Shown piece after piece: positions 1-64,000 of a stretch of DNA of 64,000 nt (positions within the stretch are counted from its first letter, which is position 1; each line of letters opens with the position of its first letter). The DNA is from Apibacter raozihei. Its GTDB lineage: Bacteria > Bacteroidota > Bacteroidia > Flavobacteriales > Weeksellaceae. The notes under the pieces are model-generated. The model was not told the DNA's origin, ran no database searches, and saw only the letters and a list, made by a program, of their open reading frames with translations. Where the stretch lies: positions 1,240,001 to 1,304,000 of the forward strand of contig NZ_CP034930.1 of assembly GCF_004014855.1 (NCBI RefSeq), written 5' to 3'. The position numbers were made by a program, and so were the translations under genes.

Positions 1-135
1 GATTCATTAGACACAGTAGAATTAATCATGGAGTTTGAAAAAGAATTTGACATTCAAATCCCAGATGACCAAGCAGAAAAAATTTCAACTGTTGGTCAAG
101 CCATTTCTTATATTGAAGAAGTAAACAAACAATAA
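1..135 (+). CDS. acpP: Acyl carrier protein, C-terminal part (5' end outside window)
   Basis: The window opens inside a reading frame whose 44 visible residues start with DSL, the serine that carries phosphopantetheine (codon 2 of the window), and continue through the helix II/III region typical of type II fatty-acid ACPs ([20 protein letters not shown]) to a short tail ending VNKQ. The ACP shuttles acyl chains between the soluble fatty-acid synthase enzymes in the cytoplasm. fabF follows after 27 bp, the classic acpP-fabF pairing, which supports acpP rather than a secondary-metabolism ACP. About the first 35 residues are missing because of the window edge. Confidence 0.95.
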
Positions 136-162
136 TTTACACAAAGACATTAAAGTAAAAGT

Positions 163-1413
163 ATGGCTTTAAAACGAGTAGTGGTAACTGGACTTGGTGC
201 AATAACACCTATCGGTAATAATTTCCAGGAATATAGGAAAGCCTTATTAGAAGGTGTAAGTGGAGCAGGTCCAATTACTCTATTTGACGCAACTAATTTT
301 AAAACAAAATTTGCTTGTGAATTAAAACAATACAATCCTGAAGACTATTTTGAAAGAAAAGATGTACGTAAATATGATCGTTGCGCACAGTTTGGAATGA
401 TATCTTCAAAAGAAGCAGTAAAGGATAGTAAACTATTGGAATATTCTGATCTGAACAAAGCCCGTGTAGGGGTAGTTTGGGGATCAGGAATAGGGGGTTT
501 AAATACATTCGAGCAGGAAGTGTCTACCTACGCTTTAGGTAACGGAATTCCTCGATTTAATCCTTTCTTTATTCCTAAAATGATTGCAGATATGACTCCG
601 GGTCTTATTTCTATGGAATACGGATTTATGGGGCCAAATTATGCAACTGTATCTGCATGTGCATCGTCTTCTAATGCAATGATTGATTCTTTGATGCTTA
701 TCCGGTTAGGTAAAGCAGATGCAATCGTTACCGGAGGTTCCGAGGCAGCTATATGTGCAAGTGGAGTAGGAGGGTTTAATGCCCTGCACGCCATGTCTAC
801 AAGGAATGATGATCCGGCAACAGCTTCCCGGCCTTTTGATAAAGACAGGGATGGATTCGTTCTTGGGGAAGGTTCCGGAACACTTATTTTAGAAGAATAC
901 GAACACGCAGTTAAAAGAGGAGCAACTATTTATGCTGAAATAGTGGGCGGGGGCTTAAGTGCCGATGCTTATCACATGACAGCGCCTCATCCCGAAGGCT
1001 TGGGAGCATATAATGTAATGAAAAATGCAATTGAAGATGCCGGTATATCCCTGACTGATATAGACCATATCAATGTTCATGGAACATCAACTCCGCTAGG
1101 AGATTTAGCAGAATCAAAAGCAATCTTAAAATTATTTGGAGAACATTCATATAAAATCCAGATAAATTCCACAAAATCAATGACCGGTCACTTATTGGGT
1201 GCAGCGGGTGCTATAGAAGCTTTAGCTTGTGTAATTGCTGTAAAAGAAAATATAGTAGCACCTACCATCAATCATTTTACAGATGATGAAGATTTTGACC
1301 CTAAATTAGATTTTACCTTCAACAAAGCAAAAGAGAAGGAAGTTAAATATGCAATGAGTAATACTTTCGGTTTCGGTGGCCACAATGCATGTGTTATTTT
1401 AAAGAAATTTTAA
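163..1413 (+). CDS. fabF: 3-oxoacyl-ACP synthase II
   Basis: This is the condensing enzyme of type II fatty-acid elongation, joining malonyl-ACP to a growing acyl-ACP. The 416-aa length is normal for FabF. The thiolase-fold catalytic triad is complete: Cys166 in VSACASSS, His306 in VHGTSTPLGD and His343 in GHLLGAAGA. The C-terminal FGFGGHNA loop is also present. It lies 27 bp after acpP and 24 bp before rnc, so the three genes are probably co-transcribed. The ATG at 163 gives the expected MALKRVVVTGLG N-terminus. Do not confuse it with the KS domains of the PKS genes downstream; this one is the housekeeping copy. Confidence 0.97.
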   Translation: MALKRVVVTGLGAITPIGNNFQEYRKALLEGVSGAGPITLFDATNFKTKFACELKQYNPEDYFERKDVRKYDRCAQFGMISSKEAVKDSKLLEYSDLNKARVGVVWGSGIGGLNTFEQEVSTYALGNGIPRFNPFFIPKMIADMTPGLISMEYGFMGPNYATVSACASSSNAMIDSLMLIRLGKADAIVTGGSEAAICASGVGGFNALHAMSTRNDDPATASRPFDKDRDGFVLGEGSGTLILEEYEHAVKRGATIYAEIVGGGLSADAYHMTAPHPEGLGAYNVMKNAIEDAGISLTDIDHINVHGTSTPLGDLAESKAILKLFGEHSYKIQINSTKSMTGHLLGAAGAIEALACVIAVKENIVAPTINHFTDDEDFDPKLDFTFNKAKEKEVKYAMSNTFGFGGHNACVILKKF

Positions 1414-1437
1414 AATAAGATAGAATAACGTAACTTA

Positions 1438-2199
1438 ATGACTGCTATTTGGAAAAAAATACTTTTCCGTTCAAATTTATTGAAGCAGAGTTCTGATAAC
1501 AAAGAGGAAGAAGTTTTCAGAAAACAAATAGAAAATCTGATAGGTTATAAGCCTTCTAATTTAGGAGTTTTTTATGAATGCTTTACTCATTCTTCAGTAA
1601 ATAACAATGATAATAAGAACTTTGAAAGGCTTGAGTTCTTAGGAGATTCCATACTATCAAGTATAGTATCGGATTATTTGTACCATCAAGCACCGGATAA
1701 AAAAGAAGGCTACCTTACCCAAATGAGATCTAAAATGGTCAATAGAAAAACACTAAATGTTTTGGGTAACGAATTAAAATTATCATCATATCTTCAAAAA
1801 AGACAAAATACAAGCTTAGGCGAAAATATCAACGGGAATTTATATGAAGCCTTAGTTGGCGGAATATATATTGATGGAGGATTCGAAGCTTGCCGGGATT
1901 TTATAAGTGAAACTTTAATTAAACAAGAAGATTTTGAACAACTGGAAAAAAGAGTTACCAGTTATAAAAGTCTGATAATTGAATGGGCTCAAAAAAATAA
2001 ACTGGAAATAAATTTTGAAACGTTTGAAGAGGAAAATGCTGAAGATGTTTTAATATTCAACTCTATTATTCATCTGGACAATAAAATGGTGACCAAAGGA
2101 AGAGCTACCTCTAAAAAGAAAGCTGAAGAAAGCGCTTCTAAAAGAGCTTATTACAGGTTAAATAAGTATATAAATACATCCGAAACAAAAGAAACATGA
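1438..2199 (+). CDS. rnc: Ribonuclease III
   Basis: Double-stranded-RNA endonuclease that processes rRNA precursors and structured mRNAs. The 253-aa protein has the RNase III signature ERLEFLGDS around residues 63-71 and the second acidic metal-binding site in NLYEALVGG. These are followed by a C-terminal double-stranded RNA-binding domain (about residues 178-245) with the SKKKAEESASKRAYY helix. The N-terminal extension of about 20 residues before the catalytic domain is common in this phylum. It follows fabF by 24 bp and overlaps the next gene by 4 bp (ATGA), indicating translational coupling. Confidence 0.96.
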   Translation: MTAIWKKILFRSNLLKQSSDNKEEEVFRKQIENLIGYKPSNLGVFYECFTHSSVNNNDNKNFERLEFLGDSILSSIVSDYLYHQAPDKKEGYLTQMRSKMVNRKTLNVLGNELKLSSYLQKRQNTSLGENINGNLYEALVGGIYIDGGFEACRDFISETLIKQEDFEQLEKRVTSYKSLIIEWAQKNKLEINFETFEEENAEDVLIFNSIIHLDNKMVTKGRATSKKKAEESASKRAYYRLNKYINTSETKET

Positions 2200-2672
2200 A
2201 GATTTATTCCTTTGATTGGGATGATGATGATCCAATATTTGATTTCAAATTATTAGGATTAGCATCTAACTTGATCAAAGATTATGATCTGGCATTTTAT
2301 TTGAATAAATATTGTCAATTCTCATTTAAACGAGAAGCAGATCAAGAAATATTGAATGGAGATGTTTTGTATCTTTTTTCAGTTTACAGATTTTTTCACT
2401 CTAAAACTAAACAATTTGTAGAGCTTATAAGTAATTATTCTTATCCACAAATGTTAAAAGGTGAAAAATATAGTCTTTTTGAAGAAACAGAAAGTATTCA
2501 TATATTAATACCGGAATTCAAAAGATTTAACTATTTCTTAAAGTCAAGTTTGGGGTTGAATGAAGACTTTTACGTAAATTTGGCAGAATTGAAAAATATA
2601 CAAGAATATCAAGACATTGATATAAACACTATAAAGATTAATAATTTAGAAAATTTGATATTACCCACATAA
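2196..2672 (+). CDS. IPExxxVDY family protein of unknown function
   Basis: A 158-aa protein without signal peptide or membrane segment. It contains IPEFKRFNYF near residue 108, which fits, with some drift, the motif for which the Bacteroidota-specific IPExxxVDY family is named. Members are usually about 150 aa and sit between rnc and pyk in many Flavobacteriia, exactly as here. The biochemical role is not known. It overlaps rnc by 4 bp and pyk by 1 bp (TAATG), so it is translated as part of the same operon. The family call rests on motif and gene order, not on a database search. Confidence 0.8.
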   Translation: MKIYSFDWDDDDPIFDFKLLGLASNLIKDYDLAFYLNKYCQFSFKREADQEILNGDVLYLFSVYRFFHSKTKQFVELISNYSYPQMLKGEKYSLFEETESIHILIPEFKRFNYFLKSSLGLNEDFYVNLAELKNIQEYQDIDINTIKINNLENLILPT

Positions 2673-4102
2673 TGATAGGATATAGAAAAAAAACAAAAAT
2701 AGTAGCTACTATTGGACCTGCATCTGAAGATAGAGAGACTTTATTAAACATGATTAAAGCAGGTGTAAATGTAATTCGTGTTAATTTTTCCCATGCAGAA
2801 GAACAAACTGTTGAAAAATGGGTAAAATTAGTACGTGGTATTAATGAAGAATATGGTTTTACTGTTTCTTTGTTGGCCGATTTACAGGGGCCTAAGTTAA
2901 GAGTAGGAGTTGTTAAAGAAGGCGTTGTAGTAAAATCTGGTGATTTGATCACTTTTACTAATGAAAAAATTGAAGGTGATGAAAATCAGGTGTATATGAG
3001 TTATCCTCAATTTGCCAGAGATGTGAAAGTAGGTGAAAAAATATTACTTGATGACGGAAAATTAATATTTGAGGTTGTTGAAACTAATTTACGAGATAAA
3101 GTTAAAGCTAGAGTAATTCAGGGAGGACCGTTAAAATCCAAAAAAGGAGTTAATCTGCCCAATACTAAAGTATCGTTACCAGCTTTAACAGAGAAAGATA
3201 TTAAAGATGCCCTTACTGCAATTAAATATGAGTTTGACTGGATAGCTTTATCTTTTGTAAGACACGTGGAAGATGTCAACGATTTGAAAAAATTAATTCA
3301 GGCTAATGTTAGTCATAAAATCCCAATTATAGCTAAAATTGAAAAGCCTGAAGCAATAACTAATATTAAAGAGATAGTTGATGCTGTAGATGGTGTTATG
3401 GTTGCAAGAGGAGATTTAGGAATTGAAATACCTATGGAAAAAGTTCCTTTAATCCAGAAAAATTTGGTAAGCTTATGCAAAATATCGTGTAAACCTGTAA
3501 TAATTGCTACTCAGATGATGGAGAGCATGATTGATGGATTAACCCCTACAAGGGCTGAAGTAAATGATGTAGCTAATTCTGTTTTAGATGGTGCAGATGC
3601 TGTAATGTTAAGTGGTGAAACATCTGTAGGTAAATATCCTGTTGAAGTTATTGAAAACATGGCTAAAATCATTTGTAATGTTGAAGATGACCAGCACATA
3701 CAGGTGCCTCCCCATGCTCCGGTAAGAGGAAGTGATAGATATATTACTGATATGATATGTTATAATGCTGCTGAAATGGTAGATCAGGTATCAGCTAAAG
3801 CCATTGTTACTTTGACACAGTCAGGTTACACAGCTTTTCAGATTTCTTCTCACCGTCCATTAGCTGATATTATTGTGTTTACATCTAATAAAAGAGTAAT
3901 TACAATGCTTAATCTACTATGGGGGGTACGAGCTTTCTTATATGAAGGTTTAAAAAGTACTGATGAAACGGTAGTAGAAGTAAATAGAGAAGCAAGAGAA
4001 AAAGGATTTGTAGTTTCCGGAGATTACGTTATTAATTTAAATGCAATGCCATCTTTTGGTAATGGTTTAACTAATACACTTCGATTGACTCAGATTAGTT
4101 AA
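2672..4102 (+). CDS. pyk: Pyruvate kinase
   Basis: Last step of glycolysis: transfers phosphate from phosphoenolpyruvate to ADP. The 476-aa protein shows the whole pyruvate kinase fold: N-terminal KIVATIGPAS and VIRVNFSHA, the B-domain lid (about 70-170), the active-site segment IIAKIEKPEAITNI with the catalytic Lys, VMVARGDLGIE, and ATQMMESMI. A C-terminal domain of about 120 residues ends at LTQIS. It is the last gene of the acpP-fabF-rnc-IPE-pyk run and is followed by a strong terminator. The start overlaps the preceding stop by one base (TAATG). Confidence 0.97.
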   Translation: MIGYRKKTKIVATIGPASEDRETLLNMIKAGVNVIRVNFSHAEEQTVEKWVKLVRGINEEYGFTVSLLADLQGPKLRVGVVKEGVVVKSGDLITFTNEKIEGDENQVYMSYPQFARDVKVGEKILLDDGKLIFEVVETNLRDKVKARVIQGGPLKSKKGVNLPNTKVSLPALTEKDIKDALTAIKYEFDWIALSFVRHVEDVNDLKKLIQANVSHKIPIIAKIEKPEAITNIKEIVDAVDGVMVARGDLGIEIPMEKVPLIQKNLVSLCKISCKPVIIATQMMESMIDGLTPTRAEVNDVANSVLDGADAVMLSGETSVGKYPVEVIENMAKIICNVEDDQHIQVPPHAPVRGSDRYITDMICYNAAEMVDQVSAKAIVTLTQSGYTAFQISSHRPLADIIVFTSNKRVITMLNLLWGVRAFLYEGLKSTDETVVEVNREAREKGFVVSGDYVINLNAMPSFGNGLTNTLRLTQIS

Positions 4103-4116
4103 TGACAATTATTTTT

Positions 4117-4162
4117 AAACATAAAAAAAACTCTTACTTATGTAAGAGTTTTTTTTATGTTT
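4117..4162. terminator. Bidirectional intrinsic terminator between pyk and the GT-C gene
   Basis: A perfect 21-bp inverted repeat (4117-4137 with 4142-4162) has a 4-nt loop. The core ACTCTTAC/GTAAGAGT is flanked by an A8 run on one side and a T8 run on the other. It therefore gives a hairpin followed by a U-tract on both strands. It sits in the 64-bp gap between convergent genes and ends both the housekeeping operon and the long PKS operon. Confidence 0.9.
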
Positions 4163-4166
4163 ATGT

Positions 4167-5759
4167 TTATTTGCGTTTATATAAATAATAGACTTCGAGT
4201 GCATTGTTATCAATATCATTTTTAATAGTGTCTGTTTTAATCAAATTATAATTTTCTTTTAAAACAGGTAAGTGATAGTAGTATAGGAATTCATCGGTAT
4301 TATTAGGATCATTTTCTTTAATTTTTGATAAATTATAGATACGACATGGTAATACTATAAATTCAGTCTTCTTTTGTCTGATGTATTCCGTCTGATCGTT
4401 TCTTAGCTCAGGAAATGTACTAAATGGCAAGTTTGGTTTTAAAAAGAATTTTACATTGGGAACAATATTACATGTAGTAAATAAGCTATTACCTAATCCA
4501 AACCCAAGATTTAATAAAGTAGGATGTGGTGATTTTTTTATTTCGTCGCTTAATCTTTCAGTCATAAATCCATCCACCTTGAAATCTTTACTATTTAAAA
4601 TTTTATATTCGAGCCATGTATTTGTTAGCCTTTTTTGGCTTAAACACATAAAGAAAAATATAAAGAAAAATGAGGCTATCATTCCTGATGTAAATTTTAC
4701 AGACGCATATTTTTTTATGTATATAAATATGCATACCAAGCCCAAAACATCAAAAACTAAAAAAGGAATCGGATAATAGTAGAAAAAAGTTTTAGACATA
4801 AAAATAATAACGTATAGAGTTATTCCTGAAAGAATAATACTCCATCGCCCAATCGTATTTTTTATAAAATTTACCGGGAAGATAAAAATTCCAATAATAG
4901 GAAGAAGAAATAAAGAAAAACTATCTAAAAATAAGTAAAGGATTTTAGTAACTAATAAAATCAATACTTCAGTCAGAGAACCAACTTTTGCATATTTGCT
5001 ATTTAAGACTATGTAAGTGTTATAGGCCTCTTCTAAAGCGTTATTTACATAGAAATACAGGATGATAGGAATTGCTACTAAAGCAAATCCTGCTAAATAA
5101 GCTAGCAGATTATAAATTATATTTTTATATCTTTTATTAGAAAGAAGATTAATAAATATACCTAACAAAGGGAAAAACCAAAACATGATTAAGTTTATTT
5201 TTGTTAAAATTACCATCGAACAGATAATTCCATGAACAAACATACACCAAGGATTGTGAGAAAAATTACCCTTATCTTTAAAATATCTGACAAACAAATA
5301 CAAGCTTATAATTTCACCTACTAGGATAAATTCTTCAGCAGATCCTCCGGCTATCATTAGTTTTAAAAGAAAAGAAGGAAATATGAGAGCGGTGAAAAAG
5401 GATCCGGCTTTTCCCAGATATAATCTTGCTGTAAGATAGATAGAATATGACATTAAGAGCCAGGATATCAGCTCAATGATAAACATACCGAAAAAGTTAG
5501 AATTCGATATTATATAACCTGCACTATACAAAAAGAATATGAAAGGTCCTTTATGATCAAATACTTCTGTATATAAAGTACGGCCATTAACCATTCCTTT
5601 CGCTACATTAAAATATACATTTGGATCAGACCATTCGTTAGTTACGTAAAAGGGAGACATTTTTGAGCAAAAAAACAGCAATAAAAAAATGTATAAAGTT
5701 AAAAGTAAAATAAAATTTTTATCTTCTTTTATAATTTGTAAAGTACTTTTGTTAGTCAT
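4167..5759 (-). CDS. Polytopic membrane protein, GT-C (family 39-like) glycosyltransferase candidate
   Basis: The 530-aa protein has about ten to twelve hydrophobic segments and an acidic first periplasmic loop (NEWSDPNVYFNVAKGM, then DHKGPFIFFLY around residue 68). This is the layout of GT-C enzymes such as the family 39 lipid-linked sugar transferases, where a loop Asp acts in catalysis. The C-terminal 100 residues are soluble and would face the periplasm. It is the last gene of the PKS operon, 14 bp after the second GT1 gene. It may therefore add a sugar to, or flip, the membrane-embedded product. The family assignment comes from topology and loop motif only; it could also be a non-enzymatic integral membrane protein. 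Confidence 0.55.
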   Translation of the reverse strand: MTNKSTLQIIKEDKNFILLLTLYIFLLLFFCSKMSPFYVTNEWSDPNVYFNVAKGMVNGRTLYTEVFDHKGPFIFFLYSAGYIISNSNFFGMFIIELISWLLMSYSIYLTARLYLGKAGSFFTALIFPSFLLKLMIAGGSAEEFILVGEIISLYLFVRYFKDKGNFSHNPWCMFVHGIICSMVILTKINLIMFWFFPLLGIFINLLSNKRYKNIIYNLLAYLAGFALVAIPIILYFYVNNALEEAYNTYIVLNSKYAKVGSLTEVLILLVTKILYLFLDSFSLFLLPIIGIFIFPVNFIKNTIGRWSIILSGITLYVIIFMSKTFFYYYPIPFLVFDVLGLVCIFIYIKKYASVKFTSGMIASFFFIFFFMCLSQKRLTNTWLEYKILNSKDFKVDGFMTERLSDEIKKSPHPTLLNLGFGLGNSLFTTCNIVPNVKFFLKPNLPFSTFPELRNDQTEYIRQKKTEFIVLPCRIYNLSKIKENDPNNTDEFLYYYHLPVLKENYNLIKTDTIKNDIDNNALEVYYLYKRK

Positions 5760-5773
5760 TGGTTCTATAAAAC

Positions 5774-6967
5774 TTATTTAATGATATTTTTTGTTTCTGC
5801 GAAGTTCTCTAATAATTCTACGGCTTTAGTATTACCTCCGGCTTTTATAAAAGTTTGTTTTATTCTTTCAGCGTTTTGGCGGTATTCATTATTATTTAAA
5901 ACTTCTAAAACTGAATTTTCAAGATCGTTTTTTTTCATTCTTTTATATCTTAATCTTATTCCGCTTCCTGAATTTTCAACCAGTGAGGCATTATAAAATT
6001 GATCGTATGCTAATGGAATTACTACCATAGGAAGTGAATTCATTAAAGATTCATTAATAGTATTAAAGCCTCCATGACAAATAACTGCATCCATATGCGG
6101 AAGAAGTTGAATTTGTGGCAGGTATTTTTGTACTATAAAGTTATCAGGCCATTTTTCAAATAATTCAGGATCAACGGATGCAATAATAGTAACATCTTTA
6201 TCTTTAAAAGCATCAATTAATTTAGTGAAAAAATCTTTTCTAATGTCTGTTAAAACAGTTCCAATAGATACGAAAATTTTAGGATTAGAAATTTTATTTA
6301 TACTTTCCCAGTCAAAGGATGAATTGTCCGGTCTTCCTAAAACAGGTCCGATAAACTTATTACAAGGTTCTGTTGAAGTTATCCCAGCAAATTCCTCCGA
6401 TGTGAATATTAATGATAATTTTGAAGAGACAATTAAATGTTCTTTCTCTTCTATACCAAAATATTTTTGTAAGCCAGAAATCTGGTTATAGGCCCATTCA
6501 GCTACTTTAGGAGCCATGTCCGGATTTCCCATGACTTCAGGTGGTGAAGTCATAGTAGTAGCATAAGGTATATTGTAAAGATAGGCTGCAAGCCCGCCTG
6601 CAAATGTTATTCCGTCATTAATTATTACATCAGGTTTAAAGTTTTCAATAACATTTTTTAAACCAGGCATCATTATTTTAGCTAGAGGTACATAGGTTTG
6701 TTCAAGTGCCAGTTTAAGAATTTCCAATCCGGTTACATTACTTCCGGTACCCTGTAGCTCCATGATTTTTTCAATTTCGTCCTGATAAGGTTTTATTTCT
6801 TTTTCAGGATAATAATAATGACCTTTTACAGGAATAGTATTTTTGTCTAAGGGATAAATCCCTGTCCATGCGACTTCATGTCCTCTTTCCAAAAGACTAT
6901 TTCCTATACTTAAGGTTGGATTTATATGTCCGATAAATGGAGGTACAACAAATAAAAATTTCTTCAT
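5774..6967 (-). CDS. GT1 (MGT/UGT-type) glycosyltransferase, second copy
   Basis: A 397-aa GT-B fold transferase of the macrolide-glycosyltransferase type, which moves a sugar from an NDP donor to a small hydrophobic acceptor. The N-terminus FVVPPFIGHINPTLSIG contains the His (residue 14) that normally deprotonates the acceptor. The C-terminal donor motif reads ICHGGFNTINESL with DQFYNA behind it. It is clearly a paralogue of the gene 5 bp upstream, sharing IGHINPT/TGHINPT, the CHGG motif and overall length, so a tandem duplication with divergence is likely. Its place in the PKS operon implies the acceptor is the PKS product or an intermediate. The sugar donor cannot be read from the sequence. 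Confidence 0.85.
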   Translation of the reverse strand: MKKFLFVVPPFIGHINPTLSIGNSLLERGHEVAWTGIYPLDKNTIPVKGHYYYPEKEIKPYQDEIEKIMELQGTGSNVTGLEILKLALEQTYVPLAKIMMPGLKNVIENFKPDVIINDGITFAGGLAAYLYNIPYATTMTSPPEVMGNPDMAPKVAEWAYNQISGLQKYFGIEEKEHLIVSSKLSLIFTSEEFAGITSTEPCNKFIGPVLGRPDNSSFDWESINKISNPKIFVSIGTVLTDIRKDFFTKLIDAFKDKDVTIIASVDPELFEKWPDNFIVQKYLPQIQLLPHMDAVICHGGFNTINESLMNSLPMVVIPLAYDQFYNASLVENSGSGIRLRYKRMKKNDLENSVLEVLNNNEYRQNAERIKQTFIKAGGNTKAVELLENFAETKNIIK

Positions 6968-6972
6968 AACAT

Positions 6973-8157
6973 TTAATTATTAAGTATAGATTCTAAATAG
7001 TTGGCTCCTTGTACCACTCCTCCAGATTTTTCAAATGATTTTTTTATATTTTCAGCACCTATTTTATACGCTTTATCGTTTAAAATATGGTGAACAGATT
7101 CTTTTAGTTGTTCGGCTTTGAACCTGTTGAATTTTAACCGTATTCCTGCGTTATTATCAACAACACAACCTGCCACATAGGATTGATCATATGCAATAGG
7201 AATAACAATTAATGGAATACCATAGGTTAAAGATTCACAAACTGTATTTTGTCCTCCGTGGCAAACTACAGCATTCATCAAATGAATAAGATCTAATTGC
7301 GGAATTTGTTTTTGTATGATAAAGTTATCAGGTATTGAATCGAAATATTCGGGATCTGATATGACAACTACAGTTAATTTTTCATTTTTAAAAGCGTTAG
7401 TTATTTTATCAAAAAATGATTTTTTTTGTGAATGATCAAATGTAGTACCTATGGTAACTAAAATTTTTGGTTGGTTTCCAAGATCTGCCAGTTTTTCCCA
7501 GTCAAATAAAATAGAATGAGAACGTTTGTTAATAGAGGGACCAATAAACTTAAAATTATCCGGTAAATCAGTATTTCCGAAAAAATCTTTTGAAGTATAT
7601 ACCAGCGTTAATAATTTAGAACAATCTAGTCTCTCATTACCTTCAATTCCATTTTTTTGCTGAAATGCTATAACTTGCTGACTTTCCCACTCATGTATCA
7701 TAGGAAGATTTTCATTAACCTTTATGGAAGCCGGAGCCGTTACCGACGTAGCATAAGGAATTTGTTTTTTTATTGCAGCTACAGAACCTGCGAATAGTTG
7801 ATGGTCTGAAATTATTAGATCGGGTTTATATTGATCAATAATTTTTTCTATACCTGGAAGGATATACGTGTTCATAGGAGTCAAAACTTCTTCATACAGA
7901 AATTTTAAGCTTTCAATACCTGTCACAGATTTTTTTTTCAGCTCTTCAATATATGCTTCCTGATGTTTTTTTTCTTCTTCAGTTAGATTTATGGGAATAA
8001 GCAATAATTTACCACCAACAGGTAATTCTTTCTCAAGCTGAGGATCAAAACTTAGCCAGGATACTTCATGATTTCTTGTGAGCAATTCCTGACCCAAAGC
8101 CAAAGTAGGATTAATGTGTCCGGTTAATGGAGGAACAATAAATGCAAATTTTGCCAT
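6973..8157 (-). CDS. GT1 (MGT/UGT-type) glycosyltransferase, first copy
   Basis: A 394-aa GT-B glycosyltransferase. The acceptor-side His lies in PPLTGHINPTLALG, the nucleotide-sugar motif is VCHGGQNTVCESLTYG, and the PIAYDQSYVA segment usually contacts the sugar. No signal peptide or membrane helix is present, so it acts in the cytoplasm or at the inner membrane face. It starts 13 bp after the alpha/beta hydrolase and ends 5 bp before its paralogue, with one operon transcript implied. Two different GT1 enzymes suggest two sugars, two positions or two acceptors rather than simple redundancy, but this is inference. Confidence 0.86.
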   Translation of the reverse strand: MAKFAFIVPPLTGHINPTLALGQELLTRNHEVSWLSFDPQLEKELPVGGKLLLIPINLTEEEKKHQEAYIEELKKKSVTGIESLKFLYEEVLTPMNTYILPGIEKIIDQYKPDLIISDHQLFAGSVAAIKKQIPYATSVTAPASIKVNENLPMIHEWESQQVIAFQQKNGIEGNERLDCSKLLTLVYTSKDFFGNTDLPDNFKFIGPSINKRSHSILFDWEKLADLGNQPKILVTIGTTFDHSQKKSFFDKITNAFKNEKLTVVVISDPEYFDSIPDNFIIQKQIPQLDLIHLMNAVVCHGGQNTVCESLTYGIPLIVIPIAYDQSYVAGCVVDNNAGIRLKFNRFKAEQLKESVHHILNDKAYKIGAENIKKSFEKSGGVVQGANYLESILNN

Positions 8158-8170
8158 ATTTTTAAAATTC

Positions 8171-8935
8171 TTAAACGTTAAAGAAATCTGCTAATTTCTT
8201 TTTAATCCATTCTGGATTTTGAATAGGTATATTATGATCTCCTTCTCCTTCAAAAAATGTTACATTTGGAATGTAATTTTTAAGAATCTTTCCATCAGGT
8301 AAGCAATCAGATTGCATACCATAAAGTAATAATGACTCTTGATTTACTGAGTTCATATTCTCTTTTGAAGAAAAATATCTGTCTTTGATTAAATCATCAG
8401 GCATAGATGATTCATGCATGAGATAATCAAATAATTTTTTATTTTTTTCGAGTTGTCTTTTATTAGGAACAATTTTGGTTGATACACTATAATTTTGCAT
8501 ATAATGTTCTAAAAACTCGTTTCCGTATTTTTCTATAACTTTTTCTGTATCTCCGTCTTTGTCTGTAATTGGAGATTCAATTATAGCAATTTTTTTAATT
8601 CTTTCAGGGTAATGGATGGCGCTATATAGTGTTATTAAACCACCAAAACTATATCCTACCAAATCTACTTGAGAAAGATTATAGAAGTTTAGAAGATGAA
8701 TTAAATCTGAGGATAATGACTTTAAGTCAAAACCCTGATCTATTTTTTCACTAAGTCCATGACTTCTCAGGTCATAAAGAAGTACATGATATTTTTTAGC
8801 AAGCTCAGGAGCTATATTGAAATAAAATAAAGAAGAGTTTGTAAACATACCGTGAATCATAACGATAGTTTCAGAAGCTTCCTTATTGAGCTCCAGAATA
8901 TGAACTTTTTTATTATTTATTTCAACTATGGGCAT
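8171..8935 (-). CDS. Alpha/beta hydrolase, possible product-releasing or editing esterase
   Basis: A 254-aa single-domain alpha/beta hydrolase. The oxyanion segment IHGMFTNSS starts at residue 28. The nucleophile elbow is GYSFGG (Ser96), an acid Asp is plausible near residue 208 (SDCLPDG), and the catalytic His is at 234 in GEGDHNIP. The triad looks intact. The gene overlaps the ACP gene by 14 bp and precedes the glycosyltransferases by 13 bp. No thioesterase domain is fused to PKS1 or PKS2, so this enzyme is the best candidate to release the chain or to clear stalled acyl groups. The fold is certain; the substrate is inferred from context. Confidence 0.82.
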   Translation of the reverse strand: MPIVEINNKKVHILELNKEASETIVMIHGMFTNSSLFYFNIAPELAKKYHVLLYDLRSHGLSEKIDQGFDLKSLSSDLIHLLNFYNLSQVDLVGYSFGGLITLYSAIHYPERIKKIAIIESPITDKDGDTEKVIEKYGNEFLEHYMQNYSVSTKIVPNKRQLEKNKKLFDYLMHESSMPDDLIKDRYFSSKENMNSVNQESLLLYGMQSDCLPDGKILKNYIPNVTFFEGEGDHNIPIQNPEWIKKKLADFFNV

Positions 8936-9218
8936 TTACAATAAGATTTACAATATCACCTATAGATAAATTAATCAGCTGTTCCATGTCCATGCCGGAT
9001 AACCATTCATTAAAATCCATTCTGTCGCCATATTCTTGTTTCACTTTTTCAGCTAAAGCAACGATTTCAATGCTATCCATTTCCAGGTCCTTAGTAAAAA
9101 TGCTCTCAGGTGTTATATCCAGTTCATCAGCAATATCTTCTCCAAGTACTTCAGTTATAAATTGTTTTAATTTTTCGAATACCTGTTCTTCTTGTTGTTG
9201 TATATTTAAAGAGTCCAT
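8922..9218 (-). CDS. Free-standing acyl carrier protein of the PKS operon
   Basis: A 98-aa ACP with the phosphopantetheine site LEMDSIEIV (Ser49) in an acidic four-helix context (GEDIADEL, ITPESIFTKD). The residues around the serine differ from the LSIDSIKRME sites of PKS1, so it is not a split-off copy of those domains. It overlaps PKS2 by 13 bp and the hydrolase by 14 bp, a sign of tight translational coupling. It may present the starter or the finished chain to the hydrolase and glycosyltransferases. The PPTase domain at the end of PKS2 could activate it. The role is inferred; the ACP identity is clear. Confidence 0.85.
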   Translation of the reverse strand: MDSLNIQQQEEQVFEKLKQFITEVLGEDIADELDITPESIFTKDLEMDSIEIVALAEKVKQEYGDRMDFNEWLSGMDMEQLINLSIGDIVNLIVNAHS

Positions 9219-12200
9219 CCTATTATAAAATTGTTATATTTAATTGTGTTGATTGTTGTATTTTTTATTGTTAATATTTCTCCATTTATTGATTCAACTT
9301 CATATTGTTTCGGATTCCCTTTAAGACCTAGTCCGAGCATTTTTCCATATGCTTCTTTTGCGGTCCAGAACCGGGTAGTCCATTCAGCTAAATCTTTACC
9401 TTCAAGCAGTTTCATTTCTTGACTTGTAAAAGCCAGATCCATAAAACCTTTATCCCTGTTTTCAATTGTTTCTATATCAATGCCTACTGGCTTATAAGAA
9501 CTAATGGTCACAGAATTGCTGCCTTTGTGAGCAATGGATATTTCCATATTTTTTGTCTCTGGAACTCCGTGAATTGACGGTTTTCTATTCGGATCGTATT
9601 GAACATTAAATTCAATTGGATAATACTTCTTACCGGAATGGTTTTCAATAAACTTCCTTACACTATCTTTTAATGAAATACGACTGATCAGATAATCTTT
9701 TTTCTTATTCAGCATCAGAGAGTCATAATGACGTTTTTCTTCCTGATTTAAATATATATTCATCAGGAATTCCCAGTTTATGGCTTTACTATAAGCATTG
9801 TCAAAGAAATATATATCCGGAGCTATGTTATCAGATAATATATATTCTGAAGGGCTCATCGTTAAGTTCCATAATTTTTTATCAAACCCTTCAAAAATCT
9901 GATTTTTCCATCCCTTTATAATGCACCATATTTTACCTTCTCTTTTTATTATAATGTCTGCGGTTGCAATTTGGGCAGTAAGTGATGTTGGTAAACAAAT
10001 ACATTCGAAAACGCCTTGCTGATCCTGTACATCCTGATAAAAATTAATTTCTTCAATTTTTACTGGAAAACTTACAGAAGATTCATCGCCTAGGGTTAAC
10101 TGTAGGAATAAACCGTAAAGCTGGCCAATATTATCTAAAAGTGATCCTTTTCCTGTTGATTTTTTTATAAATCCACGAAGACCTTTTTCATTAATATTTG
10201 TAACTTCTATAATTCCCTGATATCCTGGACCATGAAACATATGTTCTTTGTAAATAGTTTCTTTAGTGGGAGGAATTAAGCTATTAGCTTCCCACTCAAT
10301 TTCATTTAAGTAGTGCGGATCCGGTGTAGGGAAAGAATTGCCTAATAAGACTTCACCAGTTGCGAAATTTTTTATTTTTAATGATATTTGTTCTTCTGAT
10401 TTCCAGGTACCTTCAATTTTTTGACTGAACGGAGTGAAAACTTTCATCCACTGAAATACACTCACAGGACCTAAGCGTAAAACTTTCTTATTTATATCCT
10501 GTTTATGAGCTGCCTCTATCAATAATTCAAATGTCATTGTCATAGGAATTACCGGACCTATATCTTCAAGAATAGTCCAGTGTGAAGGTTGTTTAAATAG
10601 AGAATGATCAATTAAATAAGGATGTTCTTTAATATCTACATACAAATTTTCTTCAAACGATTTTCCAGTTTTATTTACTGATTCTACCGACTGAGTATGA
10701 TTTTCTTCATTATGTAAGTCAGTTTGTTGGATGTTCCTGTTGTTGGATGTAATTTTTTGTTTGTATGATCCGGAAAAGTTGCCGTTTGATTTTATAAGTT
10801 GATTAAGTTCTGACTGCATATCTAAAAGAGCACTGATATTCTCATTCATTGCCATTGCTACCGGATGGCTGGAATCTATAAATAAGTCAGTAGATAATTC
10901 ATTAATTGATGTTGGTTGTGAATGATATTTTTTTGATATTTCATCAATTACTGAAAAATCTTTTAGTATAGGAACGTTTAAAGATAATTTAAATTTGGAA
11001 TCCTGATCATTGGTTGTTTCTTTAATTCCGAGAAATTCAGTATCTAAATCATTTTTTCCTTCAATAAATAATAGGGCAAGAATTCTTCTTAATTGTTCAA
11101 GCGTTGTACGGTTAGATACATAAGCCGAAATAGCAGAATATTCTTTGTTTTTGAGTATATCGTCAACAAATCCAATCAGACTACCGCTGCCTATTTGTAT
11201 AAACATACGTGCATTTTCCTGCGTATACATTTTTTCAATAAGCTCTCTAAATCTAACTGCTTGTAAAAGATGTTTTATAGTTAATTCCTTAAAATCTTTA
11301 AAATTATCCGGATAAAGCTCGAGTGTTGTTGCCGACCAAACCGGAATTTGATTATGTTCGATTTTTATATGCTCGAGGGCTTCATCTAATAAATATAATT
11401 TATCCTTTATAAAAGGAGAATGAAATCCTGATTGGAAAGGTAAAACCTGATGAAAAATCTGTTTGGATTTAAGTACATCTAAAATCGAGTCTCTGGCTTG
11501 TTCTGTTCCGCAAAGTAATATCTGGCTAGGACAGTTATCATTGGAGACATATAAATCAGGTATTTTTTCAATGTAAGGATTCAGTTTGTCAACTCCACAA
11601 CCTGCAGCAATAAAGTAAGCATTACTTACCTGGTACTTATCAGGATCCATGGACGCAAGTAAGTTCTTAACAGAATCATTGGAAATCAATCCGCTAGATT
11701 TAGCTGCAAACCACTCTCCTAAGCTATGACCTGCGTTCATATCAGGAATAACTCCTAATGTTTTTAGAGAACTGTCAATAATTTCTCCTGCATGGAATTG
11801 TTTAAATGATTGATTCAGTATCGGATTTGACTGAGCTGTTTCTTCAGGAATTTCATATCCGAAATATTCTGCTATACTCTGAACCTCTGGGTTGGAAGAA
11901 GGATCGAATCCGGGAAATAAAAAGGCTATTTTCCCATTTCCTTTTAATAAGGGTTTATTGGAAAACCATATATCTTGTCTACCTTTCCAAGGTTTATCTT
12001 TAGCAATCAGTTTTTTTGCTTTTTCTAATCTTTCAGGAGTAGGATTGAAAACAATTAGTCTGTAATCTCCATTTATATCTGAAAAAGTAAAATTTCTGTT
12101 ATCAATGGCGTAAATAAGTTCTTCTTTAGTTTTTGCTGTGATAGCAATAACTTCTTCTGTGAATGTTAACTTCTTTTGGCTCGGATTCTTGTCATGTGAT

Positions 12201-13531
12201 TTTAAAATCAGATGGGCATAAGTGCCTTCGTTATTGAAATCATTTACACCTGCTATTAGAGGTATTGTATCGTTTTGCCATTCTATAGTTTTAGTAACTG
12301 GAACTACATATTTTCCAGCTAATAATTTAATAGGATTTTCGCTATGAATAGTCTGAGGAATTTGCCTGTTATATAAAGATAATACAGTTTTTATGATTCC
12401 GGCCATCCCCGAGGCAGACATGGTATGTCCTATGTTAGCTTTTACAGAGCCAATGTGCAATGTATGAGAATCATTGGAATATATATTTTTCAACGATTCT
12501 AATTCCACAGAATCTTCTGATTTTATTGAGGTTCCATTTGCTTCAACATAAAAAATGTCTTCTGGTTGTAATGATGAATTTAACAGAGCTTCCGATATTG
12601 ATCTTATCTGTCCTTCTGATATATTATTATATTCATTGACTATTCCTAATCCTTTAATGACAGCATAAATTCGATCGTTATCGCTTATCGCTTTATCTAA
12701 TTTTTTTAACACAATAAAGCCAGCTCCTTCACCAAGTAAAATTCCATCGGCATTTTCGCTGAAAGGACTCATTTTTTCATTTTTTGAAAAAAGAGATTTT
12801 TCATTAAGAGATTTCCAAAAATCGGGAGTGTGGCTAAAATGCAATCCTCCGGCAATGGAAATATCTACTGTATCATTGAGTAGTTCTGTGATAGAATTTT
12901 TTACTGCTAATAAAGAACTTGCTGTAGAAGCATCTACTGTATACGCTCCTCCTTTTATATTTAACAACTGTGCAATAAACGAAGGTAAACTTGATACATT
13001 GTTTTGTTTTTCACCAAATGAATTTGCTTCTTTAAATGAATTTTTAATCTTACTTATTTCTTCTTCTGTTATTTCAGGAAGAATATTCTTTATAGTTTCG
13101 ACTAACTGGACTGCCGTATGGTTGGCATTTATAGAGTTTATTTCTGAATAGTTAGGATAAGAACTCTTACCAATAATTATTGAACTTTTATTTAAAGAAA
13201 TATTTTTTTTGAAAACCTGGGCATCTTCAAGCGCTGAGTATACTAAATGTAAAGCTAATAGATAGCTTGGATCTAATCCCTTAGCGTAAGATTCCGTTAT
13301 ACCTAACTTTTCTAAGTTTATACATGGTGTGGGAATAAAACCTCCTTTTTTACAATAAAAAGCATCTTTACTATTAGTTGAAAATTTAAAGTATTCCGGA
13401 TCTATTCTATCTTCTGGTACTTCTGTATTTGAATCAATGCCATTTAAGACATTGTCCCAGAAAGTATCGAGATTTTCTGCTCCAGGAAAGAGGCATGACA
13501 TACCAACAATGGCTATATCGGTGTTTTTCAT
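9206..13531 (-). CDS. PKS2: inactive KS - AT - double-hotdog dehydratase - phosphopantetheinyl transferase
   Basis: A 1441-aa multidomain protein, counted from the ATG at 13531. The KS fold covers about residues 1-450, but the catalytic Cys is replaced (VDASTASS, Thr203) and the first catalytic His is Asn332 (EANGTS). Only the GHTMSA His remains. It therefore resembles a chain-length factor or the KS-like part of PUFA synthases rather than a condensing enzyme. An AT follows at about 535-815 with Ser603 in GHSLGEW and His in GFHSPF. After a 140-residue linker come two hotdog folds of a PS-DH (about 960-1220; HPYLIDH, FHGPGYQG, LLDNIGQ). Last is an Sfp-type PPTase (about 1250-1425; GIDIE, WTAKEAYGK). 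The open frame extends to a GTG at 13579 inside PKS1, but the ATG 10 bp after the PKS1 stop is preferred. Confidence 0.9.
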   Translation of the reverse strand: MKNTDIAIVGMSCLFPGAENLDTFWDNVLNGIDSNTEVPEDRIDPEYFKFSTNSKDAFYCKKGGFIPTPCINLEKLGITESYAKGLDPSYLLALHLVYSALEDAQVFKKNISLNKSSIIIGKSSYPNYSEINSINANHTAVQLVETIKNILPEITEEEISKIKNSFKEANSFGEKQNNVSSLPSFIAQLLNIKGGAYTVDASTASSLLAVKNSITELLNDTVDISIAGGLHFSHTPDFWKSLNEKSLFSKNEKMSPFSENADGILLGEGAGFIVLKKLDKAISDNDRIYAVIKGLGIVNEYNNISEGQIRSISEALLNSSLQPEDIFYVEANGTSIKSEDSVELESLKNIYSNDSHTLHIGSVKANIGHTMSASGMAGIIKTVLSLYNRQIPQTIHSENPIKLLAGKYVVPVTKTIEWQNDTIPLIAGVNDFNNEGTYAHLILKSHDKNPSQKKLTFTEEVIAITAKTKEELIYAIDNRNFTFSDINGDYRLIVFNPTPERLEKAKKLIAKDKPWKGRQDIWFSNKPLLKGNGKIAFLFPGFDPSSNPEVQSIAEYFGYEIPEETAQSNPILNQSFKQFHAGEIIDSSLKTLGVIPDMNAGHSLGEWFAAKSSGLISNDSVKNLLASMDPDKYQVSNAYFIAAGCGVDKLNPYIEKIPDLYVSNDNCPSQILLCGTEQARDSILDVLKSKQIFHQVLPFQSGFHSPFIKDKLYLLDEALEHIKIEHNQIPVWSATTLELYPDNFKDFKELTIKHLLQAVRFRELIEKMYTQENARMFIQIGSGSLIGFVDDILKNKEYSAISAYVSNRTTLEQLRRILALLFIEGKNDLDTEFLGIKETTNDQDSKFKLSLNVPILKDFSVIDEISKKYHSQPTSINELSTDLFIDSSHPVAMAMNENISALLDMQSELNQLIKSNGNFSGSYKQKITSNNRNIQQTDLHNEENHTQSVESVNKTGKSFEENLYVDIKEHPYLIDHSLFKQPSHWTILEDIGPVIPMTMTFELLIEAAHKQDINKKVLRLGPVSVFQWMKVFTPFSQKIEGTWKSEEQISLKIKNFATGEVLLGNSFPTPDPHYLNEIEWEANSLIPPTKETIYKEHMFHGPGYQGIIEVTNINEKGLRGFIKKSTGKGSLLDNIGQLYGLFLQLTLGDESSVSFPVKIEEINFYQDVQDQQGVFECICLPTSLTAQIATADIIIKREGKIWCIIKGWKNQIFEGFDKKLWNLTMSPSEYILSDNIAPDIYFFDNAYSKAINWEFLMNIYLNQEEKRHYDSLMLNKKKDYLISRISLKDSVRKFIENHSGKKYYPIEFNVQYDPNRKPSIHGVPETKNMEISIAHKGSNSVTISSYKPVGIDIETIENRDKGFMDLAFTSQEMKLLEGKDLAEWTTRFWTAKEAYGKMLGLGLKGNPKQYEVESINGEILTIKNTTINTIKYNNFIIGWTL

Positions 13532-13541
13532 AGGTTTAAAA

Positions 13542-16500
13542 TCAGATTCCAAAAAATTGTTTAACTCCGTCACCACCACCCATTATTAATACTTGATTAT
13601 CGTGTCCGAATTTAAGTTCTTTAATAAATTCCTGACCTCCTTGTTTTAATGGAATGAGAGCGACTCCTCTTTTGTTAAATTCATTTTCAAGGGCAGAGGA
13701 AACCATTCCGGCTCCTTTCCAAGGACCCCAGTTTACTGTAAGTATACGAGCATTAAGTTTATCTTTAATAACCCAGGATGTTAAGTCAAAGACACTGTTA
13801 GCTGCTGCATAATCCGATTGTCCTCTGTTTCCATAGACTGAAGCTATACTGCTGAAGAGTACAATAAATTTAATATCTGGTCTAAGTTCGTCTAGAATTA
13901 CGTGTAAAGGATTAATTTTAGTGGAATATACTTTATTAAAAGCATCCGCTGTTTTATGAACCAAAAGTTTATCTACTAAAAGTCCTGCTGCATGTATGAT
14001 ACCATCAATTTTTCCATATTTTTCGTATGTGCCACGAATGAAATTCCGCAGATTATTTTCATCCGTTACATCTAAAGAGACATATGTTACTTTTGAGCCG
14101 GATTTTTCAATATTCGAAATCGTAGCTGCTATTTGGTTTTCTTTTTCAATTTGTTGTGCTTTTTTCTCAATTTCAGCAGGAACAGTCATTTTCTCTTCTG
14201 ATATAAGATGCTTACGTATTTCATTTTTATCTTTTAAAAATGAATACTTTTTATTTTCATCTGACGGTACTGGAGAACGTCCTACAAGAATGTAATGACA
14301 AGGATATTCATCTGCTAATTGTGCGGTTAATTCTGAAGTAATACCTTGGGCACCTCCAAAAACAACAACTACCGAATCCTTGTCTAATGAGATGTTTGAT
14401 TTTCCGTTTACTGATAAGCTTTCAGGAACAAGATTTAAACGTAGTCGCTGAGAATCTTTGTATACAACTTCAGCAGAAATATCAGTTGATATTAATTCGT
14501 CTAAAATTATTTGTGAAACTTCTTCTGCATTTAGTAGTGTATGGGATATAATAGCTCTGCAATTAATTGCGGAAAATTCTCTTGCAATACTTTTTATCAG
14601 TCCCGGATAACCTTCAATTTTCTTTAACTCAGAAATGTTTTCGGTATTTTGAAGGCTTCCAATTACATCACTATAGCTAAAAATCCATTGAATTTTTTCG
14701 AGATTGCTTTTCTTGATTAATGAAAAAACTTCTTGAGTTGAATAATGTAAAGGAGATTGAGAAATATCTAGTACAATAAGTCCATCGTAAGAGGTTAAAT
14801 CATTTTCATCTTTGCTTATTATTGAAGAAATTCCTCCTTGTTTTTCAATAGCTTTTTGAATGATAGTAGCAAATTCTCCTCCATCATCGGTTATAGCTAT
14901 ATTTTTATCTTTTATTGATAATTTTTCTTCAGATTGAAAATCCCATTTTTCAAGTTCGAACCGAGTTCTTAAAAGAGGTTTATCTTCCTCAGACTGACTT
15001 ACCAGATTTTGCTCAAGTTCCAAAATTGAATTGGCATCAAAGGATACAGGCGTAGTTTCTTTAGTATTATTACTAGTAGAAAGGGCTTTCCCTGCTTCTT
15101 CCGGATTACCGTTGATGATATCCTCAATCCATCCGATAACTCCGTTCAAGGTTTTAATAGAAGCCATTTTTTCAATAGCATCTTCAGATTCCTCGAAATC
15201 TCCTTCCATGTTAAGTTTTTCACGTAAAGAGCCAATGATCTCCATTCTTTTGATTGAATCTATACTTAGGTCTGCTTCGAGGTCTAAATCAAGACCTAGC
15301 ATATCTGTCGGATACCCTGTTTTCTCACTAACTGTTTCCAGTAATGTGTTTTTTATATGTTCCGCAGATATTGCCGGAGATGCTGCTACAGTTTCAGTTT
15401 TTATAGTTTGCAGATTAGCTTCTGTGGAAGATAAAGTTGCCGGAAGTTCTGATTGAACTAATTCTTCAACCCATCCGATAACACCGTTTAAGGTTTTAAT
15501 TGAAGCCATTTTCTCGATAGCATCTTCAGATTCTTCGAAATCGCCTTTTAAATTTAGTTTTTCACGTAATGCACCAATAATCTCCATTCTTTTAATAGAG
15601 TCGATACTTAAATCTGCTTCCAAATCCATTTCAAGTCCTAGCATATCAATTGGGTAGCCTGTTTTTTCACTAACAGTATCTAAAAGAGCTGACTTTATTT
15701 CCTCCAGTGATAGTGTTGCAGCAGAAGGTTGTTGTACGGAAGCAGTTGAAACAGCCATTGGTGTTTTGGCATCTTCAATTTTCGCTGGTGATATTTTATT
15801 TGTAGTGTTTACACTGATTACTTGTTGAGATGGAGACTGTGATATTGATGGTGTATGACCCAAATAACCCAACATTACATCACGTTGATTTTGTATCATG
15901 GTTTTCATATTCCCAAGATATTCAAGCATGATATGGTCAGATTCAGTCATGAGGTTAGATCCAGCTCCGTTTATAGAAAAATTATTTAAACTAACAGGTT
16001 CTGTAATTGGTAAAGCTCCATTAGCAGGCATTGGTCCCACAGAAGGTACAGCATTATGACCATTGATAAACCAGATTGTAGGTTTTTTCTTATATAATTC
16101 GGGTTGATCCAAGTCTAAAACTTTAGCATTCCGATTATCAAACAATTTTTCGATATATATATTTCTTCCGGTAGCAATATATTTAGCAAGGGCGTTAAGA
16201 ATATAATTAATACCCTCTTTACCTTTTTCCTCAGTTTGAATAATGCTGATTGAGTCTTTTTCTTTAATAGAAGACTGAGCTAAGTTTATCAATACTTTCC
16301 CTGGTCCGGTTTCGATAAATATACGAGCCCCATCTGTATACATTTTTTGAATTTCTTCATTAAATAAAACAGGTTTTATAAGATGCTCGGAAAGTCTGGT
16401 TTTTATTTCATTTCCCTGAGTTGGATATAAATCTGCGGTAGTATTAGACCAAACAGGAATAGAAGGAGATTTAAAGCTCACTTTTTCAAGTTCTTTAGCA

Positions 16501-19500
16501 AATAAATCTTTTGATTTTTCTAAAAGAGGGCTATGAAAGGCACAGTCTACACTTAATTCTTTATAAGAAATGTTTTGTTGTCCCATTTCTTTCATTAATG
16601 AATTCATTGCAAAGGTAGTACCTGCAAGTATAGTTTGTTTAGGCGAGTTAAAATTAACAGGCCAAATGTCATTTTTACCAGCAAGAAGTTGCTCTAATTC
16701 CTGTTGTGAAATCCCTACAGCGATCATTTTTCCTTTGTCGTTTCCAATGGCATTTAGAATAGATTCTGCTCTTTTTCGACTTAGAGAAACTAGATTTTCA
16801 GAGTCAAAGGCACCACTAAAGCATAATGCCGGTAGTTCTCCATAGCTATGACCAGCCACCATATCAGGTTCAATCCCTAAGGAACGTAAAAAGTCTGCTA
16901 TGGCCAAGTCTACAATTCCAAGGGCAGGCTGAGCATTCTGAGTCTGAGTAATAGTTTTTTGTTGAATTTTTTTACTTTCCTCATCAAAGACTGTATTAGG
17001 ATAAAGAATTTTATCATATTCAGGATGTTGAAGAAGTAGTTTTCTCATAGAAGGAAATGCTACTAAAAGATCCCTAGCCATATTAATTCTTTGGCTTCCT
17101 TGTCCTGAAAACAAAAATGCTACTTTACCTTCTTTTGGATTACGCAGGTAAATATCAGATTCATTTATATCATTAATTATAGATTCCAGCTTGTTTTTTA
17201 ATTTTTTTATACTTTTAGCAACAAGTGTAATCTGAATTTCTTTCTGATTATAAAAAGCGAGGCTGTAGGCAATATCTCTGAGAGTAAGTGAATCGTTTAC
17301 AGAGATTAGAGTTTGTACTTTTTTAGCTAATTCTTTAGCTTCTTCTAAAGTATCTCCTCTGAAAATGAATAATTCCGAAGGCCATAAAGTTAATGCACTG
17401 GTTTGCTTAACTTCAGATTGATAATTTTCCATGACAACGTGGAAATTTGTTCCACCGAATCCAAAGGCACTGACACCGGAAATTCTTCTTTCACTTCCCC
17501 AAATTCCTGCATTCGTATTAAAGATAAAAGGACTTGTTTCTTTATTATAGAATGAATTTGGATTTGATAAGTTTATGGTTGGTGGTTGTACTCCATAATA
17601 CATAGATAATGCAGCTTTAATAACTCCTGCAAGTCCTGCGGCACATTTGGTATGACCAATTTGAGTCTTGACAGAACCTAAATGTGTTTGTCCTGTTGTT
17701 GCTCCAGATTCTAAAAACATATCTGTCAAAGCACTTAGCTCAGTTTTGTCTCCAACTACCGTACCGGTTCCATGCGCTTCAATAAGTTCAACCTCAGAAG
17801 GTAATACTCCTGCATTTTTGTATGCTCTTTGTAAAGCTTTCATTTGCCCCTTTTTGTTTGGAGCAGTCATTCCTAAATTTTTGCCGTCACTACTTCCTCC
17901 GGTTCCACGTATTACAGCGTAAATTCTATCTCCGTCTCTTTCAGCGTCTTCAAGTCTTTTTAAAATAATCATTGAAACACTTTCTCCAAGAGCAATACCA
18001 TCAGCATCTGAATCAAATGAGGCACAGCGTCCTTTTTTTGATAGTGCATAGGTTGCAGAAAACATCAGGTAATCGTTAAGTCCGTTATGTAAATCAGCTC
18101 CTCCTAATACAACAATGTCAGAGCGTTTATTTTGTAATTCCTGGTAAGCTATATCCATAGCTGCAAGTGACGACGCACAAGCAGCATCTACGGTAAAGTT
18201 ACTTCCTCCTAAATTCAGTCTGTTAGTTATTCTACCGGCTACTACGTTAGATAAAACTCCGGGAAATGAATCTTCATTTAGCTTAGGAAGTACATTTTTT
18301 AACTCTTCCGGTAGTTCTCCAAACACTTGTTTTGCATACCCTCTGAATCCATAGCTGGCAGCTAATTCGGTAGCACCTTCAGCACCAATAATTACAGAGG
18401 TGTTTTCTCCATCAAATGTAGCCATATCATATCCTGCATCTTCCAATGCTCTTTTAGCAACAAGAAGGCTCAATAATTGTACAGGTTCAATAGATGCTAA
18501 TGATTGAGGCGGAATTCCAAATTCCAACGGATCAAAATCAATTGTTGGAATAAATCCTCCCCACTTGGAGGATACAAAATCTGTATCTCTTGTGTCCGGA
18601 TTATAGAAAAGCTCTTTATTCCATCTGCTATCAGGTACTTCAGTTACACAATTTTTTGATAATAATATATTTTTCCAGTATTCTTCTAATGTTTTAGCCT
18701 GAGGGAATATTCCAGCCATCCCTACGATAGCTAATTTTACAGGTTCATTCTCTCGTAAAGGCTCTTCGATTTTATCTAGTTTTGAAATTAAGGCATTGTT
18801 ATCAATAGCAACATTTGAGTGTAAGTCATCAAGAGTAACAACTTTATCTCGTAGTGAGGAAATTTGTCCAATCATGAACACACCTTTCTCTACCTGATCT
18901 TCGTCATTTAAGCTAACCAGATTACTACCTTGTCTTTCAATTCCTTTTGCAGCAATTCTTTGACGCCCTAAGTTCATTTCTTCCAGTTTTAACCAGACTT
19001 CTTTTGAATCCAGTCCTTCAGCAAAAAGCTGCTCTTTAACTTGTGTAAAATGTTCGGTAAAAGGGGTAGGCAATGCTCGGGTTTCCTGACCTGGAGCTGC
19101 TTCTAATAATATTGTTTTTGAATGATTGACAGATTGCTCCTGATAGCTTTTTAATATTGCTCCGGTTTCAACTGCTTCCTTTGTAAATAGATAAGAAGAA
19201 CCCATTAAGACTCCTATTTTAGCTCCTTTAGCAGCTAAAGAGGCTGACATTATGGATATAAATGCGGAAGAAAAGGCGTCGTGAATTCCTCCTGCAAAAA
19301 ATACATTCAGGGTTGATGGATTTTCATCTTTAATTAACCTGAATATTTGTTTTTCCCATAATACCATACTTGAAAGCGGACCTACATGTCCTCCACTTTC
19401 CCGACCTTCAAAGATAAAGTTACGGGATCCTTCTTTCATAAACATGTCAAGCAGGGTTACAGAAGGTACATGTAAAAATACTTTTATTCCTTCTTTTTCA

Positions 19501-20687
19501 TATGGTTTTGCCAATGTAGGTCTTCCTCCGGCAATAATTAATACAGGAGGCTTGTTTTCTAAAATATATTTCATTTGCTCTTCCCTTAACTGAGAAGGTG
19601 CAAATCCTAAAATACCAATTCCCCAAGGCTTATCTTTAAGCAATTCGGCTGTTTTTGATACAGCTTGTTGTGCTGCCTGTCCTATCATTAGACTCAATGC
19701 TATGAATGGAAGAGCTCCTGCATCTGTGACTTTATCAGCAAATTCTGGAACGTCGCTTACTCTGGCCATAGGTCCTTGTGCTATTGGAAATTTAATTCCA
19801 AGTTCTTGAGCCAAAGGACTATTTTCTCCTATTATGTTTAAGCTTTTTGCTTGTAATAAATGCCCGTAAGCAGCTTCTCTTACAGCATAGATAAAGTTGT
19901 CCAGAGTTTTATATTTCTCAACAAAATCAACGGATAAAGCAACATCTTGACCCATAGGAAGGATGTTTTCAGATAGATCTATTCCTCCCAGATAGGGAAC
20001 TATATCTTCGTATTTTGGGTTTAAAGGTAACGAAGGTGAGTTTTTTCTAACTAATATTCTATAACTGTCTATTAGTATTGTTTCACTACCACTAAGTCTA
20101 CCCAAAACATTTTTTAATTCTTTGGGAAGTCTGCACTCAGGGAATAATGCTACCTGGCTGTCATAAATTATACCCTGTGCCCCCATAGCTAAAGCAGCAG
20201 CAGAGGTATGTACCCCCATTCCACCTTGTATGTATATGTTGGTATTGGTATGAGGAAACATTTTTTTTATACCTTGTAAAAGTACAAATGAAGATTCATA
20301 AGCAACTTTTCCAGCTCCTTCATTCCCTTTTAATACAATTGATTTAACACCTTTTTTTATAGCCTCTTCAGCTTCATCAAGTGAGAAAACCTGGTATATT
20401 GTTTCAACATTTTCTAAGGTAGGGAAAGTTGCAGATAAATTAAATGGGATAAATATTCTATTAACATTTTCTGGTAATTCCAATGAGTCGGATATTTCCG
20501 AAGTAACACATATGCCGAACGATTTTTTTGTTTTATCAGATAAATCTTTTAGGCTCTGTCTCGCTATTTCTTTATCCCTTCCTAAATGTAATATGGGGTT
20601 TGCTCCTACTTTAATAGTTTCTAAAGCTAGGTAAACATCTGGCATCTCAAAAGGAGAAAGAACGAATAATTCTTTGTTTTTTTGCAT
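13542..20687 (-). CDS. PKS1: tandem NPD-type reductase units - KS - AT - ACP - ACP - KR
   Basis: A 2381-aa type I iterative PKS/PUFA-synthase-like enzyme. Residues 1-260 look like a degenerate 2-nitropropane-dioxygenase-type barrel (QGGMGVHTSAAALAMGA). Residues 295-545 are a second, better preserved one (PIAQGPM, ESGGHVGP with His434, FFAGGIHD), the fold of PfaD-type trans enoyl reductases. An active KS follows (about 648-1085) with Cys837 in VDAACASS, His972 and His1012, and an AT (about 1185-1480) with Ser1281 in GHSYGE and His1385. Two ACPs carry LSIDSIKRMEI at Ser1697 and Ser1811, the signature of PUFA-synthase tandem ACPs. A KR ends the protein (about 2100-2340; Ser2280, Tyr2293, Asn2297). 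There is no DH or thioesterase here; PKS2 brings the DH. First gene of the operon. Confidence 0.93.
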   Translation of the reverse strand: MQKNKELFVLSPFEMPDVYLALETIKVGANPILHLGRDKEIARQSLKDLSDKTKKSFGICVTSEISDSLELPENVNRIFIPFNLSATFPTLENVETIYQVFSLDEAEEAIKKGVKSIVLKGNEGAGKVAYESSFVLLQGIKKMFPHTNTNIYIQGGMGVHTSAAALAMGAQGIIYDSQVALFPECRLPKELKNVLGRLSGSETILIDSYRILVRKNSPSLPLNPKYEDIVPYLGGIDLSENILPMGQDVALSVDFVEKYKTLDNFIYAVREAAYGHLLQAKSLNIIGENSPLAQELGIKFPIAQGPMARVSDVPEFADKVTDAGALPFIALSLMIGQAAQQAVSKTAELLKDKPWGIGILGFAPSQLREEQMKYILENKPPVLIIAGGRPTLAKPYEKEGIKVFLHVPSVTLLDMFMKEGSRNFIFEGRESGGHVGPLSSMVLWEKQIFRLIKDENPSTLNVFFAGGIHDAFSSAFISIMSASLAAKGAKIGVLMGSSYLFTKEAVETGAILKSYQEQSVNHSKTILLEAAPGQETRALPTPFTEHFTQVKEQLFAEGLDSKEVWLKLEEMNLGRQRIAAKGIERQGSNLVSLNDEDQVEKGVFMIGQISSLRDKVVTLDDLHSNVAIDNNALISKLDKIEEPLRENEPVKLAIVGMAGIFPQAKTLEEYWKNILLSKNCVTEVPDSRWNKELFYNPDTRDTDFVSSKWGGFIPTIDFDPLEFGIPPQSLASIEPVQLLSLLVAKRALEDAGYDMATFDGENTSVIIGAEGATELAASYGFRGYAKQVFGELPEELKNVLPKLNEDSFPGVLSNVVAGRITNRLNLGGSNFTVDAACASSLAAMDIAYQELQNKRSDIVVLGGADLHNGLNDYLMFSATYALSKKGRCASFDSDADGIALGESVSMIILKRLEDAERDGDRIYAVIRGTGGSSDGKNLGMTAPNKKGQMKALQRAYKNAGVLPSEVELIEAHGTGTVVGDKTELSALTDMFLESGATTGQTHLGSVKTQIGHTKCAAGLAGVIKAALSMYYGVQPPTINLSNPNSFYNKETSPFIFNTNAGIWGSERRISGVSAFGFGGTNFHVVMENYQSEVKQTSALTLWPSELFIFRGDTLEEAKELAKKVQTLISVNDSLTLRDIAYSLAFYNQKEIQITLVAKSIKKLKNKLESIINDINESDIYLRNPKEGKVAFLFSGQGSQRINMARDLLVAFPSMRKLLLQHPEYDKILYPNTVFDEESKKIQQKTITQTQNAQPALGIVDLAIADFLRSLGIEPDMVAGHSYGELPALCFSGAFDSENLVSLSRKRAESILNAIGNDKGKMIAVGISQQELEQLLAGKNDIWPVNFNSPKQTILAGTTFAMNSLMKEMGQQNISYKELSVDCAFHSPLLEKSKDLFAKELEKVSFKSPSIPVWSNTTADLYPTQGNEIKTRLSEHLIKPVLFNEEIQKMYTDGARIFIETGPGKVLINLAQSSIKEKDSISIIQTEEKGKEGINYILNALAKYIATGRNIYIEKLFDNRNAKVLDLDQPELYKKKPTIWFINGHNAVPSVGPMPANGALPITEPVSLNNFSINGAGSNLMTESDHIMLEYLGNMKTMIQNQRDVMLGYLGHTPSISQSPSQQVISVNTTNKISPAKIEDAKTPMAVSTASVQQPSAATLSLEEIKSALLDTVSEKTGYPIDMLGLEMDLEADLSIDSIKRMEIIGALREKLNLKGDFEESEDAIEKMASIKTLNGVIGWVEELVQSELPATLSSTEANLQTIKTETVAASPAISAEHIKNTLLETVSEKTGYPTDMLGLDLDLEADLSIDSIKRMEIIGSLREKLNMEGDFEESEDAIEKMASIKTLNGVIGWIEDIINGNPEEAGKALSTSNNTKETTPVSFDANSILELEQNLVSQSEEDKPLLRTRFELEKWDFQSEEKLSIKDKNIAITDDGGEFATIIQKAIEKQGGISSIISKDENDLTSYDGLIVLDISQSPLHYSTQEVFSLIKKSNLEKIQWIFSYSDVIGSLQNTENISELKKIEGYPGLIKSIAREFSAINCRAIISHTLLNAEEVSQIILDELISTDISAEVVYKDSQRLRLNLVPESLSVNGKSNISLDKDSVVVVFGGAQGITSELTAQLADEYPCHYILVGRSPVPSDENKKYSFLKDKNEIRKHLISEEKMTVPAEIEKKAQQIEKENQIAATISNIEKSGSKVTYVSLDVTDENNLRNFIRGTYEKYGKIDGIIHAAGLLVDKLLVHKTADAFNKVYSTKINPLHVILDELRPDIKFIVLFSSIASVYGNRGQSDYAAANSVFDLTSWVIKDKLNARILTVNWGPWKGAGMVSSALENEFNKRGVALIPLKQGGQEFIKELKFGHDNQVLIMGGGDGVKQFFGI
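15108..15710 (-). repeat. Tandem repeat encoding the two ACP domains of PKS1
   Basis: Two copies of about 260 nt recur with a 342-nt period. Their phosphopantetheine Ser codons are at 15597-15599 (ACP1) and 15255-15257 (ACP2). The copies share long stretches at both protein and DNA level: SIDSIKRMEIIG, LREKLN, and FEESEDAIEKMASIKTLNGV, followed by IGW. This is recent duplication or gene conversion. Tandem ACPs raise output in PUFA synthases, and the linkers between them are poor in order-promoting residues, as usual. Confidence 0.9.
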
Positions 20688-20818
20688 AGTTATTAAAGAA
20701 TATAAATTGTAAATAATAAACCAAATTTATGGTAAAATAATGATCTAAAATGCTTAAAAGATCAGTGCATATGGTTAATTAAATAAAAAAAATGATTTCT
20801 ATTGTCTTAATCAAGATG

Positions 20819-20847
20819 CAAATATAATAAAAAAAACTTGAATACAA
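20819..20847 (-). promoter_or_regulatory. Candidate Bacteroidota-type promoter of the PKS operon
   Basis: Read on the minus strand, TTG (20845-20847) is followed after 18 nt by TATATTTG (20819-20826), matching the Flavobacteriia consensus TTG-N17-23-TAnnTTTG. It lies in the 172-bp gap between the MATE gene and PKS1 and would leave a 5' leader of about 125 nt. A second box without a matching upstream element, TAAATTTG at 20722-20729, lies closer to the gene. The call is by consensus only. Confidence 0.45.
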
Positions 20848-20859
20848 ATAAAGTGAAAC

Positions 20860-22227
20860 TTATCTGATTTCGAGTTTTTTTAGATGATTTAATTGGATAA
20901 AAAGTATTATTACAGCTAATAGTGTTGACACTAAATCTGATAAAGGTATGGAATACCAAATGCCATCAATTCCATAAAATTTAGGAAGTATAAATAAAGC
21001 CGGGATAAGTATGATAAATTGTCTTGTCATACTTAAAAAGAATGAATATAATGCTTTTCCGATACATTGGAAAAAGTTTGATATAACCATTTGCAGTCCG
21101 CTTAGAGGAAGTGTGATAGTCATTATTTTAAGAGCTGTAGTAGCTTCTTCAGCAAGTTGGGCAGATGGATTGAATGGTTTGATTACTATGTCAGGTAAAA
21201 CTATTCCTACTAATAAGCCGACAGATCCTATTAAAATTCCTGTTTTAATAGTATAGTTAAGTGTTTGTTTCACTCTGTCCATTTTTTTTGCTCCGTAATT
21301 ATATCCGATTATAGGTTGCATGCCTTGTGTAAGACCTACCAATATCATAATAAATACCATGATTAATCGATTTGCAAGAGTATATGATTCAATTGCAATG
21401 CTGCCACCAAAGATTTTTAAACGATTGTTAATGAAAAAAACGACTACAGATGCAGCTAAAAGCATAAAAAATGGTGCGAAGCCTATGTTAATTATAGACC
21501 ATACAATTCTGGAATTCCAACGTAGATAATTCCATTTGAGAGATAACGGATTTTTTTTATTTAGAAAATGGATCAATACTACGCTTAATCCTATCATTAT
21601 TGATAAATTGGTAGCTATAGCAGCTCCTTTCATACCCCAATCCATTATAAAAATAAATACAGGTGCAAGTAAAATGTTTGCAAAAACTCCTATAAGCATT
21701 GTATACATAGCTTTTTTAGGATATCCTGAAGCTCTCATAATGTTGTTCAACGCAAAGTTTACGGTTAGAAAAACATTACCCGGAAGATAATATATTAGAA
21801 ATTCTTTAGCAAAAAAAAAGGTTTCTTCTGTACTTCCTACGGCATATAAAATTTTATTAGTAAAAATATAAGTGGTTATTATGAAGGTAGTTGTAAGTAA
21901 TATGGCTAGCGTTATTGAGTTGCCAATGACTTTTCTGGCTCCCTCTATGTCTTTTTGCCCCAAAAGAATGGATACTCTTGCCGATGCTCCAGAGCCTACC
22001 AGCATCCCTAATCCGGAGATAAGATTCATTACTGGTAACAGGATACCTAGTCCCCCAATTGCATGATCTCCTAAATCTGGGCCATGTCCGATATAAATAC
22101 TATCAATAATATTATATAGTGCAATAACCGCTGTGCCGATAATTGCAGGTATTGCGTATTGCCAGAGTAAATTTTTAGGATTTTTAGTTTCTAATTCTGT
22201 TATTTTTTTAGCTTCAGGAAGTATCAT
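20860..22227 (-). CDS. MATE family multidrug/lipid exporter
   Basis: A 455-aa inner-membrane protein with twelve hydrophobic helices in two similar halves, the MATE (NorM/DinF-like) layout of cation-driven exporters. The N-terminal segment LLWQYAIPAIIGTAVIALYNIIDSI and the later VGLTQGMQPIIGYNYGAKK are typical; the latter is a strong family signature between the halves. It is read in the same direction as the PKS operon, with 172 bp between them, and appears to have its own promoter. It could export the PKS-derived product or protect the cell from it, but MATE genes are common and the link is by position only. Confidence 0.88.
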   Translation of the reverse strand: MILPEAKKITELETKNPKNLLWQYAIPAIIGTAVIALYNIIDSIYIGHGPDLGDHAIGGLGILLPVMNLISGLGMLVGSGASARVSILLGQKDIEGARKVIGNSITLAILLTTTFIITTYIFTNKILYAVGSTEETFFFAKEFLIYYLPGNVFLTVNFALNNIMRASGYPKKAMYTMLIGVFANILLAPVFIFIMDWGMKGAAIATNLSIMIGLSVVLIHFLNKKNPLSLKWNYLRWNSRIVWSIINIGFAPFFMLLAASVVVFFINNRLKIFGGSIAIESYTLANRLIMVFIMILVGLTQGMQPIIGYNYGAKKMDRVKQTLNYTIKTGILIGSVGLLVGIVLPDIVIKPFNPSAQLAEEATTALKIMTITLPLSGLQMVISNFFQCIGKALYSFFLSMTRQFIILIPALFILPKFYGIDGIWYSIPLSDLVSTLLAVIILFIQLNHLKKLEIR

Positions 22228-22268
22228 ATGTAGTTAGCAGGATTAGACCTTTATTACTATTTTAACAT

Positions 22269-22299
22269 CAAAAGTACAAAATATAATTAGGGTCAGCAA
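22269..22299 (-). promoter_or_regulatory. Candidate promoter of the MATE exporter gene
   Basis: On the minus strand TTG (22297-22299) precedes TACTTTTG (22269-22276) by 20 nt, a full match to TTG-N17-23-TAnnTTTG. The upstream element lies in the last codons of the response-regulator gene. Transcription would start about 35 nt before the ATG at 22227. No terminator hairpin is visible between the regulator and MATE genes, so read-through from the two-component operon is also possible. Confidence 0.45.
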
Positions 22300-22997
22300 T
22301 TAACTAACATACGAAAACCTTCTCCATGAATATTGACGATTTCAATATTTTGATCTTCTTTAAGATATTTTCGCAAAGATGCAATGTAAACATCCATGCT
22401 TCTTGAGGTAAAATAATTATTATTCTGCCATATTTTAGTCAAAGCTTCGTCTCTTGTCATTAGATCATTTTTGTACAGACATAGTAGTTTTAATAATTCA
22501 TTTTCTTTTGGAGATAATTTATACTTTTTATCTTTCACTTCAAGTAGACGGAGTTTAGTGTTAAATACAAAATTTGAAATTTCATAAATTTCTTTTTCTT
22601 CTTTTTCCTTGCTTATTGATATATTTGATATTCTTTGAAGGACTGCGTTAATTTTGTAAATAAGAACTTCAGTGTCGAAAGGCTTAGTTATATAATCATT
22701 AGCTCCCAATTTATATCCGGTCAGGATATCTTCCCTCATGTTTTTGGCAGTAAGAAAAATGATGGGTACATCCGGATTAATATCAATGATTTCTTTCGCT
22801 AATGTAAACCCGTCTTTTTTGGGCATCATTACATCAGTAAGGCAGATATCGAACGATTCGGCTTTAAATTTTTTTAAACCGTCTTCTCCATCTACAGCAA
22901 GAGTAACATCATAATCGTTTAAAGAAAGATAATCTTTAAGCACAGCTCCAAAACTGGGATCGTCTTCAACTAACAGTAGTTTTGCTTTTATACTCAT
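22293..22997 (-). CDS. OmpR-family response regulator, second copy
   Basis: A 234-aa response regulator: receiver domain (about 1-125) with acidic pocket VEDD, phospho-acceptor Asp in CLTDVMMPKKDG, and the switch residues in FLTAKN and ITKPFD. A winged-helix DNA-binding domain follows (about 135-232; KLSPKENELLKLL, DVYIASLRK, HGEGFRML). It is a tandem duplicate of the regulator 40 bp upstream, roughly four-fifths identical by eye. Differences concentrate in the linker and in the recognition region of the winged helix (IASLRKYLKEDQ versus IAKIRKLLKDDD). The kinase of the operon is probably shared. The type is close to RprY-like regulators of Bacteroidota; target genes are unknown. Confidence 0.92.
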   Translation of the reverse strand: MSIKAKLLLVEDDPSFGAVLKDYLSLNDYDVTLAVDGEDGLKKFKAESFDICLTDVMMPKKDGFTLAKEIIDINPDVPIIFLTAKNMREDILTGYKLGANDYITKPFDTEVLIYKINAVLQRISNISISKEKEEKEIYEISNFVFNTKLRLLEVKDKKYKLSPKENELLKLLCLYKNDLMTRDEALTKIWQNNNYFTSRSMDVYIASLRKYLKEDQNIEIVNIHGEGFRMLVNC

Positions 22998-23037
22998 TTG
23001 GTTTTTGTGGTTGGATTAATATAATTATAACAAAATA

Positions 23038-23742
23038 TTAATCTTTAACCAATAATCGGAAACCTTCTCCATGAATATTTACAATTTCAACATTATCATC
23101 ATCTTTTAGTAATTTTCTTATTTTTGCAATATACACATCCATGCTTCTAGACGTGAAGTAATTATCATTATGCCATATTTTAGTAAGAGCTTCTTCTCTA
23201 GGCATTAAATCATTTTTATATTTGCAAAGTAATTTTAATAGTTCATTTTCTTTTGGTGATAATTTATACATATTGCCATTAACCTCAAGTTGACGGAGTT
23301 TAGTGTTAAATTTAAAATTTGAAATTTCATAAATTTCTTTTTCTTCTTTTTCTTCAGTTATTGAACTGTTAGAGTTTCTCTGTAGTACAGCACTTATTTT
23401 GTAAAGTAAAACTTCAGAATCAAAAGGTTTAGTTATATAATCATTAGCTCCCAATTTGTATCCGGTCAGAATATCTTCCCTCATATTTTTGGCAGTTAGA
23501 AAAATGATGGGTACATCCGGATTAATATCAATAATTTCTTTCGCTAAAGTAAACCCGTCTTTTTTAGGCATCATTACATCAGATAGGCAGAGGTCGAATT
23601 CTTCAGCTTTGAATTTTTCTAATCCGTCTTCTCCATCTATAGCAAGGGTAACATCATAATCATTTAAAGACAGATAATCTTTAAGTACAGCTCCGAAACT
23701 GGGATCGTCTTCAACTAATAATAATTTTACTTTTTTATCCAT
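23038..23742 (-). CDS. OmpR-family response regulator, first copy
   Basis: A 234-aa receiver plus winged-helix regulator. The phospho-acceptor Asp lies in CLSDVMMPKKDG, the conserved Lys in ITKPFD, and the DNA-binding part carries KLSPKENELLKLL and HGEGFRLL. It starts 4 bp after the histidine-kinase stop, so it is the direct partner of that kinase. The downstream gene is its near-copy. The receiver halves are almost the same, including the residues that face the kinase, so cross-phosphorylation by one kinase is likely. The regulatory target cannot be read from this sequence; the neighbouring MATE and PKS genes are one possibility. Confidence 0.93.
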   Translation of the reverse strand: MDKKVKLLLVEDDPSFGAVLKDYLSLNDYDVTLAIDGEDGLEKFKAEEFDLCLSDVMMPKKDGFTLAKEIIDINPDVPIIFLTAKNMREDILTGYKLGANDYITKPFDSEVLLYKISAVLQRNSNSSITEEKEEKEIYEISNFKFNTKLRQLEVNGNMYKLSPKENELLKLLCKYKNDLMPREEALTKIWHNDNYFTSRSMDVYIAKIRKLLKDDDNVEIVNIHGEGFRLLVKD

Positions 23743-23746
23743 GGTG

Positions 23747-25306
23747 TTATTTGTTTAAAGGAATTCTTATAATAAAGGTCGTGCCTTTGTTAGGTTTACT
23801 AACAACTTTAATACCACCTTTATGTAATTTTATAATATTTTTTACATAGGCAAGGCCTAAGCCATGCCCTTTTACATTATGTATGTTTCCGGTTTCTTCA
23901 CGATAAAATTTTTCGAAAATACGTTTTATTACACTTTCACTCATACCTTTACCTTTGTCAGATATTTCAGCAACATAATCATTTTTATCGTTGTAGGTTT
24001 TTACAGTTATTTCTGGTTTTTCAGGAGAATATTTATTTGCATTATCTAGTATATTTACAAAAACATTCGTTAAATGAAATCCATCAGCGTTAGCAATATG
24101 TCTTTCTGCTGCATATTTTTCAATAATAGTACCTCCTCTTTGTTCTACCTGAACCCTTACAGTTTTGACGCTGTTTTTTAGAATTTCACGCATATTGGTT
24201 TCCTTAATGACTAACTCAAGCGAGTTTCGTTCCAATTTTGACATTCTAAGTACCATCTCTACCTGTTTTTTCATCCGGGTATTTTCCTGTTTGATTAGAG
24301 AAGTGTAGAATTTCATTTTTTCAGGATCTTCCTGAACTTTTTCTGTGCCCAGAGCATCGGTAGCTATATTAATAGTAGCTATGGGTGTTTTAAATTCATG
24401 TGACATATTGTTAATAAAGTCAGTCTTTATCTCAGAAATCTTTTTTTGCTGAGACATGTAGTAAATCGAAGCAATATATATTGCTATAATTACCAAGGTG
24501 GAGGTAATAGTCACACCGATAGCTCCAAAAATTGGATTTAATACTGAATATTGTTTAGATGGAAAATAAACAGAAAGATAATATTGAGTGTTGTCTTTTC
24601 CATCTGAAAATAACACGGCATTGTAATTATGTTTAGGGTGCTTACTTAATACAAATTCTTTGCTATGAATTTTAGTGAGAGCTAATTTATTATTAAGAAC
24701 ACCACATTTAAATTCTGTATCAATGTTTTGTTTTTTTAATTCAATATTTACAATTGAGTCAATAGTTCCAATATCTACTCTGGACTCCAAACTCATTTGA
24801 TTGATACTTAGTCTTGCAAATTCATCTAATGTGAATTTAGGACTGACAAAACTATTTTCTATATTAGCTTCAATCGGTTTCAGGTTCAGGTTGTTAGAGT
24901 CCTTTTTTATCTTTAATACACCTTCATCAGTAAGAAGGTTAGTGATTTTTAAAGTGTCTTTTTTTGAAAAAGGTATTACAAGTGGTTTTTTATTAACAAT
25001 GGTTTTTTTATAAATTATATATTTTACAGACTGTGAGTCAACTACACTCATGGCTGTTTGAATGGTGCTGGAGTCTTTTTGACTATTAATGTCCTGGTAG
25101 AAATTGTTGAAGGGTTTATAAAATTTATTGATTTCTAGTGTGTTAATCTTTACTGCTGAACTATTTAGAGCTTTATATACCCGAGATGAAAAATCCTGCT
25201 CCCCGGCATCAATAGATTGTTTTAACCAGAAAATCTGTAAACCAACGAAAACAATTAGAGATATTGTCATTAAACCCGATAAAATAGGGATAAATCGTTC
25301 CTTCAT
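23747..25306 (-). CDS. Sensor histidine kinase
   Basis: A 519-aa membrane kinase. The first transmembrane helix is at about residues 8-28, the periplasmic sensor domain at about 30-265, and the second helix at about 265-290. A HisKA domain with the phospho-acceptor His in NNMSHEFKTPIATI follows, then an HATPase_c domain with N-box NILDNANKYSP, G1-box DKGKGM and G2-box GHGLGLAYVK. The architecture matches RprX-type kinases of Bacteroidota. The periplasmic part has no recognisable ligand domain. It is the first gene of a kinase-regulator-regulator operon and is divergent from glnS. Confidence 0.93.
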   Translation of the reverse strand: MKERFIPILSGLMTISLIVFVGLQIFWLKQSIDAGEQDFSSRVYKALNSSAVKINTLEINKFYKPFNNFYQDINSQKDSSTIQTAMSVVDSQSVKYIIYKKTIVNKKPLVIPFSKKDTLKITNLLTDEGVLKIKKDSNNLNLKPIEANIENSFVSPKFTLDEFARLSINQMSLESRVDIGTIDSIVNIELKKQNIDTEFKCGVLNNKLALTKIHSKEFVLSKHPKHNYNAVLFSDGKDNTQYYLSVYFPSKQYSVLNPIFGAIGVTITSTLVIIAIYIASIYYMSQQKKISEIKTDFINNMSHEFKTPIATINIATDALGTEKVQEDPEKMKFYTSLIKQENTRMKKQVEMVLRMSKLERNSLELVIKETNMREILKNSVKTVRVQVEQRGGTIIEKYAAERHIANADGFHLTNVFVNILDNANKYSPEKPEITVKTYNDKNDYVAEISDKGKGMSESVIKRIFEKFYREETGNIHNVKGHGLGLAYVKNIIKLHKGGIKVVSKPNKGTTFIIRIPLNK

Positions 25307-25494
25307 ATTACAAAAGTAAACATTTTAAAAATGAAAAATAAACACTTTTTTTATATTTAAACTGACATTTTAAAAATATATTTTATTACTTGAACTATTT
25401 ATTATTTATAGTTTGTAATATTTTATTTAGCTGAGAATTATGTTGTCAGTATCTGTTAAAAATAACGTAAATTTGCTTTCCAATTATTTTTACC
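25307..25494. other. Divergent intergenic region between the kinase operon and glnS
   Basis: 188 bp of very AT-rich DNA. It contains the glnS promoter described separately. A TACTTTTG box on the minus strand (25311-25318) would place transcription start at or inside the kinase start codon and has no upstream TTG partner, so I do not call it. No terminator or riboswitch-like structure is visible. Confidence 0.5.
25443..25475 (+). promoter_or_regulatory. Candidate promoter of glnS
   Basis: TTG at 25443-25445 and TAAATTTG at 25468-25475, 22 nt apart, match the Flavobacteriia consensus. The start codon is at 25495, so the leader would be about a dozen bases, which is common for housekeeping genes in this class. 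Confidence 0.5.
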
Positions 25495-27168
25495 ATGCAA
25501 GAAGAGAAAAAAACATTAAATTTTTTAGAGCAGATTATTGAAGATGATTTAGCAGAAGGTTTTCCGGTAAGTAAATTAAGATTTCGATTTCCACCTGAAC
25601 CAAATGGTTATTTACATATAGGGCATACTAAAGCTATATGGATTAATTTTGGTCTAGGACAACGCTATGAGGCGCCGGTTAATCTGAGGTTTGATGATAC
25701 TAATCCAGCAAAAGAAGATCAAGAATATGTAGATGCTATAAAAAAAGATATACAGTGGTTAGGTTATAGTTGGGATAGAGAATGTTATGCTTCTGATTAT
25801 TTTCAGCAATTGTATGATTGGGCTGTGAACTTAATAAAAGAAGGTAAAGCATATGTAGATGACCAAACGTCTGAAGAGATCAACAAGCAAAGAAAAACCC
25901 CTTCTGAAGATGGTGTTGAAAGCCCTTTTCGAAATAGAAGTGTAGAAGAGAATCTAGACTTATTCGAAAAAATGAAAAATGGTGAATTTAATGAGGGAAC
26001 ACATGTTCTGAGAGCTAAAATAGATATGACCTCTCCTAATATGAATATGCGTGATCCTGTCATGTATCGTATTTTGAAAAAACATCATCAAAGAACCGGA
26101 GATGCTTGGGGCATATATCCAATGTATGATTGGACTCATGGAGAATCTGATTATCTTGAGCAGGTTTCTCATTCACTGTGTTCTCTCGAATTTGAAAATC
26201 ATCGTCCTCTATATGAGTGGTTTTTAGAACAGGTTTATACTCAGGATGTTAAAACAAAGCAAAGAGAATTTGCACGTTTAAATGTTAATTATACTATTAC
26301 AAGTAAGAGAAAATTGTTAAAACTGGTAGAAGGTAATTATGTTTCCGGTTGGGATGATCCCCGGATGCCTACTATTTCAGGTATGAGACGAAGAGGATAT
26401 ACTCCTGAGGCAATTATAGATTTTCTTGAGAGGGTAGGAGTTGCGAAAAGAGATAATTTAATAGATGTAGCCTTATTAGAATTTACGGTACGTGATCATC
26501 TGAATAAAATTGCGCCAAGAGTTATGGCTGTAATAAATCCGGTTAAGATTGTCATAACTAATTACCCTGAAGATAAAGAAGAATGGGTAACTGTAGAAAA
26601 CAATCCGGAAGATTCTGATGCAGGATTTAGAGATATTCCTTTCACCCGTGAAATTTATATTGAAAGGGAAGATTTTATGGAAGAAGCTCCTAAAAAATTC
26701 TTTCGTTTAACACTTGGAGGTGAGGTAAGGCTAAAGGGGGCTTATATAATAAAAGCGGTAGAAGTTGAAAAAAATAAAGAAGGAGAAATACAAACCGTAT
26801 ATTGTACCTATGATGAAGATAGTAAAAGTGGAAGTGGCAGTGAGGCTAGTTTGAGAAAGGTTAAAGGTACATTGCACTGGGTTTCCGTAAAACATGGATT
26901 GCCCATTGAAGTGAGAATCTATGATCGTTTATTTAATGTGGAATCTCCCGACTCTAAAGATGACGAGTTTTTAGAATTTTTAAATCCGGAATCTCTTAAA
27001 ATAGTTCATGGATTTGCTGAACCTAGTTTGTATGGCACAAAAATTGGAGATAAATATCAGTTTCAAAGATTGGGTTATTTTGCTGTAGATGATGATTCCA
27101 AAGACAATCAATTGGTTTTTAATCGAACAGTAACTTTAAAAGATACTTGGGCAAAAATTAATAAATAG
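25495..27168 (+). CDS. glnS: Glutaminyl-tRNA synthetase
   Basis: Charges tRNA-Gln with glutamine. The 557-aa class I synthetase has the HIGH motif in PPEPNGYLHIGHTKA (residues 41-44) and the KMSKS equivalent as ITSKRKLLKL. The tRNA-contacting segment GWDDPRMPTISGMRRRGY follows, then a C-terminal beta-barrel anticodon-binding region. Length and the GWDDPRMPT segment identify GlnRS rather than GluRS. The gene is preceded by a good promoter and followed after 18 bp by the DUF2911 gene, possibly in one transcript. Its presence suggests the direct route to Gln-tRNA. Confidence 0.96.
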   Translation: MQEEKKTLNFLEQIIEDDLAEGFPVSKLRFRFPPEPNGYLHIGHTKAIWINFGLGQRYEAPVNLRFDDTNPAKEDQEYVDAIKKDIQWLGYSWDRECYASDYFQQLYDWAVNLIKEGKAYVDDQTSEEINKQRKTPSEDGVESPFRNRSVEENLDLFEKMKNGEFNEGTHVLRAKIDMTSPNMNMRDPVMYRILKKHHQRTGDAWGIYPMYDWTHGESDYLEQVSHSLCSLEFENHRPLYEWFLEQVYTQDVKTKQREFARLNVNYTITSKRKLLKLVEGNYVSGWDDPRMPTISGMRRRGYTPEAIIDFLERVGVAKRDNLIDVALLEFTVRDHLNKIAPRVMAVINPVKIVITNYPEDKEEWVTVENNPEDSDAGFRDIPFTREIYIEREDFMEEAPKKFFRLTLGGEVRLKGAYIIKAVEVEKNKEGEIQTVYCTYDEDSKSGSGSEASLRKVKGTLHWVSVKHGLPIEVRIYDRLFNVESPDSKDDEFLEFLNPESLKIVHGFAEPSLYGTKIGDKYQFQRLGYFAVDDDSKDNQLVFNRTVTLKDTWAKINK

Positions 27169-27186
27169 ATATTAAATTATTAAAAA

Positions 27187-28047
27187 ATGAGAAAGTTATT
27201 GCTATCTTTATTAATTGTGACTTCGTCATTAATTGGTCAGGGGCAGGAAGTAAGAACACCAGCTGCAAGTTTAAAATCTTCAGTAGAGCAAATGGTTGGA
27301 CTTACTGATATTGAATTTGTTTATTCCAGGCCTAACAAAAAAGGAAGGGAAATATTTGGAGCTTTAGTTCCTTATGGTCAAGTTTGGAGAACAGGTGCTA
27401 ATGAAAATACAACTATTAAATTTGGGGATGATATAGAAATTGGCGGTAAATCATTACCAAAGGGTAAGTATGCTTTATATACTATTCCTAATAAAGATAC
27501 TTGGGAGGTGATTTTTTATTCAGATTCCGAAAATTGGGGTACTCCCAAAGAATGGAATGAAAGTAAAGTTGCTTTAAAAACAACCGTTCCCGTAAAAAAG
27601 ATAAATCAGGTAGTTGAAACCTTTACTATAGGAATTAACGATCTTTCAGATAACTCAGGGCATCTTCAATTTGTTTGGGATCAAACATTAGTAGATGTAC
27701 GATTTGATGTTCCAACTCAAAAAATTGCCAACGAAAGTATTAATGGTATTTTAGCCAATCCTAAGGCTGATGCGAATGCTTATTATGCTTCAGCTAATTA
27801 TTTTCTTCAATCGAATGGAGATATGAAAAAAGCATTGAACTGGATTAACAGAGCCATTGATTTAAAACAAGGAGATTCTCCATACTGGTATTTTAGGGTT
27901 AAATCTCAAATTCAGGCAAAGCTTGGAGATATTAAAGGAGCAATTGAATCTGCTGAAAAATCTTTGGAAGGTGCTCAGAAAGAGGGGAATAAAGACTATA
28001 TAAAAATGAATACTGATTCTATCAAAGAATGGAAAAAGATTCTTTAA
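27187..28047 (+). CDS. Secreted DUF2911 protein with C-terminal TPR-like repeats
   Basis: A 286-aa protein with a Sec signal peptide (about 1-20, cleaved before QEVRTPA). A DUF2911 domain covers about residues 25-175: IEFVYSRPNKKGREIFG, PYGQVWRTGANENTTI and GKYALYTIPNKD. About 100 residues of helical repeats resembling TPR follow (YYASANYFLQS, ALNWINRAIDL, IKGAIESAEKSL). DUF2911 proteins are widespread in Bacteroidota and have no settled function; they are thought to be periplasmic. The gene lies 18 bp after glnS and ends at a strong terminator. Confidence 0.88.
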   Translation: MRKLLLSLLIVTSSLIGQGQEVRTPAASLKSSVEQMVGLTDIEFVYSRPNKKGREIFGALVPYGQVWRTGANENTTIKFGDDIEIGGKSLPKGKYALYTIPNKDTWEVIFYSDSENWGTPKEWNESKVALKTTVPVKKINQVVETFTIGINDLSDNSGHLQFVWDQTLVDVRFDVPTQKIANESINGILANPKADANAYYASANYFLQSNGDMKKALNWINRAIDLKQGDSPYWYFRVKSQIQAKLGDIKGAIESAEKSLEGAQKEGNKDYIKMNTDSIKEWKKIL

Positions 28048-28064
28048 ACAATAATTATTTTTAT

Positions 28065-28096
28065 AAAAAGAGGCAGGTTTTACTTGCCTTTTTTTA
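28065..28096. terminator. Terminator between DUF2911 gene and AraC-type regulator
   Basis: An 8-bp stem (AGGCAGGT... with ACTTGCCT, one G-T pair) has a 3-nt loop followed by T7 on the plus strand and preceded by an A-run. It therefore also works weakly on the minus strand. It lies in the gap between convergent genes, overlapping the last codon of the regulator. Confidence 0.8.
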
Positions 28097-29020
28097 TTCA
28101 TTATATTGTATTAATTGAATATATTGTGTAGGTGTAATTCCTTCAATTTGTTTAAAAGCTTTGTTGAAAGTTGACTGATGTTTGAATCCTGCCGAGCTGT
28201 ATATATACATTAATGTATATTTATTGTTAGTATTCCTGTTCAGTTCTTCTTTAATATAGTTTATTCGGAAAAGATTTATCAGAGTGTTAAAATTATAATC
28301 AGATTCCATGTTGATGGCTCTCGATACATAAGATGGATTTGTATTTAATAGGGTAGCTAACTCGGAAATATTAAAATCTGGATTTTTCCAGGGCTCTTTC
28401 TCTTTTAGATAAATTAAAATTTCAGTATAAATATTTTTATACCTTTGTTCTTCACTCGTATTTTTTTTGTTAGTGTCTTCTTTGCTTGAATTGTTTGGAG
28501 ATAGCATTTGCTGTTTTATCCAGATATAATAGGTTGAAAAAAGAACTAAATTAAATGCTCCTATAAGAGTAAATGCTTTAATTATATTTTTTTGACTATA
28601 AGTAAAAATAGGGAGAATGGGCTGGGCAATTTTAGAATAATTTAATAGAGTTACACTAATAAAGGTGACCGTAAGAATGCATATGCTTAATATAACCGCC
28701 TTTTTATAAGAGAACACAACGGATAAAGCTAAGGGTATAGTCATATACCATAAAAAAATATCAGTAACATCGTTATATAATAGAATCAGTGCATGTAAAA
28801 ATAAGTAAGATGTTATAACTAATACATATAAGTCTATTAGAAGCTTTATTGAATTTTCATTTAATCGAAATATAATTGCATAACATACCAAATTTATTGC
28901 AAGACCAAATAAAGAAATTATAAATAGTAATTTGATATCTAAAACATAGTACAATATAGATACAGAAAATAATGTAAAGATAATTGTTAGTAGAAAATTT
29001 TGTGAAAATTTTTTTAACAT
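28094..29020 (-). CDS. AraC-family regulator with N-terminal membrane domain
   Basis: The 308-aa protein has about five to six hydrophobic helices in residues 10-170, then a charged Asn/Ser-rich linker. A C-terminal AraC-type double helix-turn-helix follows (about 205-302): FNISELATLLNTNPSYVSRAIN, INLFRINYIKEEL and the typical second-HTH run AGFKHQSTFNKAFKQIEGITPTQY. This arrangement is frequent in Flavobacteriia, where a membrane-bound sensor directly regulates DNA. No separate ligand domain is recognisable. It stands alone, convergent with the DUF2911 gene, and its target is unknown. Confidence 0.85.
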   Translation of the reverse strand: MLKKFSQNFLLTIIFTLFSVSILYYVLDIKLLFIISLFGLAINLVCYAIIFRLNENSIKLLIDLYVLVITSYLFLHALILLYNDVTDIFLWYMTIPLALSVVFSYKKAVILSICILTVTFISVTLLNYSKIAQPILPIFTYSQKNIIKAFTLIGAFNLVLFSTYYIWIKQQMLSPNNSSKEDTNKKNTSEEQRYKNIYTEILIYLKEKEPWKNPDFNISELATLLNTNPSYVSRAINMESDYNFNTLINLFRINYIKEELNRNTNNKYTLMYIYSSAGFKHQSTFNKAFKQIEGITPTQYIQLIQYNE

Positions 29021-29235
29021 ATAATTATTCTCTTAATCTTATTAAATTTTTTAATGTGGTTCCTGCAAAAATATAAATATAAAATGATTGTATTAAAATT
29101 GTAATATTGAATAAATATTATTGGTTTTATTTTAATATTTTATGAATTTTCTTATTAGTGCACTTAAATTAGTATTCAAATATTGTGTTTTTTTTGTTAT
29201 TCTGTATAAAAATTACAGATTACTACTTTTGTTAA
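29021..29235. other. Intergenic region upstream of the AraC-type regulator
   Basis: 215 bp, strongly AT-rich. A TATTTTTG box on the minus strand (29066-29073) lies about 45 bp before the AraC-type gene but has no TTG partner at the right distance. I see no other structured element. Confidence 0.4.
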
Positions 29236-29556
29236 TTATTTGAAAATTTTTTTCCATTTTTGTATTGAATTTCTACTTAATTTAAATTTGTTTGCCAATT
29301 CTGAGTTGCTTAATTCATTTTGTTTTTGATAAACTAAGATTTTCATAATACTTTTATCGTCAAATGATTTCAACCGTTGATTTGATTTAATTGATTTTAC
29401 GTTTGCAACAGGGAAAAGGTATTCATTAAATTCAATTATATCTAAAGAAGAGTTAAGGTTGTTCAGTCTATTCAGAACTATTGAATCTGTTAATTTTTCA
29501 GGACACTTTTTTTTAATAATATCAATAAAAATTTTTTTATAATTAGGTTTGGTCAT
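29236..29556 (-). CDS. Small helix-turn-helix protein, transposase-like HTH
   Basis: A 106-aa protein. The C-terminal half (SIMKILVYQKQNEL, NSELANKFKLSRNSIQKWKKIF) is a homeodomain-like HTH of the type seen at the N-terminus of IS3-group transposases and in small Flavobacteriia regulators. The N-terminal half has no recognised domain. There is no DDE catalytic domain nearby, so it is not a working transposase. It lies 21 bp after a second HTH protein of different sequence but similar design, and both follow an operon of secreted proteins. A regulatory job for those genes is possible. Confidence 0.65.
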   Translation of the reverse strand: MTKPNYKKIFIDIIKKKCPEKLTDSIVLNRLNNLNSSLDIIEFNEYLFPVANVKSIKSNQRLKSFDDKSIMKILVYQKQNELSNSELANKFKLSRNSIQKWKKIFK

Positions 29557-29577
29557 TTTAGTAGAGTTTTATTCTTG

Positions 29578-30012
29578 TTATTGATCACTAAATTGTTTAT
29601 TTATCCATCTGTGGATAGTAGTCTTAGGTATTCCATACATATCAGTGATCTGTTTACAAGATAATTTTTTTTCGTTTACAAGGCTTAAGATAAAATCTTT
29701 TATTTCATCTGTGTAGATATTTTTTCTAAAATTTGGAAGTTTTGAAGATGAAAGATTGGTATTTTCTAAATTTTTAAGTAGTGGGGCATAAAGTATAATA
29801 TGTTGGGTGTATATTCTGAAAAAGTCGTATTCTAAAAGTTTACACCATTTTAATAAAATATTAGTGTCAATACTGGTTGAGTTATAATACTCATGTATTT
29901 TCGTTTCCTCACATCCAAAGTATGTACAAATTCTTAATTCAGGTAATTGAAGTTCATCTACTCTGGATTTAATTAATTTGCCAATATTTATATTTTTGTA
30001 ATCTAAATTCAT
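29578..30012 (-). CDS. Small helix-turn-helix protein of the Flavobacteriia pair type
   Basis: A 144-aa protein starting at the ATG at 30012; the frame extends to a TTG at 30024, but MNLDYKNINIGKLIK is the natural N-terminus. Residues 10-70 (IGKLIKSRVDELQLPELRICTYFG, WCKLLEYDFFRIYTQHIILY) match a cytoplasmic protein type I recall as frequent in Chryseobacterium-like genomes. The C-terminus (EIKDFILSLVN, QITDMYGIPKTTIHRWINK) is a homeodomain-like HTH. It is downstream of a perfect palindrome and upstream of another small HTH gene. Its function is unknown; DNA binding is likely. Confidence 0.68.
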   Translation of the reverse strand: MNLDYKNINIGKLIKSRVDELQLPELRICTYFGCEETKIHEYYNSTSIDTNILLKWCKLLEYDFFRIYTQHIILYAPLLKNLENTNLSSSKLPNFRKNIYTDEIKDFILSLVNEKKLSCKQITDMYGIPKTTIHRWINKQFSDQ

Positions 30013-30025
30013 TGGTTTTTTCAAG

Positions 30026-30068
30026 TGTTATTATAAATGAAGATTAACAATCTTCATTTATAATAACA
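30026..30068. repeat. Perfect 20-bp inverted repeat with 3-nt loop
   Basis: Positions 30026-30045 pair without mismatch with 30049-30068 (arms start TGTTATTATAAATGAAGATT), loop AAC. It lies between the third secreted-protein gene and the HTH gene, 13 bp before the HTH start codon. On the transcribed minus strand it is followed by CTTGAAAAAACC rather than a U-tract, so it is not a normal intrinsic terminator. It could be an mRNA 3' stabiliser, an attenuator or an operator for the adjacent HTH protein. Confidence 0.9.
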
Positions 30069-30095
30069 TTTTAATATTAAAATTAAGTACTCAAT

Positions 30096-31241
30096 TTAAT
30101 GAGCAACTTTATATTCAACTAGAGTATTTACAGAGTTTACTCTAAATGTATAGGCATCATTTAATACAACTCTCCCAGATATAGGTCCTCCGTACACTTG
30201 CCCTGTAGTACCTGAATGTCCCCGAGTTCTTGCATGGTGTATTACTTTTAATGTTATAGTTACATCCGTTAAAGAATCTGGATAATTTGGAAATACAGAT
30301 TGAGGAATGTCAATTGCGCCTGCAAGTGTTATATTAATCGGTGCACCTTTAGTAAATTCCGAATTCTGCATAATACCTCCATGATACCAAGTAGCTCCGT
30401 CATCATACGAGTAAACAATTTCCGATAGTACTGTTGGTCCGTGATCTTCAATATAGCCATTAGCATAAGAACCTTGATTGTCATAAAAAGTTTGCGAATA
30501 TCCGGTCCAAGTTCCGTTTACAGAACCACTCAGCCAATATTCTTTTGTATTTCCATCAGGGTATGAAATTGAAGAAAGATAATCACGGATTATATTAGTG
30601 TATTGACCGGCAGTTCCAGCAGCACCTGTTGCAATCGATTCAATATTAGGATAAACGGTACCATTTATAAATATAAAAGTAAATAGTTTTTGAGGGAAAT
30701 TAGTAGTAATTTTTATGATATCATTATCAGTACCCAATTTTGCCTTCTGGTAACCAGGAGTTGTGTAATCGCTACCATCTATTTGTTCTTTACAACTAGT
30801 ATCGTTAGGTATCAAAATAGCATTCATTTGTACACATCCGCCATAAGTTGTAGTGTATGTGCTATTGGAGCCTCCTCCATAAGGCATAAAGGGAGTATTT
30901 AATGATTTTGTATTTGTACCTAGCTCTGTATAACTGTCTACAGTAGTTGAAGAAGTAAAATATTTACTTTCATATTTTTGGCCAGCAGCATTTAAAATAC
31001 TTATTGTTTTTGTGTCATTGTTAAACTCAATGGGCTGGTCCCCTGCAAGTACTTCCAACCTTTTAAAATCTCTAATAGTATAGGGTAATGATCCACTAGT
31101 CGGAGTAAGTTCTAAAGAAGCCTTACCACTGGGCGATACAATACTAGGATCAGTCGAAATTAAAACTTGCGATAAAGCTGAATTGCATAATATTGTAGAA
31201 GTTACAACATTGCATATTAGTAATAGTATATATTTTTTCAT
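30096..31241 (-). CDS. Secreted protein of unknown function, third gene of the triad
   Basis: A 381-aa protein with a Sec signal peptide (about 1-24, ending SALSQ). The mature start VLISTDPSIVSPSGKASLEL resembles the GxGTxxPxxxAxLxI opening of many Flavobacteriia surface proteins. The rest is rich in Ser, Thr, Gly, Tyr and Asn, as in beta-rich extracellular domains, with only two or three Cys. No catalytic motif and no T9SS C-terminal domain are recognisable. It is co-directional with two other secreted proteins of similar N-terminus, 11 bp after the previous one. Function not recognised; a surface or appendage component is one guess. Confidence 0.75.
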   Translation of the reverse strand: MKKYILLLICNVVTSTILCNSALSQVLISTDPSIVSPSGKASLELTPTSGSLPYTIRDFKRLEVLAGDQPIEFNNDTKTISILNAAGQKYESKYFTSSTTVDSYTELGTNTKSLNTPFMPYGGGSNSTYTTTYGGCVQMNAILIPNDTSCKEQIDGSDYTTPGYQKAKLGTDNDIIKITTNFPQKLFTFIFINGTVYPNIESIATGAAGTAGQYTNIIRDYLSSISYPDGNTKEYWLSGSVNGTWTGYSQTFYDNQGSYANGYIEDHGPTVLSEIVYSYDDGATWYHGGIMQNSEFTKGAPINITLAGAIDIPQSVFPNYPDSLTDVTITLKVIHHARTRGHSGTTGQVYGGPISGRVVLNDAYTFRVNSVNTLVEYKVAH

Positions 31242-31252
31242 GTCTTTTTAAA

Positions 31253-32152
31253 TTAATTATACTTTACCCAATTATTGGAGGCCATAACTAAATAATTAGG
31301 GGTCCAGGATAAAGGTGTATTTAAAACTGTAGTAGGAAATCCATTACTCCCATAAGTAATGCCATCCATGAAAGATGGAGCATCCGGCATCAATTTATAC
31401 TTTAGTTTAAATATGTAGTTTCCAGATTTTAGTATAGTTACAGCACCACATAGGTCAACGATTATATTATTTCCTTTAAAAGCTTTAGTATAAGCTTTTA
31501 TATTTTTTTGGTTAGCAACACCATATTTATTGTAATAATTAGATACGCTTAATTCTTCTCCATCAGGATCTACAATAAAAAGTTCGTACTGCACATACAT
31601 ATAATTTTGAATTATTATATATGAATCATTACCCATTCTATATCTACCATCTTTTTCTCCGGTAGCTACGGGAATATCAGAAACCTGAATTGAGAATACA
31701 AATGGGGAAATAGCTTCTTCAGCTGATCTGAAGGCGATACTTGCTGTATTGTTACCATTTAAATCGTTTGGAAATTCCTGATAATCAGCGGTAGGTGAGG
31801 TAAACGAAATTCCTTTAGTACTTTGAGCTCCCTGATAAGTAGTGTCTCCGGTATTTATCCCATCTGCATAAAATGAATAAGTAGCCGTAGACCTTTTGCT
31901 TAAAGTTGGTCCTAGAAATACGGTACCATTAACTTTTTCAGTAGTTTCTGTTATGGGTGTATCAGGTCTAAACCAAAGTTGTTTTCCTGCACTTTTAGTT
32001 ATATCTGTATTTAATCCGTTCAGAATTAAAACTTCGCCATCCCTTGTTGCAGTAATTTCTAGCTTATAAGTAGCATCTGTTTGATTAACTCCTAGCTGCC
32101 CATTTGCAAATACAGTAGCTAAAAGTAATGTTATAAAAATATTCTTTTTCAT
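31253..32152 (-). CDS. Secreted protein of unknown function, second gene of the triad
   Basis: A 299-aa protein with a short signal peptide (about 1-18). The mature start QLGVNQTDATYKLEITATRDG again follows the Gly-Val/Gly-Thr plus Leu-x-Ile pattern of secreted Flavobacteriia proteins. The remainder is predicted beta-rich (alternating polar and hydrophobic residues, many Thr, Asn, Tyr) and ends ASNNWVKYN without a sorting domain. It is 10 bp from the first gene and 11 bp from the third, so the three are one operon. I do not recognise a family. Confidence 0.72.
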   Translation of the reverse strand: MKKNIFITLLLATVFANGQLGVNQTDATYKLEITATRDGEVLILNGLNTDITKSAGKQLWFRPDTPITETTEKVNGTVFLGPTLSKRSTATYSFYADGINTGDTTYQGAQSTKGISFTSPTADYQEFPNDLNGNNTASIAFRSAEEAISPFVFSIQVSDIPVATGEKDGRYRMGNDSYIIIQNYMYVQYELFIVDPDGEELSVSNYYNKYGVANQKNIKAYTKAFKGNNIIVDLCGAVTILKSGNYIFKLKYKLMPDAPSFMDGITYGSNGFPTTVLNTPLSWTPNYLVMASNNWVKYN

Positions 32153-32162
32153 TATTGATCAT

Positions 32163-33140
32163 TTATTTGGAAAAGTCGTCATAATAAACACTAATATTGT
32201 AGCTGTAGCCATGTTCATCATAATTAGTATTAATGATTGTAGAACCTAAATAGGTTTCATTAGTACATCCGTTGCCATATAAAAGTAATACTCGGTAAGT
32301 TCCGGGCGGTACATTTTTAACAACTCCGGTTGAAAATCCACTTCCTGATGTCATAGAAGCTAATCGGGTAAATTGTGCCATAATACCCGTATGCGGAACC
32401 GTATTACCTCCTGTAATAACTTCTCCGTTTTTATTGTAAAGATTCCCTAAATTATCAGCTAAAACAGCAGCATATTTTGTGCAGGGAGCATTTCGTATTA
32501 CATCCATAACTCCAGGATTTGTAGCGTATACGTTGTTAGCTAGATTAAATGTTATAAAAACGTCAGTAGTAGTTTTAAGGGTAAATGTTTCTGAAAAAAA
32601 ATCATTCCAAGTAGTATTTGAGCCTTGTCCTCTCATATAGTACAAGGTCGCATTTGGATAAGTAAATCCTGACTGATAAGTGTAGGATGCTCCGAAAGAG
32701 GGAGATGAATTTGCCTGGCTGGCACTATTAGGCCATGTCCATCCAAGTAAGCCATGTGTGTTAACTCCATAATAACTTGGAGTAGCACCTAAAGTAGCAT
32801 TTGCATTTTGCCATCCAAAATGGGGAACAGATACACAATTGGTGCAAGGAGGAATTGCATAGTGATTTGTTACCGAATTAAAAACAGTTAATGGAAAGGT
32901 TCCGGATTGTTGGATCTCATCTAATCCTAATAAATAATGTTGTTTAGTTGCATCGTATTGAGTTACTTTTATTCCAGTAAATCTCATTACAAAATCTTCT
33001 GACGGATTATTACTTTCATCCTTATTTCCCTCTATAGTTAAAACAGAGTTACTGTCGGGACTTTCAGTTCCTAACCCTACTTGAGAATAGCAAATCAGGA
33101 ACATACAGCAAAATATTGCCGATGATACGATTTTTTTCAT
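32163..33140 (-). CDS. Secreted protein of unknown function, first gene of the triad
   Basis: A 325-aa protein with a signal peptide (about 1-19, cleaved after CYS) and the mature start QVGLGTESPDSNSVLTIEGN, the clearest example here of the VGIGTxxPxxxAxLxI opening of Flavobacteriia surface proteins. It contains paired cysteines (PPCTNC, NAPC, GNGC) that could form disulfides. The C-terminal part (PPGTYRVLLLYGNG, YSYNISVYYDDF) looks like a beta sandwich. It is the first gene of a three-gene minus-strand operon. No enzyme motif is seen, and I cannot name the function. Confidence 0.73.
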   Translation of the reverse strand: MKKIVSSAIFCCMFLICYSQVGLGTESPDSNSVLTIEGNKDESNNPSEDFVMRFTGIKVTQYDATKQHYLLGLDEIQQSGTFPLTVFNSVTNHYAIPPCTNCVSVPHFGWQNANATLGATPSYYGVNTHGLLGWTWPNSASQANSSPSFGASYTYQSGFTYPNATLYYMRGQGSNTTWNDFFSETFTLKTTTDVFITFNLANNVYATNPGVMDVIRNAPCTKYAAVLADNLGNLYNKNGEVITGGNTVPHTGIMAQFTRLASMTSGSGFSTGVVKNVPPGTYRVLLLYGNGCTNETYLGSTIINTNYDEHGYSYNISVYYDDFSK

Positions 33141-33573
33141 AATAGTTAATCTTTATAAGTTATACAATTTATTATAATAGGAGCTATAAAACCTTTATGA
33201 ACAATTGATATAAGGAGTTGGTTTTTATATGCTTCCTGAAATAAATTTTATTTTAATGCTAATTTGAGGCATTTAGTAAAAAGAAATTAAATAAGAGAAG
33301 TTTAAAACAATAATTAACTAAATTTATGCAAGTAATTTTAAATGAGATCTATATATAAACTTAAAACAGTATTTAATTTAATTACTTAATTATGCTACCT
33401 GTAAAAAAGTTCAAAAGCTTATAGTGTTAATAAGAATTTCAAATCTTTTAATTTATAAATGAAATTAATTTTTAAAAAATTATTATTTGTTAAGATTATT
33501 TGCAATTCAGAAAATTTGTCTGTTATTAATAAATAGGTCTGATAATTGTCAATACAATTGTCAAATCCAATAA
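33141..33573. other. 433-bp divergent intergenic region
   Basis: AT-rich spacer between the secreted-protein operon and the rhomboid gene; it must hold both promoters. No exact TAnnTTTG box with partner is visible. The only structured element I see is a 9-bp direct repeat (AATTGTCAA) near the rhomboid start, listed separately. No convincing gene or RNA is seen. Confidence 0.4.
33544..33564 (+). promoter_or_regulatory. Direct repeat AATTGTCAA upstream of the rhomboid gene
   Basis: Two identical 9-mers (33544-33552 and 33556-33564) with a 12-bp period end 9 bp before the rhomboid start codon. Such spacing can be a repressor site, but in DNA this AT-rich it could be chance. Confidence 0.25.
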
Positions 33574-34386
33574 ATGAAAAAGATTTCAATAAAAAAAGAA
33601 GCAATAATTATACCCTTGTTACTAATATTAGTAATATGGGCTGTTTTCTTTATTCAGTCATTTATAGGGTTACGTGAATGCTATGGTATAATTCCTTTAA
33701 GTTTTAAAGGTCTAAGAGGGGTTTTATTAGCGCCATTGTTTCATGGTAGTTTTCAGCATATATTTAATAACTCTATTCCATTGCTTGTTCTTACATTTTT
33801 AATATTTCAATTTTATGATAAATTAGCTTATTTTGTATTAGTTAATGGGTGGATATTTTCTGGTCTGGTAGTTTGGATGCTTCCGGATTTTGCTTTCGCT
33901 AATTCATCAATACTAAGTTGTCATATAGGTGCCAGTGGAGTTATTTATGTCTTGGCTTTTTTTTTATTTTTTAGCGGAGTGTTTAGGAAGGAAAGAGCGC
34001 TTAGGGCAGTCTCTTTAGTTGTTGTTTTTCTATATGGAGGTATTGTTTGGGGAGTATTACCTCAGGAGTTTTTTGGAATTCAGACAGAAAATAAAATTTC
34101 CTGGGAAAGCCATTTGTCTGGTGCTTTAATTGGTTTTATTCTGGCTTTTCTTTTACGGAAAACAGGACGCCTTAAGCATAAGTCCTCATGGGAAAGAAAA
34201 GAATACGATTCTTTAGCTGATGATGAGCTATGGGAAAGGTATAAGGAAGAGTATCCGGAAGAATTTGATAATAATTATCTGAATAATAGTATGAATAAAG
34301 ATTTAAAAGATTCTAATAATATAAATATTTGCGATTGTAAATCAAAGGACCAAGGGAATGATTTAAAAAGTACAGACTCTAAATAA
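33574..34386 (+). CDS. Rhomboid family intramembrane serine protease
   Basis: A 270-aa inner-membrane protein with about six helices in residues 12-205. The catalytic Ser lies in HIGASGVIYVLAFF and the partner His in WESHLSGALIGF, the Ser-His dyad of rhomboids. The early HGSFQHIFNNSIPLLVL matches the conserved loop 1 / helix 2 segment (H..HhxxN). The last 60 residues are a charged, low-complexity tail (Asp, Asn, Lys). The 3' end overlaps by 8 bp with the convergent histidine-kinase gene. Substrates of bacterial rhomboids are mostly unknown. Confidence 0.9.
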   Translation: MKKISIKKEAIIIPLLLILVIWAVFFIQSFIGLRECYGIIPLSFKGLRGVLLAPLFHGSFQHIFNNSIPLLVLTFLIFQFYDKLAYFVLVNGWIFSGLVVWMLPDFAFANSSILSCHIGASGVIYVLAFFLFFSGVFRKERALRAVSLVVVFLYGGIVWGVLPQEFFGIQTENKISWESHLSGALIGFILAFLLRKTGRLKHKSSWERKEYDSLADDELWERYKEEYPEEFDNNYLNNSMNKDLKDSNNINICDCKSKDQGNDLKSTDSK

Positions 34387-35644
34387 ACCAGACTTTAATT
34401 TTAAATACTTCATTTGATAAATATTTGTACTCAACCTGCAGGTTATTGGTATCGCAAATAGATTTTACAATGTTCAATCCTAAACCGGAAGAATCTTTAG
34501 ATTTATTGTTGTATACAAACCTGTTGAATAAATTTTCGTCAGAAGGGATATAATTACAGCTGTTTTCTATTAAAAGGTAATTCTCCTTAGCTTCAATAAT
34601 TATAAAACCACCATTAAAATTATGTTTAATTGAATTGTTTATAAGGTTAGATACCAGAATTTCTGATAATTCAGGATTAATTTCTGAATAAAAAGATTTT
34701 AAATCGTAATTAAGTGAAATATCTTTAATATCAATTAATTCCTGGAAATCTTCAATGAAATTTTTAACTAATTCAGGAATGTTGATGCTTTTTTTAGAAC
34801 TAAACTGATTATTATTAATCTTATTAATTAGAGTTAAAGAATGTGTGATTTTCGAAAGTCGGTTTACAGCCCGTAGCATTGCTTGTATATCTTTAGCCTG
34901 CTCTTTATTTTTAAACGCATTATCTTGAATAAAATGTTCAAGTTTAGATTTGATAATAGACAAAGGCGTTTGCATTTCATGAGAAGAATCTTCTATGAAT
35001 TTTCTGGAGTTTTCATAGTCCTGATTAATTTTTTTTACCATTTGCATGATCACTTCATTCAGTTTGTCAAATTCTTTAATTCCAGGATCTGTAAGTTTTA
35101 GAACTGTATTAGCCTTTAAGTCATAATGATCCAGTTTAGATAAATTTTTATAAAAAGTATTCCAGATATTCCTTTTCATATAAAAATTAATAAAAAAAGA
35201 AAATAATACAAATAATAAAAACAGTACCATTAAAGAGGATACGATTACAAACATCATATCGTTGGACTTGAGCATTTGACGATTAATAGTTACTACGTAC
35301 CAGTGATTATCGTAGTAAATAGGAAAATGAAGCTGTCGGTAAGAGTATTTTTCTCCCGATATAGGATTGTATATTATGGTATCATTAATATACTCAGGAT
35401 GCATTTCCGGGTTTTCAATCGGTTCGGAATCTATACGAGAAGGTAATATAGAGCTAGGAAAAGTAGGAAGGGTTTTATAGTCTTTAACATAACGTTCAAT
35501 TTTAGCCTTATAATCATAAAGAACCTTATCAGCAGAATAATTTATAAAAAACTCAAAAATAAAATAATGCGAAATGCATCCAAGAATCATGACAATAAAG
35601 ACTCCTAAGATGAAATGTCTGCGTATAACCTGACTTAATTTCAT
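34379..35644 (-). CDS. Sensor histidine kinase of the EPS-linked two-component system
   Basis: A 421-aa kinase with two transmembrane helices (about 13-33 and 130-155) enclosing a small periplasmic domain of about 95 residues. A HisKA domain follows with the phospho-acceptor His in DSSHEMQTPLSIIKSKL (about residue 222), then HATPase_c with NLINNSIKHN and SSGLGLNIVKSI. The ATP lid is short (FVYNNKSKD). It overlaps its response regulator by 4 bp (ATGA) and converges on the rhomboid gene. It is divergent from the exopolysaccharide operon, which it may control. Confidence 0.92.
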   Translation of the reverse strand: MKLSQVIRRHFILGVFIVMILGCISHYFIFEFFINYSADKVLYDYKAKIERYVKDYKTLPTFPSSILPSRIDSEPIENPEMHPEYINDTIIYNPISGEKYSYRQLHFPIYYDNHWYVVTINRQMLKSNDMMFVIVSSLMVLFLLFVLFSFFINFYMKRNIWNTFYKNLSKLDHYDLKANTVLKLTDPGIKEFDKLNEVIMQMVKKINQDYENSRKFIEDSSHEMQTPLSIIKSKLEHFIQDNAFKNKEQAKDIQAMLRAVNRLSKITHSLTLINKINNNQFSSKKSINIPELVKNFIEDFQELIDIKDISLNYDLKSFYSEINPELSEILVSNLINNSIKHNFNGGFIIIEAKENYLLIENSCNYIPSDENLFNRFVYNNKSKDSSGLGLNIVKSICDTNNLQVEYKYLSNEVFKIKVWFI

Positions 35645-36321
35645 TCTTCAGAAAATATGTATCCTATTCCGTAAACACTTTTAATATAATCATTACAGCC
35701 CTTATCAATAAGTTTCTTTCTGAGATTTTTTATATGTGTATAAATAAAATCAAAAGAATCGGCGGAAATACTCATATCATCCCCCCATAAATGTTCAGCT
35801 ATAACTTCTTTACTAAGCACTTTTTCCTTATTCATCATAAAAAATAATAAAAGGTCGTATTCTTTCTTAGTCAAAATTATTTCATGTTGATTAATCAAAA
35901 CCTTACGGCTGTCAAATATGATCGTAATTTCATTAAACAATAATTCATTACTTCCTTCCAGTCCTCTTCTTCGTATAATAGATTTTATACGTGCATTTAA
36001 TTCAGATAAATGAAAAGGCTTGGTCAGATAATCATCGGCTCCAATATCTAAACCGGTCAGTTTATCATCCAGAGAATTTTTGGCCGAGATGATGATGATA
36101 CCTACTTTAGAATTATTTTTTTTTAATGATTTAATAATATCTAATCCACTACCATCGGGTAAAGTAATGTCAACAATGACGCAATCATAATTATAAAGAT
36201 GAATTTTTTCTTCCGCATGATTGTAATCTGAGGCAGTTTCAACTGAAAAACCTTCGGATATTAATAATTTAACAATTGAATCTTGAAGATCAATTTCATC
36301 TTCAATTAATAATAATTTCAT
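35641..36321 (-). CDS. OmpR-family response regulator of the EPS-linked system
   Basis: A 226-aa regulator with receiver domain (IEDE acidic pocket, phospho-acceptor Asp in CVIVDITLPDGSG, Lys in LTKPFHLSEL) and a winged-helix output domain (KEYDLLLFFMMNKEKVLSKE, LWGDDM, DFIYTHIKNLRKKL, VYGIGYIF). It is of the QseB/PhoP-like subgroup. It is the first gene of a regulator-kinase operon and starts 258 bp from the divergent EPS operon. That is the usual placement for a local activator, although direct control is an inference. Confidence 0.93.
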   Translation of the reverse strand: MKLLLIEDEIDLQDSIVKLLISEGFSVETASDYNHAEEKIHLYNYDCVIVDITLPDGSGLDIIKSLKKNNSKVGIIIISAKNSLDDKLTGLDIGADDYLTKPFHLSELNARIKSIIRRRGLEGSNELLFNEITIIFDSRKVLINQHEIILTKKEYDLLLFFMMNKEKVLSKEVIAEHLWGDDMSISADSFDFIYTHIKNLRKKLIDKGCNDYIKSVYGIGYIFSEE

Positions 36322-36579
36322 AGTTTAAATTTACAATTTAATATATCATATGGAATAAAAATTTGAGATAACTTAATTAAATTAAGCTAAATATTTATAT
36401 GATATTATTGAGTAAAAATAAGAATAATAGTGAAAAACTAAAATTTTTTTATTCTCTACTTTTTTATCTTATTGGCTACTAGATTGATAGGTTAATCGAA
36501 CCTTAATAAGATAAAATCTTCAGGATTACTTCAGATTTGGTTTATAGATTTGTATACTAATTTAAAATAAAAACATCAA
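36322..36579. other. Divergent promoter region between two-component system and EPS operon
   Basis: 258 bp of AT-rich DNA. TAGATTTG at 36545-36552 fits the -7 consensus for the EPS operon, 27 bp before the first start codon, but no TTG is found 17-23 nt upstream. That could indicate activator dependence. No matching box is seen for the regulator gene. No hairpin or riboswitch-like fold is evident. Confidence 0.4.
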
Positions 36580-38058
36580 ATGCGAGTAAATAAAATCATT
36601 TTAGTATTTTCTATTATGGTAAATTTATTTGTAAAAGGCCAAAATAATATTGAAATGCAAAAAGTGGAATATTTTTTTAAACATAAAAAATACTATGAAT
36701 CCATGGTTGTTTTAAAAGAATATTTAGTTAAATATCCTGATGATGTTTATGCAAATTGGTTGGGAGGTCAAATAGCCTATGAACTGGGTAATGGTAAACT
36801 CTCCAGAACCTTATACAATAAAGCAATAGCTAACAACTCAGATAATAGAGAATTAAGACTTAATTATGCAAAAACATTATATAATTCAGTAAATTTACAG
36901 GAGGCAGAATCAGAATTGAATTATTTATTAAAATCGGATATTAAAGATTTTATCTATACAGAAGCATATCTGATGTTAGGATATATAAATTTATGGAGAA
37001 ATGACTATAATAAAACTAGAATCTGCATAAATAAAATTAAAGAATCTGATCATGAAAATAAAGCTGTAAAAGAATTAGAGAAACAACTCCAAAATTCATC
37101 AAAGCCATATCTGAAAATTAATTTTGACTACACCTCGGATAACCAGGTTTTAACCACATATTCTGAATTGATTGAAGTAGGTATTCATAGAAATAAAAAT
37201 CTTAATCCCAAAATCTTAATTGAAAATCAAAATTTCAGTACTGATAAGCAAATAGCTACGATTAAAATAGGGAATACATTTTATGTAGATAAATCCAAAT
37301 TTATTATATACTCTGCTCTGGGTATTTCTAAACATTTTTCAGAATCTACAGGTTGGCTGGGTGAATTAAACATTCAAAGGAAAATAGGCAGACATTTAAA
37401 TTTTGCAGTTTCTGCTAGCAGATTGTCATACGCATATACCTTACGAAGTACGCAAAAACAAGTATTTGAGAATATTTTATCAGGATCGGTAGAATATGAA
37501 AATAAACAGATATTTTCGATTAAAGCAATATATCAACATAAATTTTATAAAGATAATTATGTAAATAATTGGGGAGGCTGGGTTTTAAGCAAGCCGTTTA
37601 ACTTATTCAAAGTTCAGATAAGAGCAGGATATGGATTCAGTTTTTCTGATTCTAAAACTATATTATATTATCCACAAACAACTTCAAATTTAATCAACAG
37701 CTGGGGGGAAGTAAAAGGAGTATATGACCCTTACTTTACGCCTAAACAACAAATTACTCATTCAATATTAGGTGTTATAAGCATTTCTTTAACTCCCAGC
37801 TTTATATTGGATATATCCGGAAACTACGCATTTAAAGCCCAAAATGAAAGCCCGGTTGTTTTTGGTGGTGTTAATGCCGAAGGTCAATATGTTTTTCAGA
37901 GATATTATTATACAGATAAAAATCTGCCTTTTAGTTTAAAAGCCGGATTAAATTATAAAATTTCTGAAAATACAGTACTAAGTGGGCATTATCAATATCA
38001 GGAAAATTCATTTTATAGTCAGGATAAAGCGGGTCTAACATTTTATTATAGATTTTAA
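36580..38058 (+). CDS. YaiO-like outer-membrane protein with TPR periplasmic domain
   Basis: A 492-aa protein: signal peptide (about 1-20), a periplasmic TPR-like helical part (about 22-180; YYESMVVLKEYLVKYPDD, NWLGGQIAYELGNG), and a C-terminal beta-barrel (about 185-492) of alternating strands ending in the aromatic LTFYYRF. This order, TPR then barrel, is that of YaiO and resembles the secretion pair of synthase-dependent exopolysaccharides (TPR scaffold plus porin). It is the first gene of the EPS operon, 4 bp before the GT2, so it probably exports the polymer across the outer membrane. No lipobox is seen. Confidence 0.78.
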   Translation: MRVNKIILVFSIMVNLFVKGQNNIEMQKVEYFFKHKKYYESMVVLKEYLVKYPDDVYANWLGGQIAYELGNGKLSRTLYNKAIANNSDNRELRLNYAKTLYNSVNLQEAESELNYLLKSDIKDFIYTEAYLMLGYINLWRNDYNKTRICINKIKESDHENKAVKELEKQLQNSSKPYLKINFDYTSDNQVLTTYSELIEVGIHRNKNLNPKILIENQNFSTDKQIATIKIGNTFYVDKSKFIIYSALGISKHFSESTGWLGELNIQRKIGRHLNFAVSASRLSYAYTLRSTQKQVFENILSGSVEYENKQIFSIKAIYQHKFYKDNYVNNWGGWVLSKPFNLFKVQIRAGYGFSFSDSKTILYYPQTTSNLINSWGEVKGVYDPYFTPKQQITHSILGVISISLTPSFILDISGNYAFKAQNESPVVFGGVNAEGQYVFQRYYYTDKNLPFSLKAGLNYKISENTVLSGHYQYQENSFYSQDKAGLTFYYRF

Positions 38059-38062
38059 ATAT

Positions 38063-39667
38063 ATGAGAACCTCATTGCATAACGATTTGTGGAAAAGTAA
38101 AAACGCTAAAAACGTTAGTAAATTTAGTCGGTTTATTTTACTGGTACTTACCCTTACGGGAATATTGCTGATGATTAATTTGGGTGAATGGTGGTTTACC
38201 GAGTTTCATGTTGCTTATACATATTTATTTGTAATATTAAGCACTTTTTTCTGGTATGAAATGATCCGAATCATACTTATCTGGATAAATTATTTACGAA
38301 TAAAAAAACCAGTGATAGTACCTGAACCTAAAAAAGGATTGTCTGTTGCGGTTTTCACTACGAGTGCTCCTGGTGAACCAATTTCAATGTTTGAAAACAC
38401 ATTCAAAGCATTGCAAAACTTAGAATATCCACATACCACATATTTATTGGATAGTACACAGGACGAAAATTTCAAGATTCTTGCTGAAAAATACAAGATA
38501 GTATTTATGGATTTATCTAATATTCCGGGAGCCAAAGCAGGAAAGGTTAATGAAGCTCTAAAAAGAACTCAGGAAGAATTCATATTAATATTAGATCCTG
38601 ATCATATAGTTTTTCCAAATTTTTTAAACCAGACCCTTGGATTTTTTGAAGATGATAATGTAGGATTTGTTCAGGTTAGTCAAGGATATTATAATCAATA
38701 TCGTTCTTTTGTGGCAAAAGGAGCAGCAGAGCAGACCTATACATTTTATGGACCTACACAGATGGGCTTTTTTGGCTACGGAGGGGCAGTGGCCATAGGT
38801 GCAAATTGTACGTTTAGGCGTAAAGCTCTGGAGAGTATCGGAGGACATGCTCAGGGACTGGCGGAAGATTTACAGACGTCACTGCGAATTCATGCTCAAG
38901 GTTGGAAATCTGTATACAACCCGGTGATTGTTAGCAGAGGATTAGTTCCGGAAGATTTTGGTTCGTTTTGCAAACAGCAACTAAAATGGGCACGAGGTGT
39001 TTTTGAAGTTCTATTTGAAGACTTACCTCAAGTTGCCGGTAAATTTACTTTTTGGCAGAAAATATCGTATTTTTCAATCGGAACTTATTATTTCTGTGGA
39101 CTTACAACCTTTTTCTTTATACTGGTTCCACTGCTGTATTTCTTCGCATATATTATTCCGGCTAATATGGTTTTTTCTGAATTTCTTGTGAAATTTATAC
39201 CCATACTAGCTATAGCCATCATAATTTATGCATTTGCGCAGAAATATTTATGTGATCCTGTTACTGAAAGAGGGTTTCATTGGAGAGGAATGATTCTTAA
39301 ATATGCTTGTTGGCCCGTATTTACTTATGCTTTCCTATTAGCTTTGTTTAATAAAAAAATCCCTTACATTCCAACAGCTAAAACAGCACAAAATCAATTT
39401 TTTACCCCTTTTGTTAAACCCCTGTTTCTATACTGCATTTTTTTTATACTTGGAGTTACCCTTATTTACATTGGCAGAAGATATTATTTACCGGAAAGCG
39501 AACTCTATTTAACTATACAGGAAACCTGGGGAATGGTCGCGTTCTCTTTTATTGCATTCCTTCAATCAATTTTAGGAATTATGGCTGCGTTGGAAGCAAT
39601 TTTTCTAAAAGAAGATAATCCTTGGGAGAAAATCAATATTACTAACAATAAAATCGAAATAATATGA
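38063..39667 (+). CDS. Processive membrane glycosyltransferase, family 2 (cellulose/hyaluronan synthase-like)
   Basis: A 534-aa inner-membrane polymerase. Two N-terminal helices (about 25-80) precede a cytoplasmic GT2 domain (about 95-310) with the donor-binding Asp in LLDSTQDE, DxD as LDPDH, the acceptor Asp in GLAEDLQTS, and the processivity motif as QQLKWARG. Four to five helices form the exit channel. There is no PilZ domain, so c-di-GMP control as in BcsA is not expected. The gene overlaps rfbF by 4 bp. It likely makes and translocates a homopolymer or simple repeat; the sugar used cannot be told from sequence. Confidence 0.9.
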   Translation: MRTSLHNDLWKSKNAKNVSKFSRFILLVLTLTGILLMINLGEWWFTEFHVAYTYLFVILSTFFWYEMIRIILIWINYLRIKKPVIVPEPKKGLSVAVFTTSAPGEPISMFENTFKALQNLEYPHTTYLLDSTQDENFKILAEKYKIVFMDLSNIPGAKAGKVNEALKRTQEEFILILDPDHIVFPNFLNQTLGFFEDDNVGFVQVSQGYYNQYRSFVAKGAAEQTYTFYGPTQMGFFGYGGAVAIGANCTFRRKALESIGGHAQGLAEDLQTSLRIHAQGWKSVYNPVIVSRGLVPEDFGSFCKQQLKWARGVFEVLFEDLPQVAGKFTFWQKISYFSIGTYYFCGLTTFFFILVPLLYFFAYIIPANMVFSEFLVKFIPILAIAIIIYAFAQKYLCDPVTERGFHWRGMILKYACWPVFTYAFLLALFNKKIPYIPTAKTAQNQFFTPFVKPLFLYCIFFILGVTLIYIGRRYYLPESELYLTIQETWGMVAFSFIAFLQSILGIMAALEAIFLKEDNPWEKINITNNKIEII

Positions 39668-40440
39668 AAACTTTAATTCTTGCAGGTGGTTTTGGAACCA
39701 GACTAAGTGAAGAAACAGATTTAAAACCTAAACCTATGATTCAAATAGGAGCCTATCCGATTCTTTGGCATATAATGAAAATTTATTCCAGGTATGGATT
39801 TGATGATTTTGTTATCTTATTAGGTTACAAAGGAAATGTAATCAAGGAATATTTTGTGAATTATTTTATGTATAACAGTGATATAACTATAGATGTATTT
39901 AATAATCAGGTAGATATATTAAATAATAAATGTGAGAAATGGAAAATTACTTTATTAGATACAGGGTTAAACTCAATGACAGGAGGTAGAATCTTACAAG
40001 CAAAAGATACGGTTGGAGATGAACCATTTATGCTTACTTATGGTGATGGGGTAGGTGATGTTAATATCAAAGATTTATTAGCATTTCACAACAGTCATGG
40101 AGGAGCTTTGACGATGACTACCGTACAGCCCGAAGGTCGTTTTGGTGGCGTTGATTTTGAATCAGAAAAAGGAAATGTTAAAAGTTTTGTAGAAAAGCCT
40201 ATAGGCGATGGGGGATGGATTAATGCTGGATTCTTTGTATGTGAACCTAAAATTTTCGATTACATAACTGATGGTCCATCAACGATATGGGAAAAAGAAC
40301 CGTTAGAAAAATTAGCAGAAGACGGTGAGCTTTATGCCTATAAACATAAAGGATTTTGGAAACCAATGGATACACTTAGAGATAATAAGCAGTTAAATGA
40401 AATGTGGCAAAATAAACAAGCAGCATGGAAAATATGGTAA
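39664..40440 (+). CDS. rfbF: Glucose-1-phosphate cytidylyltransferase
   Basis: A 258-aa nucleotidyltransferase forming CDP-glucose from CTP and glucose-1-phosphate. The N-terminal signature LILAGGFGTRLSEET and the KPKPMIQIG segment with the catalytic Lys are present. The family-specific stretches GYKGNVIKEYF, LTYGDGVGDV and FWKPMDTLRDNK are also clear. Length and these motifs fit RfbF rather than the dTDP (RfbA) or UDP (GalU) enzymes. It is followed, with 16 bp overlap, by the CDP-glucose dehydratase that uses its product. Confidence 0.93.
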   Translation: MKTLILAGGFGTRLSEETDLKPKPMIQIGAYPILWHIMKIYSRYGFDDFVILLGYKGNVIKEYFVNYFMYNSDITIDVFNNQVDILNNKCEKWKITLLDTGLNSMTGGRILQAKDTVGDEPFMLTYGDGVGDVNIKDLLAFHNSHGGALTMTTVQPEGRFGGVDFESEKGNVKSFVEKPIGDGGWINAGFFVCEPKIFDYITDGPSTIWEKEPLEKLAEDGELYAYKHKGFWKPMDTLRDNKQLNEMWQNKQAAWKIW

Positions 40441-41537
40441 ATTATAAGTCACTTTTCGGAGGAGTTTATAAAGGTAAAAAGGTACTGGTTACTGGACATA
40501 GCGGATTTAAAGGATCCTGGCTTGTCCTGTGGCTGCAAAAAATGGGCGCAGATGTCTACGGATTTTCACTTTCACCAGAATTTGAAAATGCTCATGTAAA
40601 TTTGTTGAATCTTTCAATAAACGAGCATATTGGAGATATAAGAAATTTCGAAGTTCTCAAAAAGTATATTAAAGAAATTCAGCCAGAGCTGGTTTTTCAT
40701 CTAGCAGCGCAAGCTTTAGTAAGAGAATCATATGTTCATGTTGTTGACACATTTTCGACTAATGTAATGGGGACTTTACACCTTTTGGAAGCCTGTAGGC
40801 AGGTTAGTTCAGTTAAAGGTATTATTAATGTTACGAGCGATAAATGTTACGAAAATAAAGAATGGATATGGGGATACCGGGAAAATGATCCGATGGGGGG
40901 ATATGATCCTTATAGTGCATCTAAAGGCTGTGCAGAATTAGTAACCTCTTCCTACAGAAATTCTTTTTTTAAAAATTCAGAATACAAAAAGAAACATGAG
41001 GTTTTGTTGGCTAGTGCAAGAGCCGGAAATGTAATTGGAGGAGGAGATTGGGCACATGACCGATTAATACCGGATATGGTTAAAGGGGTTATGCAGAATG
41101 AACAGGTTAAAATTAGAAATCCTAAAGCAACCCGTCCCTGGCAACATGTCCTGGAACCATTGAGTGGATATTTGACTTTGGGGTGGAGGCTATTATTAGA
41201 AGACGATAGCTTTGCCGAAGGATGGAATCTGGGGCCTGAAAGTAAAAGTAATCTGTCAGTAGAAGATCTGATCTTTTTGTGTAAGAAAGAGTGGAACTCA
41301 ATTAATGTTCAGTACAATGAAAATTTAGCAGATCACCATGAAGCTAATTTGTTAATGCTGGATTGTTCAAAAGCTAATAAAATTATGAAATGGTATCCGG
41401 TTTGGGAAATAAAAAAAACTATTAATAAAACCGTAGGATGGTATAAAGATTATTATTTAAAAGGAAAGATTAACACTGAAGAAGATTTACAAGATTATAT
41501 TACTGATGCGCATAAAAATAATATTATATGGACATAA
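40425..41537 (+). CDS. rfbG: CDP-glucose 4,6-dehydratase
   Basis: A 370-aa extended SDR enzyme turning CDP-glucose into CDP-4-keto-6-deoxyglucose. The NAD-binding motif reads VTGHSGFKGSWL, characteristic of RfbG because of the FKGSWL variant. The catalytic Thr/Asp-Lys region is NVTSDKCYENKEW, and the YxxxK dyad is in YDPYSASKGCAE. It overlaps rfbF by 16 bp; a second in-frame ATG at 40434 would reduce this to 7 bp, and either start is possible. The next gene overlaps by 1-10 bp. Together these make an activated 6-deoxy sugar for the polymer. Confidence 0.92.
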   Translation: MENMVNYKSLFGGVYKGKKVLVTGHSGFKGSWLVLWLQKMGADVYGFSLSPEFENAHVNLLNLSINEHIGDIRNFEVLKKYIKEIQPELVFHLAAQALVRESYVHVVDTFSTNVMGTLHLLEACRQVSSVKGIINVTSDKCYENKEWIWGYRENDPMGGYDPYSASKGCAELVTSSYRNSFFKNSEYKKKHEVLLASARAGNVIGGGDWAHDRLIPDMVKGVMQNEQVKIRNPKATRPWQHVLEPLSGYLTLGWRLLLEDDSFAEGWNLGPESKSNLSVEDLIFLCKKEWNSINVQYNENLADHHEANLLMLDCSKANKIMKWYPVWEIKKTINKTVGWYKDYYLKGKINTEEDLQDYITDAHKNNIIWT

Positions 41538-42439
41538 TGAGCCTTAAAGGAAAGAAAATATTGGTTACCGGTGGTAACGGATATTTAGGAAAACATTTAG
41601 TTTCAAAATTACTGCAAGAAGAGTCCGAAATATTTATTTTTTCTTTACAAGACAACAATGCTAGTAACCATTTCAAAGTAGATATTTCAGATTATAAACA
41701 AGTGGAAGAAGCATTAGGATGCTTAAATCCTGATATAATTTATCATTTGGCTGCCAATATAGACAGAAACAGGGATTTTGGTCAATATGAAGCTATAGTA
41801 GAATGCAACTTAAACGGAACATATAATCTTTTGAAAGCTTTGAAGAACGGTACATATCAAAATTTTATATTTACTTCAAGTAGTGAAGTTTATGGCGATT
41901 TTAATTCTCCTTTTATAGAAGAACAAGCTGTTTATCCAGCTTCTCCTTACTCTTTAAGCAAAGTATATGCAGAAAATTTGATCCGTACCTTCAGTACTAT
42001 TCACGATAAAAATTATACTATTTTGAGGATTTTTAATTTTTTCGGAAATGATATGCCGGAGAATTTTTTTATACCACAACTCATTAACACATTAAAAAGA
42101 AATGAAGATTTTCTGATGACAGAAGGAGAACAGATACGAGACTTTCTTTATGTTGAAGATGTGGTTCAGGCTTTACTAAAATGTTCATTAAACAAAGATG
42201 CATATCGTGAAACATTTAATGTTTGCAGCGGAAATGGAGTTTCTTTAAAAAGTTTGGCTCAACTGGTCACTGATAAAATATCCACCCAAGGAAACGTTAG
42301 GTTTGGAGCAATTCCCTACAGGGAAAATGAAATTTGGGAAATGGTGGGTAGTAATGCGAAAATCAAGAACAAATTAGGGTTTTCAATAAAATTCAGTTTG
42401 GAAAATGCCCTTGAAGAGTGCTTAAAAAATTACTTATGA
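41528..42439 (+). CDS. NAD-dependent epimerase/dehydratase (SDR), CDP-4-keto-6-deoxyhexose reductase or epimerase
   Basis: A 303-aa extended SDR with VTGGNGYLGKHL for the cofactor, the middle DIIYHLAAN, catalytic Ser in FTSSSEVYGDF and the YxxxK dyad in YSLSKVYAE. Its place right after rfbF-rfbG suggests it reduces or epimerises CDP-4-keto-6-deoxyglucose, as CDP-abequose/paratose synthases do with related substrates. No RfbH 3-dehydrase is present in the window, so a 6-deoxy rather than 3,6-dideoxy sugar is the simplest product. A second ATG at 41537 forms a TAATG overlap with rfbG and may be the real start. Exact stereochemistry is unknown. Confidence 0.78.
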   Translation: MDIMSLKGKKILVTGGNGYLGKHLVSKLLQEESEIFIFSLQDNNASNHFKVDISDYKQVEEALGCLNPDIIYHLAANIDRNRDFGQYEAIVECNLNGTYNLLKALKNGTYQNFIFTSSSEVYGDFNSPFIEEQAVYPASPYSLSKVYAENLIRTFSTIHDKNYTILRIFNFFGNDMPENFFIPQLINTLKRNEDFLMTEGEQIRDFLYVEDVVQALLKCSLNKDAYRETFNVCSGNGVSLKSLAQLVTDKISTQGNVRFGAIPYRENEIWEMVGSNAKIKNKLGFSIKFSLENALEECLKNYL

Positions 42440-43623
42440 TGAAAAATTTTCTAAAAAAAATAAGTCGTATTTTATATTTTAGCCTTGCGCTGGTTATAGC
42501 CTTTTGTTTAACATATGCTATATCATCTATCAGTGAAAAATCAAAAGGTCCCTTCACCACTTTATTCGATAGAGTAGAGGAAGCAATTAATGGAGTTGAA
42601 CATCAGATTATTCTCAATAAAAGGGAGAAACATCGAAATAGTGAATTTAAGTGGTTTGCTAAATATAAAAATGATAAACAAAAATTAATAAAACCTAAAT
42701 TTATATTGTTAGGAGCTTCAGATGCAAGTAGTAAAAATTCATTTGAAAATATAATAAACTTAGAAGATTCGTTAAAGATTAGCTTTCCATTAATACACAT
42801 CTTTTCTGCCTGGGGAAGTAAACCAGAGCAGCAGTTTCCTGAAGCATCGGTAAAAGCTATATACGAGCTAGGATCTATCCCTGTCATAACCTGGGAACCT
42901 TGGATTAGTGATTTTGATGAAAAAGCATATAATTTGAAACCTTTAAAGGAAAGACAAGATCGTTCCATGCTGGATGTTTCTGAAGGAGTGTACGATAGCT
43001 ACGTAAAAGAATGGGCAATAAAAGCAAAAAAGTTTGGTCATCCGGTGTATATAAGATTTGGTCATGAAATGAATGATCCTTACCGTTATCCTTGGGGGCC
43101 GATGGGGAAAAATCGCCCATCTGATTATATAAAGGCATGGCAGCATATTCATAAAGTTTTTTCACAACAGCAAGCAGATAATATTATCTGGGTTTGGAGT
43201 CCACATGTTGCCTATACCCATATTGATAACTATTATCCTGGAGATGCCTATGTAGACATCGTCTCAACGGGAATACTCAATTACGGAACGGTAGCTATAT
43301 GGAGTAAATGGTGGTCTTTTGATGAACTTTTTGGTAATCATTATGAAGAGCTGGATAAGTTTAAAAAGCCGATAATGATTTCAGAATTCGGATCACTCGA
43401 AGATGGAGGAGACAGAGCACAATGGTTTGCTGATGCCCTTCATAGACTTCCAGAAAAATATCCTTCAGTAACATCTATCATTTTTTACCATTATCCGGAA
43501 GATCATACTGTGACAAACAGGATTGTTAACTGGCAAATTAAAAAAGATTCAGAAGCATTAAAAGCAATAAAAAAAGAATTTAAAGATATATTGAAATTTA
43601 ATTTAGAAGAAAAAAAATACTGA
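42436..43623 (+). CDS. Membrane-anchored GH26-like glycoside hydrolase of the EPS operon
   Basis: The 395-aa protein is counted from the ATG at 42436, which overlaps the previous stop (ATGA); the frame also has a GTG at 42418. One N-terminal hydrophobic helix (about 5-28) is an uncleaved anchor or signal. The remainder is a TIM barrel of GH26 type: acid/base Glu in RFGHEMNDPYRYPW, aromatic IIWVWSPH, and nucleophile Glu in MISEFGSLEDGG. GH26 enzymes cleave beta-mannans or related beta-1,3/1,4 glucans. In a synthesis operon it probably trims or releases the polymer in the periplasm, like BcsZ for cellulose. The role is inferred; both catalytic acids are present. Confidence 0.8.
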   Translation: MMKNFLKKISRILYFSLALVIAFCLTYAISSISEKSKGPFTTLFDRVEEAINGVEHQIILNKREKHRNSEFKWFAKYKNDKQKLIKPKFILLGASDASSKNSFENIINLEDSLKISFPLIHIFSAWGSKPEQQFPEASVKAIYELGSIPVITWEPWISDFDEKAYNLKPLKERQDRSMLDVSEGVYDSYVKEWAIKAKKFGHPVYIRFGHEMNDPYRYPWGPMGKNRPSDYIKAWQHIHKVFSQQQADNIIWVWSPHVAYTHIDNYYPGDAYVDIVSTGILNYGTVAIWSKWWSFDELFGNHYEELDKFKKPIMISEFGSLEDGGDRAQWFADALHRLPEKYPSVTSIIFYHYPEDHTVTNRIVNWQIKKDSEALKAIKKEFKDILKFNLEEKKY

Positions 43624-43635
43624 TGGATTAAATGA

Positions 43636-43857
43636 TTATAAATCAAATACTGATCGTCTCTTTGTTTTTATATTATCTTTTAACCAGAGGAAAAAAGCGC
43701 CAATTAAATATATCGCAAAAATACCTCCTAATGTAATAAAAGATAGATATATAAATAACAATCTGAGTTTTGATGCTCTTATTCCGAATTTTTCAGAAAC
43801 ACGGGAAATTACTTCAAAACCATTAGCTTCTAAAAAAGTTCTCAATTTTTCAATCAT
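43636..43857 (-). CDS. Small PspC-like membrane protein
   Basis: A 73-aa protein starting at the ATG at 43857 (the frame runs on to a TTG at 43884). An N-terminal soluble part (LRTFLEANGFEVISRVSEKF) is followed by GIRASKLRLLFIYLSF and a second helix, and the C-terminus is TKRRSVFDL. This is the typical short PspC family protein of Flavobacteriia; PspC in other bacteria takes part in the envelope-stress response. It stands alone, 12 bp convergent with the GH26-like gene, with no visible terminator in between. Confidence 0.75.
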   Translation of the reverse strand: MIEKLRTFLEANGFEVISRVSEKFGIRASKLRLLFIYLSFITLGGIFAIYLIGAFFLWLKDNIKTKRRSVFDL

Positions 43858-43944
43858 AATTGAGGAATAGTTTAATTTTAACAAATCTATAAAATACTCA
43901 GTTTCAAAGCAAATAAAATTAACAAGGTGTTTTAAAATTAATTC

Positions 43945-45630
43945 TTAATCCTTATCTAATGTATAAGCTATTAAACGTTGAATTTCCGGAATTCTTTTTT
44001 CAGATTTTAAAGTCAAAGTGTTATAAGGATTCTTCGGAAAGACTACGGATGTTATTGAGCTTTCTCCTTTATTCACAAATAACTCGACAGAAGCCTTATC
44101 AAGAAATAGATTAATTGTAATTATTTCTTGTGTTGCAAATGGTGCGTGAATGGTAGTTATAAAGTCTGAGCTGAAATTAGTAATTCCGCTTTTAGAACGA
44201 TCCATATATATACGGTTTTCATTTATAAGGAAAAAATAAATAGTATTTTCTCCCAGGTCATTGGAAAGTGAAATTTCAAATTTTGATGAGGTTTGTAACT
44301 TTAAGACTAGCTCTATCTCTACACACCCCTGAGAATCTTTAGGTAATTGGTAGGAAACTGAGGGCTGAGTAATATTTTTTAATTCATACTCTGTAACTGA
44401 TTTTCTTAATTTTTCAACAGCATGAATAGGATATGATGCAATAGCTAAATGAATGCCATTATTAAATAACCTTAAATTTCGAGGCAGGGTCATTGCGTTT
44501 TTAAAATTCACCGAAGGAACCAGATTTGCATATTCCCAGTTACTCATCCATCCGATAAACAATATTTCCTCATTCAGAGTATTATTCCAGCATACACCTG
44601 CATAATTATCTTTGCCATAATCCAGCCACAAAGGATAGGGAAGATCTAAAGGCGTAAACTTATTCCCATCAAAATTTCCAAGAAAATATTGAGTTGCACT
44701 TCCTCCGTTAGGACCTCCCGGGTTAATGCTCACAAGAAGCACCCAAAAAACTCTATCTTCAAAAAGTAAAGGAAACAAATCAGGGCATTCCCAAACGCCA
44801 TCATGAGCACCTACATCTTGTCCGAATTCACTCAACTTAGACCAGGTTTTTAGATCAGTGGAACTATAAAAACGTATAGCTTGACTGGTTGCTAAAGACA
44901 TAATCCATCGTTTGCTGGCCTTATGCCAGAAAACTTTAGGGTCTCTGAAATCAACCAAAGAAGAATCTGAAAGTACAGGATTATTAGAATATTTACTAAA
45001 TGATTTACCATTATCTAAACTAAAGGCTAAATTTTGGGTTTGAATTTCTCCGCTATTTGTATATATAGCAATTAAGGCATTATTACCAAAACCTGCCGTA
45101 TTATTGACATCAACTACAGCACTACCAGAAAAAATAGTTCCCCTCTCATCGGGAGAAAGTCCTTCAGGTAAATGTTCCCAGTTAAGTAAATCTTGGCTTA
45201 CAGCATGCCCCCAGGTCATATTCCCCCAGGTGGTTCCAAACGGATTAAATTGATAAAAAAGATGATAGTATCCTTCGTAATAAACCATCCCATTGGGATC
45301 ATTTGCCCATCCGTAATATGGGGAAAAGTGATATCGTGGGCGATAAGACTCATCATAATTAAAATCGAAGTTGTTAGCGGTAGTTATTTTTAAATGACTG
45401 GAATATTGTTCATTAATTTCATTTAATAGGATCGATATTTTGTGACCGGTAAATCTTTCTATGTTTACCGGAATCCAATAGTCAACCTGCGTTAAGGCTA
45501 AACGTGCACTTAAAGGAAAAATAATTTGGTTACCATCAATTTCAAAATAAATTTTTATTTCGGGGGCACTATTTTCAATAGGTAGTAAGAGAAATTTATC
45601 AGAAGTATTTATATCTATTGTATGTATCAT
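43945..45630 (-). CDS. GH32 fructan hydrolase (levanase/invertase type), no signal peptide
   Basis: A 561-aa enzyme with all three catalytic acids of GH32: nucleophile Asp in YGWANDPNGM (about residue 111), the transition-state Asp in VDFRDPKVFW and acid/base Glu in VWECPDLFPL. A five-bladed propeller (about 95-395) is followed by a beta-sandwich. The first 85 residues form an extra beta-rich domain seen in Bacteroidota GH32 proteins. There is no Sec signal or lipobox, so it should act in the cytoplasm on sucrose or short fructo-oligosaccharides. No transporter, fructokinase or SusCD pair is nearby; the gene is alone. Confidence 0.9.
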   Translation of the reverse strand: MIHTIDINTSDKFLLLPIENSAPEIKIYFEIDGNQIIFPLSARLALTQVDYWIPVNIERFTGHKISILLNEINEQYSSHLKITTANNFDFNYDESYRPRYHFSPYYGWANDPNGMVYYEGYYHLFYQFNPFGTTWGNMTWGHAVSQDLLNWEHLPEGLSPDERGTIFSGSAVVDVNNTAGFGNNALIAIYTNSGEIQTQNLAFSLDNGKSFSKYSNNPVLSDSSLVDFRDPKVFWHKASKRWIMSLATSQAIRFYSSTDLKTWSKLSEFGQDVGAHDGVWECPDLFPLLFEDRVFWVLLVSINPGGPNGGSATQYFLGNFDGNKFTPLDLPYPLWLDYGKDNYAGVCWNNTLNEEILFIGWMSNWEYANLVPSVNFKNAMTLPRNLRLFNNGIHLAIASYPIHAVEKLRKSVTEYELKNITQPSVSYQLPKDSQGCVEIELVLKLQTSSKFEISLSNDLGENTIYFFLINENRIYMDRSKSGITNFSSDFITTIHAPFATQEIITINLFLDKASVELFVNKGESSITSVVFPKNPYNTLTLKSEKRIPEIQRLIAYTLDKD

Positions 45631-45726
45631 ATACTTTTTTTAGTGTTTTTTCTATGAATCATCAAAATATGTTCCTCTTTTAATCGATTTTAAAAATTTA
45701 AATAAAAAAATAATAAAGTAATATTA

Positions 45727-45758
45727 AAAAGAGCCCCGGAAAATTCCGGGGCTCTTTT
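45727..45758 (-). terminator. Intrinsic terminator after the TPR/TonB-barrel operon
   Basis: A perfect GC-rich stem (AAAAGAGCCCCGGAA with TTCCGGGGCTCTTTT, about 13-15 bp) with a small loop is followed by T-rich DNA on the minus strand. It is placed 30 bp after the stop of the barrel gene. It is also nearly symmetrical, so it may act on both strands. Confidence 0.9.
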
Positions 45759-45789
45759 ATGAGCTTATATAGCTGTTTTTTTATGTAAG

Positions 45790-47532
45790 TTAAAATTTAA
45801 CTAGTACACCTCCCATAATCTGAGCACCTAAAACTTTATAACCCTGAAATCTCTCATAATTTTTACTAAACAGATTATTTCCGTTAATAAAAACAGAGAA
45901 TTGGTCAATAATTTGATAAGACGCAGATAAATTCAAATCAACATAGTTATCAAGTGAAATAATTCCTTCATAATAATTAGAAGTTGTAGGATCGTAATAA
46001 TAATAATTACTTTTTCTGTCTCCTACTAAAAATAGTTTAGCATTAAGTCTAAGTTTATCTCCTAAAGTTTTATAGCCTCCATCAATACCTATCTTTATTC
46101 TGGGAAGATGATAAGCTTCTTTTAAGTTTTCCATATCGTAATGGTTAAATTCACCGTCAAGTCCCAGATATAGATCTCCATTTAAAAAGTATTGCATAGA
46201 ACCTCTAATCGTGAAGATGTTTCCGTCGTCATAGATAGCACTAAATGTATTAAGCCTGTTGTAAGCTTTTAGAGATGTAGCAGTCACATCATAAGGAGAG
46301 CGAACGTAAACTAAAAAGTTTTCAACTTTACTGAATGAAGTTTCAGCTTCATATTTAAAATTTTCACCAACATCCCCTTTGATTCCGGTATATATTTTAT
46401 ATAAAGTATTGGTCGGTCGCAATGTTTGATTAGATAACAAATAAGGATTACTTTGAGATAGCTCAGCCATATTATTAAGTTTAAGTCCTCCATCTATGCC
46501 TGCATAAAATTTTAACTCTTTAAATGCATGAAAAAGAAATTCAGCCTTTGGGTGGAAAAAGAATTTGGTATTGTTGCTTTCCAACTCACCATTATAGGCA
46601 ATGTTTCCACCAATTTTAAGGTAGGAACCCTGACTGAAAATTCTCAGTACAGGTGAAAATCCTGCAGTTAAATAGGAATATTTATTTTCAGTATCCAGTC
46701 CAAAACGTGTGTTAGTATAGTTAAATAAGACATCGGCTTCAACAGCAAAATTTAATCCGGGAAGCATTAAAGACGCACTTTCGTCACTTTTTGCCAGCTT
46801 AGCCTTTATATCAACAAAGCTCTCTTTCGAACCGAATTTATCCCACCAGTATCCTGTTTGTAAAGATGCCTTATCCAGATAGTTGTTAGAGTATAGGTCA
46901 TAATCGGATTTAAATGTAATTTTATTTGTATTTTGTTTTAAATCCATGTCTGGAGTAGCAAACAACTCAGGGATATTGAGTCCATAATAATTGGAGCCAT
47001 TGTATAGATAGTTTCCAGCTAAATGTAATTTTCCTGTTTTTAACTTTAATTCATAAAATGCTTCGGCATCAATGGTCGAGGAAGATGTTTTCCAATCATA
47101 TTTATTTTTGGGTCCATCAGTTGACAATGCGGAAAATTTAATACCTACTCTGTTATTATCTATAGGATAACTGACGTAAGCATCTGCAAGGAGGGTATTA
47201 CGATTTCCATATCCGATTTTCGCATAATTATCATAATATGTTTCTTTGAAGTCCGTATTAAGAGGTTGTGGAGGGAGTTGTGAGGTTTGAAACTCAGAAG
47301 CTGCGGGTACATCAACAATTGAATACTGAAGTGTATCAACTGGTTTATCATCTGTTTTTTCGGAAGGAGGGTATCTCTCCGGATTAGTTTTTTTCTTTTG
47401 AATATTTTTAACATTCACTTCCGGTTGTTTCTTTTTTCCTACATTTAGTACTTCTTCTTTTATTTGTGAAAAAAATACTAAAGGAGAGACCAGAAATGAA
47501 AGAGTGAATAGTGTTTTATAATGAGTATTCAT
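45790..47532 (-). CDS. TonB-receptor-like outer-membrane beta-barrel without plug
   Basis: A 580-aa protein with a signal peptide (about 1-22), a Lys/Pro/Asp-rich linker (about 25-85) and a long beta-barrel. Repeated alternating strands such as KIGYGNRNTLLADAYVSYP and LNLSASYQIIDQFSVFINGNNLFS lead to the C-terminal aromatic GGVLVKF. The strands resemble the barrel of TonB-dependent receptors, but the N-terminal plug domain is absent, so active TonB transport is doubtful. It lies 27 bp after the large TPR gene in one operon with rsmG. A structural or assembly role in the outer membrane, working with the TPR protein, is a reasonable inference. Confidence 0.75.
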   Translation of the reverse strand: MNTHYKTLFTLSFLVSPLVFFSQIKEEVLNVGKKKQPEVNVKNIQKKKTNPERYPPSEKTDDKPVDTLQYSIVDVPAASEFQTSQLPPQPLNTDFKETYYDNYAKIGYGNRNTLLADAYVSYPIDNNRVGIKFSALSTDGPKNKYDWKTSSSTIDAEAFYELKLKTGKLHLAGNYLYNGSNYYGLNIPELFATPDMDLKQNTNKITFKSDYDLYSNNYLDKASLQTGYWWDKFGSKESFVDIKAKLAKSDESASLMLPGLNFAVEADVLFNYTNTRFGLDTENKYSYLTAGFSPVLRIFSQGSYLKIGGNIAYNGELESNNTKFFFHPKAEFLFHAFKELKFYAGIDGGLKLNNMAELSQSNPYLLSNQTLRPTNTLYKIYTGIKGDVGENFKYEAETSFSKVENFLVYVRSPYDVTATSLKAYNRLNTFSAIYDDGNIFTIRGSMQYFLNGDLYLGLDGEFNHYDMENLKEAYHLPRIKIGIDGGYKTLGDKLRLNAKLFLVGDRKSNYYYYDPTTSNYYEGIISLDNYVDLNLSASYQIIDQFSVFINGNNLFSKNYERFQGYKVLGAQIMGGVLVKF

Positions 47533-47559
47533 AAAATTACGTTCTAAGATGAATCAAGT

Positions 47560-50535
47560 TTATTTTTTTATTTTGGTTAATGCAGCTTGTGCTTCTTCAG
47601 TAACATCCGGAAATTCCTTATAATTATCAATTATCTGTTCCAGAATGTAAGTAGCCTGATAATTATCTTTAAGGTTATAATAGTTGTCACTCATAATTAA
47701 CAAAGCTTTAGCACCCCAGTACTGTTGATCTGACAACTTGGAAGTCAGAGTAAAGACCAGAGTGTTACTTGCATCATATTTTTTATCTTTATTTTTAAAC
47801 ATTGCATTATAATATAGTGCTTCAGCTTTAACTGCATTATTTTTAGATGTTTCCAGAGTAGTAAATAAATTACGGGCTTCTTTAGTCTTTCCTGTAAAGT
47901 ATAAGCTTCTGGCTTTTATAAGATTAGCTTGTTCCATCACAGTTGCCGGATTTTTTGAATTTCCCAGCACCCGTGTCGCCATATCATTGGCTTTAGAGTA
48001 TTCTTTATTATCAGAATAAATATACATTAATTCTAACTCGGCATAAGATTTATACGAACTATTGTCAGTTATGCGGTATAGATTTTCAAGATAAGCTTGC
48101 GCTTCTTCCTGTTTTTCCTGTTTTAAGAAGATTTGGGATATACGAACTAAAGCTTCCTCCTGGTTTTCATTGGCTACAGAAGCTACAGGTTTAAGTTGAT
48201 TTAAAGCATTCTCTGTCTGATTTAACTGAAAATAACTTTCTCCTAAATAATATCGTGAAGTAATTTCCCGACTGGTATCCGGATATTTTTTCAAAAAAGT
48301 TTCGAAATTTTTTGCGGATGCTGCATAGTTCTTATTCAAAAACTCTTTTTGAGCGGAAATGAAAGTGATTTCTTCAGCATCTGATTTTGTAAGTGTATAT
48401 CCTTTTTGTTTAACCCAATTTTCGTATTCCGAACTTCTACCACTATCTATAAACGATGATTTAGCTCCGTTAACCGCTTGTTGTGCATAAAGCGTTTTAG
48501 GATATTGATCTGCGATACGGCTGTATTCGGAAATTGCTCTATCATATTGTTTAAGACCTGAGTAATTATCTGCTTTATTTAAATATGCACTTGCAACTAA
48601 ATCGTTGTTCTGAGATATATCAATTACTTTTTGAAAGTAACTATTTGAATTTGTAAAATCTTCCACGTCAGCATAAGCTGTTCCCAATTCAAAATACGCA
48701 TCCGTTAATTTATCACTCTTAGGATAATTTTTGATAAATTTCTCAAGTTCGGAAATCTTATTTTTTTGTTCGTTTTTTAATCCGTAAATAATCGCTTTTT
48801 GGTATTGTGAATATTCGCTGTCATTATTGTTAGACTGTGATACCTGGTTGTAAAGCGAAATAGCCTGATCCAGATTATTGTTTCCCAGTTGTGCGTCAGC
48901 AAGTCTGAGTTGTGCATCTGATTTATATTCCTCTTTGGGTTTTTTTAGATATTCCTGAAAAGAAGTGACTGCTGAGCTAAAGTCTTTAAGTTTCAAATAT
49001 GAATAACCTTCCTGATAAGATATTTGCTGCGACTCAGGGATTGTAATACCAGAATTACGGAGGTTCTGAAGATCTTCAATTGCTGTTTTATAATTTCCTG
49101 ATAGATATTGGCATTCTGCACTCCAGTATAAGGAACGGGCGTAAAATTCAGAACCATTTTTTAAACTTTTAGCTTTATTGAATTCTTGAGAGGCTTCCTG
49201 AATTTTCCCTTGATTGTATAATTGAATTCCGTATGCATAAGCAACTTCTTGCTCTTTTAGTTTTATCTCAGGTGATTTGTTTTTAATTTTAGAAATAAGC
49301 TCTGAAGCTTCAGCAAAATTCCCTGAATTTATAAACGATTTTAAAAGTAATTCGTTTATTTCTGATGTATTTTGAGATTTCGGATATAAACGAAGATAAT
49401 TACTTAAGACCTTAGGAGTAGATTCATATGGATTACCTACTTCATAACTTAGCTTAGCATAGTTAAGATAGGCATTTTCCTGAATAGTTTTATCAAAATC
49501 CATTTCAGAAGCTGCTTTGAAAGCCGTAAGTGCTTCTTTTTTTCTATATGTTTTTAAATAAGAGTTGCCTAATTGGTAATATGCATTTTGAGATATAGGA
49601 GATAAGCTTCCGACAGTAATTTTATTAAAATAATTAACTGCTTCATCATATTTTTTATCATGGTATAGTACATATCCCATTTGATAATAATCCGACAAAG
49701 ATGGGTTTTTAGAACGGGAGACATAAGTTTTTAAATAAGGTTCAGCAGCAGAATAATTTTTTTGTCTGAAATAGCTTTCTCCTATGATTTTTGATATTTC
49801 CGTATTCAATTCCGGATATTTATTAGTAGATAAAAGTGATTTTCCTTCTGAAATAGCAGAATCATACTCACCATCATTAAAATAAATCTGAACCAGATAT
49901 GGCTTGATTCTCTCTGTAAAATCAGGGTTATTTATTAGAGATGTGAATTTTTCTTTAGCCACAATATGCTCTCCATTAGTATAGGCTATATGTCCCAGCA
50001 GATAAGTTACCTGATCTTTATATTTATCTGTGGCAGAACCTTTCTGAAGATTTTTCTCGGCGGCTGCATAATCCTGATTCATGAATTGAGCATAGCCAAG
50101 CTTAATATATTGATTTGCTCTTTTTTCCGAAGGTAGATTTTCAATGTTGATCTGACTTAGCTCTTGAACAGCTCTTGAGTAATCCTGATGGTATAAATAA
50201 TAGTTTCCTAACTGTAAATGAGCACTTTCAGCTAAAGCGCTCTGAGGATATTTTACAGTAAAAGCATCATAATTACTTTCAGCACCTTCATCCTGAAGAA
50301 TTAGTCCAATTAAAGCATCATAAAAGCTTGCAATCTCCTGCTGATAGAATTCTAAATGATAAAAATTAAGTAAATCATTAAGAATATACTGAGTTCCTCT
50401 ATATGCTTCATCGGAGTATAATTCTTTGGCAGTAGTAAGTTTAAAATTTTTGTCATAGTAGATTTCCGATAGTTGGCCATTTACGAATAAATTAGCTCCT
50501 AATAAAGGAATAAGCCATTTGATGTTTTTTTGCAT
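47560..50535 (-). CDS. Large secreted tetratricopeptide-repeat protein
   Basis: A 991-aa protein from the ATG at 50535 (the frame extends only to a TTG six bases upstream). A signal peptide (about 1-21, before QLSEIYY) is followed by some twenty or more TPR units over the whole length. Examples are AESAHLQLGNYYLYHQDYSRAVQEL, YQMGYVLYHDKKYDEAVNYFNKI and DAYFELGTAYADVEDFTNSNSYFQKVI, each quoted only in part of a longer helix pair. TPR arrays of this kind in the periplasm act as scaffolds. The neighbour 27 bp downstream is an outer-membrane barrel, so a TPR-barrel complex is likely. rsmG lies 18 bp upstream. Confidence 0.85.
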   Translation of the reverse strand: MQKNIKWLIPLLGANLFVNGQLSEIYYDKNFKLTTAKELYSDEAYRGTQYILNDLLNFYHLEFYQQEIASFYDALIGLILQDEGAESNYDAFTVKYPQSALAESAHLQLGNYYLYHQDYSRAVQELSQINIENLPSEKRANQYIKLGYAQFMNQDYAAAEKNLQKGSATDKYKDQVTYLLGHIAYTNGEHIVAKEKFTSLINNPDFTERIKPYLVQIYFNDGEYDSAISEGKSLLSTNKYPELNTEISKIIGESYFRQKNYSAAEPYLKTYVSRSKNPSLSDYYQMGYVLYHDKKYDEAVNYFNKITVGSLSPISQNAYYQLGNSYLKTYRKKEALTAFKAASEMDFDKTIQENAYLNYAKLSYEVGNPYESTPKVLSNYLRLYPKSQNTSEINELLLKSFINSGNFAEASELISKIKNKSPEIKLKEQEVAYAYGIQLYNQGKIQEASQEFNKAKSLKNGSEFYARSLYWSAECQYLSGNYKTAIEDLQNLRNSGITIPESQQISYQEGYSYLKLKDFSSAVTSFQEYLKKPKEEYKSDAQLRLADAQLGNNNLDQAISLYNQVSQSNNNDSEYSQYQKAIIYGLKNEQKNKISELEKFIKNYPKSDKLTDAYFELGTAYADVEDFTNSNSYFQKVIDISQNNDLVASAYLNKADNYSGLKQYDRAISEYSRIADQYPKTLYAQQAVNGAKSSFIDSGRSSEYENWVKQKGYTLTKSDAEEITFISAQKEFLNKNYAASAKNFETFLKKYPDTSREITSRYYLGESYFQLNQTENALNQLKPVASVANENQEEALVRISQIFLKQEKQEEAQAYLENLYRITDNSSYKSYAELELMYIYSDNKEYSKANDMATRVLGNSKNPATVMEQANLIKARSLYFTGKTKEARNLFTTLETSKNNAVKAEALYYNAMFKNKDKKYDASNTLVFTLTSKLSDQQYWGAKALLIMSDNYYNLKDNYQATYILEQIIDNYKEFPDVTEEAQAALTKIKK

Positions 50536-50553
50536 AATCAATAGTAAAAACTG

Positions 50554-51174
50554 TTATTTTCTTTTAATGTGAACTACTTTTTTGGTTTCAAAAAATTCTT
50601 CGGTAAAATAATCTGATAGATTATAAATCTTAGCACTGGAAAAACTTTTCAGCTCCTCACTTAAATCACCACCTTTTAAATACAAAACGCCGTTTTCAAG
50701 TAAATTGTTATTTTTTTGTAAAAATTTATCTTTGATCCAAGTCATGAAAACCGGCATTTGAGTCACTGCACGGCTTACAACAAAATCAAATTTTTCTTTT
50801 ATCTTTTCAGCCCTTGAATGAGTTGCTCTTACATTATTTAAACCTAGTTCTGCGGCTATTTCTTCAACTACCTTTATTTTTTTTCCGATAGAGTCAACCA
50901 AAAGAAACTCACAATCAGGAAAAAGTATAGCAAGCGGAATGCCAGGAAAACCACCACCGGTACCTATGTCCAGAATTTTAGTTGAAGGTGAGAAAGAAAT
51001 TACTTTGGCAATTCCTAAAGAGTGAAGAACATGTTTCTCGCTTAAAGCATCTATGTCTTTACGGGAAATAACATTTATTTTTTCATTCCAATATGAATAA
51101 AGTTCCGGTAAACTATTGAATCTTTTTTTTTGTATATCAGTTATATCCGGAAAATATTTATTTATTATGTCCAT
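50554..51174 (-). CDS. rsmG: 16S rRNA (guanine527-N7)-methyltransferase
   Basis: Methylates G527 of 16S rRNA using S-adenosylmethionine; loss gives low-level streptomycin resistance in other bacteria. The 206-aa Rossmann-type methyltransferase has the SAM motif ILDIGTGGGFPGIPLAILFP, the acidic ribose-binding LLVDSIGKKIKV, and the RsmG-specific FDFVVSRAVTQM. The N-terminal ELYSYWNEKINVISRKD is also typical. It is the first gene of an operon with the TPR and barrel proteins. Confidence 0.95.
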   Translation of the reverse strand: MDIINKYFPDITDIQKKRFNSLPELYSYWNEKINVISRKDIDALSEKHVLHSLGIAKVISFSPSTKILDIGTGGGFPGIPLAILFPDCEFLLVDSIGKKIKVVEEIAAELGLNNVRATHSRAEKIKEKFDFVVSRAVTQMPVFMTWIKDKFLQKNNNLLENGVLYLKGGDLSEELKSFSSAKIYNLSDYFTEEFFETKKVVHIKRK

Positions 51175-51291
51175 TAATATAAAGTATTGGCTGTAAAATT
51201 AATGAGATTTTTATTTAGAATGTTAAAAGATTTTTATTATTAGTTTGTCAGAAGTCAAATAAATCTAAGATAAGTGGAAAGAGAAGTTAAT

Positions 51292-51326
51292 AAAAAAGCC
51301 AGCCTTACTAGAGGTAAAGGCCGGCT
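51292..51326 (-). terminator. Terminator of the carbonic anhydrase gene
   Basis: An imperfect stem of about 11 bp (AGCCAGCCTTA with TAAAGGCCGGCT, one mismatch) lies at 51297-51326 and is followed by T6 on the minus strand. It lies 24 bp after the stop codon of the alpha-carbonic anhydrase. Confidence 0.85.
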
Positions 51327-51350
51327 AAAAATCGGTTAAAGTATTATATT

Positions 51351-52103
51351 TTAGTATTTTTCAATAACACGACCGTTTAATGCTTGTAAAGGTCTGTTAT
51401 TTAAATAAGGTAAGTGATTTTCAATTTCACGTATTTCAGTTGAAGTTAAAGCAGTTGCCTGAGAAAATATAACCCAGCTAACATTTTCAGTACATGGAGG
51501 TGTAGTTAAAGAACCTCCATAGTAATAATATCCTCTTTCTTTTGGATAAATGTTTTCCGGATCAAATTTGATGTCAACATTGATTGCCTGATTCTTTTTC
51601 AAGTCTTTAAATACATTTAAAGTTTCGAAAGCTAAATTGTCTTCAATACCTTCTTTAATGAAAGCGGCAACTACTAAATTTGTTCCGTCATCAGCAGTAT
51701 GAACAAAGTGCAGTTCCATTGGGTAGCTTATACCACTTACAGTATGTTCAGATCTGTGGTGTGCATGAAATTGTTTTAAATGGTATTTTTTACCATTAAA
51801 GGTCGCATAAGCACCTTCTTTAAATACAAATTCCAAAGTATGACCGTTATCCATTATTTCTTCTACATCCCCATCTTTATAGTCAAATGTAAGGTTGTAA
51901 TTTTGTGTTCCTAAAGTGTAACCTGTAATGTTAATTGGTGATTGAGATTTTCCGCAATTACACGTTTCTCCCCAATTGGTGTTTTCATAATTCCATTCAG
52001 AAGAGTTGTTAGCAGTGTTGTCTATTAAAGTATCATCGCTTGAACAATTAATAAGAAATAATAAAGCGAATAAAAAAGGAATGTTTAATAAATGTTTTTT
52101 CAT
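51351..52103 (-). CDS. Alpha-type carbonic anhydrase, lipoprotein
   Basis: A 250-aa zinc enzyme that interconverts CO2 and bicarbonate in the periplasm or at the outer membrane. The ATG at 52103 gives a lipoprotein signal with lipobox LINC (Cys about residue 20) followed by SSDD; the frame also has a TTG at 52142, which would spoil the signal. The zinc ligands are in LKQFHAHHRSEH (two His) and MELHFVHT (third), with SEHTVSG and SLTTPPCTENVSW typical of the family. It is monocistronic with its own terminator. Confidence 0.93.
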   Translation of the reverse strand: MKKHLLNIPFLFALLFLINCSSDDTLIDNTANNSSEWNYENTNWGETCNCGKSQSPINITGYTLGTQNYNLTFDYKDGDVEEIMDNGHTLEFVFKEGAYATFNGKKYHLKQFHAHHRSEHTVSGISYPMELHFVHTADDGTNLVVAAFIKEGIEDNLAFETLNVFKDLKKNQAINVDIKFDPENIYPKERGYYYYGGSLTTPPCTENVSWVIFSQATALTSTEIREIENHLPYLNNRPLQALNGRVIEKY

Positions 52104-52878
52104 CTTTTTAATTATAAATTTATTTGACGCACTCTGTTTCAAAAGTTATACCACAAATGAGATAAATTTCTTAATTATTACACTAACTATATGCTATATA
52201 GGGATAAATAATATCTATATTTCTATCATTTAATAAAAATAATTATAGTAATGTATTTTATTAATTCTTTAAAAAAATAAATTAGATGGTTATAAAAGCT
52301 ATGGTTATAAATTTTTTTAATAGTACAATCATGAATTAATATTAAAAAAATAATTAATTCTTAATATTAAGTAATTATTAACATATATTTACTTATATGT
52401 ATTTTGTATATAGTCAATTGCATTTGTTTTTGTTCATTTCGTCTAATTGCTTTTTTTTATATTTAATGCTGAAAAGTTGGTATTTATATAAAATACCCAG
52501 CTAAATACTGTTAAATAAATCTTAATTTTTAGTTTTTATAATCAATTAAATAGTAATACTTATATTGCTTTTGTTATTTTAAATAATTTTTTAAAAAAAT
52601 TATTTGATGGATAAAATAAATCCATATTTAGTTTAATATAAGTCCATAAGTGTCAATAAGGCAGGAAGAGATTACAGTCTTTGTTTAAAATTTCTTATAT
52701 ATAAGTTTAAGTATCTAATCTATGATTTATCAAAATATAAGGTTAATGATAATTTAGAAATATAAAGATTATTATTTCATTGATAGGTTTATCTTGAATG
52801 ATAAAATAGTTCTTAGTGTTATTCTGTAAAGGCAGATTAATATCTAAAGTAATATCTTTGTTCAATAATTTTTTATAC
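52104..52878. other. 775-bp AT-rich intergenic region with a palindrome
   Basis: This is among the most AT-rich stretches of the window, with divergent genes on both sides. It holds a perfect palindrome-like repeat (AAATAATTTTTT at 52581-52592 facing AAAAAAATTATTT at 52593-52605) and a slightly more GC-rich patch around 52650-52680. I see no convincing ORF. The TATCTTTG box upstream of tex is listed separately. An unannotated small RNA cannot be excluded. Confidence 0.4.
52853..52860 (+). promoter_or_regulatory. Candidate -7 box of tex
   Basis: TATCTTTG fits TAnnTTTG and lies 18 bp before the chosen ATG at 52879, which implies a very short leader and supports that start over the upstream ATG-like option at 52816. 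No TTG lies at the right distance upstream, so the call is weak. Confidence 0.3.
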
Positions 52879-55008
52879 ATGAATTTAGTTTCTTTTATTA
52901 AAAGTGCTACCGGTTTTACATCAAAAGGTATCGAAAACACAGTGAAATTGTTGGAAGAAGATTCCACAGTCCCTTTTATATCTAGATATAGAAAGGAAAT
53001 GACAGGGAATATGGATGAAGTCCAGATACAAAAAATAGTAAAATTGAAAACTGAGTTTGAAGAAATTGAAAAGAGAAAGGAAACTATTCTTAAGAGTATT
53101 GAAGAACAGGATGCTTTAACTGAGGAATTAAAGGATAAGATCCTTCATTGTTTTGATAAAAATCAGTTAGAAGATTATTATCTTCCCTATAAAAAGAAAC
53201 GGAAAACCCGTTCAGTAACGGCAAAAGAAAACGGATTGGAACCTTTAGCTAAAATTATAATGAAGCAAAATCCAATCAACGATTTGGAAGCAATAGCTTT
53301 TAAATATTTGTCGGACAAGGTTTCAACGGTTCAGGATGCTTTGCAGGGAGCAAGAGATATTATTTCGGAGTGGATCAACGAAAATGAAACTATTCGTGCG
53401 CGAATAAGGGGGCTTTTCCGACAATCTGCAATTATAGAATCCAAACTGATCAAATCTAAAGAAAAGGAAGAAGAAGCTCAGAAATTTTCTAATTATTTTG
53501 ATTTTTCAGAACCACTTAAAAAATCCCCTTCTCATCGTTTACTGGCTATGATTCGGGGTTCTAATGAAGGGTTTTTAAGAATAAAAATTAAGGTAGATAC
53601 AGAAGAGGTTTTTGAAATGATGGAAAGATTCTATTTAAAAACCCGTCAAAAAGAAATTGCTGAACAAATTGCAACGGCTGTAAAAGATTCTTATAATCGT
53701 TTGCTTGAGCCGGCTTTAAGCAACGAAGTTTTTCAGGAGGCTAAACTTAAAGCTGATCAAACTGCAATTCAGGTTTTTTCATCTAATCTTGAGCAATTAC
53801 TGCTTCAACCACCTTTGGGTGAAAAAAGAATTCTAGCTATAGATCCGGGATTTAAATCGGGTTGTAAAATAGTATGCTTAAGCGAGCAGGGAGATTTGCT
53901 CCATAATGATACTATATATCCTCATCCACCTCAAAGAGAAGCTAAGGAAGCTGTAAAAAAAATAAAGTCAATGGTAAATGCATATAAAATTGAAGCGATT
54001 TCTATTGGTAATGGTACAGCCTCCAGAGAAACTGAGCGCTTGATTCAGTCGATAGCTTTTGATAGAGAACTTAAGGTTTTCGTAGTTAGTGAGGCAGGAG
54101 CTTCAGTATATTCAGCATCTAAAATAGCAAGAGAAGAATATCCTTCTTTCGACGTAACAGTCAGGGGGGCTGTTTCTATTGGACGAAGACTATCAGATCC
54201 ATTGGCAGAGCTCGTAAAAATAGAGCCAAAATCAATTGGTGTTGGGCAATACCAACACGATGTAGATCAAGGACTTCTTAAAAGTGAGTTGGATGCCGTA
54301 GTAGTTTCCAGTGTTAATAATGTAGGAGTTAATCTAAATACGGCAGGTAAATTTTTATTATCGTACGTTTCAGGTATAGGAGAAAAACTTGCAGAAAACA
54401 TTGTTGCTTACAGGCAAGAACACGGCTCATTTACATCCCGGCAAGAATTAAAAAAAGTTCCTCGTTTAGGAGAAAAAGCATTTCAGCAGGCTTCAGCCTT
54501 CTTACGGATACCTGCCTCAGAAAATCCGTTGGATAATTCTGCCGTACACCCGGAAAGCTATTCCTTAGTTAACAAAATGGCAAAAGATCTAGGTGTAAAA
54601 ATTGAACAGTTGGTTAAAAATAAAGAAGAAATAAAGAAGATAAATGTCGAGAATTATATTTCAGAGCAAGTGGGATTACCTACCTTAAAAGATATTATTA
54701 AAGAGCTCGAAAAACCCGGATTAGACCCTCGTAAGCAAGTTAAAATTTTTAGTTTTGATCCTTCACTAAAATCTATAGAAGATTTAAAAATTGGAATGAA
54801 AGTACCGGGTATAGTTAATAATATTACCAATTTTGGATGTTTTGTAGATATAGGGATTAAAGAGAGTGGTTTAGTGCATATTTCGAAGGTTGCTAAAGAG
54901 TTTGTTTCAGACATAAATTCAGTTGTACGTTTAAACCAGCATGTTGAAGCTAAGATTATCGAAGTGGATTTACCAAGAAAAAGAATACAGCTTTCATTAA
55001 TAGATTAA
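52879..55008 (+). CDS. tex: Tex-family RNA-binding transcription accessory protein
   Basis: A 709-aa protein from the ATG at 52879; the frame can start at 52816, but MNLVSFIKSATGF is the usual Tex N-terminus. It has the N-terminal helical domain with ISRYRKEMTG and the YqgF/RNase H-like domain with ILAIDPGFKSGCKIV. A helix-hairpin-helix part follows (VNLNTAGKFLLSYVSGIG, LENPLDNSAVHPE-like), and the C-terminal S1 domain has PGIVNNITNFGCFVDIGI and GLVHIS. Tex binds RNA and affects transcription and virulence genes in other bacteria. It stands alone between two long AT-rich gaps. Confidence 0.93.
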   Translation: MNLVSFIKSATGFTSKGIENTVKLLEEDSTVPFISRYRKEMTGNMDEVQIQKIVKLKTEFEEIEKRKETILKSIEEQDALTEELKDKILHCFDKNQLEDYYLPYKKKRKTRSVTAKENGLEPLAKIIMKQNPINDLEAIAFKYLSDKVSTVQDALQGARDIISEWINENETIRARIRGLFRQSAIIESKLIKSKEKEEEAQKFSNYFDFSEPLKKSPSHRLLAMIRGSNEGFLRIKIKVDTEEVFEMMERFYLKTRQKEIAEQIATAVKDSYNRLLEPALSNEVFQEAKLKADQTAIQVFSSNLEQLLLQPPLGEKRILAIDPGFKSGCKIVCLSEQGDLLHNDTIYPHPPQREAKEAVKKIKSMVNAYKIEAISIGNGTASRETERLIQSIAFDRELKVFVVSEAGASVYSASKIAREEYPSFDVTVRGAVSIGRRLSDPLAELVKIEPKSIGVGQYQHDVDQGLLKSELDAVVVSSVNNVGVNLNTAGKFLLSYVSGIGEKLAENIVAYRQEHGSFTSRQELKKVPRLGEKAFQQASAFLRIPASENPLDNSAVHPESYSLVNKMAKDLGVKIEQLVKNKEEIKKINVENYISEQVGLPTLKDIIKELEKPGLDPRKQVKIFSFDPSLKSIEDLKIGMKVPGIVNNITNFGCFVDIGIKESGLVHISKVAKEFVSDINSVVRLNQHVEAKIIEVDLPRKRIQLSLID

Positions 55009-55265
55009 GTACATTTTTTTATCTGTTTGATGGAACATAAACATTTTTCACCTAAATGAATGGGAGCGTAAAGTATGGTTATAATTAATATAGGTAAATT
55101 ATCTTAATTTTTTAAATGTAATTTTTAATTTATAATAGTTTTTTTTATTAAAAGCTTGTAAAAGTATATATTAAGATAAAAAACGTATATTTACAGATAT
55201 TTAATTCCAATTATAATAAAGTATATATAATTATACTTTTTAATAATTCGGATAAATTATCTGTT
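55009..55265. other. Intergenic region before the giant T9SS protein
   Basis: 257 bp, AT-rich. It contains an 8-6-8 inverted repeat (listed separately) and no clear tex terminator. No exact TTG-N-TAnnTTTG promoter is found; GTATATTTA at about 55186 is a near match. Confidence 0.4.
55218..55239 (+). promoter_or_regulatory. Inverted repeat upstream of the T9SS repeat protein
   Basis: AAAGTATA (55218-55225) and TATACTTT (55232-55239) form a perfect 8-bp inverted repeat with a 6-nt spacer, ending 26 bp before the start codon. It could be an operator or a leader hairpin. The AT-rich background makes chance occurrence possible. Confidence 0.3.
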
Positions 55266-58200
55266 ATGAAAATTAAATGCATTTATTCGTTATTGCTCGT
55301 AGTATTTACTGCTGCCTATTCCTATTCTCAATTAGTTGAGAATCCATGGGTTAAAATTATCGATCACAATGGAACGTCTGATAATATAGATGTTGATTGT
55401 GATTATGAATATTACAATGGTAAAACTATTAGGTTAACAGCCCAATATCCTGTTTTAAAACAAACAAATACATATGAGGTAACATCAATAAACTATCCAT
55501 CAGATATAGATTTTTCCAAAGGAACCGCTATAGATATAACTCAAGGTCCGGGTTCTAAACAAGATGATATTTTTAGTGATAAAATAAAGCTTCCTTTTGA
55601 ATTTTGCTTTTATGGAGTTAAATATAACTATATTATTATAAGTGATAATGGTGTTGTTAGTTTTGATATTTCTCAGGCAAAAAAGGATTGTTCTTATAGA
55701 ATAGCAGGAAATGTTCCGAGTTCAGGTTTGCCAAGAAGTGCTATTTTTGGTGTTTACCATGATATGTTTATAGGTGGAGGTAAAGATCAAAACGGTAAAA
55801 TTAGAATTCATCAGGAAGGAACAGCTCCCTATAGAAAGTTTACTGTAAGTTATGATAATGTACCTCAATTTACCCCTATAAACGAAACTATTTATTCATC
55901 TTCTCAAATAGTTTTATATGAAACACTAAATGTAATAGATGTTTACGTGGGTGAGAAAAAATTAAATCCTAATACCCGAAAGGAAAAGCGTTCGGTTATA
56001 GGAATTATGAATTCTACAGGAAACTTGGGTGTTTCTCCACCCGATAGAAATACAGGTGAATGGGAAGCCAGTAAAGAAGCTTGGAGATTTACCCCTAACG
56101 GAAAAACAGACATTTCAGTAAAATGGTTTAATAGTAATAATGTCAATATTGGTACAGGTAACTCTATTGATGTTTCTCCATCTGCTGATACATCATATAA
56201 AGTACAGGTTTCTTATAATGGATGTACAAACATTACAGTTGAAGATATTATAAATGTGAAATTTTCAGATGAATTTCCTACAGCTAATCAAGTTAATGTA
56301 GGTCCATTCTGTATTAATCAAGGTGAAAGTTATACAATTAACTTAAAATCCTATGAAGATAAAATCAATTCTGATAATAAAATGACATTTACCTACTATA
56401 AAGACTCAAATTTAACCATACCTATATCTGATGAAGAAGCTGTTAGCTATTCTTTTTCATCCGATCAGACAGTATCTGTTAAAGTTTTAAAAAGCGGAAT
56501 TTGTTATAGTATTGGATCAATAAATTTAAAATTAAATAAACGTCCCGTTTTAGTTAGCGGAAAAGAATTTAAAGTTTGCGATATAGGTAATGACAATAAA
56601 GAGGTGGTAAATTTGTATTCATTTGCACATGGAGTACCTTCAAATGTAAGCTATGTTTTTTTAGATAGTAATCAGGTTGAATTATCAAGTACGTCTGCGA
56701 GTAATTATTTGGTAGATGTAACATCTTCAGTAACTAAAAGCCAAACGTTTTATATAAAAGCATGGGACAAAAATATAAATGATAAAGAGTGTTACACAAT
56801 AGTACCCTTTACAATCAGATTAGTTAAAAAAATTCAATTAAAATCCGATAAAGTCTATATATGTTCTATAAAAGAAGGACAGCTGGTAATTGAAAATCTA
56901 ACTAAATACCGAAACTTATTACTAACAGATGCATCTGATAATCCCGCACTAAATTCAATTGTTTGGGAATTTTATGAAAATTCGACTTATACCCAAAAAA
57001 TATATGATCCGGAAAACTATTTATTAAAATTAAATAAAGTTATTTATGTAAAAGCTTCTCATCCGGATTTTTGTCAGGATAGCAGAACGGAATTGATATT
57101 TATGGAAGGAACAGATTGTGACGACCAGAAAGATCCAGAACCAATTCCCGGAGGTTTAACCCCTTATTTATGTGATGTTAAAGACCCGGAAATTATAGAT
57201 TTGGGATCCGGTGGATACTTACCTTTATTCTTTCAAAAAACTTCCATTTCCTGGAGTTCGGTAGAAATTTTAGGTTTTTATAAAAATGCAGCTTGTACTG
57301 TAGCTTTACCTATAACAGGTACAGCACCAAAATATTTATATAGTATTACTCCTCCATCTAATTTTACTGTCTATTTAAAATATAAACTACCCTCAGGTAC
57401 CATAGGAGTTAATTCATTAACATTCTTGGTTTCAAAATATGAAAATTTTGATGTTAAACTCTTTACAATATGTGACACATTTAACGATGGAGAGGAAAGA
57501 ATTGATTTAGATATTTACAAAAAAATGTTATCAGGCTTATATAAGTACAGTAAGCCTGCACCTACTTTTGGAGAAGATCCGTATGATGAAGTTATATTTT
57601 TTGATAATAAAGAGGATAGAGATTTATTTCTAGCTGATGATAAGCATCTGAATGGAATGATTAAAGATAGCTATTATACTTTAAAGCTATCTGATAATCC
57701 TAAATTTCTTTATGCGGTTGTAAGATTTAATAGGTGTAGTTATCCCTATGATATTCAATTTTACCTTGCGTCGATTGATGTTAAAGAAACGCCAGAATAT
57801 ATTGTATGTGATTTTAACGATGATAAAGTAGAAACTATAAATATTGTAGAGCTTATTCTTAAAAATAAGAAAAATGCATCAGATTTAAATGATATTGAAT
57901 TATTATTAACTAAAGAACAATTAGAAGATCTAAAAAATCCAATTAGTGATTTATATACACTTAGTTATTATTCAACTTTAAATCTTGCTCATGCGGGGAA
58001 TATAGAATCAGCTGCAGACCCAAGGAAATTTGAACTTAATCAAAATCTCATACCATCTCAGATGTCTGCTTACGTGAGATTAGATTTTAAAAATCAATGT
58101 CAGATAATAGTCAAGATAAATTTTAAATTTACTACGGCTGTAAAACTACCTAAATATAAAAATTTGATTGTTTGCGATTTAGATAGAGATAATAAAGAAA

Positions 58201-61200
58201 AAGTTGATCTCTCTGAAATTATTGAAAGTTCAAATGGAGCCGTAATCAAATTTTTTACGAGTCAGAAAGAGGCTGAAAATAATGATATTGGAAGTTCCGC
58301 ATATATTGGGAAATATACAGATGAAAGTACTCCTGTTTATTTTAATGCAGATGCAGGATTATCTAATCCTTTAAAAATTTACATGAGAGTTGATGATGGC
58401 GAAACCAGCTGTTTTAAAGTTTTACCTGTAGATATAACACTGGTAATGGCTCCTGATGTACCCAATACAAGTTTAACAATTTGTGATTTTGAAAATGATG
58501 GAAAAGAACTTATCACTTCTTCGAACATAAAACAATACATAATTGATCCTTTGATTAAAAATAATCCCGAATTAAATAATACCATGTTGTTTGAATTTTA
58601 TTATACAGAAAGTCAGGCAAATGAAGGTACAGATAAACTTAGTTCTTTCTGGATAAATCAAAATACTGAAATTTGGGTTAAAATCATCTATAATAATTGT
58701 TTTAAGGTATACAAATTAACATTTTCACTAGCAGAATCTCCAAAGCTGAATTCTAATATTTCAGTAAAAATTTGTAATAATAACACAAAAAACAGTGATG
58801 AGACAACAGTTAATGAAGTTGTGAATTTAAATAACTTCAATAGTAAATTTTTAACAGATTCTCAGAAGGTTGATGATTTTATATTTAAATATTACAAATC
58901 TTATGATCAGGCATATAGCGATACTTCTAAAATTTCTGCTGGGACAACTGTAATAAATCAACTACCTATAGTGTTTTGGGTCAGAGTGGAGGATAAAAAC
59001 GGGTGCTTTAGTATTGTTTCTCTGAAGATAGAGGCTTATCCTGAATTAAATGTGAACAATATTACCGATGAAATTTGTAACGATGAAAAAAGAGTATATG
59101 TTGATTTAAATACCTTACCGGCTCAGATGATTGGATCCGAATATAACTTAACGGATTTTAACATAACATTTCATTCTACAAAATCTAATGCCATTAATAA
59201 TGTATTAATCAATACTCCTGAAGAATATGAGGTAAGTGAAGGAAGTGAAGTATGGGTAAAATTTGTTTATAAGCTAAATTGTGAAACCTCGGGTTGTTGC
59301 TTTATTATCCGAAAAATAAGTTTTAGCGTTCCTTTAATACCTAAAGAAGTTGGCGGTTTCATAAATATTTGTGATGAGTCAGATGGAATTTTGGATAATA
59401 CCTATGTAATTGCTGATCTAGACAAATACAAAAGTGAAGTGGTTAGGGAAGACCCGGCGTATATCGAAGAGCATTATAATTTTACATATTATAGAGAATA
59501 TGAAGATGCGGTAAATGCAACAGCGGGAAAAGCAGAGAGCCCGATAAATTTTACCATTAAACAGGAAGAGTTGGAAAAACCGTCATCACCTACAGATCCT
59601 TTATTTTATCGTATCTATATTAAAATAGATCGAAAAGATGGTAAATGTAGTACAGTGAGCTTTTTATCTGTAAATGTAACTTTAAAAATACTTTTAGATA
59701 ATGAAGAAATCGATGTATCTGTTTGTGAAAATAAAGATTTAAACGGTATTGTTAACAGTGTAGATTTAACAGCATTTGCTAAACAGATAATTAATTCAAA
59801 AGACGCAGCTTTCACATATTATCAAAATGAAGATGATGCAAGAGCTGCTAAAAACCCAATATTAAATCCATCAAATTATACAACTAAAGTAGTACGCAAA
59901 GAAAGTATTTATCCGGTTGATGAGGTTTTTGTTAGAATTAATGATTCAAAAGAACACTTATGTGATAACCTGGCTAAAATAAAAATTAAAGTATATCCAT
60001 TTATTAATATTGAAAATCAGACCACAGAAATCTGTGAGTATACTTCTGAAGGAAATAAAACTATAGTAGATTTATGGGCATTACAAAAACAGATGTTAGC
60101 CTCAATAGGTATTACTGATAAAGAAAAATTAGAAATTATATATAAACAAATCCGTATAATTTTCTTTAACGATGCAGATGTAGAAATTGGAAGAGTAGAA
60201 GATACACAGGCGACAATACCCGAAACTATAACAAAATACTCACCACTAGCAGGGAAATTGAAAGAAATTATAAAAGTTAGATTTGAATATAAAGACCTGA
60301 CTTGTTATTATGATGGTTTAATTACTATAGAACAAAAAAATACTCCAAAACCAGATGCATTGGTTTATGTAACTTGCGATGCTGATTTGAATGGAAAATA
60401 TGACGATGTTTTATTAAAAGATATAGATCTTTTGATAGTATCGGACTTAACACGAAATAAAATATCTTATTATTTAGCAAAAGAAGATGCTTTAAATGGG
60501 ACATCTTCCATTGACAAAAATAAGTACTTTGAGATAAATCTGGAACATGTTTATTATTTCAGAGTAGAAGATAGTACAACCAGTTGTATCGGTATTAATA
60601 CATTAAAGTTCGTGACACATCCGGTAATCTCTTTAAAAGATGGTGAGCTTGAAGCCTGCGATAGTGACTTAGACGGTTTTACATCATTTAATTTAAATTT
60701 GCTTACCCCTGAATATAAGGTCTTGCCAAAGGCTTCAATAAAATATTATAAAAATGAAAAAAATGCTAAAAATGCAAACAAGGATGAGGTCTCCGGAAGT
60801 GATACGAGTATTCAAGAACCTGAATTATCTAACTACTTTAATGTTATTAAATATGAAGACTATGTTTATGTAAGAGTTGAAGACTTAGACGGTACTTATT
60901 GTCCTTCGGTTGCTAAAATAAAACTTAAAGCGTATTCACCAGAGGTTCCGGAACAAACGGTTTACATGTGTCCGGATACCGAGACAAACCTGGACGGAGG
61001 AAATTTCGACCAATACGTTTGGGAGTTTAATGGTAGAATTATAGGTAATTCAAGATATGTAAATGTAAATCAGTTTGGAATTTATAAATTAACGGTTACT
61101 AAAAATTTGAACTATGGATTATCTTGTACACTGACCTTCACTATTGAAGTTAAAGAACTAGAAAAACCTGTGATAATAGATTTGAATCAGGGTAAAGATT

Positions 61201-61646
61201 ATATTACAGTAATAGCTAAAGGTCCGGCTCCTTTAGAATATTCAATTGACAATATCAATTGGCAGTTGAGTAATACATTTTCGAATTTGGAACCGGGTAT
61301 TTACACTTTTTATGTCCGTTCGAAAGCAAATGGTTGTGAATCCCTAACTTCTCAGGGTATAATTTTTGGTATTTATAATGTCATTACTCCTAATAATGAT
61401 GGTTATAATGATGTTTGGAGGATGTGCGGATTACAACTGATAAAAGAGCCATCTCATGTAAAAATATTTGACAGATATGGTAAGTTGGTATTTGAAGAAA
61501 AGTCTCATACTTGTTTTGTCTGGGATGGTAAATATTTAGGAAGGGTGTTACCGACTGCTTCTTATTGGTATATTGTAACAATTTCAGATGGAAGACAATA
61601 TACAGGCTGGATTATGCTCAGAAATTTTAATGAGAACACAAGATAA
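55266..61646 (+). CDS. Giant T9SS type B sorting-domain protein with repeats (surface adhesin-like)
   Basis: A 2126-aa exported protein. It has a Sec signal peptide (about 1-21, before QLVENP) and an N-terminal beta-rich domain (about 25-290) with IKLPFEFCFYGVKYNYIIIS, a motif common in Flavobacteriia surface proteins. Next come thirteen repeats of about 100 residues, each opening with xxCD/N plus an acidic segment. Last is the gliding-motility-type CTD (about 2040-2126): NVITPNNDGYNDVWRM, VKIFDRYGKLVFEE, GWIMLRN. The CTD targets it through the type IX system to the cell surface. No enzymatic motif is visible, so an adhesin or S-layer-like role is likely. It is monocistronic and ends in a terminator. 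Confidence 0.88.
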   Translation: MKIKCIYSLLLVVFTAAYSYSQLVENPWVKIIDHNGTSDNIDVDCDYEYYNGKTIRLTAQYPVLKQTNTYEVTSINYPSDIDFSKGTAIDITQGPGSKQDDIFSDKIKLPFEFCFYGVKYNYIIISDNGVVSFDISQAKKDCSYRIAGNVPSSGLPRSAIFGVYHDMFIGGGKDQNGKIRIHQEGTAPYRKFTVSYDNVPQFTPINETIYSSSQIVLYETLNVIDVYVGEKKLNPNTRKEKRSVIGIMNSTGNLGVSPPDRNTGEWEASKEAWRFTPNGKTDISVKWFNSNNVNIGTGNSIDVSPSADTSYKVQVSYNGCTNITVEDIINVKFSDEFPTANQVNVGPFCINQGESYTINLKSYEDKINSDNKMTFTYYKDSNLTIPISDEEAVSYSFSSDQTVSVKVLKSGICYSIGSINLKLNKRPVLVSGKEFKVCDIGNDNKEVVNLYSFAHGVPSNVSYVFLDSNQVELSSTSASNYLVDVTSSVTKSQTFYIKAWDKNINDKECYTIVPFTIRLVKKIQLKSDKVYICSIKEGQLVIENLTKYRNLLLTDASDNPALNSIVWEFYENSTYTQKIYDPENYLLKLNKVIYVKASHPDFCQDSRTELIFMEGTDCDDQKDPEPIPGGLTPYLCDVKDPEIIDLGSGGYLPLFFQKTSISWSSVEILGFYKNAACTVALPITGTAPKYLYSITPPSNFTVYLKYKLPSGTIGVNSLTFLVSKYENFDVKLFTICDTFNDGEERIDLDIYKKMLSGLYKYSKPAPTFGEDPYDEVIFFDNKEDRDLFLADDKHLNGMIKDSYYTLKLSDNPKFLYAVVRFNRCSYPYDIQFYLASIDVKETPEYIVCDFNDDKVETINIVELILKNKKNASDLNDIELLLTKEQLEDLKNPISDLYTLSYYSTLNLAHAGNIESAADPRKFELNQNLIPSQMSAYVRLDFKNQCQIIVKINFKFTTAVKLPKYKNLIVCDLDRDNKEKVDLSEIIESSNGAVIKFFTSQKEAENNDIGSSAYIGKYTDESTPVYFNADAGLSNPLKIYMRVDDGETSCFKVLPVDITLVMAPDVPNTSLTICDFENDGKELITSSNIKQYIIDPLIKNNPELNNTMLFEFYYTESQANEGTDKLSSFWINQNTEIWVKIIYNNCFKVYKLTFSLAESPKLNSNISVKICNNNTKNSDETTVNEVVNLNNFNSKFLTDSQKVDDFIFKYYKSYDQAYSDTSKISAGTTVINQLPIVFWVRVEDKNGCFSIVSLKIEAYPELNVNNITDEICNDEKRVYVDLNTLPAQMIGSEYNLTDFNITFHSTKSNAINNVLINTPEEYEVSEGSEVWVKFVYKLNCETSGCCFIIRKISFSVPLIPKEVGGFINICDESDGILDNTYVIADLDKYKSEVVREDPAYIEEHYNFTYYREYEDAVNATAGKAESPINFTIKQEELEKPSSPTDPLFYRIYIKIDRKDGKCSTVSFLSVNVTLKILLDNEEIDVSVCENKDLNGIVNSVDLTAFAKQIINSKDAAFTYYQNEDDARAAKNPILNPSNYTTKVVRKESIYPVDEVFVRINDSKEHLCDNLAKIKIKVYPFINIENQTTEICEYTSEGNKTIVDLWALQKQMLASIGITDKEKLEIIYKQIRIIFFNDADVEIGRVEDTQATIPETITKYSPLAGKLKEIIKVRFEYKDLTCYYDGLITIEQKNTPKPDALVYVTCDADLNGKYDDVLLKDIDLLIVSDLTRNKISYYLAKEDALNGTSSIDKNKYFEINLEHVYYFRVEDSTTSCIGINTLKFVTHPVISLKDGELEACDSDLDGFTSFNLNLLTPEYKVLPKASIKYYKNEKNAKNANKDEVSGSDTSIQEPELSNYFNVIKYEDYVYVRVEDLDGTYCPSVAKIKLKAYSPEVPEQTVYMCPDTETNLDGGNFDQYVWEFNGRIIGNSRYVNVNQFGIYKLTVTKNLNYGLSCTLTFTIEVKELEKPVIIDLNQGKDYITVIAKGPAPLEYSIDNINWQLSNTFSNLEPGIYTFYVRSKANGCESLTSQGIIFGIYNVITPNNDGYNDVWRMCGLQLIKEPSHVKIFDRYGKLVFEEKSHTCFVWDGKYLGRVLPTASYWYIVTISDGRQYTGWIMLRNFNENTR
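56570..60720 (+). repeat. Thirteen diverged repeats in the T9SS protein
   Basis: Repeat openings are near 56571, 57166, 57468, 57801, 58165, 58476, 58768, 59069, 59362, 59720, 60028, 60367 and 60650, so the period is close to 300 nt after the first. Typical openings are VCDFNDDKVETINI, VCDLDRDNKEKVDL, ICDFENDGKELITS and ACDSDLDGFTSFNL. Many units also share FYYTxxxA-like segments. The Asp-rich loop could bind calcium. The copies are too diverged for recombination-driven slippage to be obvious. Confidence 0.8.
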
Positions 61647-61660
61647 CCGAAAATAACAAC

Positions 61661-61692
61661 AAAAAATCAGGATATACAATCCTGATTTTTTT
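61661..61692 (+). terminator. Terminator of the T9SS protein gene
   Basis: A perfect stem (ATCAGGAT with ATCCTGAT, extended by A/T pairs) with a 5-nt loop is followed by T8 on the plus strand, 14 bp after the stop codon. Confidence 0.9.
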
Positions 61693-61704
61693 TGTAATAA
61701 ATAA

Positions 61705-61729
61705 TAAAGCCGGTACTAGACCGGCTTTA
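61705..61729 (-). terminator. Terminator of the ftsZ-yqeY operon
   Basis: A 10-bp perfect stem (TAAAGCCGGT with ACCGGCTTTA), loop ACTAG, is followed on the minus strand by AT-rich DNA beginning TTATTATTT. It lies 16 bp after the yqeY stop. The U-tract is interrupted, so the strength is uncertain. Confidence 0.75.
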
Positions 61730-61745
61730 AAAACAAAAGATAATA

Positions 61746-62192
61746 TTAGGACAACAACTTCCTAACAGTTTCTGAAATTATTTTTCCATCTGCTTTACCT
61801 TGTAATTTTTTGGTTGCAGCACCCATTACCTTTCCAAGATCTTTAATGTCTTTGGCCTCAGTTTCTTCTATAATTTTTTTTAGTTCAGTTTCCAGATCTT
61901 CAACTGATAACTGAGCAGGTAAAAATTGTTCTATAACTTTTGATTGAGCAAGTTCGTTTTCTGCTAATTCCTCCCTTTGATTAGCTTTAAATTGCTCGTA
62001 AGCCTCTTTTCTTTGCTTCACTAGCCTTTGTAATAGGGCAATTTCCTGTTCCGGTGAAACTTCGCTTGTTGTACCATCCGTTTTTAAAAGTAATAGTTGA
62101 GACTTAATTGCACGCAGGGACTCAAGAGCTACTTTATCCTTTTCTTTCATTGCGATTTTCATCGCATCCATTATTTTACTTTCTAAACTCAT
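61746..62192 (-). CDS. GatB/YqeY domain protein
   Basis: A 148-aa cytoplasmic protein of the YqeY family, related to the C-terminal tRNA-binding domain of GatB. It has an N-terminal helix with MKIAMKEKDKVALESLRAIKSQ and the QLVKQRKEAYEQF-like segment. The C-terminal DIKDLGKVMGAATKKLQGKADG, quoted here in part, is the family hallmark. Its precise function is not established; a link with tRNA amidation is presumed. It lies 27 bp after ftsZ, a gene order common in Flavobacteriia. Confidence 0.9.
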   Translation of the reverse strand: MSLESKIMDAMKIAMKEKDKVALESLRAIKSQLLLLKTDGTTSEVSPEQEIALLQRLVKQRKEAYEQFKANQREELAENELAQSKVIEQFLPAQLSVEDLETELKKIIEETEAKDIKDLGKVMGAATKKLQGKADGKIISETVRKLLS

Positions 62193-62219
62193 AAAATTTT
62201 TTTTTTAGTAGTCTTAATA

Positions 62220-64000
62220 TTAGTCAACATTGTCATGAAAAAAGTTATTAGGACGAATCTGTATTTCATTCGATTTTTTATTGAAATATATATCCGAATT
62301 TTGATTAGAATCTATAGTTTCATCTAAATCAATTCCCTGTCTTAAATAGGCAGGAACTTTTTCCACTTCATCAACATTTTGTTTAGCAAGACCCTGAAAT
62401 TTACTGTTTAATTTTTTTAATCTTTCTCTTCTTTCCTGAATTTTTCTTTCCATTAAGAAATTCAGTTCTTCTGAACTTTGAGGATTTTGACTATCTGTTT
62501 CCTGTATCGGATGTTTAGTTTGAATCTCTTCTGTTCTGATGTATTCGGTTTTAGGTTCCTCTTTAACCTCTACCGGTTGTATGTTTTTTTCTATTTCAGC
62601 CTGTAAATTTATTTTTTGCGTAAAATCGTCAGCTTCATCAAGAGTAAAAATAGTTGTTTGATTAGTTACCGTGGGTTCGGGAGGAGTATCTTCTCTATTT
62701 TCAGTACTAAAAGAGGAAGTTGCTGGTCCCTGTCCTACAGAAGTATTATTTGTAGGAAATTCTTTTTTTATAATATTCATTTCATCTTCAAAATTGAAAG
62801 ATGGGATAATAGGGTCAGGACGATTAGAAATACCGAATGTTGTGATTTCTTCTTCATCTTCAAGTGTAATTATTCTTTGTGGTGGTTCCTCGTCTTGCTT
62901 AGATGGCTGAACTTGTTGCTTTACAGGGCTGGAAATAATTTGAGGCTCATCATTTTTTTTCGTATCTGAAGAAAGATTTCTTGAACTAATGTTTAAAGTT
63001 CCTGAAGTAAGCATATCATCGGTTAATGTATGGACTATTTTTTCCTGTTCTTTTCCGCTGTGTCTCTCATCATCTACAGGAAAACCTGTAGCAATGACAG
63101 TTACGCTGATATTATCTCCAAGACTTTCATCTTCACCAATACCCATGATAATATTCGTACTGTTTCCTGCTTCAGACTGAATATGATCATTGATTATACC
63201 AATTTCATCAACGGTAATTTCATCGTCTCCCGAAACAATTAGTAATAATACGTTTTTGGCACCAGTTATTTTATTGTCATTCAATAATGGAGAATCAAGT
63301 GCAGCCATAATAGCTTCCTGAGCTTTGTTAGGTCCAGAGGCTATAGCAGAGCCCATAATCGCTGTTCCGCTATCTGCTAAAACGGTTTTAGCATCCCTTA
63401 AATCTATATTTATAGAGTAATTTTTTGTAATTACTTCTGCAATTCCTTTAGCTGCAGTACTTAATACTTCATTCGATTTTGAGAAACCAGATTTGTATCC
63501 TAAGTTTCCGTATAATTCTCTTAATTTATCGTTTTTTACAACGATTAAAGAGTCTACACTTTTTCTTATTTTTTCAAGTCCCTTTTCAGCCTGCTCCAAA
63601 CGTGCACGTCCCTCAAAAGAAAAAGGAATGGTAACAATACCAACGGTCAGTATCCCCATTTCCTTAGCAATTCCTGCTATAATAGGCGCTGCTCCGGTTC
63701 CGGTTCCTCCGCCCATTCCTGCAGTTATAAATACCATTTTGGTTTGTTCCCCCAAAGCATTTTTTATATCATCCATGCTTTCAAGAGCAGCCTGCTCTCC
63801 AATTTCAGGATTAGCACCAGCACCCAATCCTTCCGTCAGGGTATTTCCTAATTGTATTTTGTTGGGAATAGGATTACTGATTAATGCCTGAGCATCTGTA
63901 TTACATACAATAAAATCTACTCCTGTTATTCCTTGGTCGTACATGTATCCCACAGCATTGTTACCTCCGCCTCCTACACCTATCACTTTGATAGCAGAAG
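62220..64000 (-). CDS. ftsZ: Cell division protein FtsZ (N-terminus outside window)
   Basis: The tubulin-like GTPase that forms the division ring. The frame is open to the window edge, where SAIKVIGVGGGGNNAV shows that only the N-terminal 15-25 residues are missing. The GTP-binding motif GGGTGTGAAPIIA, the T7 synergy loop region (DLRDAKTVLADSGTAIMGS) and the C-terminal GTPase-activating domain are intact. A long Glu/Pro/Thr-rich linker of about 250 residues follows, then the conserved VPAYLRQGIDLDE peptide that binds FtsA. The linker is longer than in E. coli, as usual in this class. It is followed by yqeY. Confidence 0.97.
   Translation of the reverse strand, partial: SAIKVIGVGGGGNNAVGYMYDQGITGVDFIVCNTDAQALISNPIPNKIQLGNTLTEGLGAGANPEIGEQAALESMDDIKNALGEQTKMVFITAGMGGGTGTGAAPIIAGIAKEMGILTVGIVTIPFSFEGRARLEQAEKGLEKIRKSVDSLIVVKNDKLRELYGNLGYKSGFSKSNEVLSTAAKGIAEVITKNYSINIDLRDAKTVLADSGTAIMGSAIASGPNKAQEAIMAALDSPLLNDNKITGAKNVLLLIVSGDDEITVDEIGIINDHIQSEAGNSTNIIMGIGEDESLGDNISVTVIATGFPVDDERHSGKEQEKIVHTLTDDMLTSGTLNISSRNLSSDTKKNDEPQIISSPVKQQVQPSKQDEEPPQRIITLEDEEEITTFGISNRPDPIIPSFNFEDEMNIIKKEFPTNNTSVGQGPATSSFSTENREDTPPEPTVTNQTTIFTLDEADDFTQKINLQAEIEKNIQPVEVKEEPKTEYIRTEEIQTKHPIQETDSQNPQSSEELNFLMERKIQERRERLKKLNSKFQGLAKQNVDEVEKVPAYLRQGIDLDETIDSNQNSDIYFNKKSNEIQIRPNNFFHDNVD

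Follow-up and report, generated by a model that had tools for sequence, protein, structure and literature searches.

A PUFA-synthase-like operon of Apibacter raozihei that probably yields a sugar-decorated long-chain lipid

What is made by an iterative, PUFA-synthase-like PKS whose genes lie among glycosyltransferase (GT) and exporter genes? The question is raised by a locus of Apibacter raozihei within a 64,000-nucleotide stretch of DNA, referred to here as the window, in which the ORF listing gives eight minus-strand ORFs, all co-directional, between positions 4167 and 22227 (Table 1). ORF coordinates and Pfam matches confirm the eight genes and the domain order described in an initial annotation. 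As it had also claimed, neighboring genes from PKS1 to the last gene either overlap (by 38, 13, and 14 bp) or are separated by gaps below 15 bp (13, 5, and 14 bp). The gap between the MATE gene and PKS1 is 172 bp long and holds one match, found by pattern search, to TTG-N17..23-TAnnTTTG, which we take to be the Bacteroidetes promoter consensus. These two genes therefore need not be one transcript.

Table 1. Features of the A. raozihei operon (positions are those of the window)
Feature	Positions	Strand	Basis
MATE exporter, Apibacter-specific neighbor	20860..22227	-	Pfam, NCBIfam, locus comparison
Intergenic gap MATE/PKS1, 172 bp, TTG...TATATTTG promoter-like match	20688..20859	-	pattern search
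PKS1, 2381 aa, NPD1-NPD2-KS1-AT1-ACP-ACP-KR (PfaD-PfaA fusion)	13542..20687	-	Pfam, NCBIfam, motifs
NPD1, residues 1-285, divergent FabK/NPD-like half	19833..20687	-	structure model, Foldseek, weak NPD2 similarity
NPD2, residues 290-636, PfaD/FabK-like enoyl reductase, ESGGH motif	18780..19820	-	Pfam, NCBIfam, motif
KS1, residues 652-1040, Cys837 and both His retained	17568..18734	-	Pfam, alignment
AT1, residues 1191-1482, GHSYG, CAFHSP	16242..17117	-	Pfam, alignment
Two tandem ACPs, about residues 1665-1860, LSIDSIKRME x2	15108..15695	-	Pfam, motif search
KR, residues 2106-2324	13716..14372	-	Pfam
PKS2, up to 1457 aa, KS2(inactive)-AT2-DH-PPTase	9206..13579	-	ORF listing, Pfam, motifs
KS2, residues 20-413, Thr219 in place of Cys, Asn348 in place of first His	12341..13522	-	alignment
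AT2, residues 604-800, GHSLG	11180..11770	-	Pfam, alignment
DH, about residues 976-1290, conserved DH...P and D-x3-Q motifs	9710..10654	-	alignment, PS-DH scans
PPTase, residues 1364-1439	9263..9490	-	Pfam
Free-standing ACP, 98 aa, LEMDSIEI	8922..9218	-	ORF listing, Pfam, motif
Alpha/beta hydrolase, 254 aa, GYSFGG and EGDH motifs, candidate thioesterase	8171..8935	-	Pfam, motifs
GT1a, MGT-type UDP-sugar GT, equals N-terminal half of sister genus's fused GT	6973..8157	-	Pfam, NCBIfam, locus comparison
GT1b, MGT-type GT, equals C-terminal half of sister genus's fused GT	5774..6967	-	Pfam, NCBIfam, locus comparison
GT-C/PMT_2-like membrane GT, Apibacter-specific part	4167..5759	-	Pfam, homolog search

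PUFA-synthase-like chemistry, as originally proposed, is supported by the score of PKS1 against the NCBIfam PfaA model TIGR02813, which exceeds the curated cut-off (1065.5 vs. 1010.1 bits); PKS2 falls below it (316.4 bits). Pfam matches in PKS1 comprise NMO/NPD (residues 290–555), KS, AT, two PP-binding stretches, and KR, and the expected tandem ACPs are borne out by two exact copies of LSIDSIKRME. The CAFHSP motif of AT1 is of the malonyl type. NPD1 has no Pfam match of its own in the scan of PKS1. Its structure model, moderately confident at a mean pLDDT of 61.5, returned nitronate monooxygenase and FabK as top Foldseek matches (best E 3.1e-8, TM 0.4–0.5), and its sequence is weakly similar to NPD2 (E 3e-4). 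The genome holds no second large multidomain PKS, its remaining KS-AT matches sitting in frames no longer than 681 aa.

In PKS2, the KS, AT, and PPTase are matched by Pfam. Homology begins at residue 17 in most relatives, and the true start may therefore be the ATG at that residue. The DH gave no Pfam match at E ≤ 0.01; scanned alone, it matched PS-DH with an E of 0.047, which does not pass the cut-off. PS-DH matches were obtained for four of the six relatives scanned (listing limit E 10, best 3.6e-5), and the DH of a Streptomyces homolog is above the cut-off (42.2 vs. 23.7 bits). Modeling the DH as a hotdog fold led nowhere, as the model from five sequences was too poor (mean pLDDT 39.4). The PPTase has motif P1b′ (hShxH) of Types M–T, reading ISIAH. 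Motif P1a, x(G/D)xP, is absent from the window, which reads NRKP. Rows of g5, the sister genus that groups with the window KS1 and that we take to be Chryseobacterium, still read VGKP, so the motif has been lost from the Apibacter rows.

The layout had been put forward as undescribed. This claim fails, because the layout agrees with the “secondary lipid synthases” classified in 2011 (PMC3098273), most likely with Type N. That study records the Type N cluster, product unknown, in Chryseobacterium gleum and Chitinophaga pinensis; its text has zero occurrences of “glycosyl”, and Apibacter is not included (Shulse and Allen 2011; PMC3098273). Both Type N and the window are from Bacteroidetes and neither has a known product; our searches of the open-access literature found none for this cluster. 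Apibacter departs from Type N in having an inactive KS2 and in the replacement of a pair of PapA-like acyltransferases by GT-C and MATE. In the KS1 tree, the window groups with the sister genus at 100/99. Within this tree, KS1 was not placed inside a clade of known product; the product of its own clade is unknown, and the nearest clade that has one is Type P, which makes phenolic lipids.

In the Type P cluster of Beijerinckia indica (pBIND02), PKS1 is homologous from its N-terminus through the KR and is joined by a DH-PPTase protein. Unlike the window, this cluster has no second KS, uses type III PKSs to build the head group, and has a KS1 that is 49% identical. Type P was rejected for the window, where Pfam finds no type III PKS among the eight genes and PKS2 carries a KS domain. 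Canonical Pfa systems (Types A and B) have separate pfaA–E genes, a KS-CLF-DH-DH PfaC, and four to six ACPs. They were set aside for this locus, which has two genes, a single KS and a single DH in PKS2, and two ACP motifs. Enediyne PKSs (PKSE) are single KS-AT-ACP-KR-DH-PPTase proteins, which does not fit the two proteins here, and the KS next to UnbU in S. clavuligerus does not join the window's clade, although its branch is long and weakly supported. In the KS tree, plasmid KS rows from Nostoc and Planktothrix, which are candidate HglE sequences, fall far from the window.

Closer in layout are plasmid clusters of Streptomyces sp. NBC_00984 and NBC_01243, to which we assign the label Type M from phylum and layout. 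They share the PKS1-PKS2-ACP-hydrolase-GT1 order and fall in sister KS1 and KS2 clades, but have one GT1 followed by a methyltransferase, an active KS2, and one PKS1 ACP motif. Fused pfaDA and pfaBC-PPTase genes have been described in Aquimarina and Flavobacterium and likened to Renibacterium in a 2026 report (PMC13291983). Compared by that description only, Aquimarina sp. TRL1 and Flavobacterium sp. N502540 have a similar two-gene fusion with a C-terminal PPTase which, unlike that of the window, is joined to PKS-NRPS assembly lines (PMC13291983).

The order of this five-gene core is kept in 7/7 Apibacter orthologs, in all 10 loci fetched whole from the sister genus, which is a large one, in two other Bacteroidota families (G471 and G1276), and on the two Streptomyces plasmids. 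Because this order recurs in two phyla, the arrangement is more than chance, and the genes form a genuine unit that has been conserved. The cluster is present in 106 genomes of one genus and in seven of Apibacter. Two Apibacter genomes, G008 (83% complete) and G010 (97%), gave zero matches to PKS1 at 1e-40 and zero to the PKS2 part. In G008, the kinase-regulator-GlnRS neighbors are present without the cluster on a 14.2-kb contig, and in G010 the contig ends. A contig search with PKS2 found four loci only, all from Apibacter or its termite relative. Sampled searches of 395 genomes each yielded 27 positive genomes for the order, four for the phylum, and two for the class, window included, but they do not establish absence elsewhere because the samples overlap and are small relative to the group and the thresholds (1e-15, 1e-15, and 1e-25, respectively) are strict.

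Downstream of the core, all 12 Bacteroidota clusters examined from outside Apibacter have PapA-like acyltransferases. In the seven Apibacter genomes these are missing, and the GT-C enzyme and the MATE exporter are present instead. Homolog searches gave PapA1 in 0/7 Apibacter genomes versus 3/3 controls, and GT-C in 7/7 versus 0/3. The tailoring enzymes are swapped in Apibacter, with the PapA pair out and GT-C and MATE in. Mycobacteria possess PKS-PapA-GT glycolipid pathways, and the non-Apibacter clusters resemble these in gene content by combining an iterative PKS, GT1s, and PapA-like acyltransferases with Pfam matches to PapA_C and Condensation; the mycobacterial PKS architecture is unrelated.

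A second difference concerns KS2. The proposal of a noncatalytic second KS is supported for this genome by Thr219 and Asn348. The term “CLF equivalent” calls for refinement: The Cys is missing from the window KS2, but the complete Cys-His-His triad is present in 34/34 non-Apibacter orthologs examined, and in none of seven from Apibacter. An ancestral CLF or KS0 is thereby ruled out, and KS2 is best described as a recently inactivated KS. Its Cys is replaced by Thr, Glu, or Tyr, or is kept in a case where the His is lost; the KS2 domain is absent from A. adventoris, a deletion known from one assembly. KS1 remains intact. The new observations are thus the five-gene core order, the exchange of PapA for GT-C and MATE, and a loss of the KS2 triad that is confined to Apibacter among the orthologs examined.

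The window and its congeners are 41%–51% identical in KS2 and 82%–86% in KS1, and KS2 is the fastest-evolving catalytic domain of both PKS proteins in pairs that include the window. With synonymous changes close to saturation in several pairs, dN/dS is 0.12–0.20 for KS2 and 0.01–0.02 for KS1 in three Apibacter pairs, and 0.01–0.03 for KS2 in six sister-genus pairs. KS2 values well below 1 indicate that some constraint remains and that a noncatalytic role may exist. A tentative account, to which we give slightly less than an even chance, is that Apibacter is converting an ancient glycolipid synthase with two ketosynthases into an enzyme with one. KS2 would have lost its first His early, its Cys would then have changed in various ways, and the domain would have been dropped in A. 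adventoris, while export and periplasmic glycosylation took the place of the PapA pair that acylates sugars. Alternatively, KS2 might not be decaying but have taken on a partner role like that of a chain-length factor or a decarboxylase, its Cys changed to Glu or Thr in the manner of CLF or KSQ domains. The variety of substitutes, the rapid evolution in pairs with the window, and the missing A. adventoris domain make this rather unlikely, even though the frame is intact in 6/7 orthologs, the second His is retained in 5/6, and the dN/dS range would suit such a partner.

With regard to the product, the glycosylated lipid suggested initially stands as the likeliest one. That annotation also noted the lack of a thioesterase domain, which is true of both PKS proteins, but the operon has a separate alpha/beta hydrolase (8171–8935) with a GYSFGG nucleophile motif, and the idea that there is no release enzyme was discarded. 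Both GT1s align over their full length with the macrolide GT subfamily TIGR01426, although below its 260-bit cut-off (191.5 and 200.6 bits). This similarity, the adjoining MATE gene, the one DH, and the lack of an obvious membrane-lipid gene would be in keeping with a secreted antibiotic-like glycosylated polyene or polyketide, whose aglycone is glycosylated by the GT1s for self-protection and exported as a toxin by MATE, as in macrolide clusters. We regard such a product as improbable: PapA-like acyltransferases outside Apibacter and a polyprenyl-type GT-C within it point to an envelope lipid, KS1 is nearest to lipid-type synthases, and presence in 106 genomes of one genus is more like a common envelope trait. 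That the operon makes a membrane PUFA beside unrelated GT and exporter genes is far less probable still, for although PKS1 passes the PfaA cut-off, the PKS-ACP-hydrolase-GT1 order is conserved across two phyla, there are a single DH, two ACPs, and no tandem KS-CLF-DH-DH protein, and KS1 lies outside the PfaA-like group.

We therefore favor, with confidence somewhat better than even, a secondary lipid synthase resembling Type N and equipped for glycolipid tailoring, the chemical steps and product being proposed from the genes. The operon probably yields a sugar-decorated long-chain lipid. PKS1 and PKS2 would work jointly and iteratively, with the PPTase priming the ACPs, AT1 loading malonyl, and KS1 condensing; reduction by KR, DH, and NPD2 would give a long acyl chain that is largely saturated or partly hydroxylated or unsaturated. 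The Apibacter KS2 would no longer condense and might be a scaffold at most, so that elongation would fall to KS1 alone. One KS can suffice, since Type P, which has known lipid products, combines the same PKS1 order with a DH-PPTase protein without a second KS. The free ACP and hydrolase may pass on or release the chain, GT1a and GT1b could attach two sugars in the cytoplasm, MATE might carry the glycolipid outward, and GT-C may add a further sugar on the outer side from a polyprenyl-phosphate donor.

Against this reading, MGT-type GT1s modify antibiotics too, and the MATE gene, set apart by 172 bp and a promoter-like site, may encode a general drug exporter.

Type N synthases were listed in 2011 and have had no product assigned to them since. 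The conserved neighboring genes of the present clusters (ACP, hydrolase, two GT1s, and PapA pair) lead to a prediction that can be tested: The sister genus should make an acylated glycolipid, and Apibacter one that is further glycosylated and exported. Given its presence in 106 genomes of one genus and seven of Apibacter, this may be a widespread, overlooked envelope lipid of host-associated Bacteroidota. If the proposed rebuilding is true, the Apibacter product differs from that of the sister genus, and Apibacter shows stepwise domain shedding by a type I synthase under strong selection. The Apibacter KS2 series is a natural experiment on the role of the second KS in PUFA-like synthases.

The coordinates and domain order that the initial annotation gave to the eight-gene cluster proved correct when judged by open reading frames, Pfam and NCBIfam matches, and motifs. 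Two domains are placed less directly: The DH of the window PKS2 falls under the Pfam cut-off and is assigned from its relatives, and the first NPD of PKS1 is assigned from a structure model of moderate confidence. The genome carrying the window is a single contig of 3.29 Mb; of four Apibacter genome sizes in a published table, three are 2.29–2.63 Mb and one is 2.76 Mb (PMC5913662).

Composition of the A. raozihei cluster, in window coordinates
Feature	Coordinates	Strand	Length	Domains or position
Eight-gene cluster	4167-22227	minus		
PKS1			2381 aa	NPD-NPD-KS-AT-ACP-ACP-KR
PKS2			up to 1457 aa	KS-AT-DH-PPTase
ACP			98 aa	downstream of PKS2
Alpha/beta hydrolase			254 aa	downstream of PKSs, with ACP
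Two GT1s and GT-C/PMT_2-like protein				downstream end of cluster
MATE exporter				172 bp upstream of PKS1; promoter-like site in that gap

A DH–PPTase query matches 132 of 320 family genomes (E ≤ 0.001). Strong matches (E below 1e-140) make up 113 of these, seven from Apibacter and 106 from a large sister genus, presumably Chryseobacterium given how large it is within the family and that C. gleum is reported to have a Type N synthase. In the remaining 19 genomes, the match is confined to the PPTase, with E above 1e-9. The cluster also occurs in two other Bacteroidota genomes, G471 (different family, same taxonomic order) and G1276 (different order, same class). A search of genome contigs provided the loci of A. 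mensalis, A. muscae, A. adventoris, and the termite-gut MAG Flavobacteriaceae Im510_bin53 (Im510; contig G009:C24), which with the window and genomes G007 and G011 constitute the seven Apibacter orthologues.

The order PKS1-PKS2-ACP-hydrolase-GT1a-GT1b is kept in all seven, in all 10 whole sister-genus loci, and in G471 and G1276. The GT1 pair is fused in the sister genus and in G471, with both donor-site motifs in a single frame (10/10 and 1/1; the ORFs span 798–801 aa in five sister-genus loci and G471), and is unfused in G1276. A small glycosyltransferase tree joins GT1b to the C-terminal half of the fused protein at 100/100; the same tree gives no resolved grouping of GT1a with the N-terminal half. 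Streptomyces plasmids NBC_00984 and NBC_01243 carry PKS1-PKS2-ACP-hydrolase-GT1-methyltransferase in the same order.

In a 64-row ketosynthase tree, whose deep order is unsure owing to long branches and whose enediyne row is weakly supported, the PKS1 ketosynthases (KS1) of Bacteroidota form a clade (20 rows, 100/99). This clade groups first with the two Streptomyces plasmids (100/98), next with a plasmid from Rhodobacteraceae (99/86), and then with Beijerinckia and Methylosinus, the Type P pair (98/92). A separate clade contains the PfaA-like rows from Streptomyces, Rhodococcus, Azospirillum, and Persicobacter; the tree was built without the named sequences of C. gleum, HglE, and Shewanella PfaA. 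Because the PKS2 ketosynthases (KS2) of Bacteroidota and Streptomyces fall in one clade (99/99), the two-PKS split is old. A Type-P-like cluster on a plasmid of Methylosinus sp. C49 (L082, 10153-20458) includes a single type III PKS-like gene alongside a gene for a DH-PPTase protein.

KS1 retains its Cys and both His residues in 21 of 21 aligned rows. The complete Cys-His-His triad of KS2 is likewise present in all 34 non-Apibacter orthologues examined (10 plus 20 further from the sister genus, two from Streptomyces, G471, and G1276) and in none of the seven Apibacter orthologues. The substitutions differ among species. In the window, Cys is replaced by Thr and the first His by Asn; A. mensalis, G007, and G011 have Glu and Asn at these positions. 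KS2 of A. muscae has Tyr, Ser, and, for the second His, Asn, and that of Im510 keeps Cys with the first His changed to Asn. The A. adventoris PKS2 lacks KS2 entirely, its frame beginning right after the PKS1 stop and extending from ahead of the AT. There is little doubt that the window KS2 is catalytically dead for condensation.

The Im510 genome holds a second PKS1-PKS2 copy (G009:C54; L059/L060, 10621-21890) with an intact KS2 triad, which indicates that the host lineage is able to carry a normal KS2. This copy consists of two genes only, with no adjoining ACP, hydrolase, or GT, and its PKS2 acyltransferase motif reads GFSIG instead of GHSLG.

KS2 of the window is 41%–51% identical to that of four congeners, compared with 82%–86% for KS1; pairs from the sister genus show 89%–92% and 93%, respectively. 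Three Apibacter pairs gave KS2 dN/dS values of 0.12, 0.15, and 0.20 (KS1, 0.01–0.02), and six sister-genus pairs gave 0.01–0.03 for KS2, with dS near saturation for several values and nonoverlapping bootstrap ranges in the tested pairs. Since dN/dS remains far under 1 and some dS values are near saturation, KS2 is relaxed, not free. The domain may well be dispensable in Apibacter.

The tailoring genes of Apibacter are swapped relative to the other Bacteroidota clusters examined: The PapA pair is absent and GT-C is present. Two PapA-like acyltransferases and a small membrane protein (a weak match in G1276) lie 3′ of the glycosyltransferases in 10 of 10 sister-genus loci, G471, and G1276. The pair matches Pfam Condensation, PapA_C, and AATase, and one member has HHxxxDG while the other lacks it. 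A PapA1 query (E ≤ 0.001) found no match in the seven Apibacter genomes and matched all three controls; a GT-C query matched all seven Apibacter genomes and none of three others. One sister-genus locus has three PapA-like acyltransferases, and a tandem PapA1 duplicate was seen in one genome of that genus (L054, G104:C2, 9247-11996). Another PKS adjoining GT-C enzymes is found on Planktothrix agardhii plasmid p3 (L078, 4505-22186), where a type I PKS accompanies two family-39 glycosyltransferases and one other glycosyltransferase, together with a fatty acyl-AMP ligase and a hydrolase.

A MATE orthologue lies 5′ of PKS1 in all seven Apibacter loci and was not seen in the ten 40-kb sister-genus loci. 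The same kinase–regulator pair adjoins the cluster in 7/7 Apibacter loci. After the histidine kinase, the window has tandem response regulators (22293-22997 and 23038-23742; 86% identity over 232 residues) where the remaining loci have one. In G008:C119 (L120), the kinase, one regulator, and GlnRS are present without the cluster and are followed by an unrelated 674-aa frame.

Shulse and Allen (2011; PMC3098273) defined 20 synthase types from KS phylogeny and domain structure; they list Chitinophaga pinensis and Chryseobacterium gleum as Type N hosts, with a structural role guessed by the authors. Compared with Types M–T as described there, the window PPTase has motif P1b′ and lacks P1a, whereas the sister-genus rows have both. 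Flavobacteriales hybrids with a pfaDA / pfaBC-PPTase fusion were described in 2026 (PMC13291983). The synthase is therefore of a known kind. Our searches of the open-access literature turned up no account of the KS2 loss, the core shared across phyla, or the glycolipid tailoring set. The cluster very likely makes an iterative long-chain product, which is probably glycosylated. We give about even weight to the proposal that this product would be exported and then glycosylated again outside.
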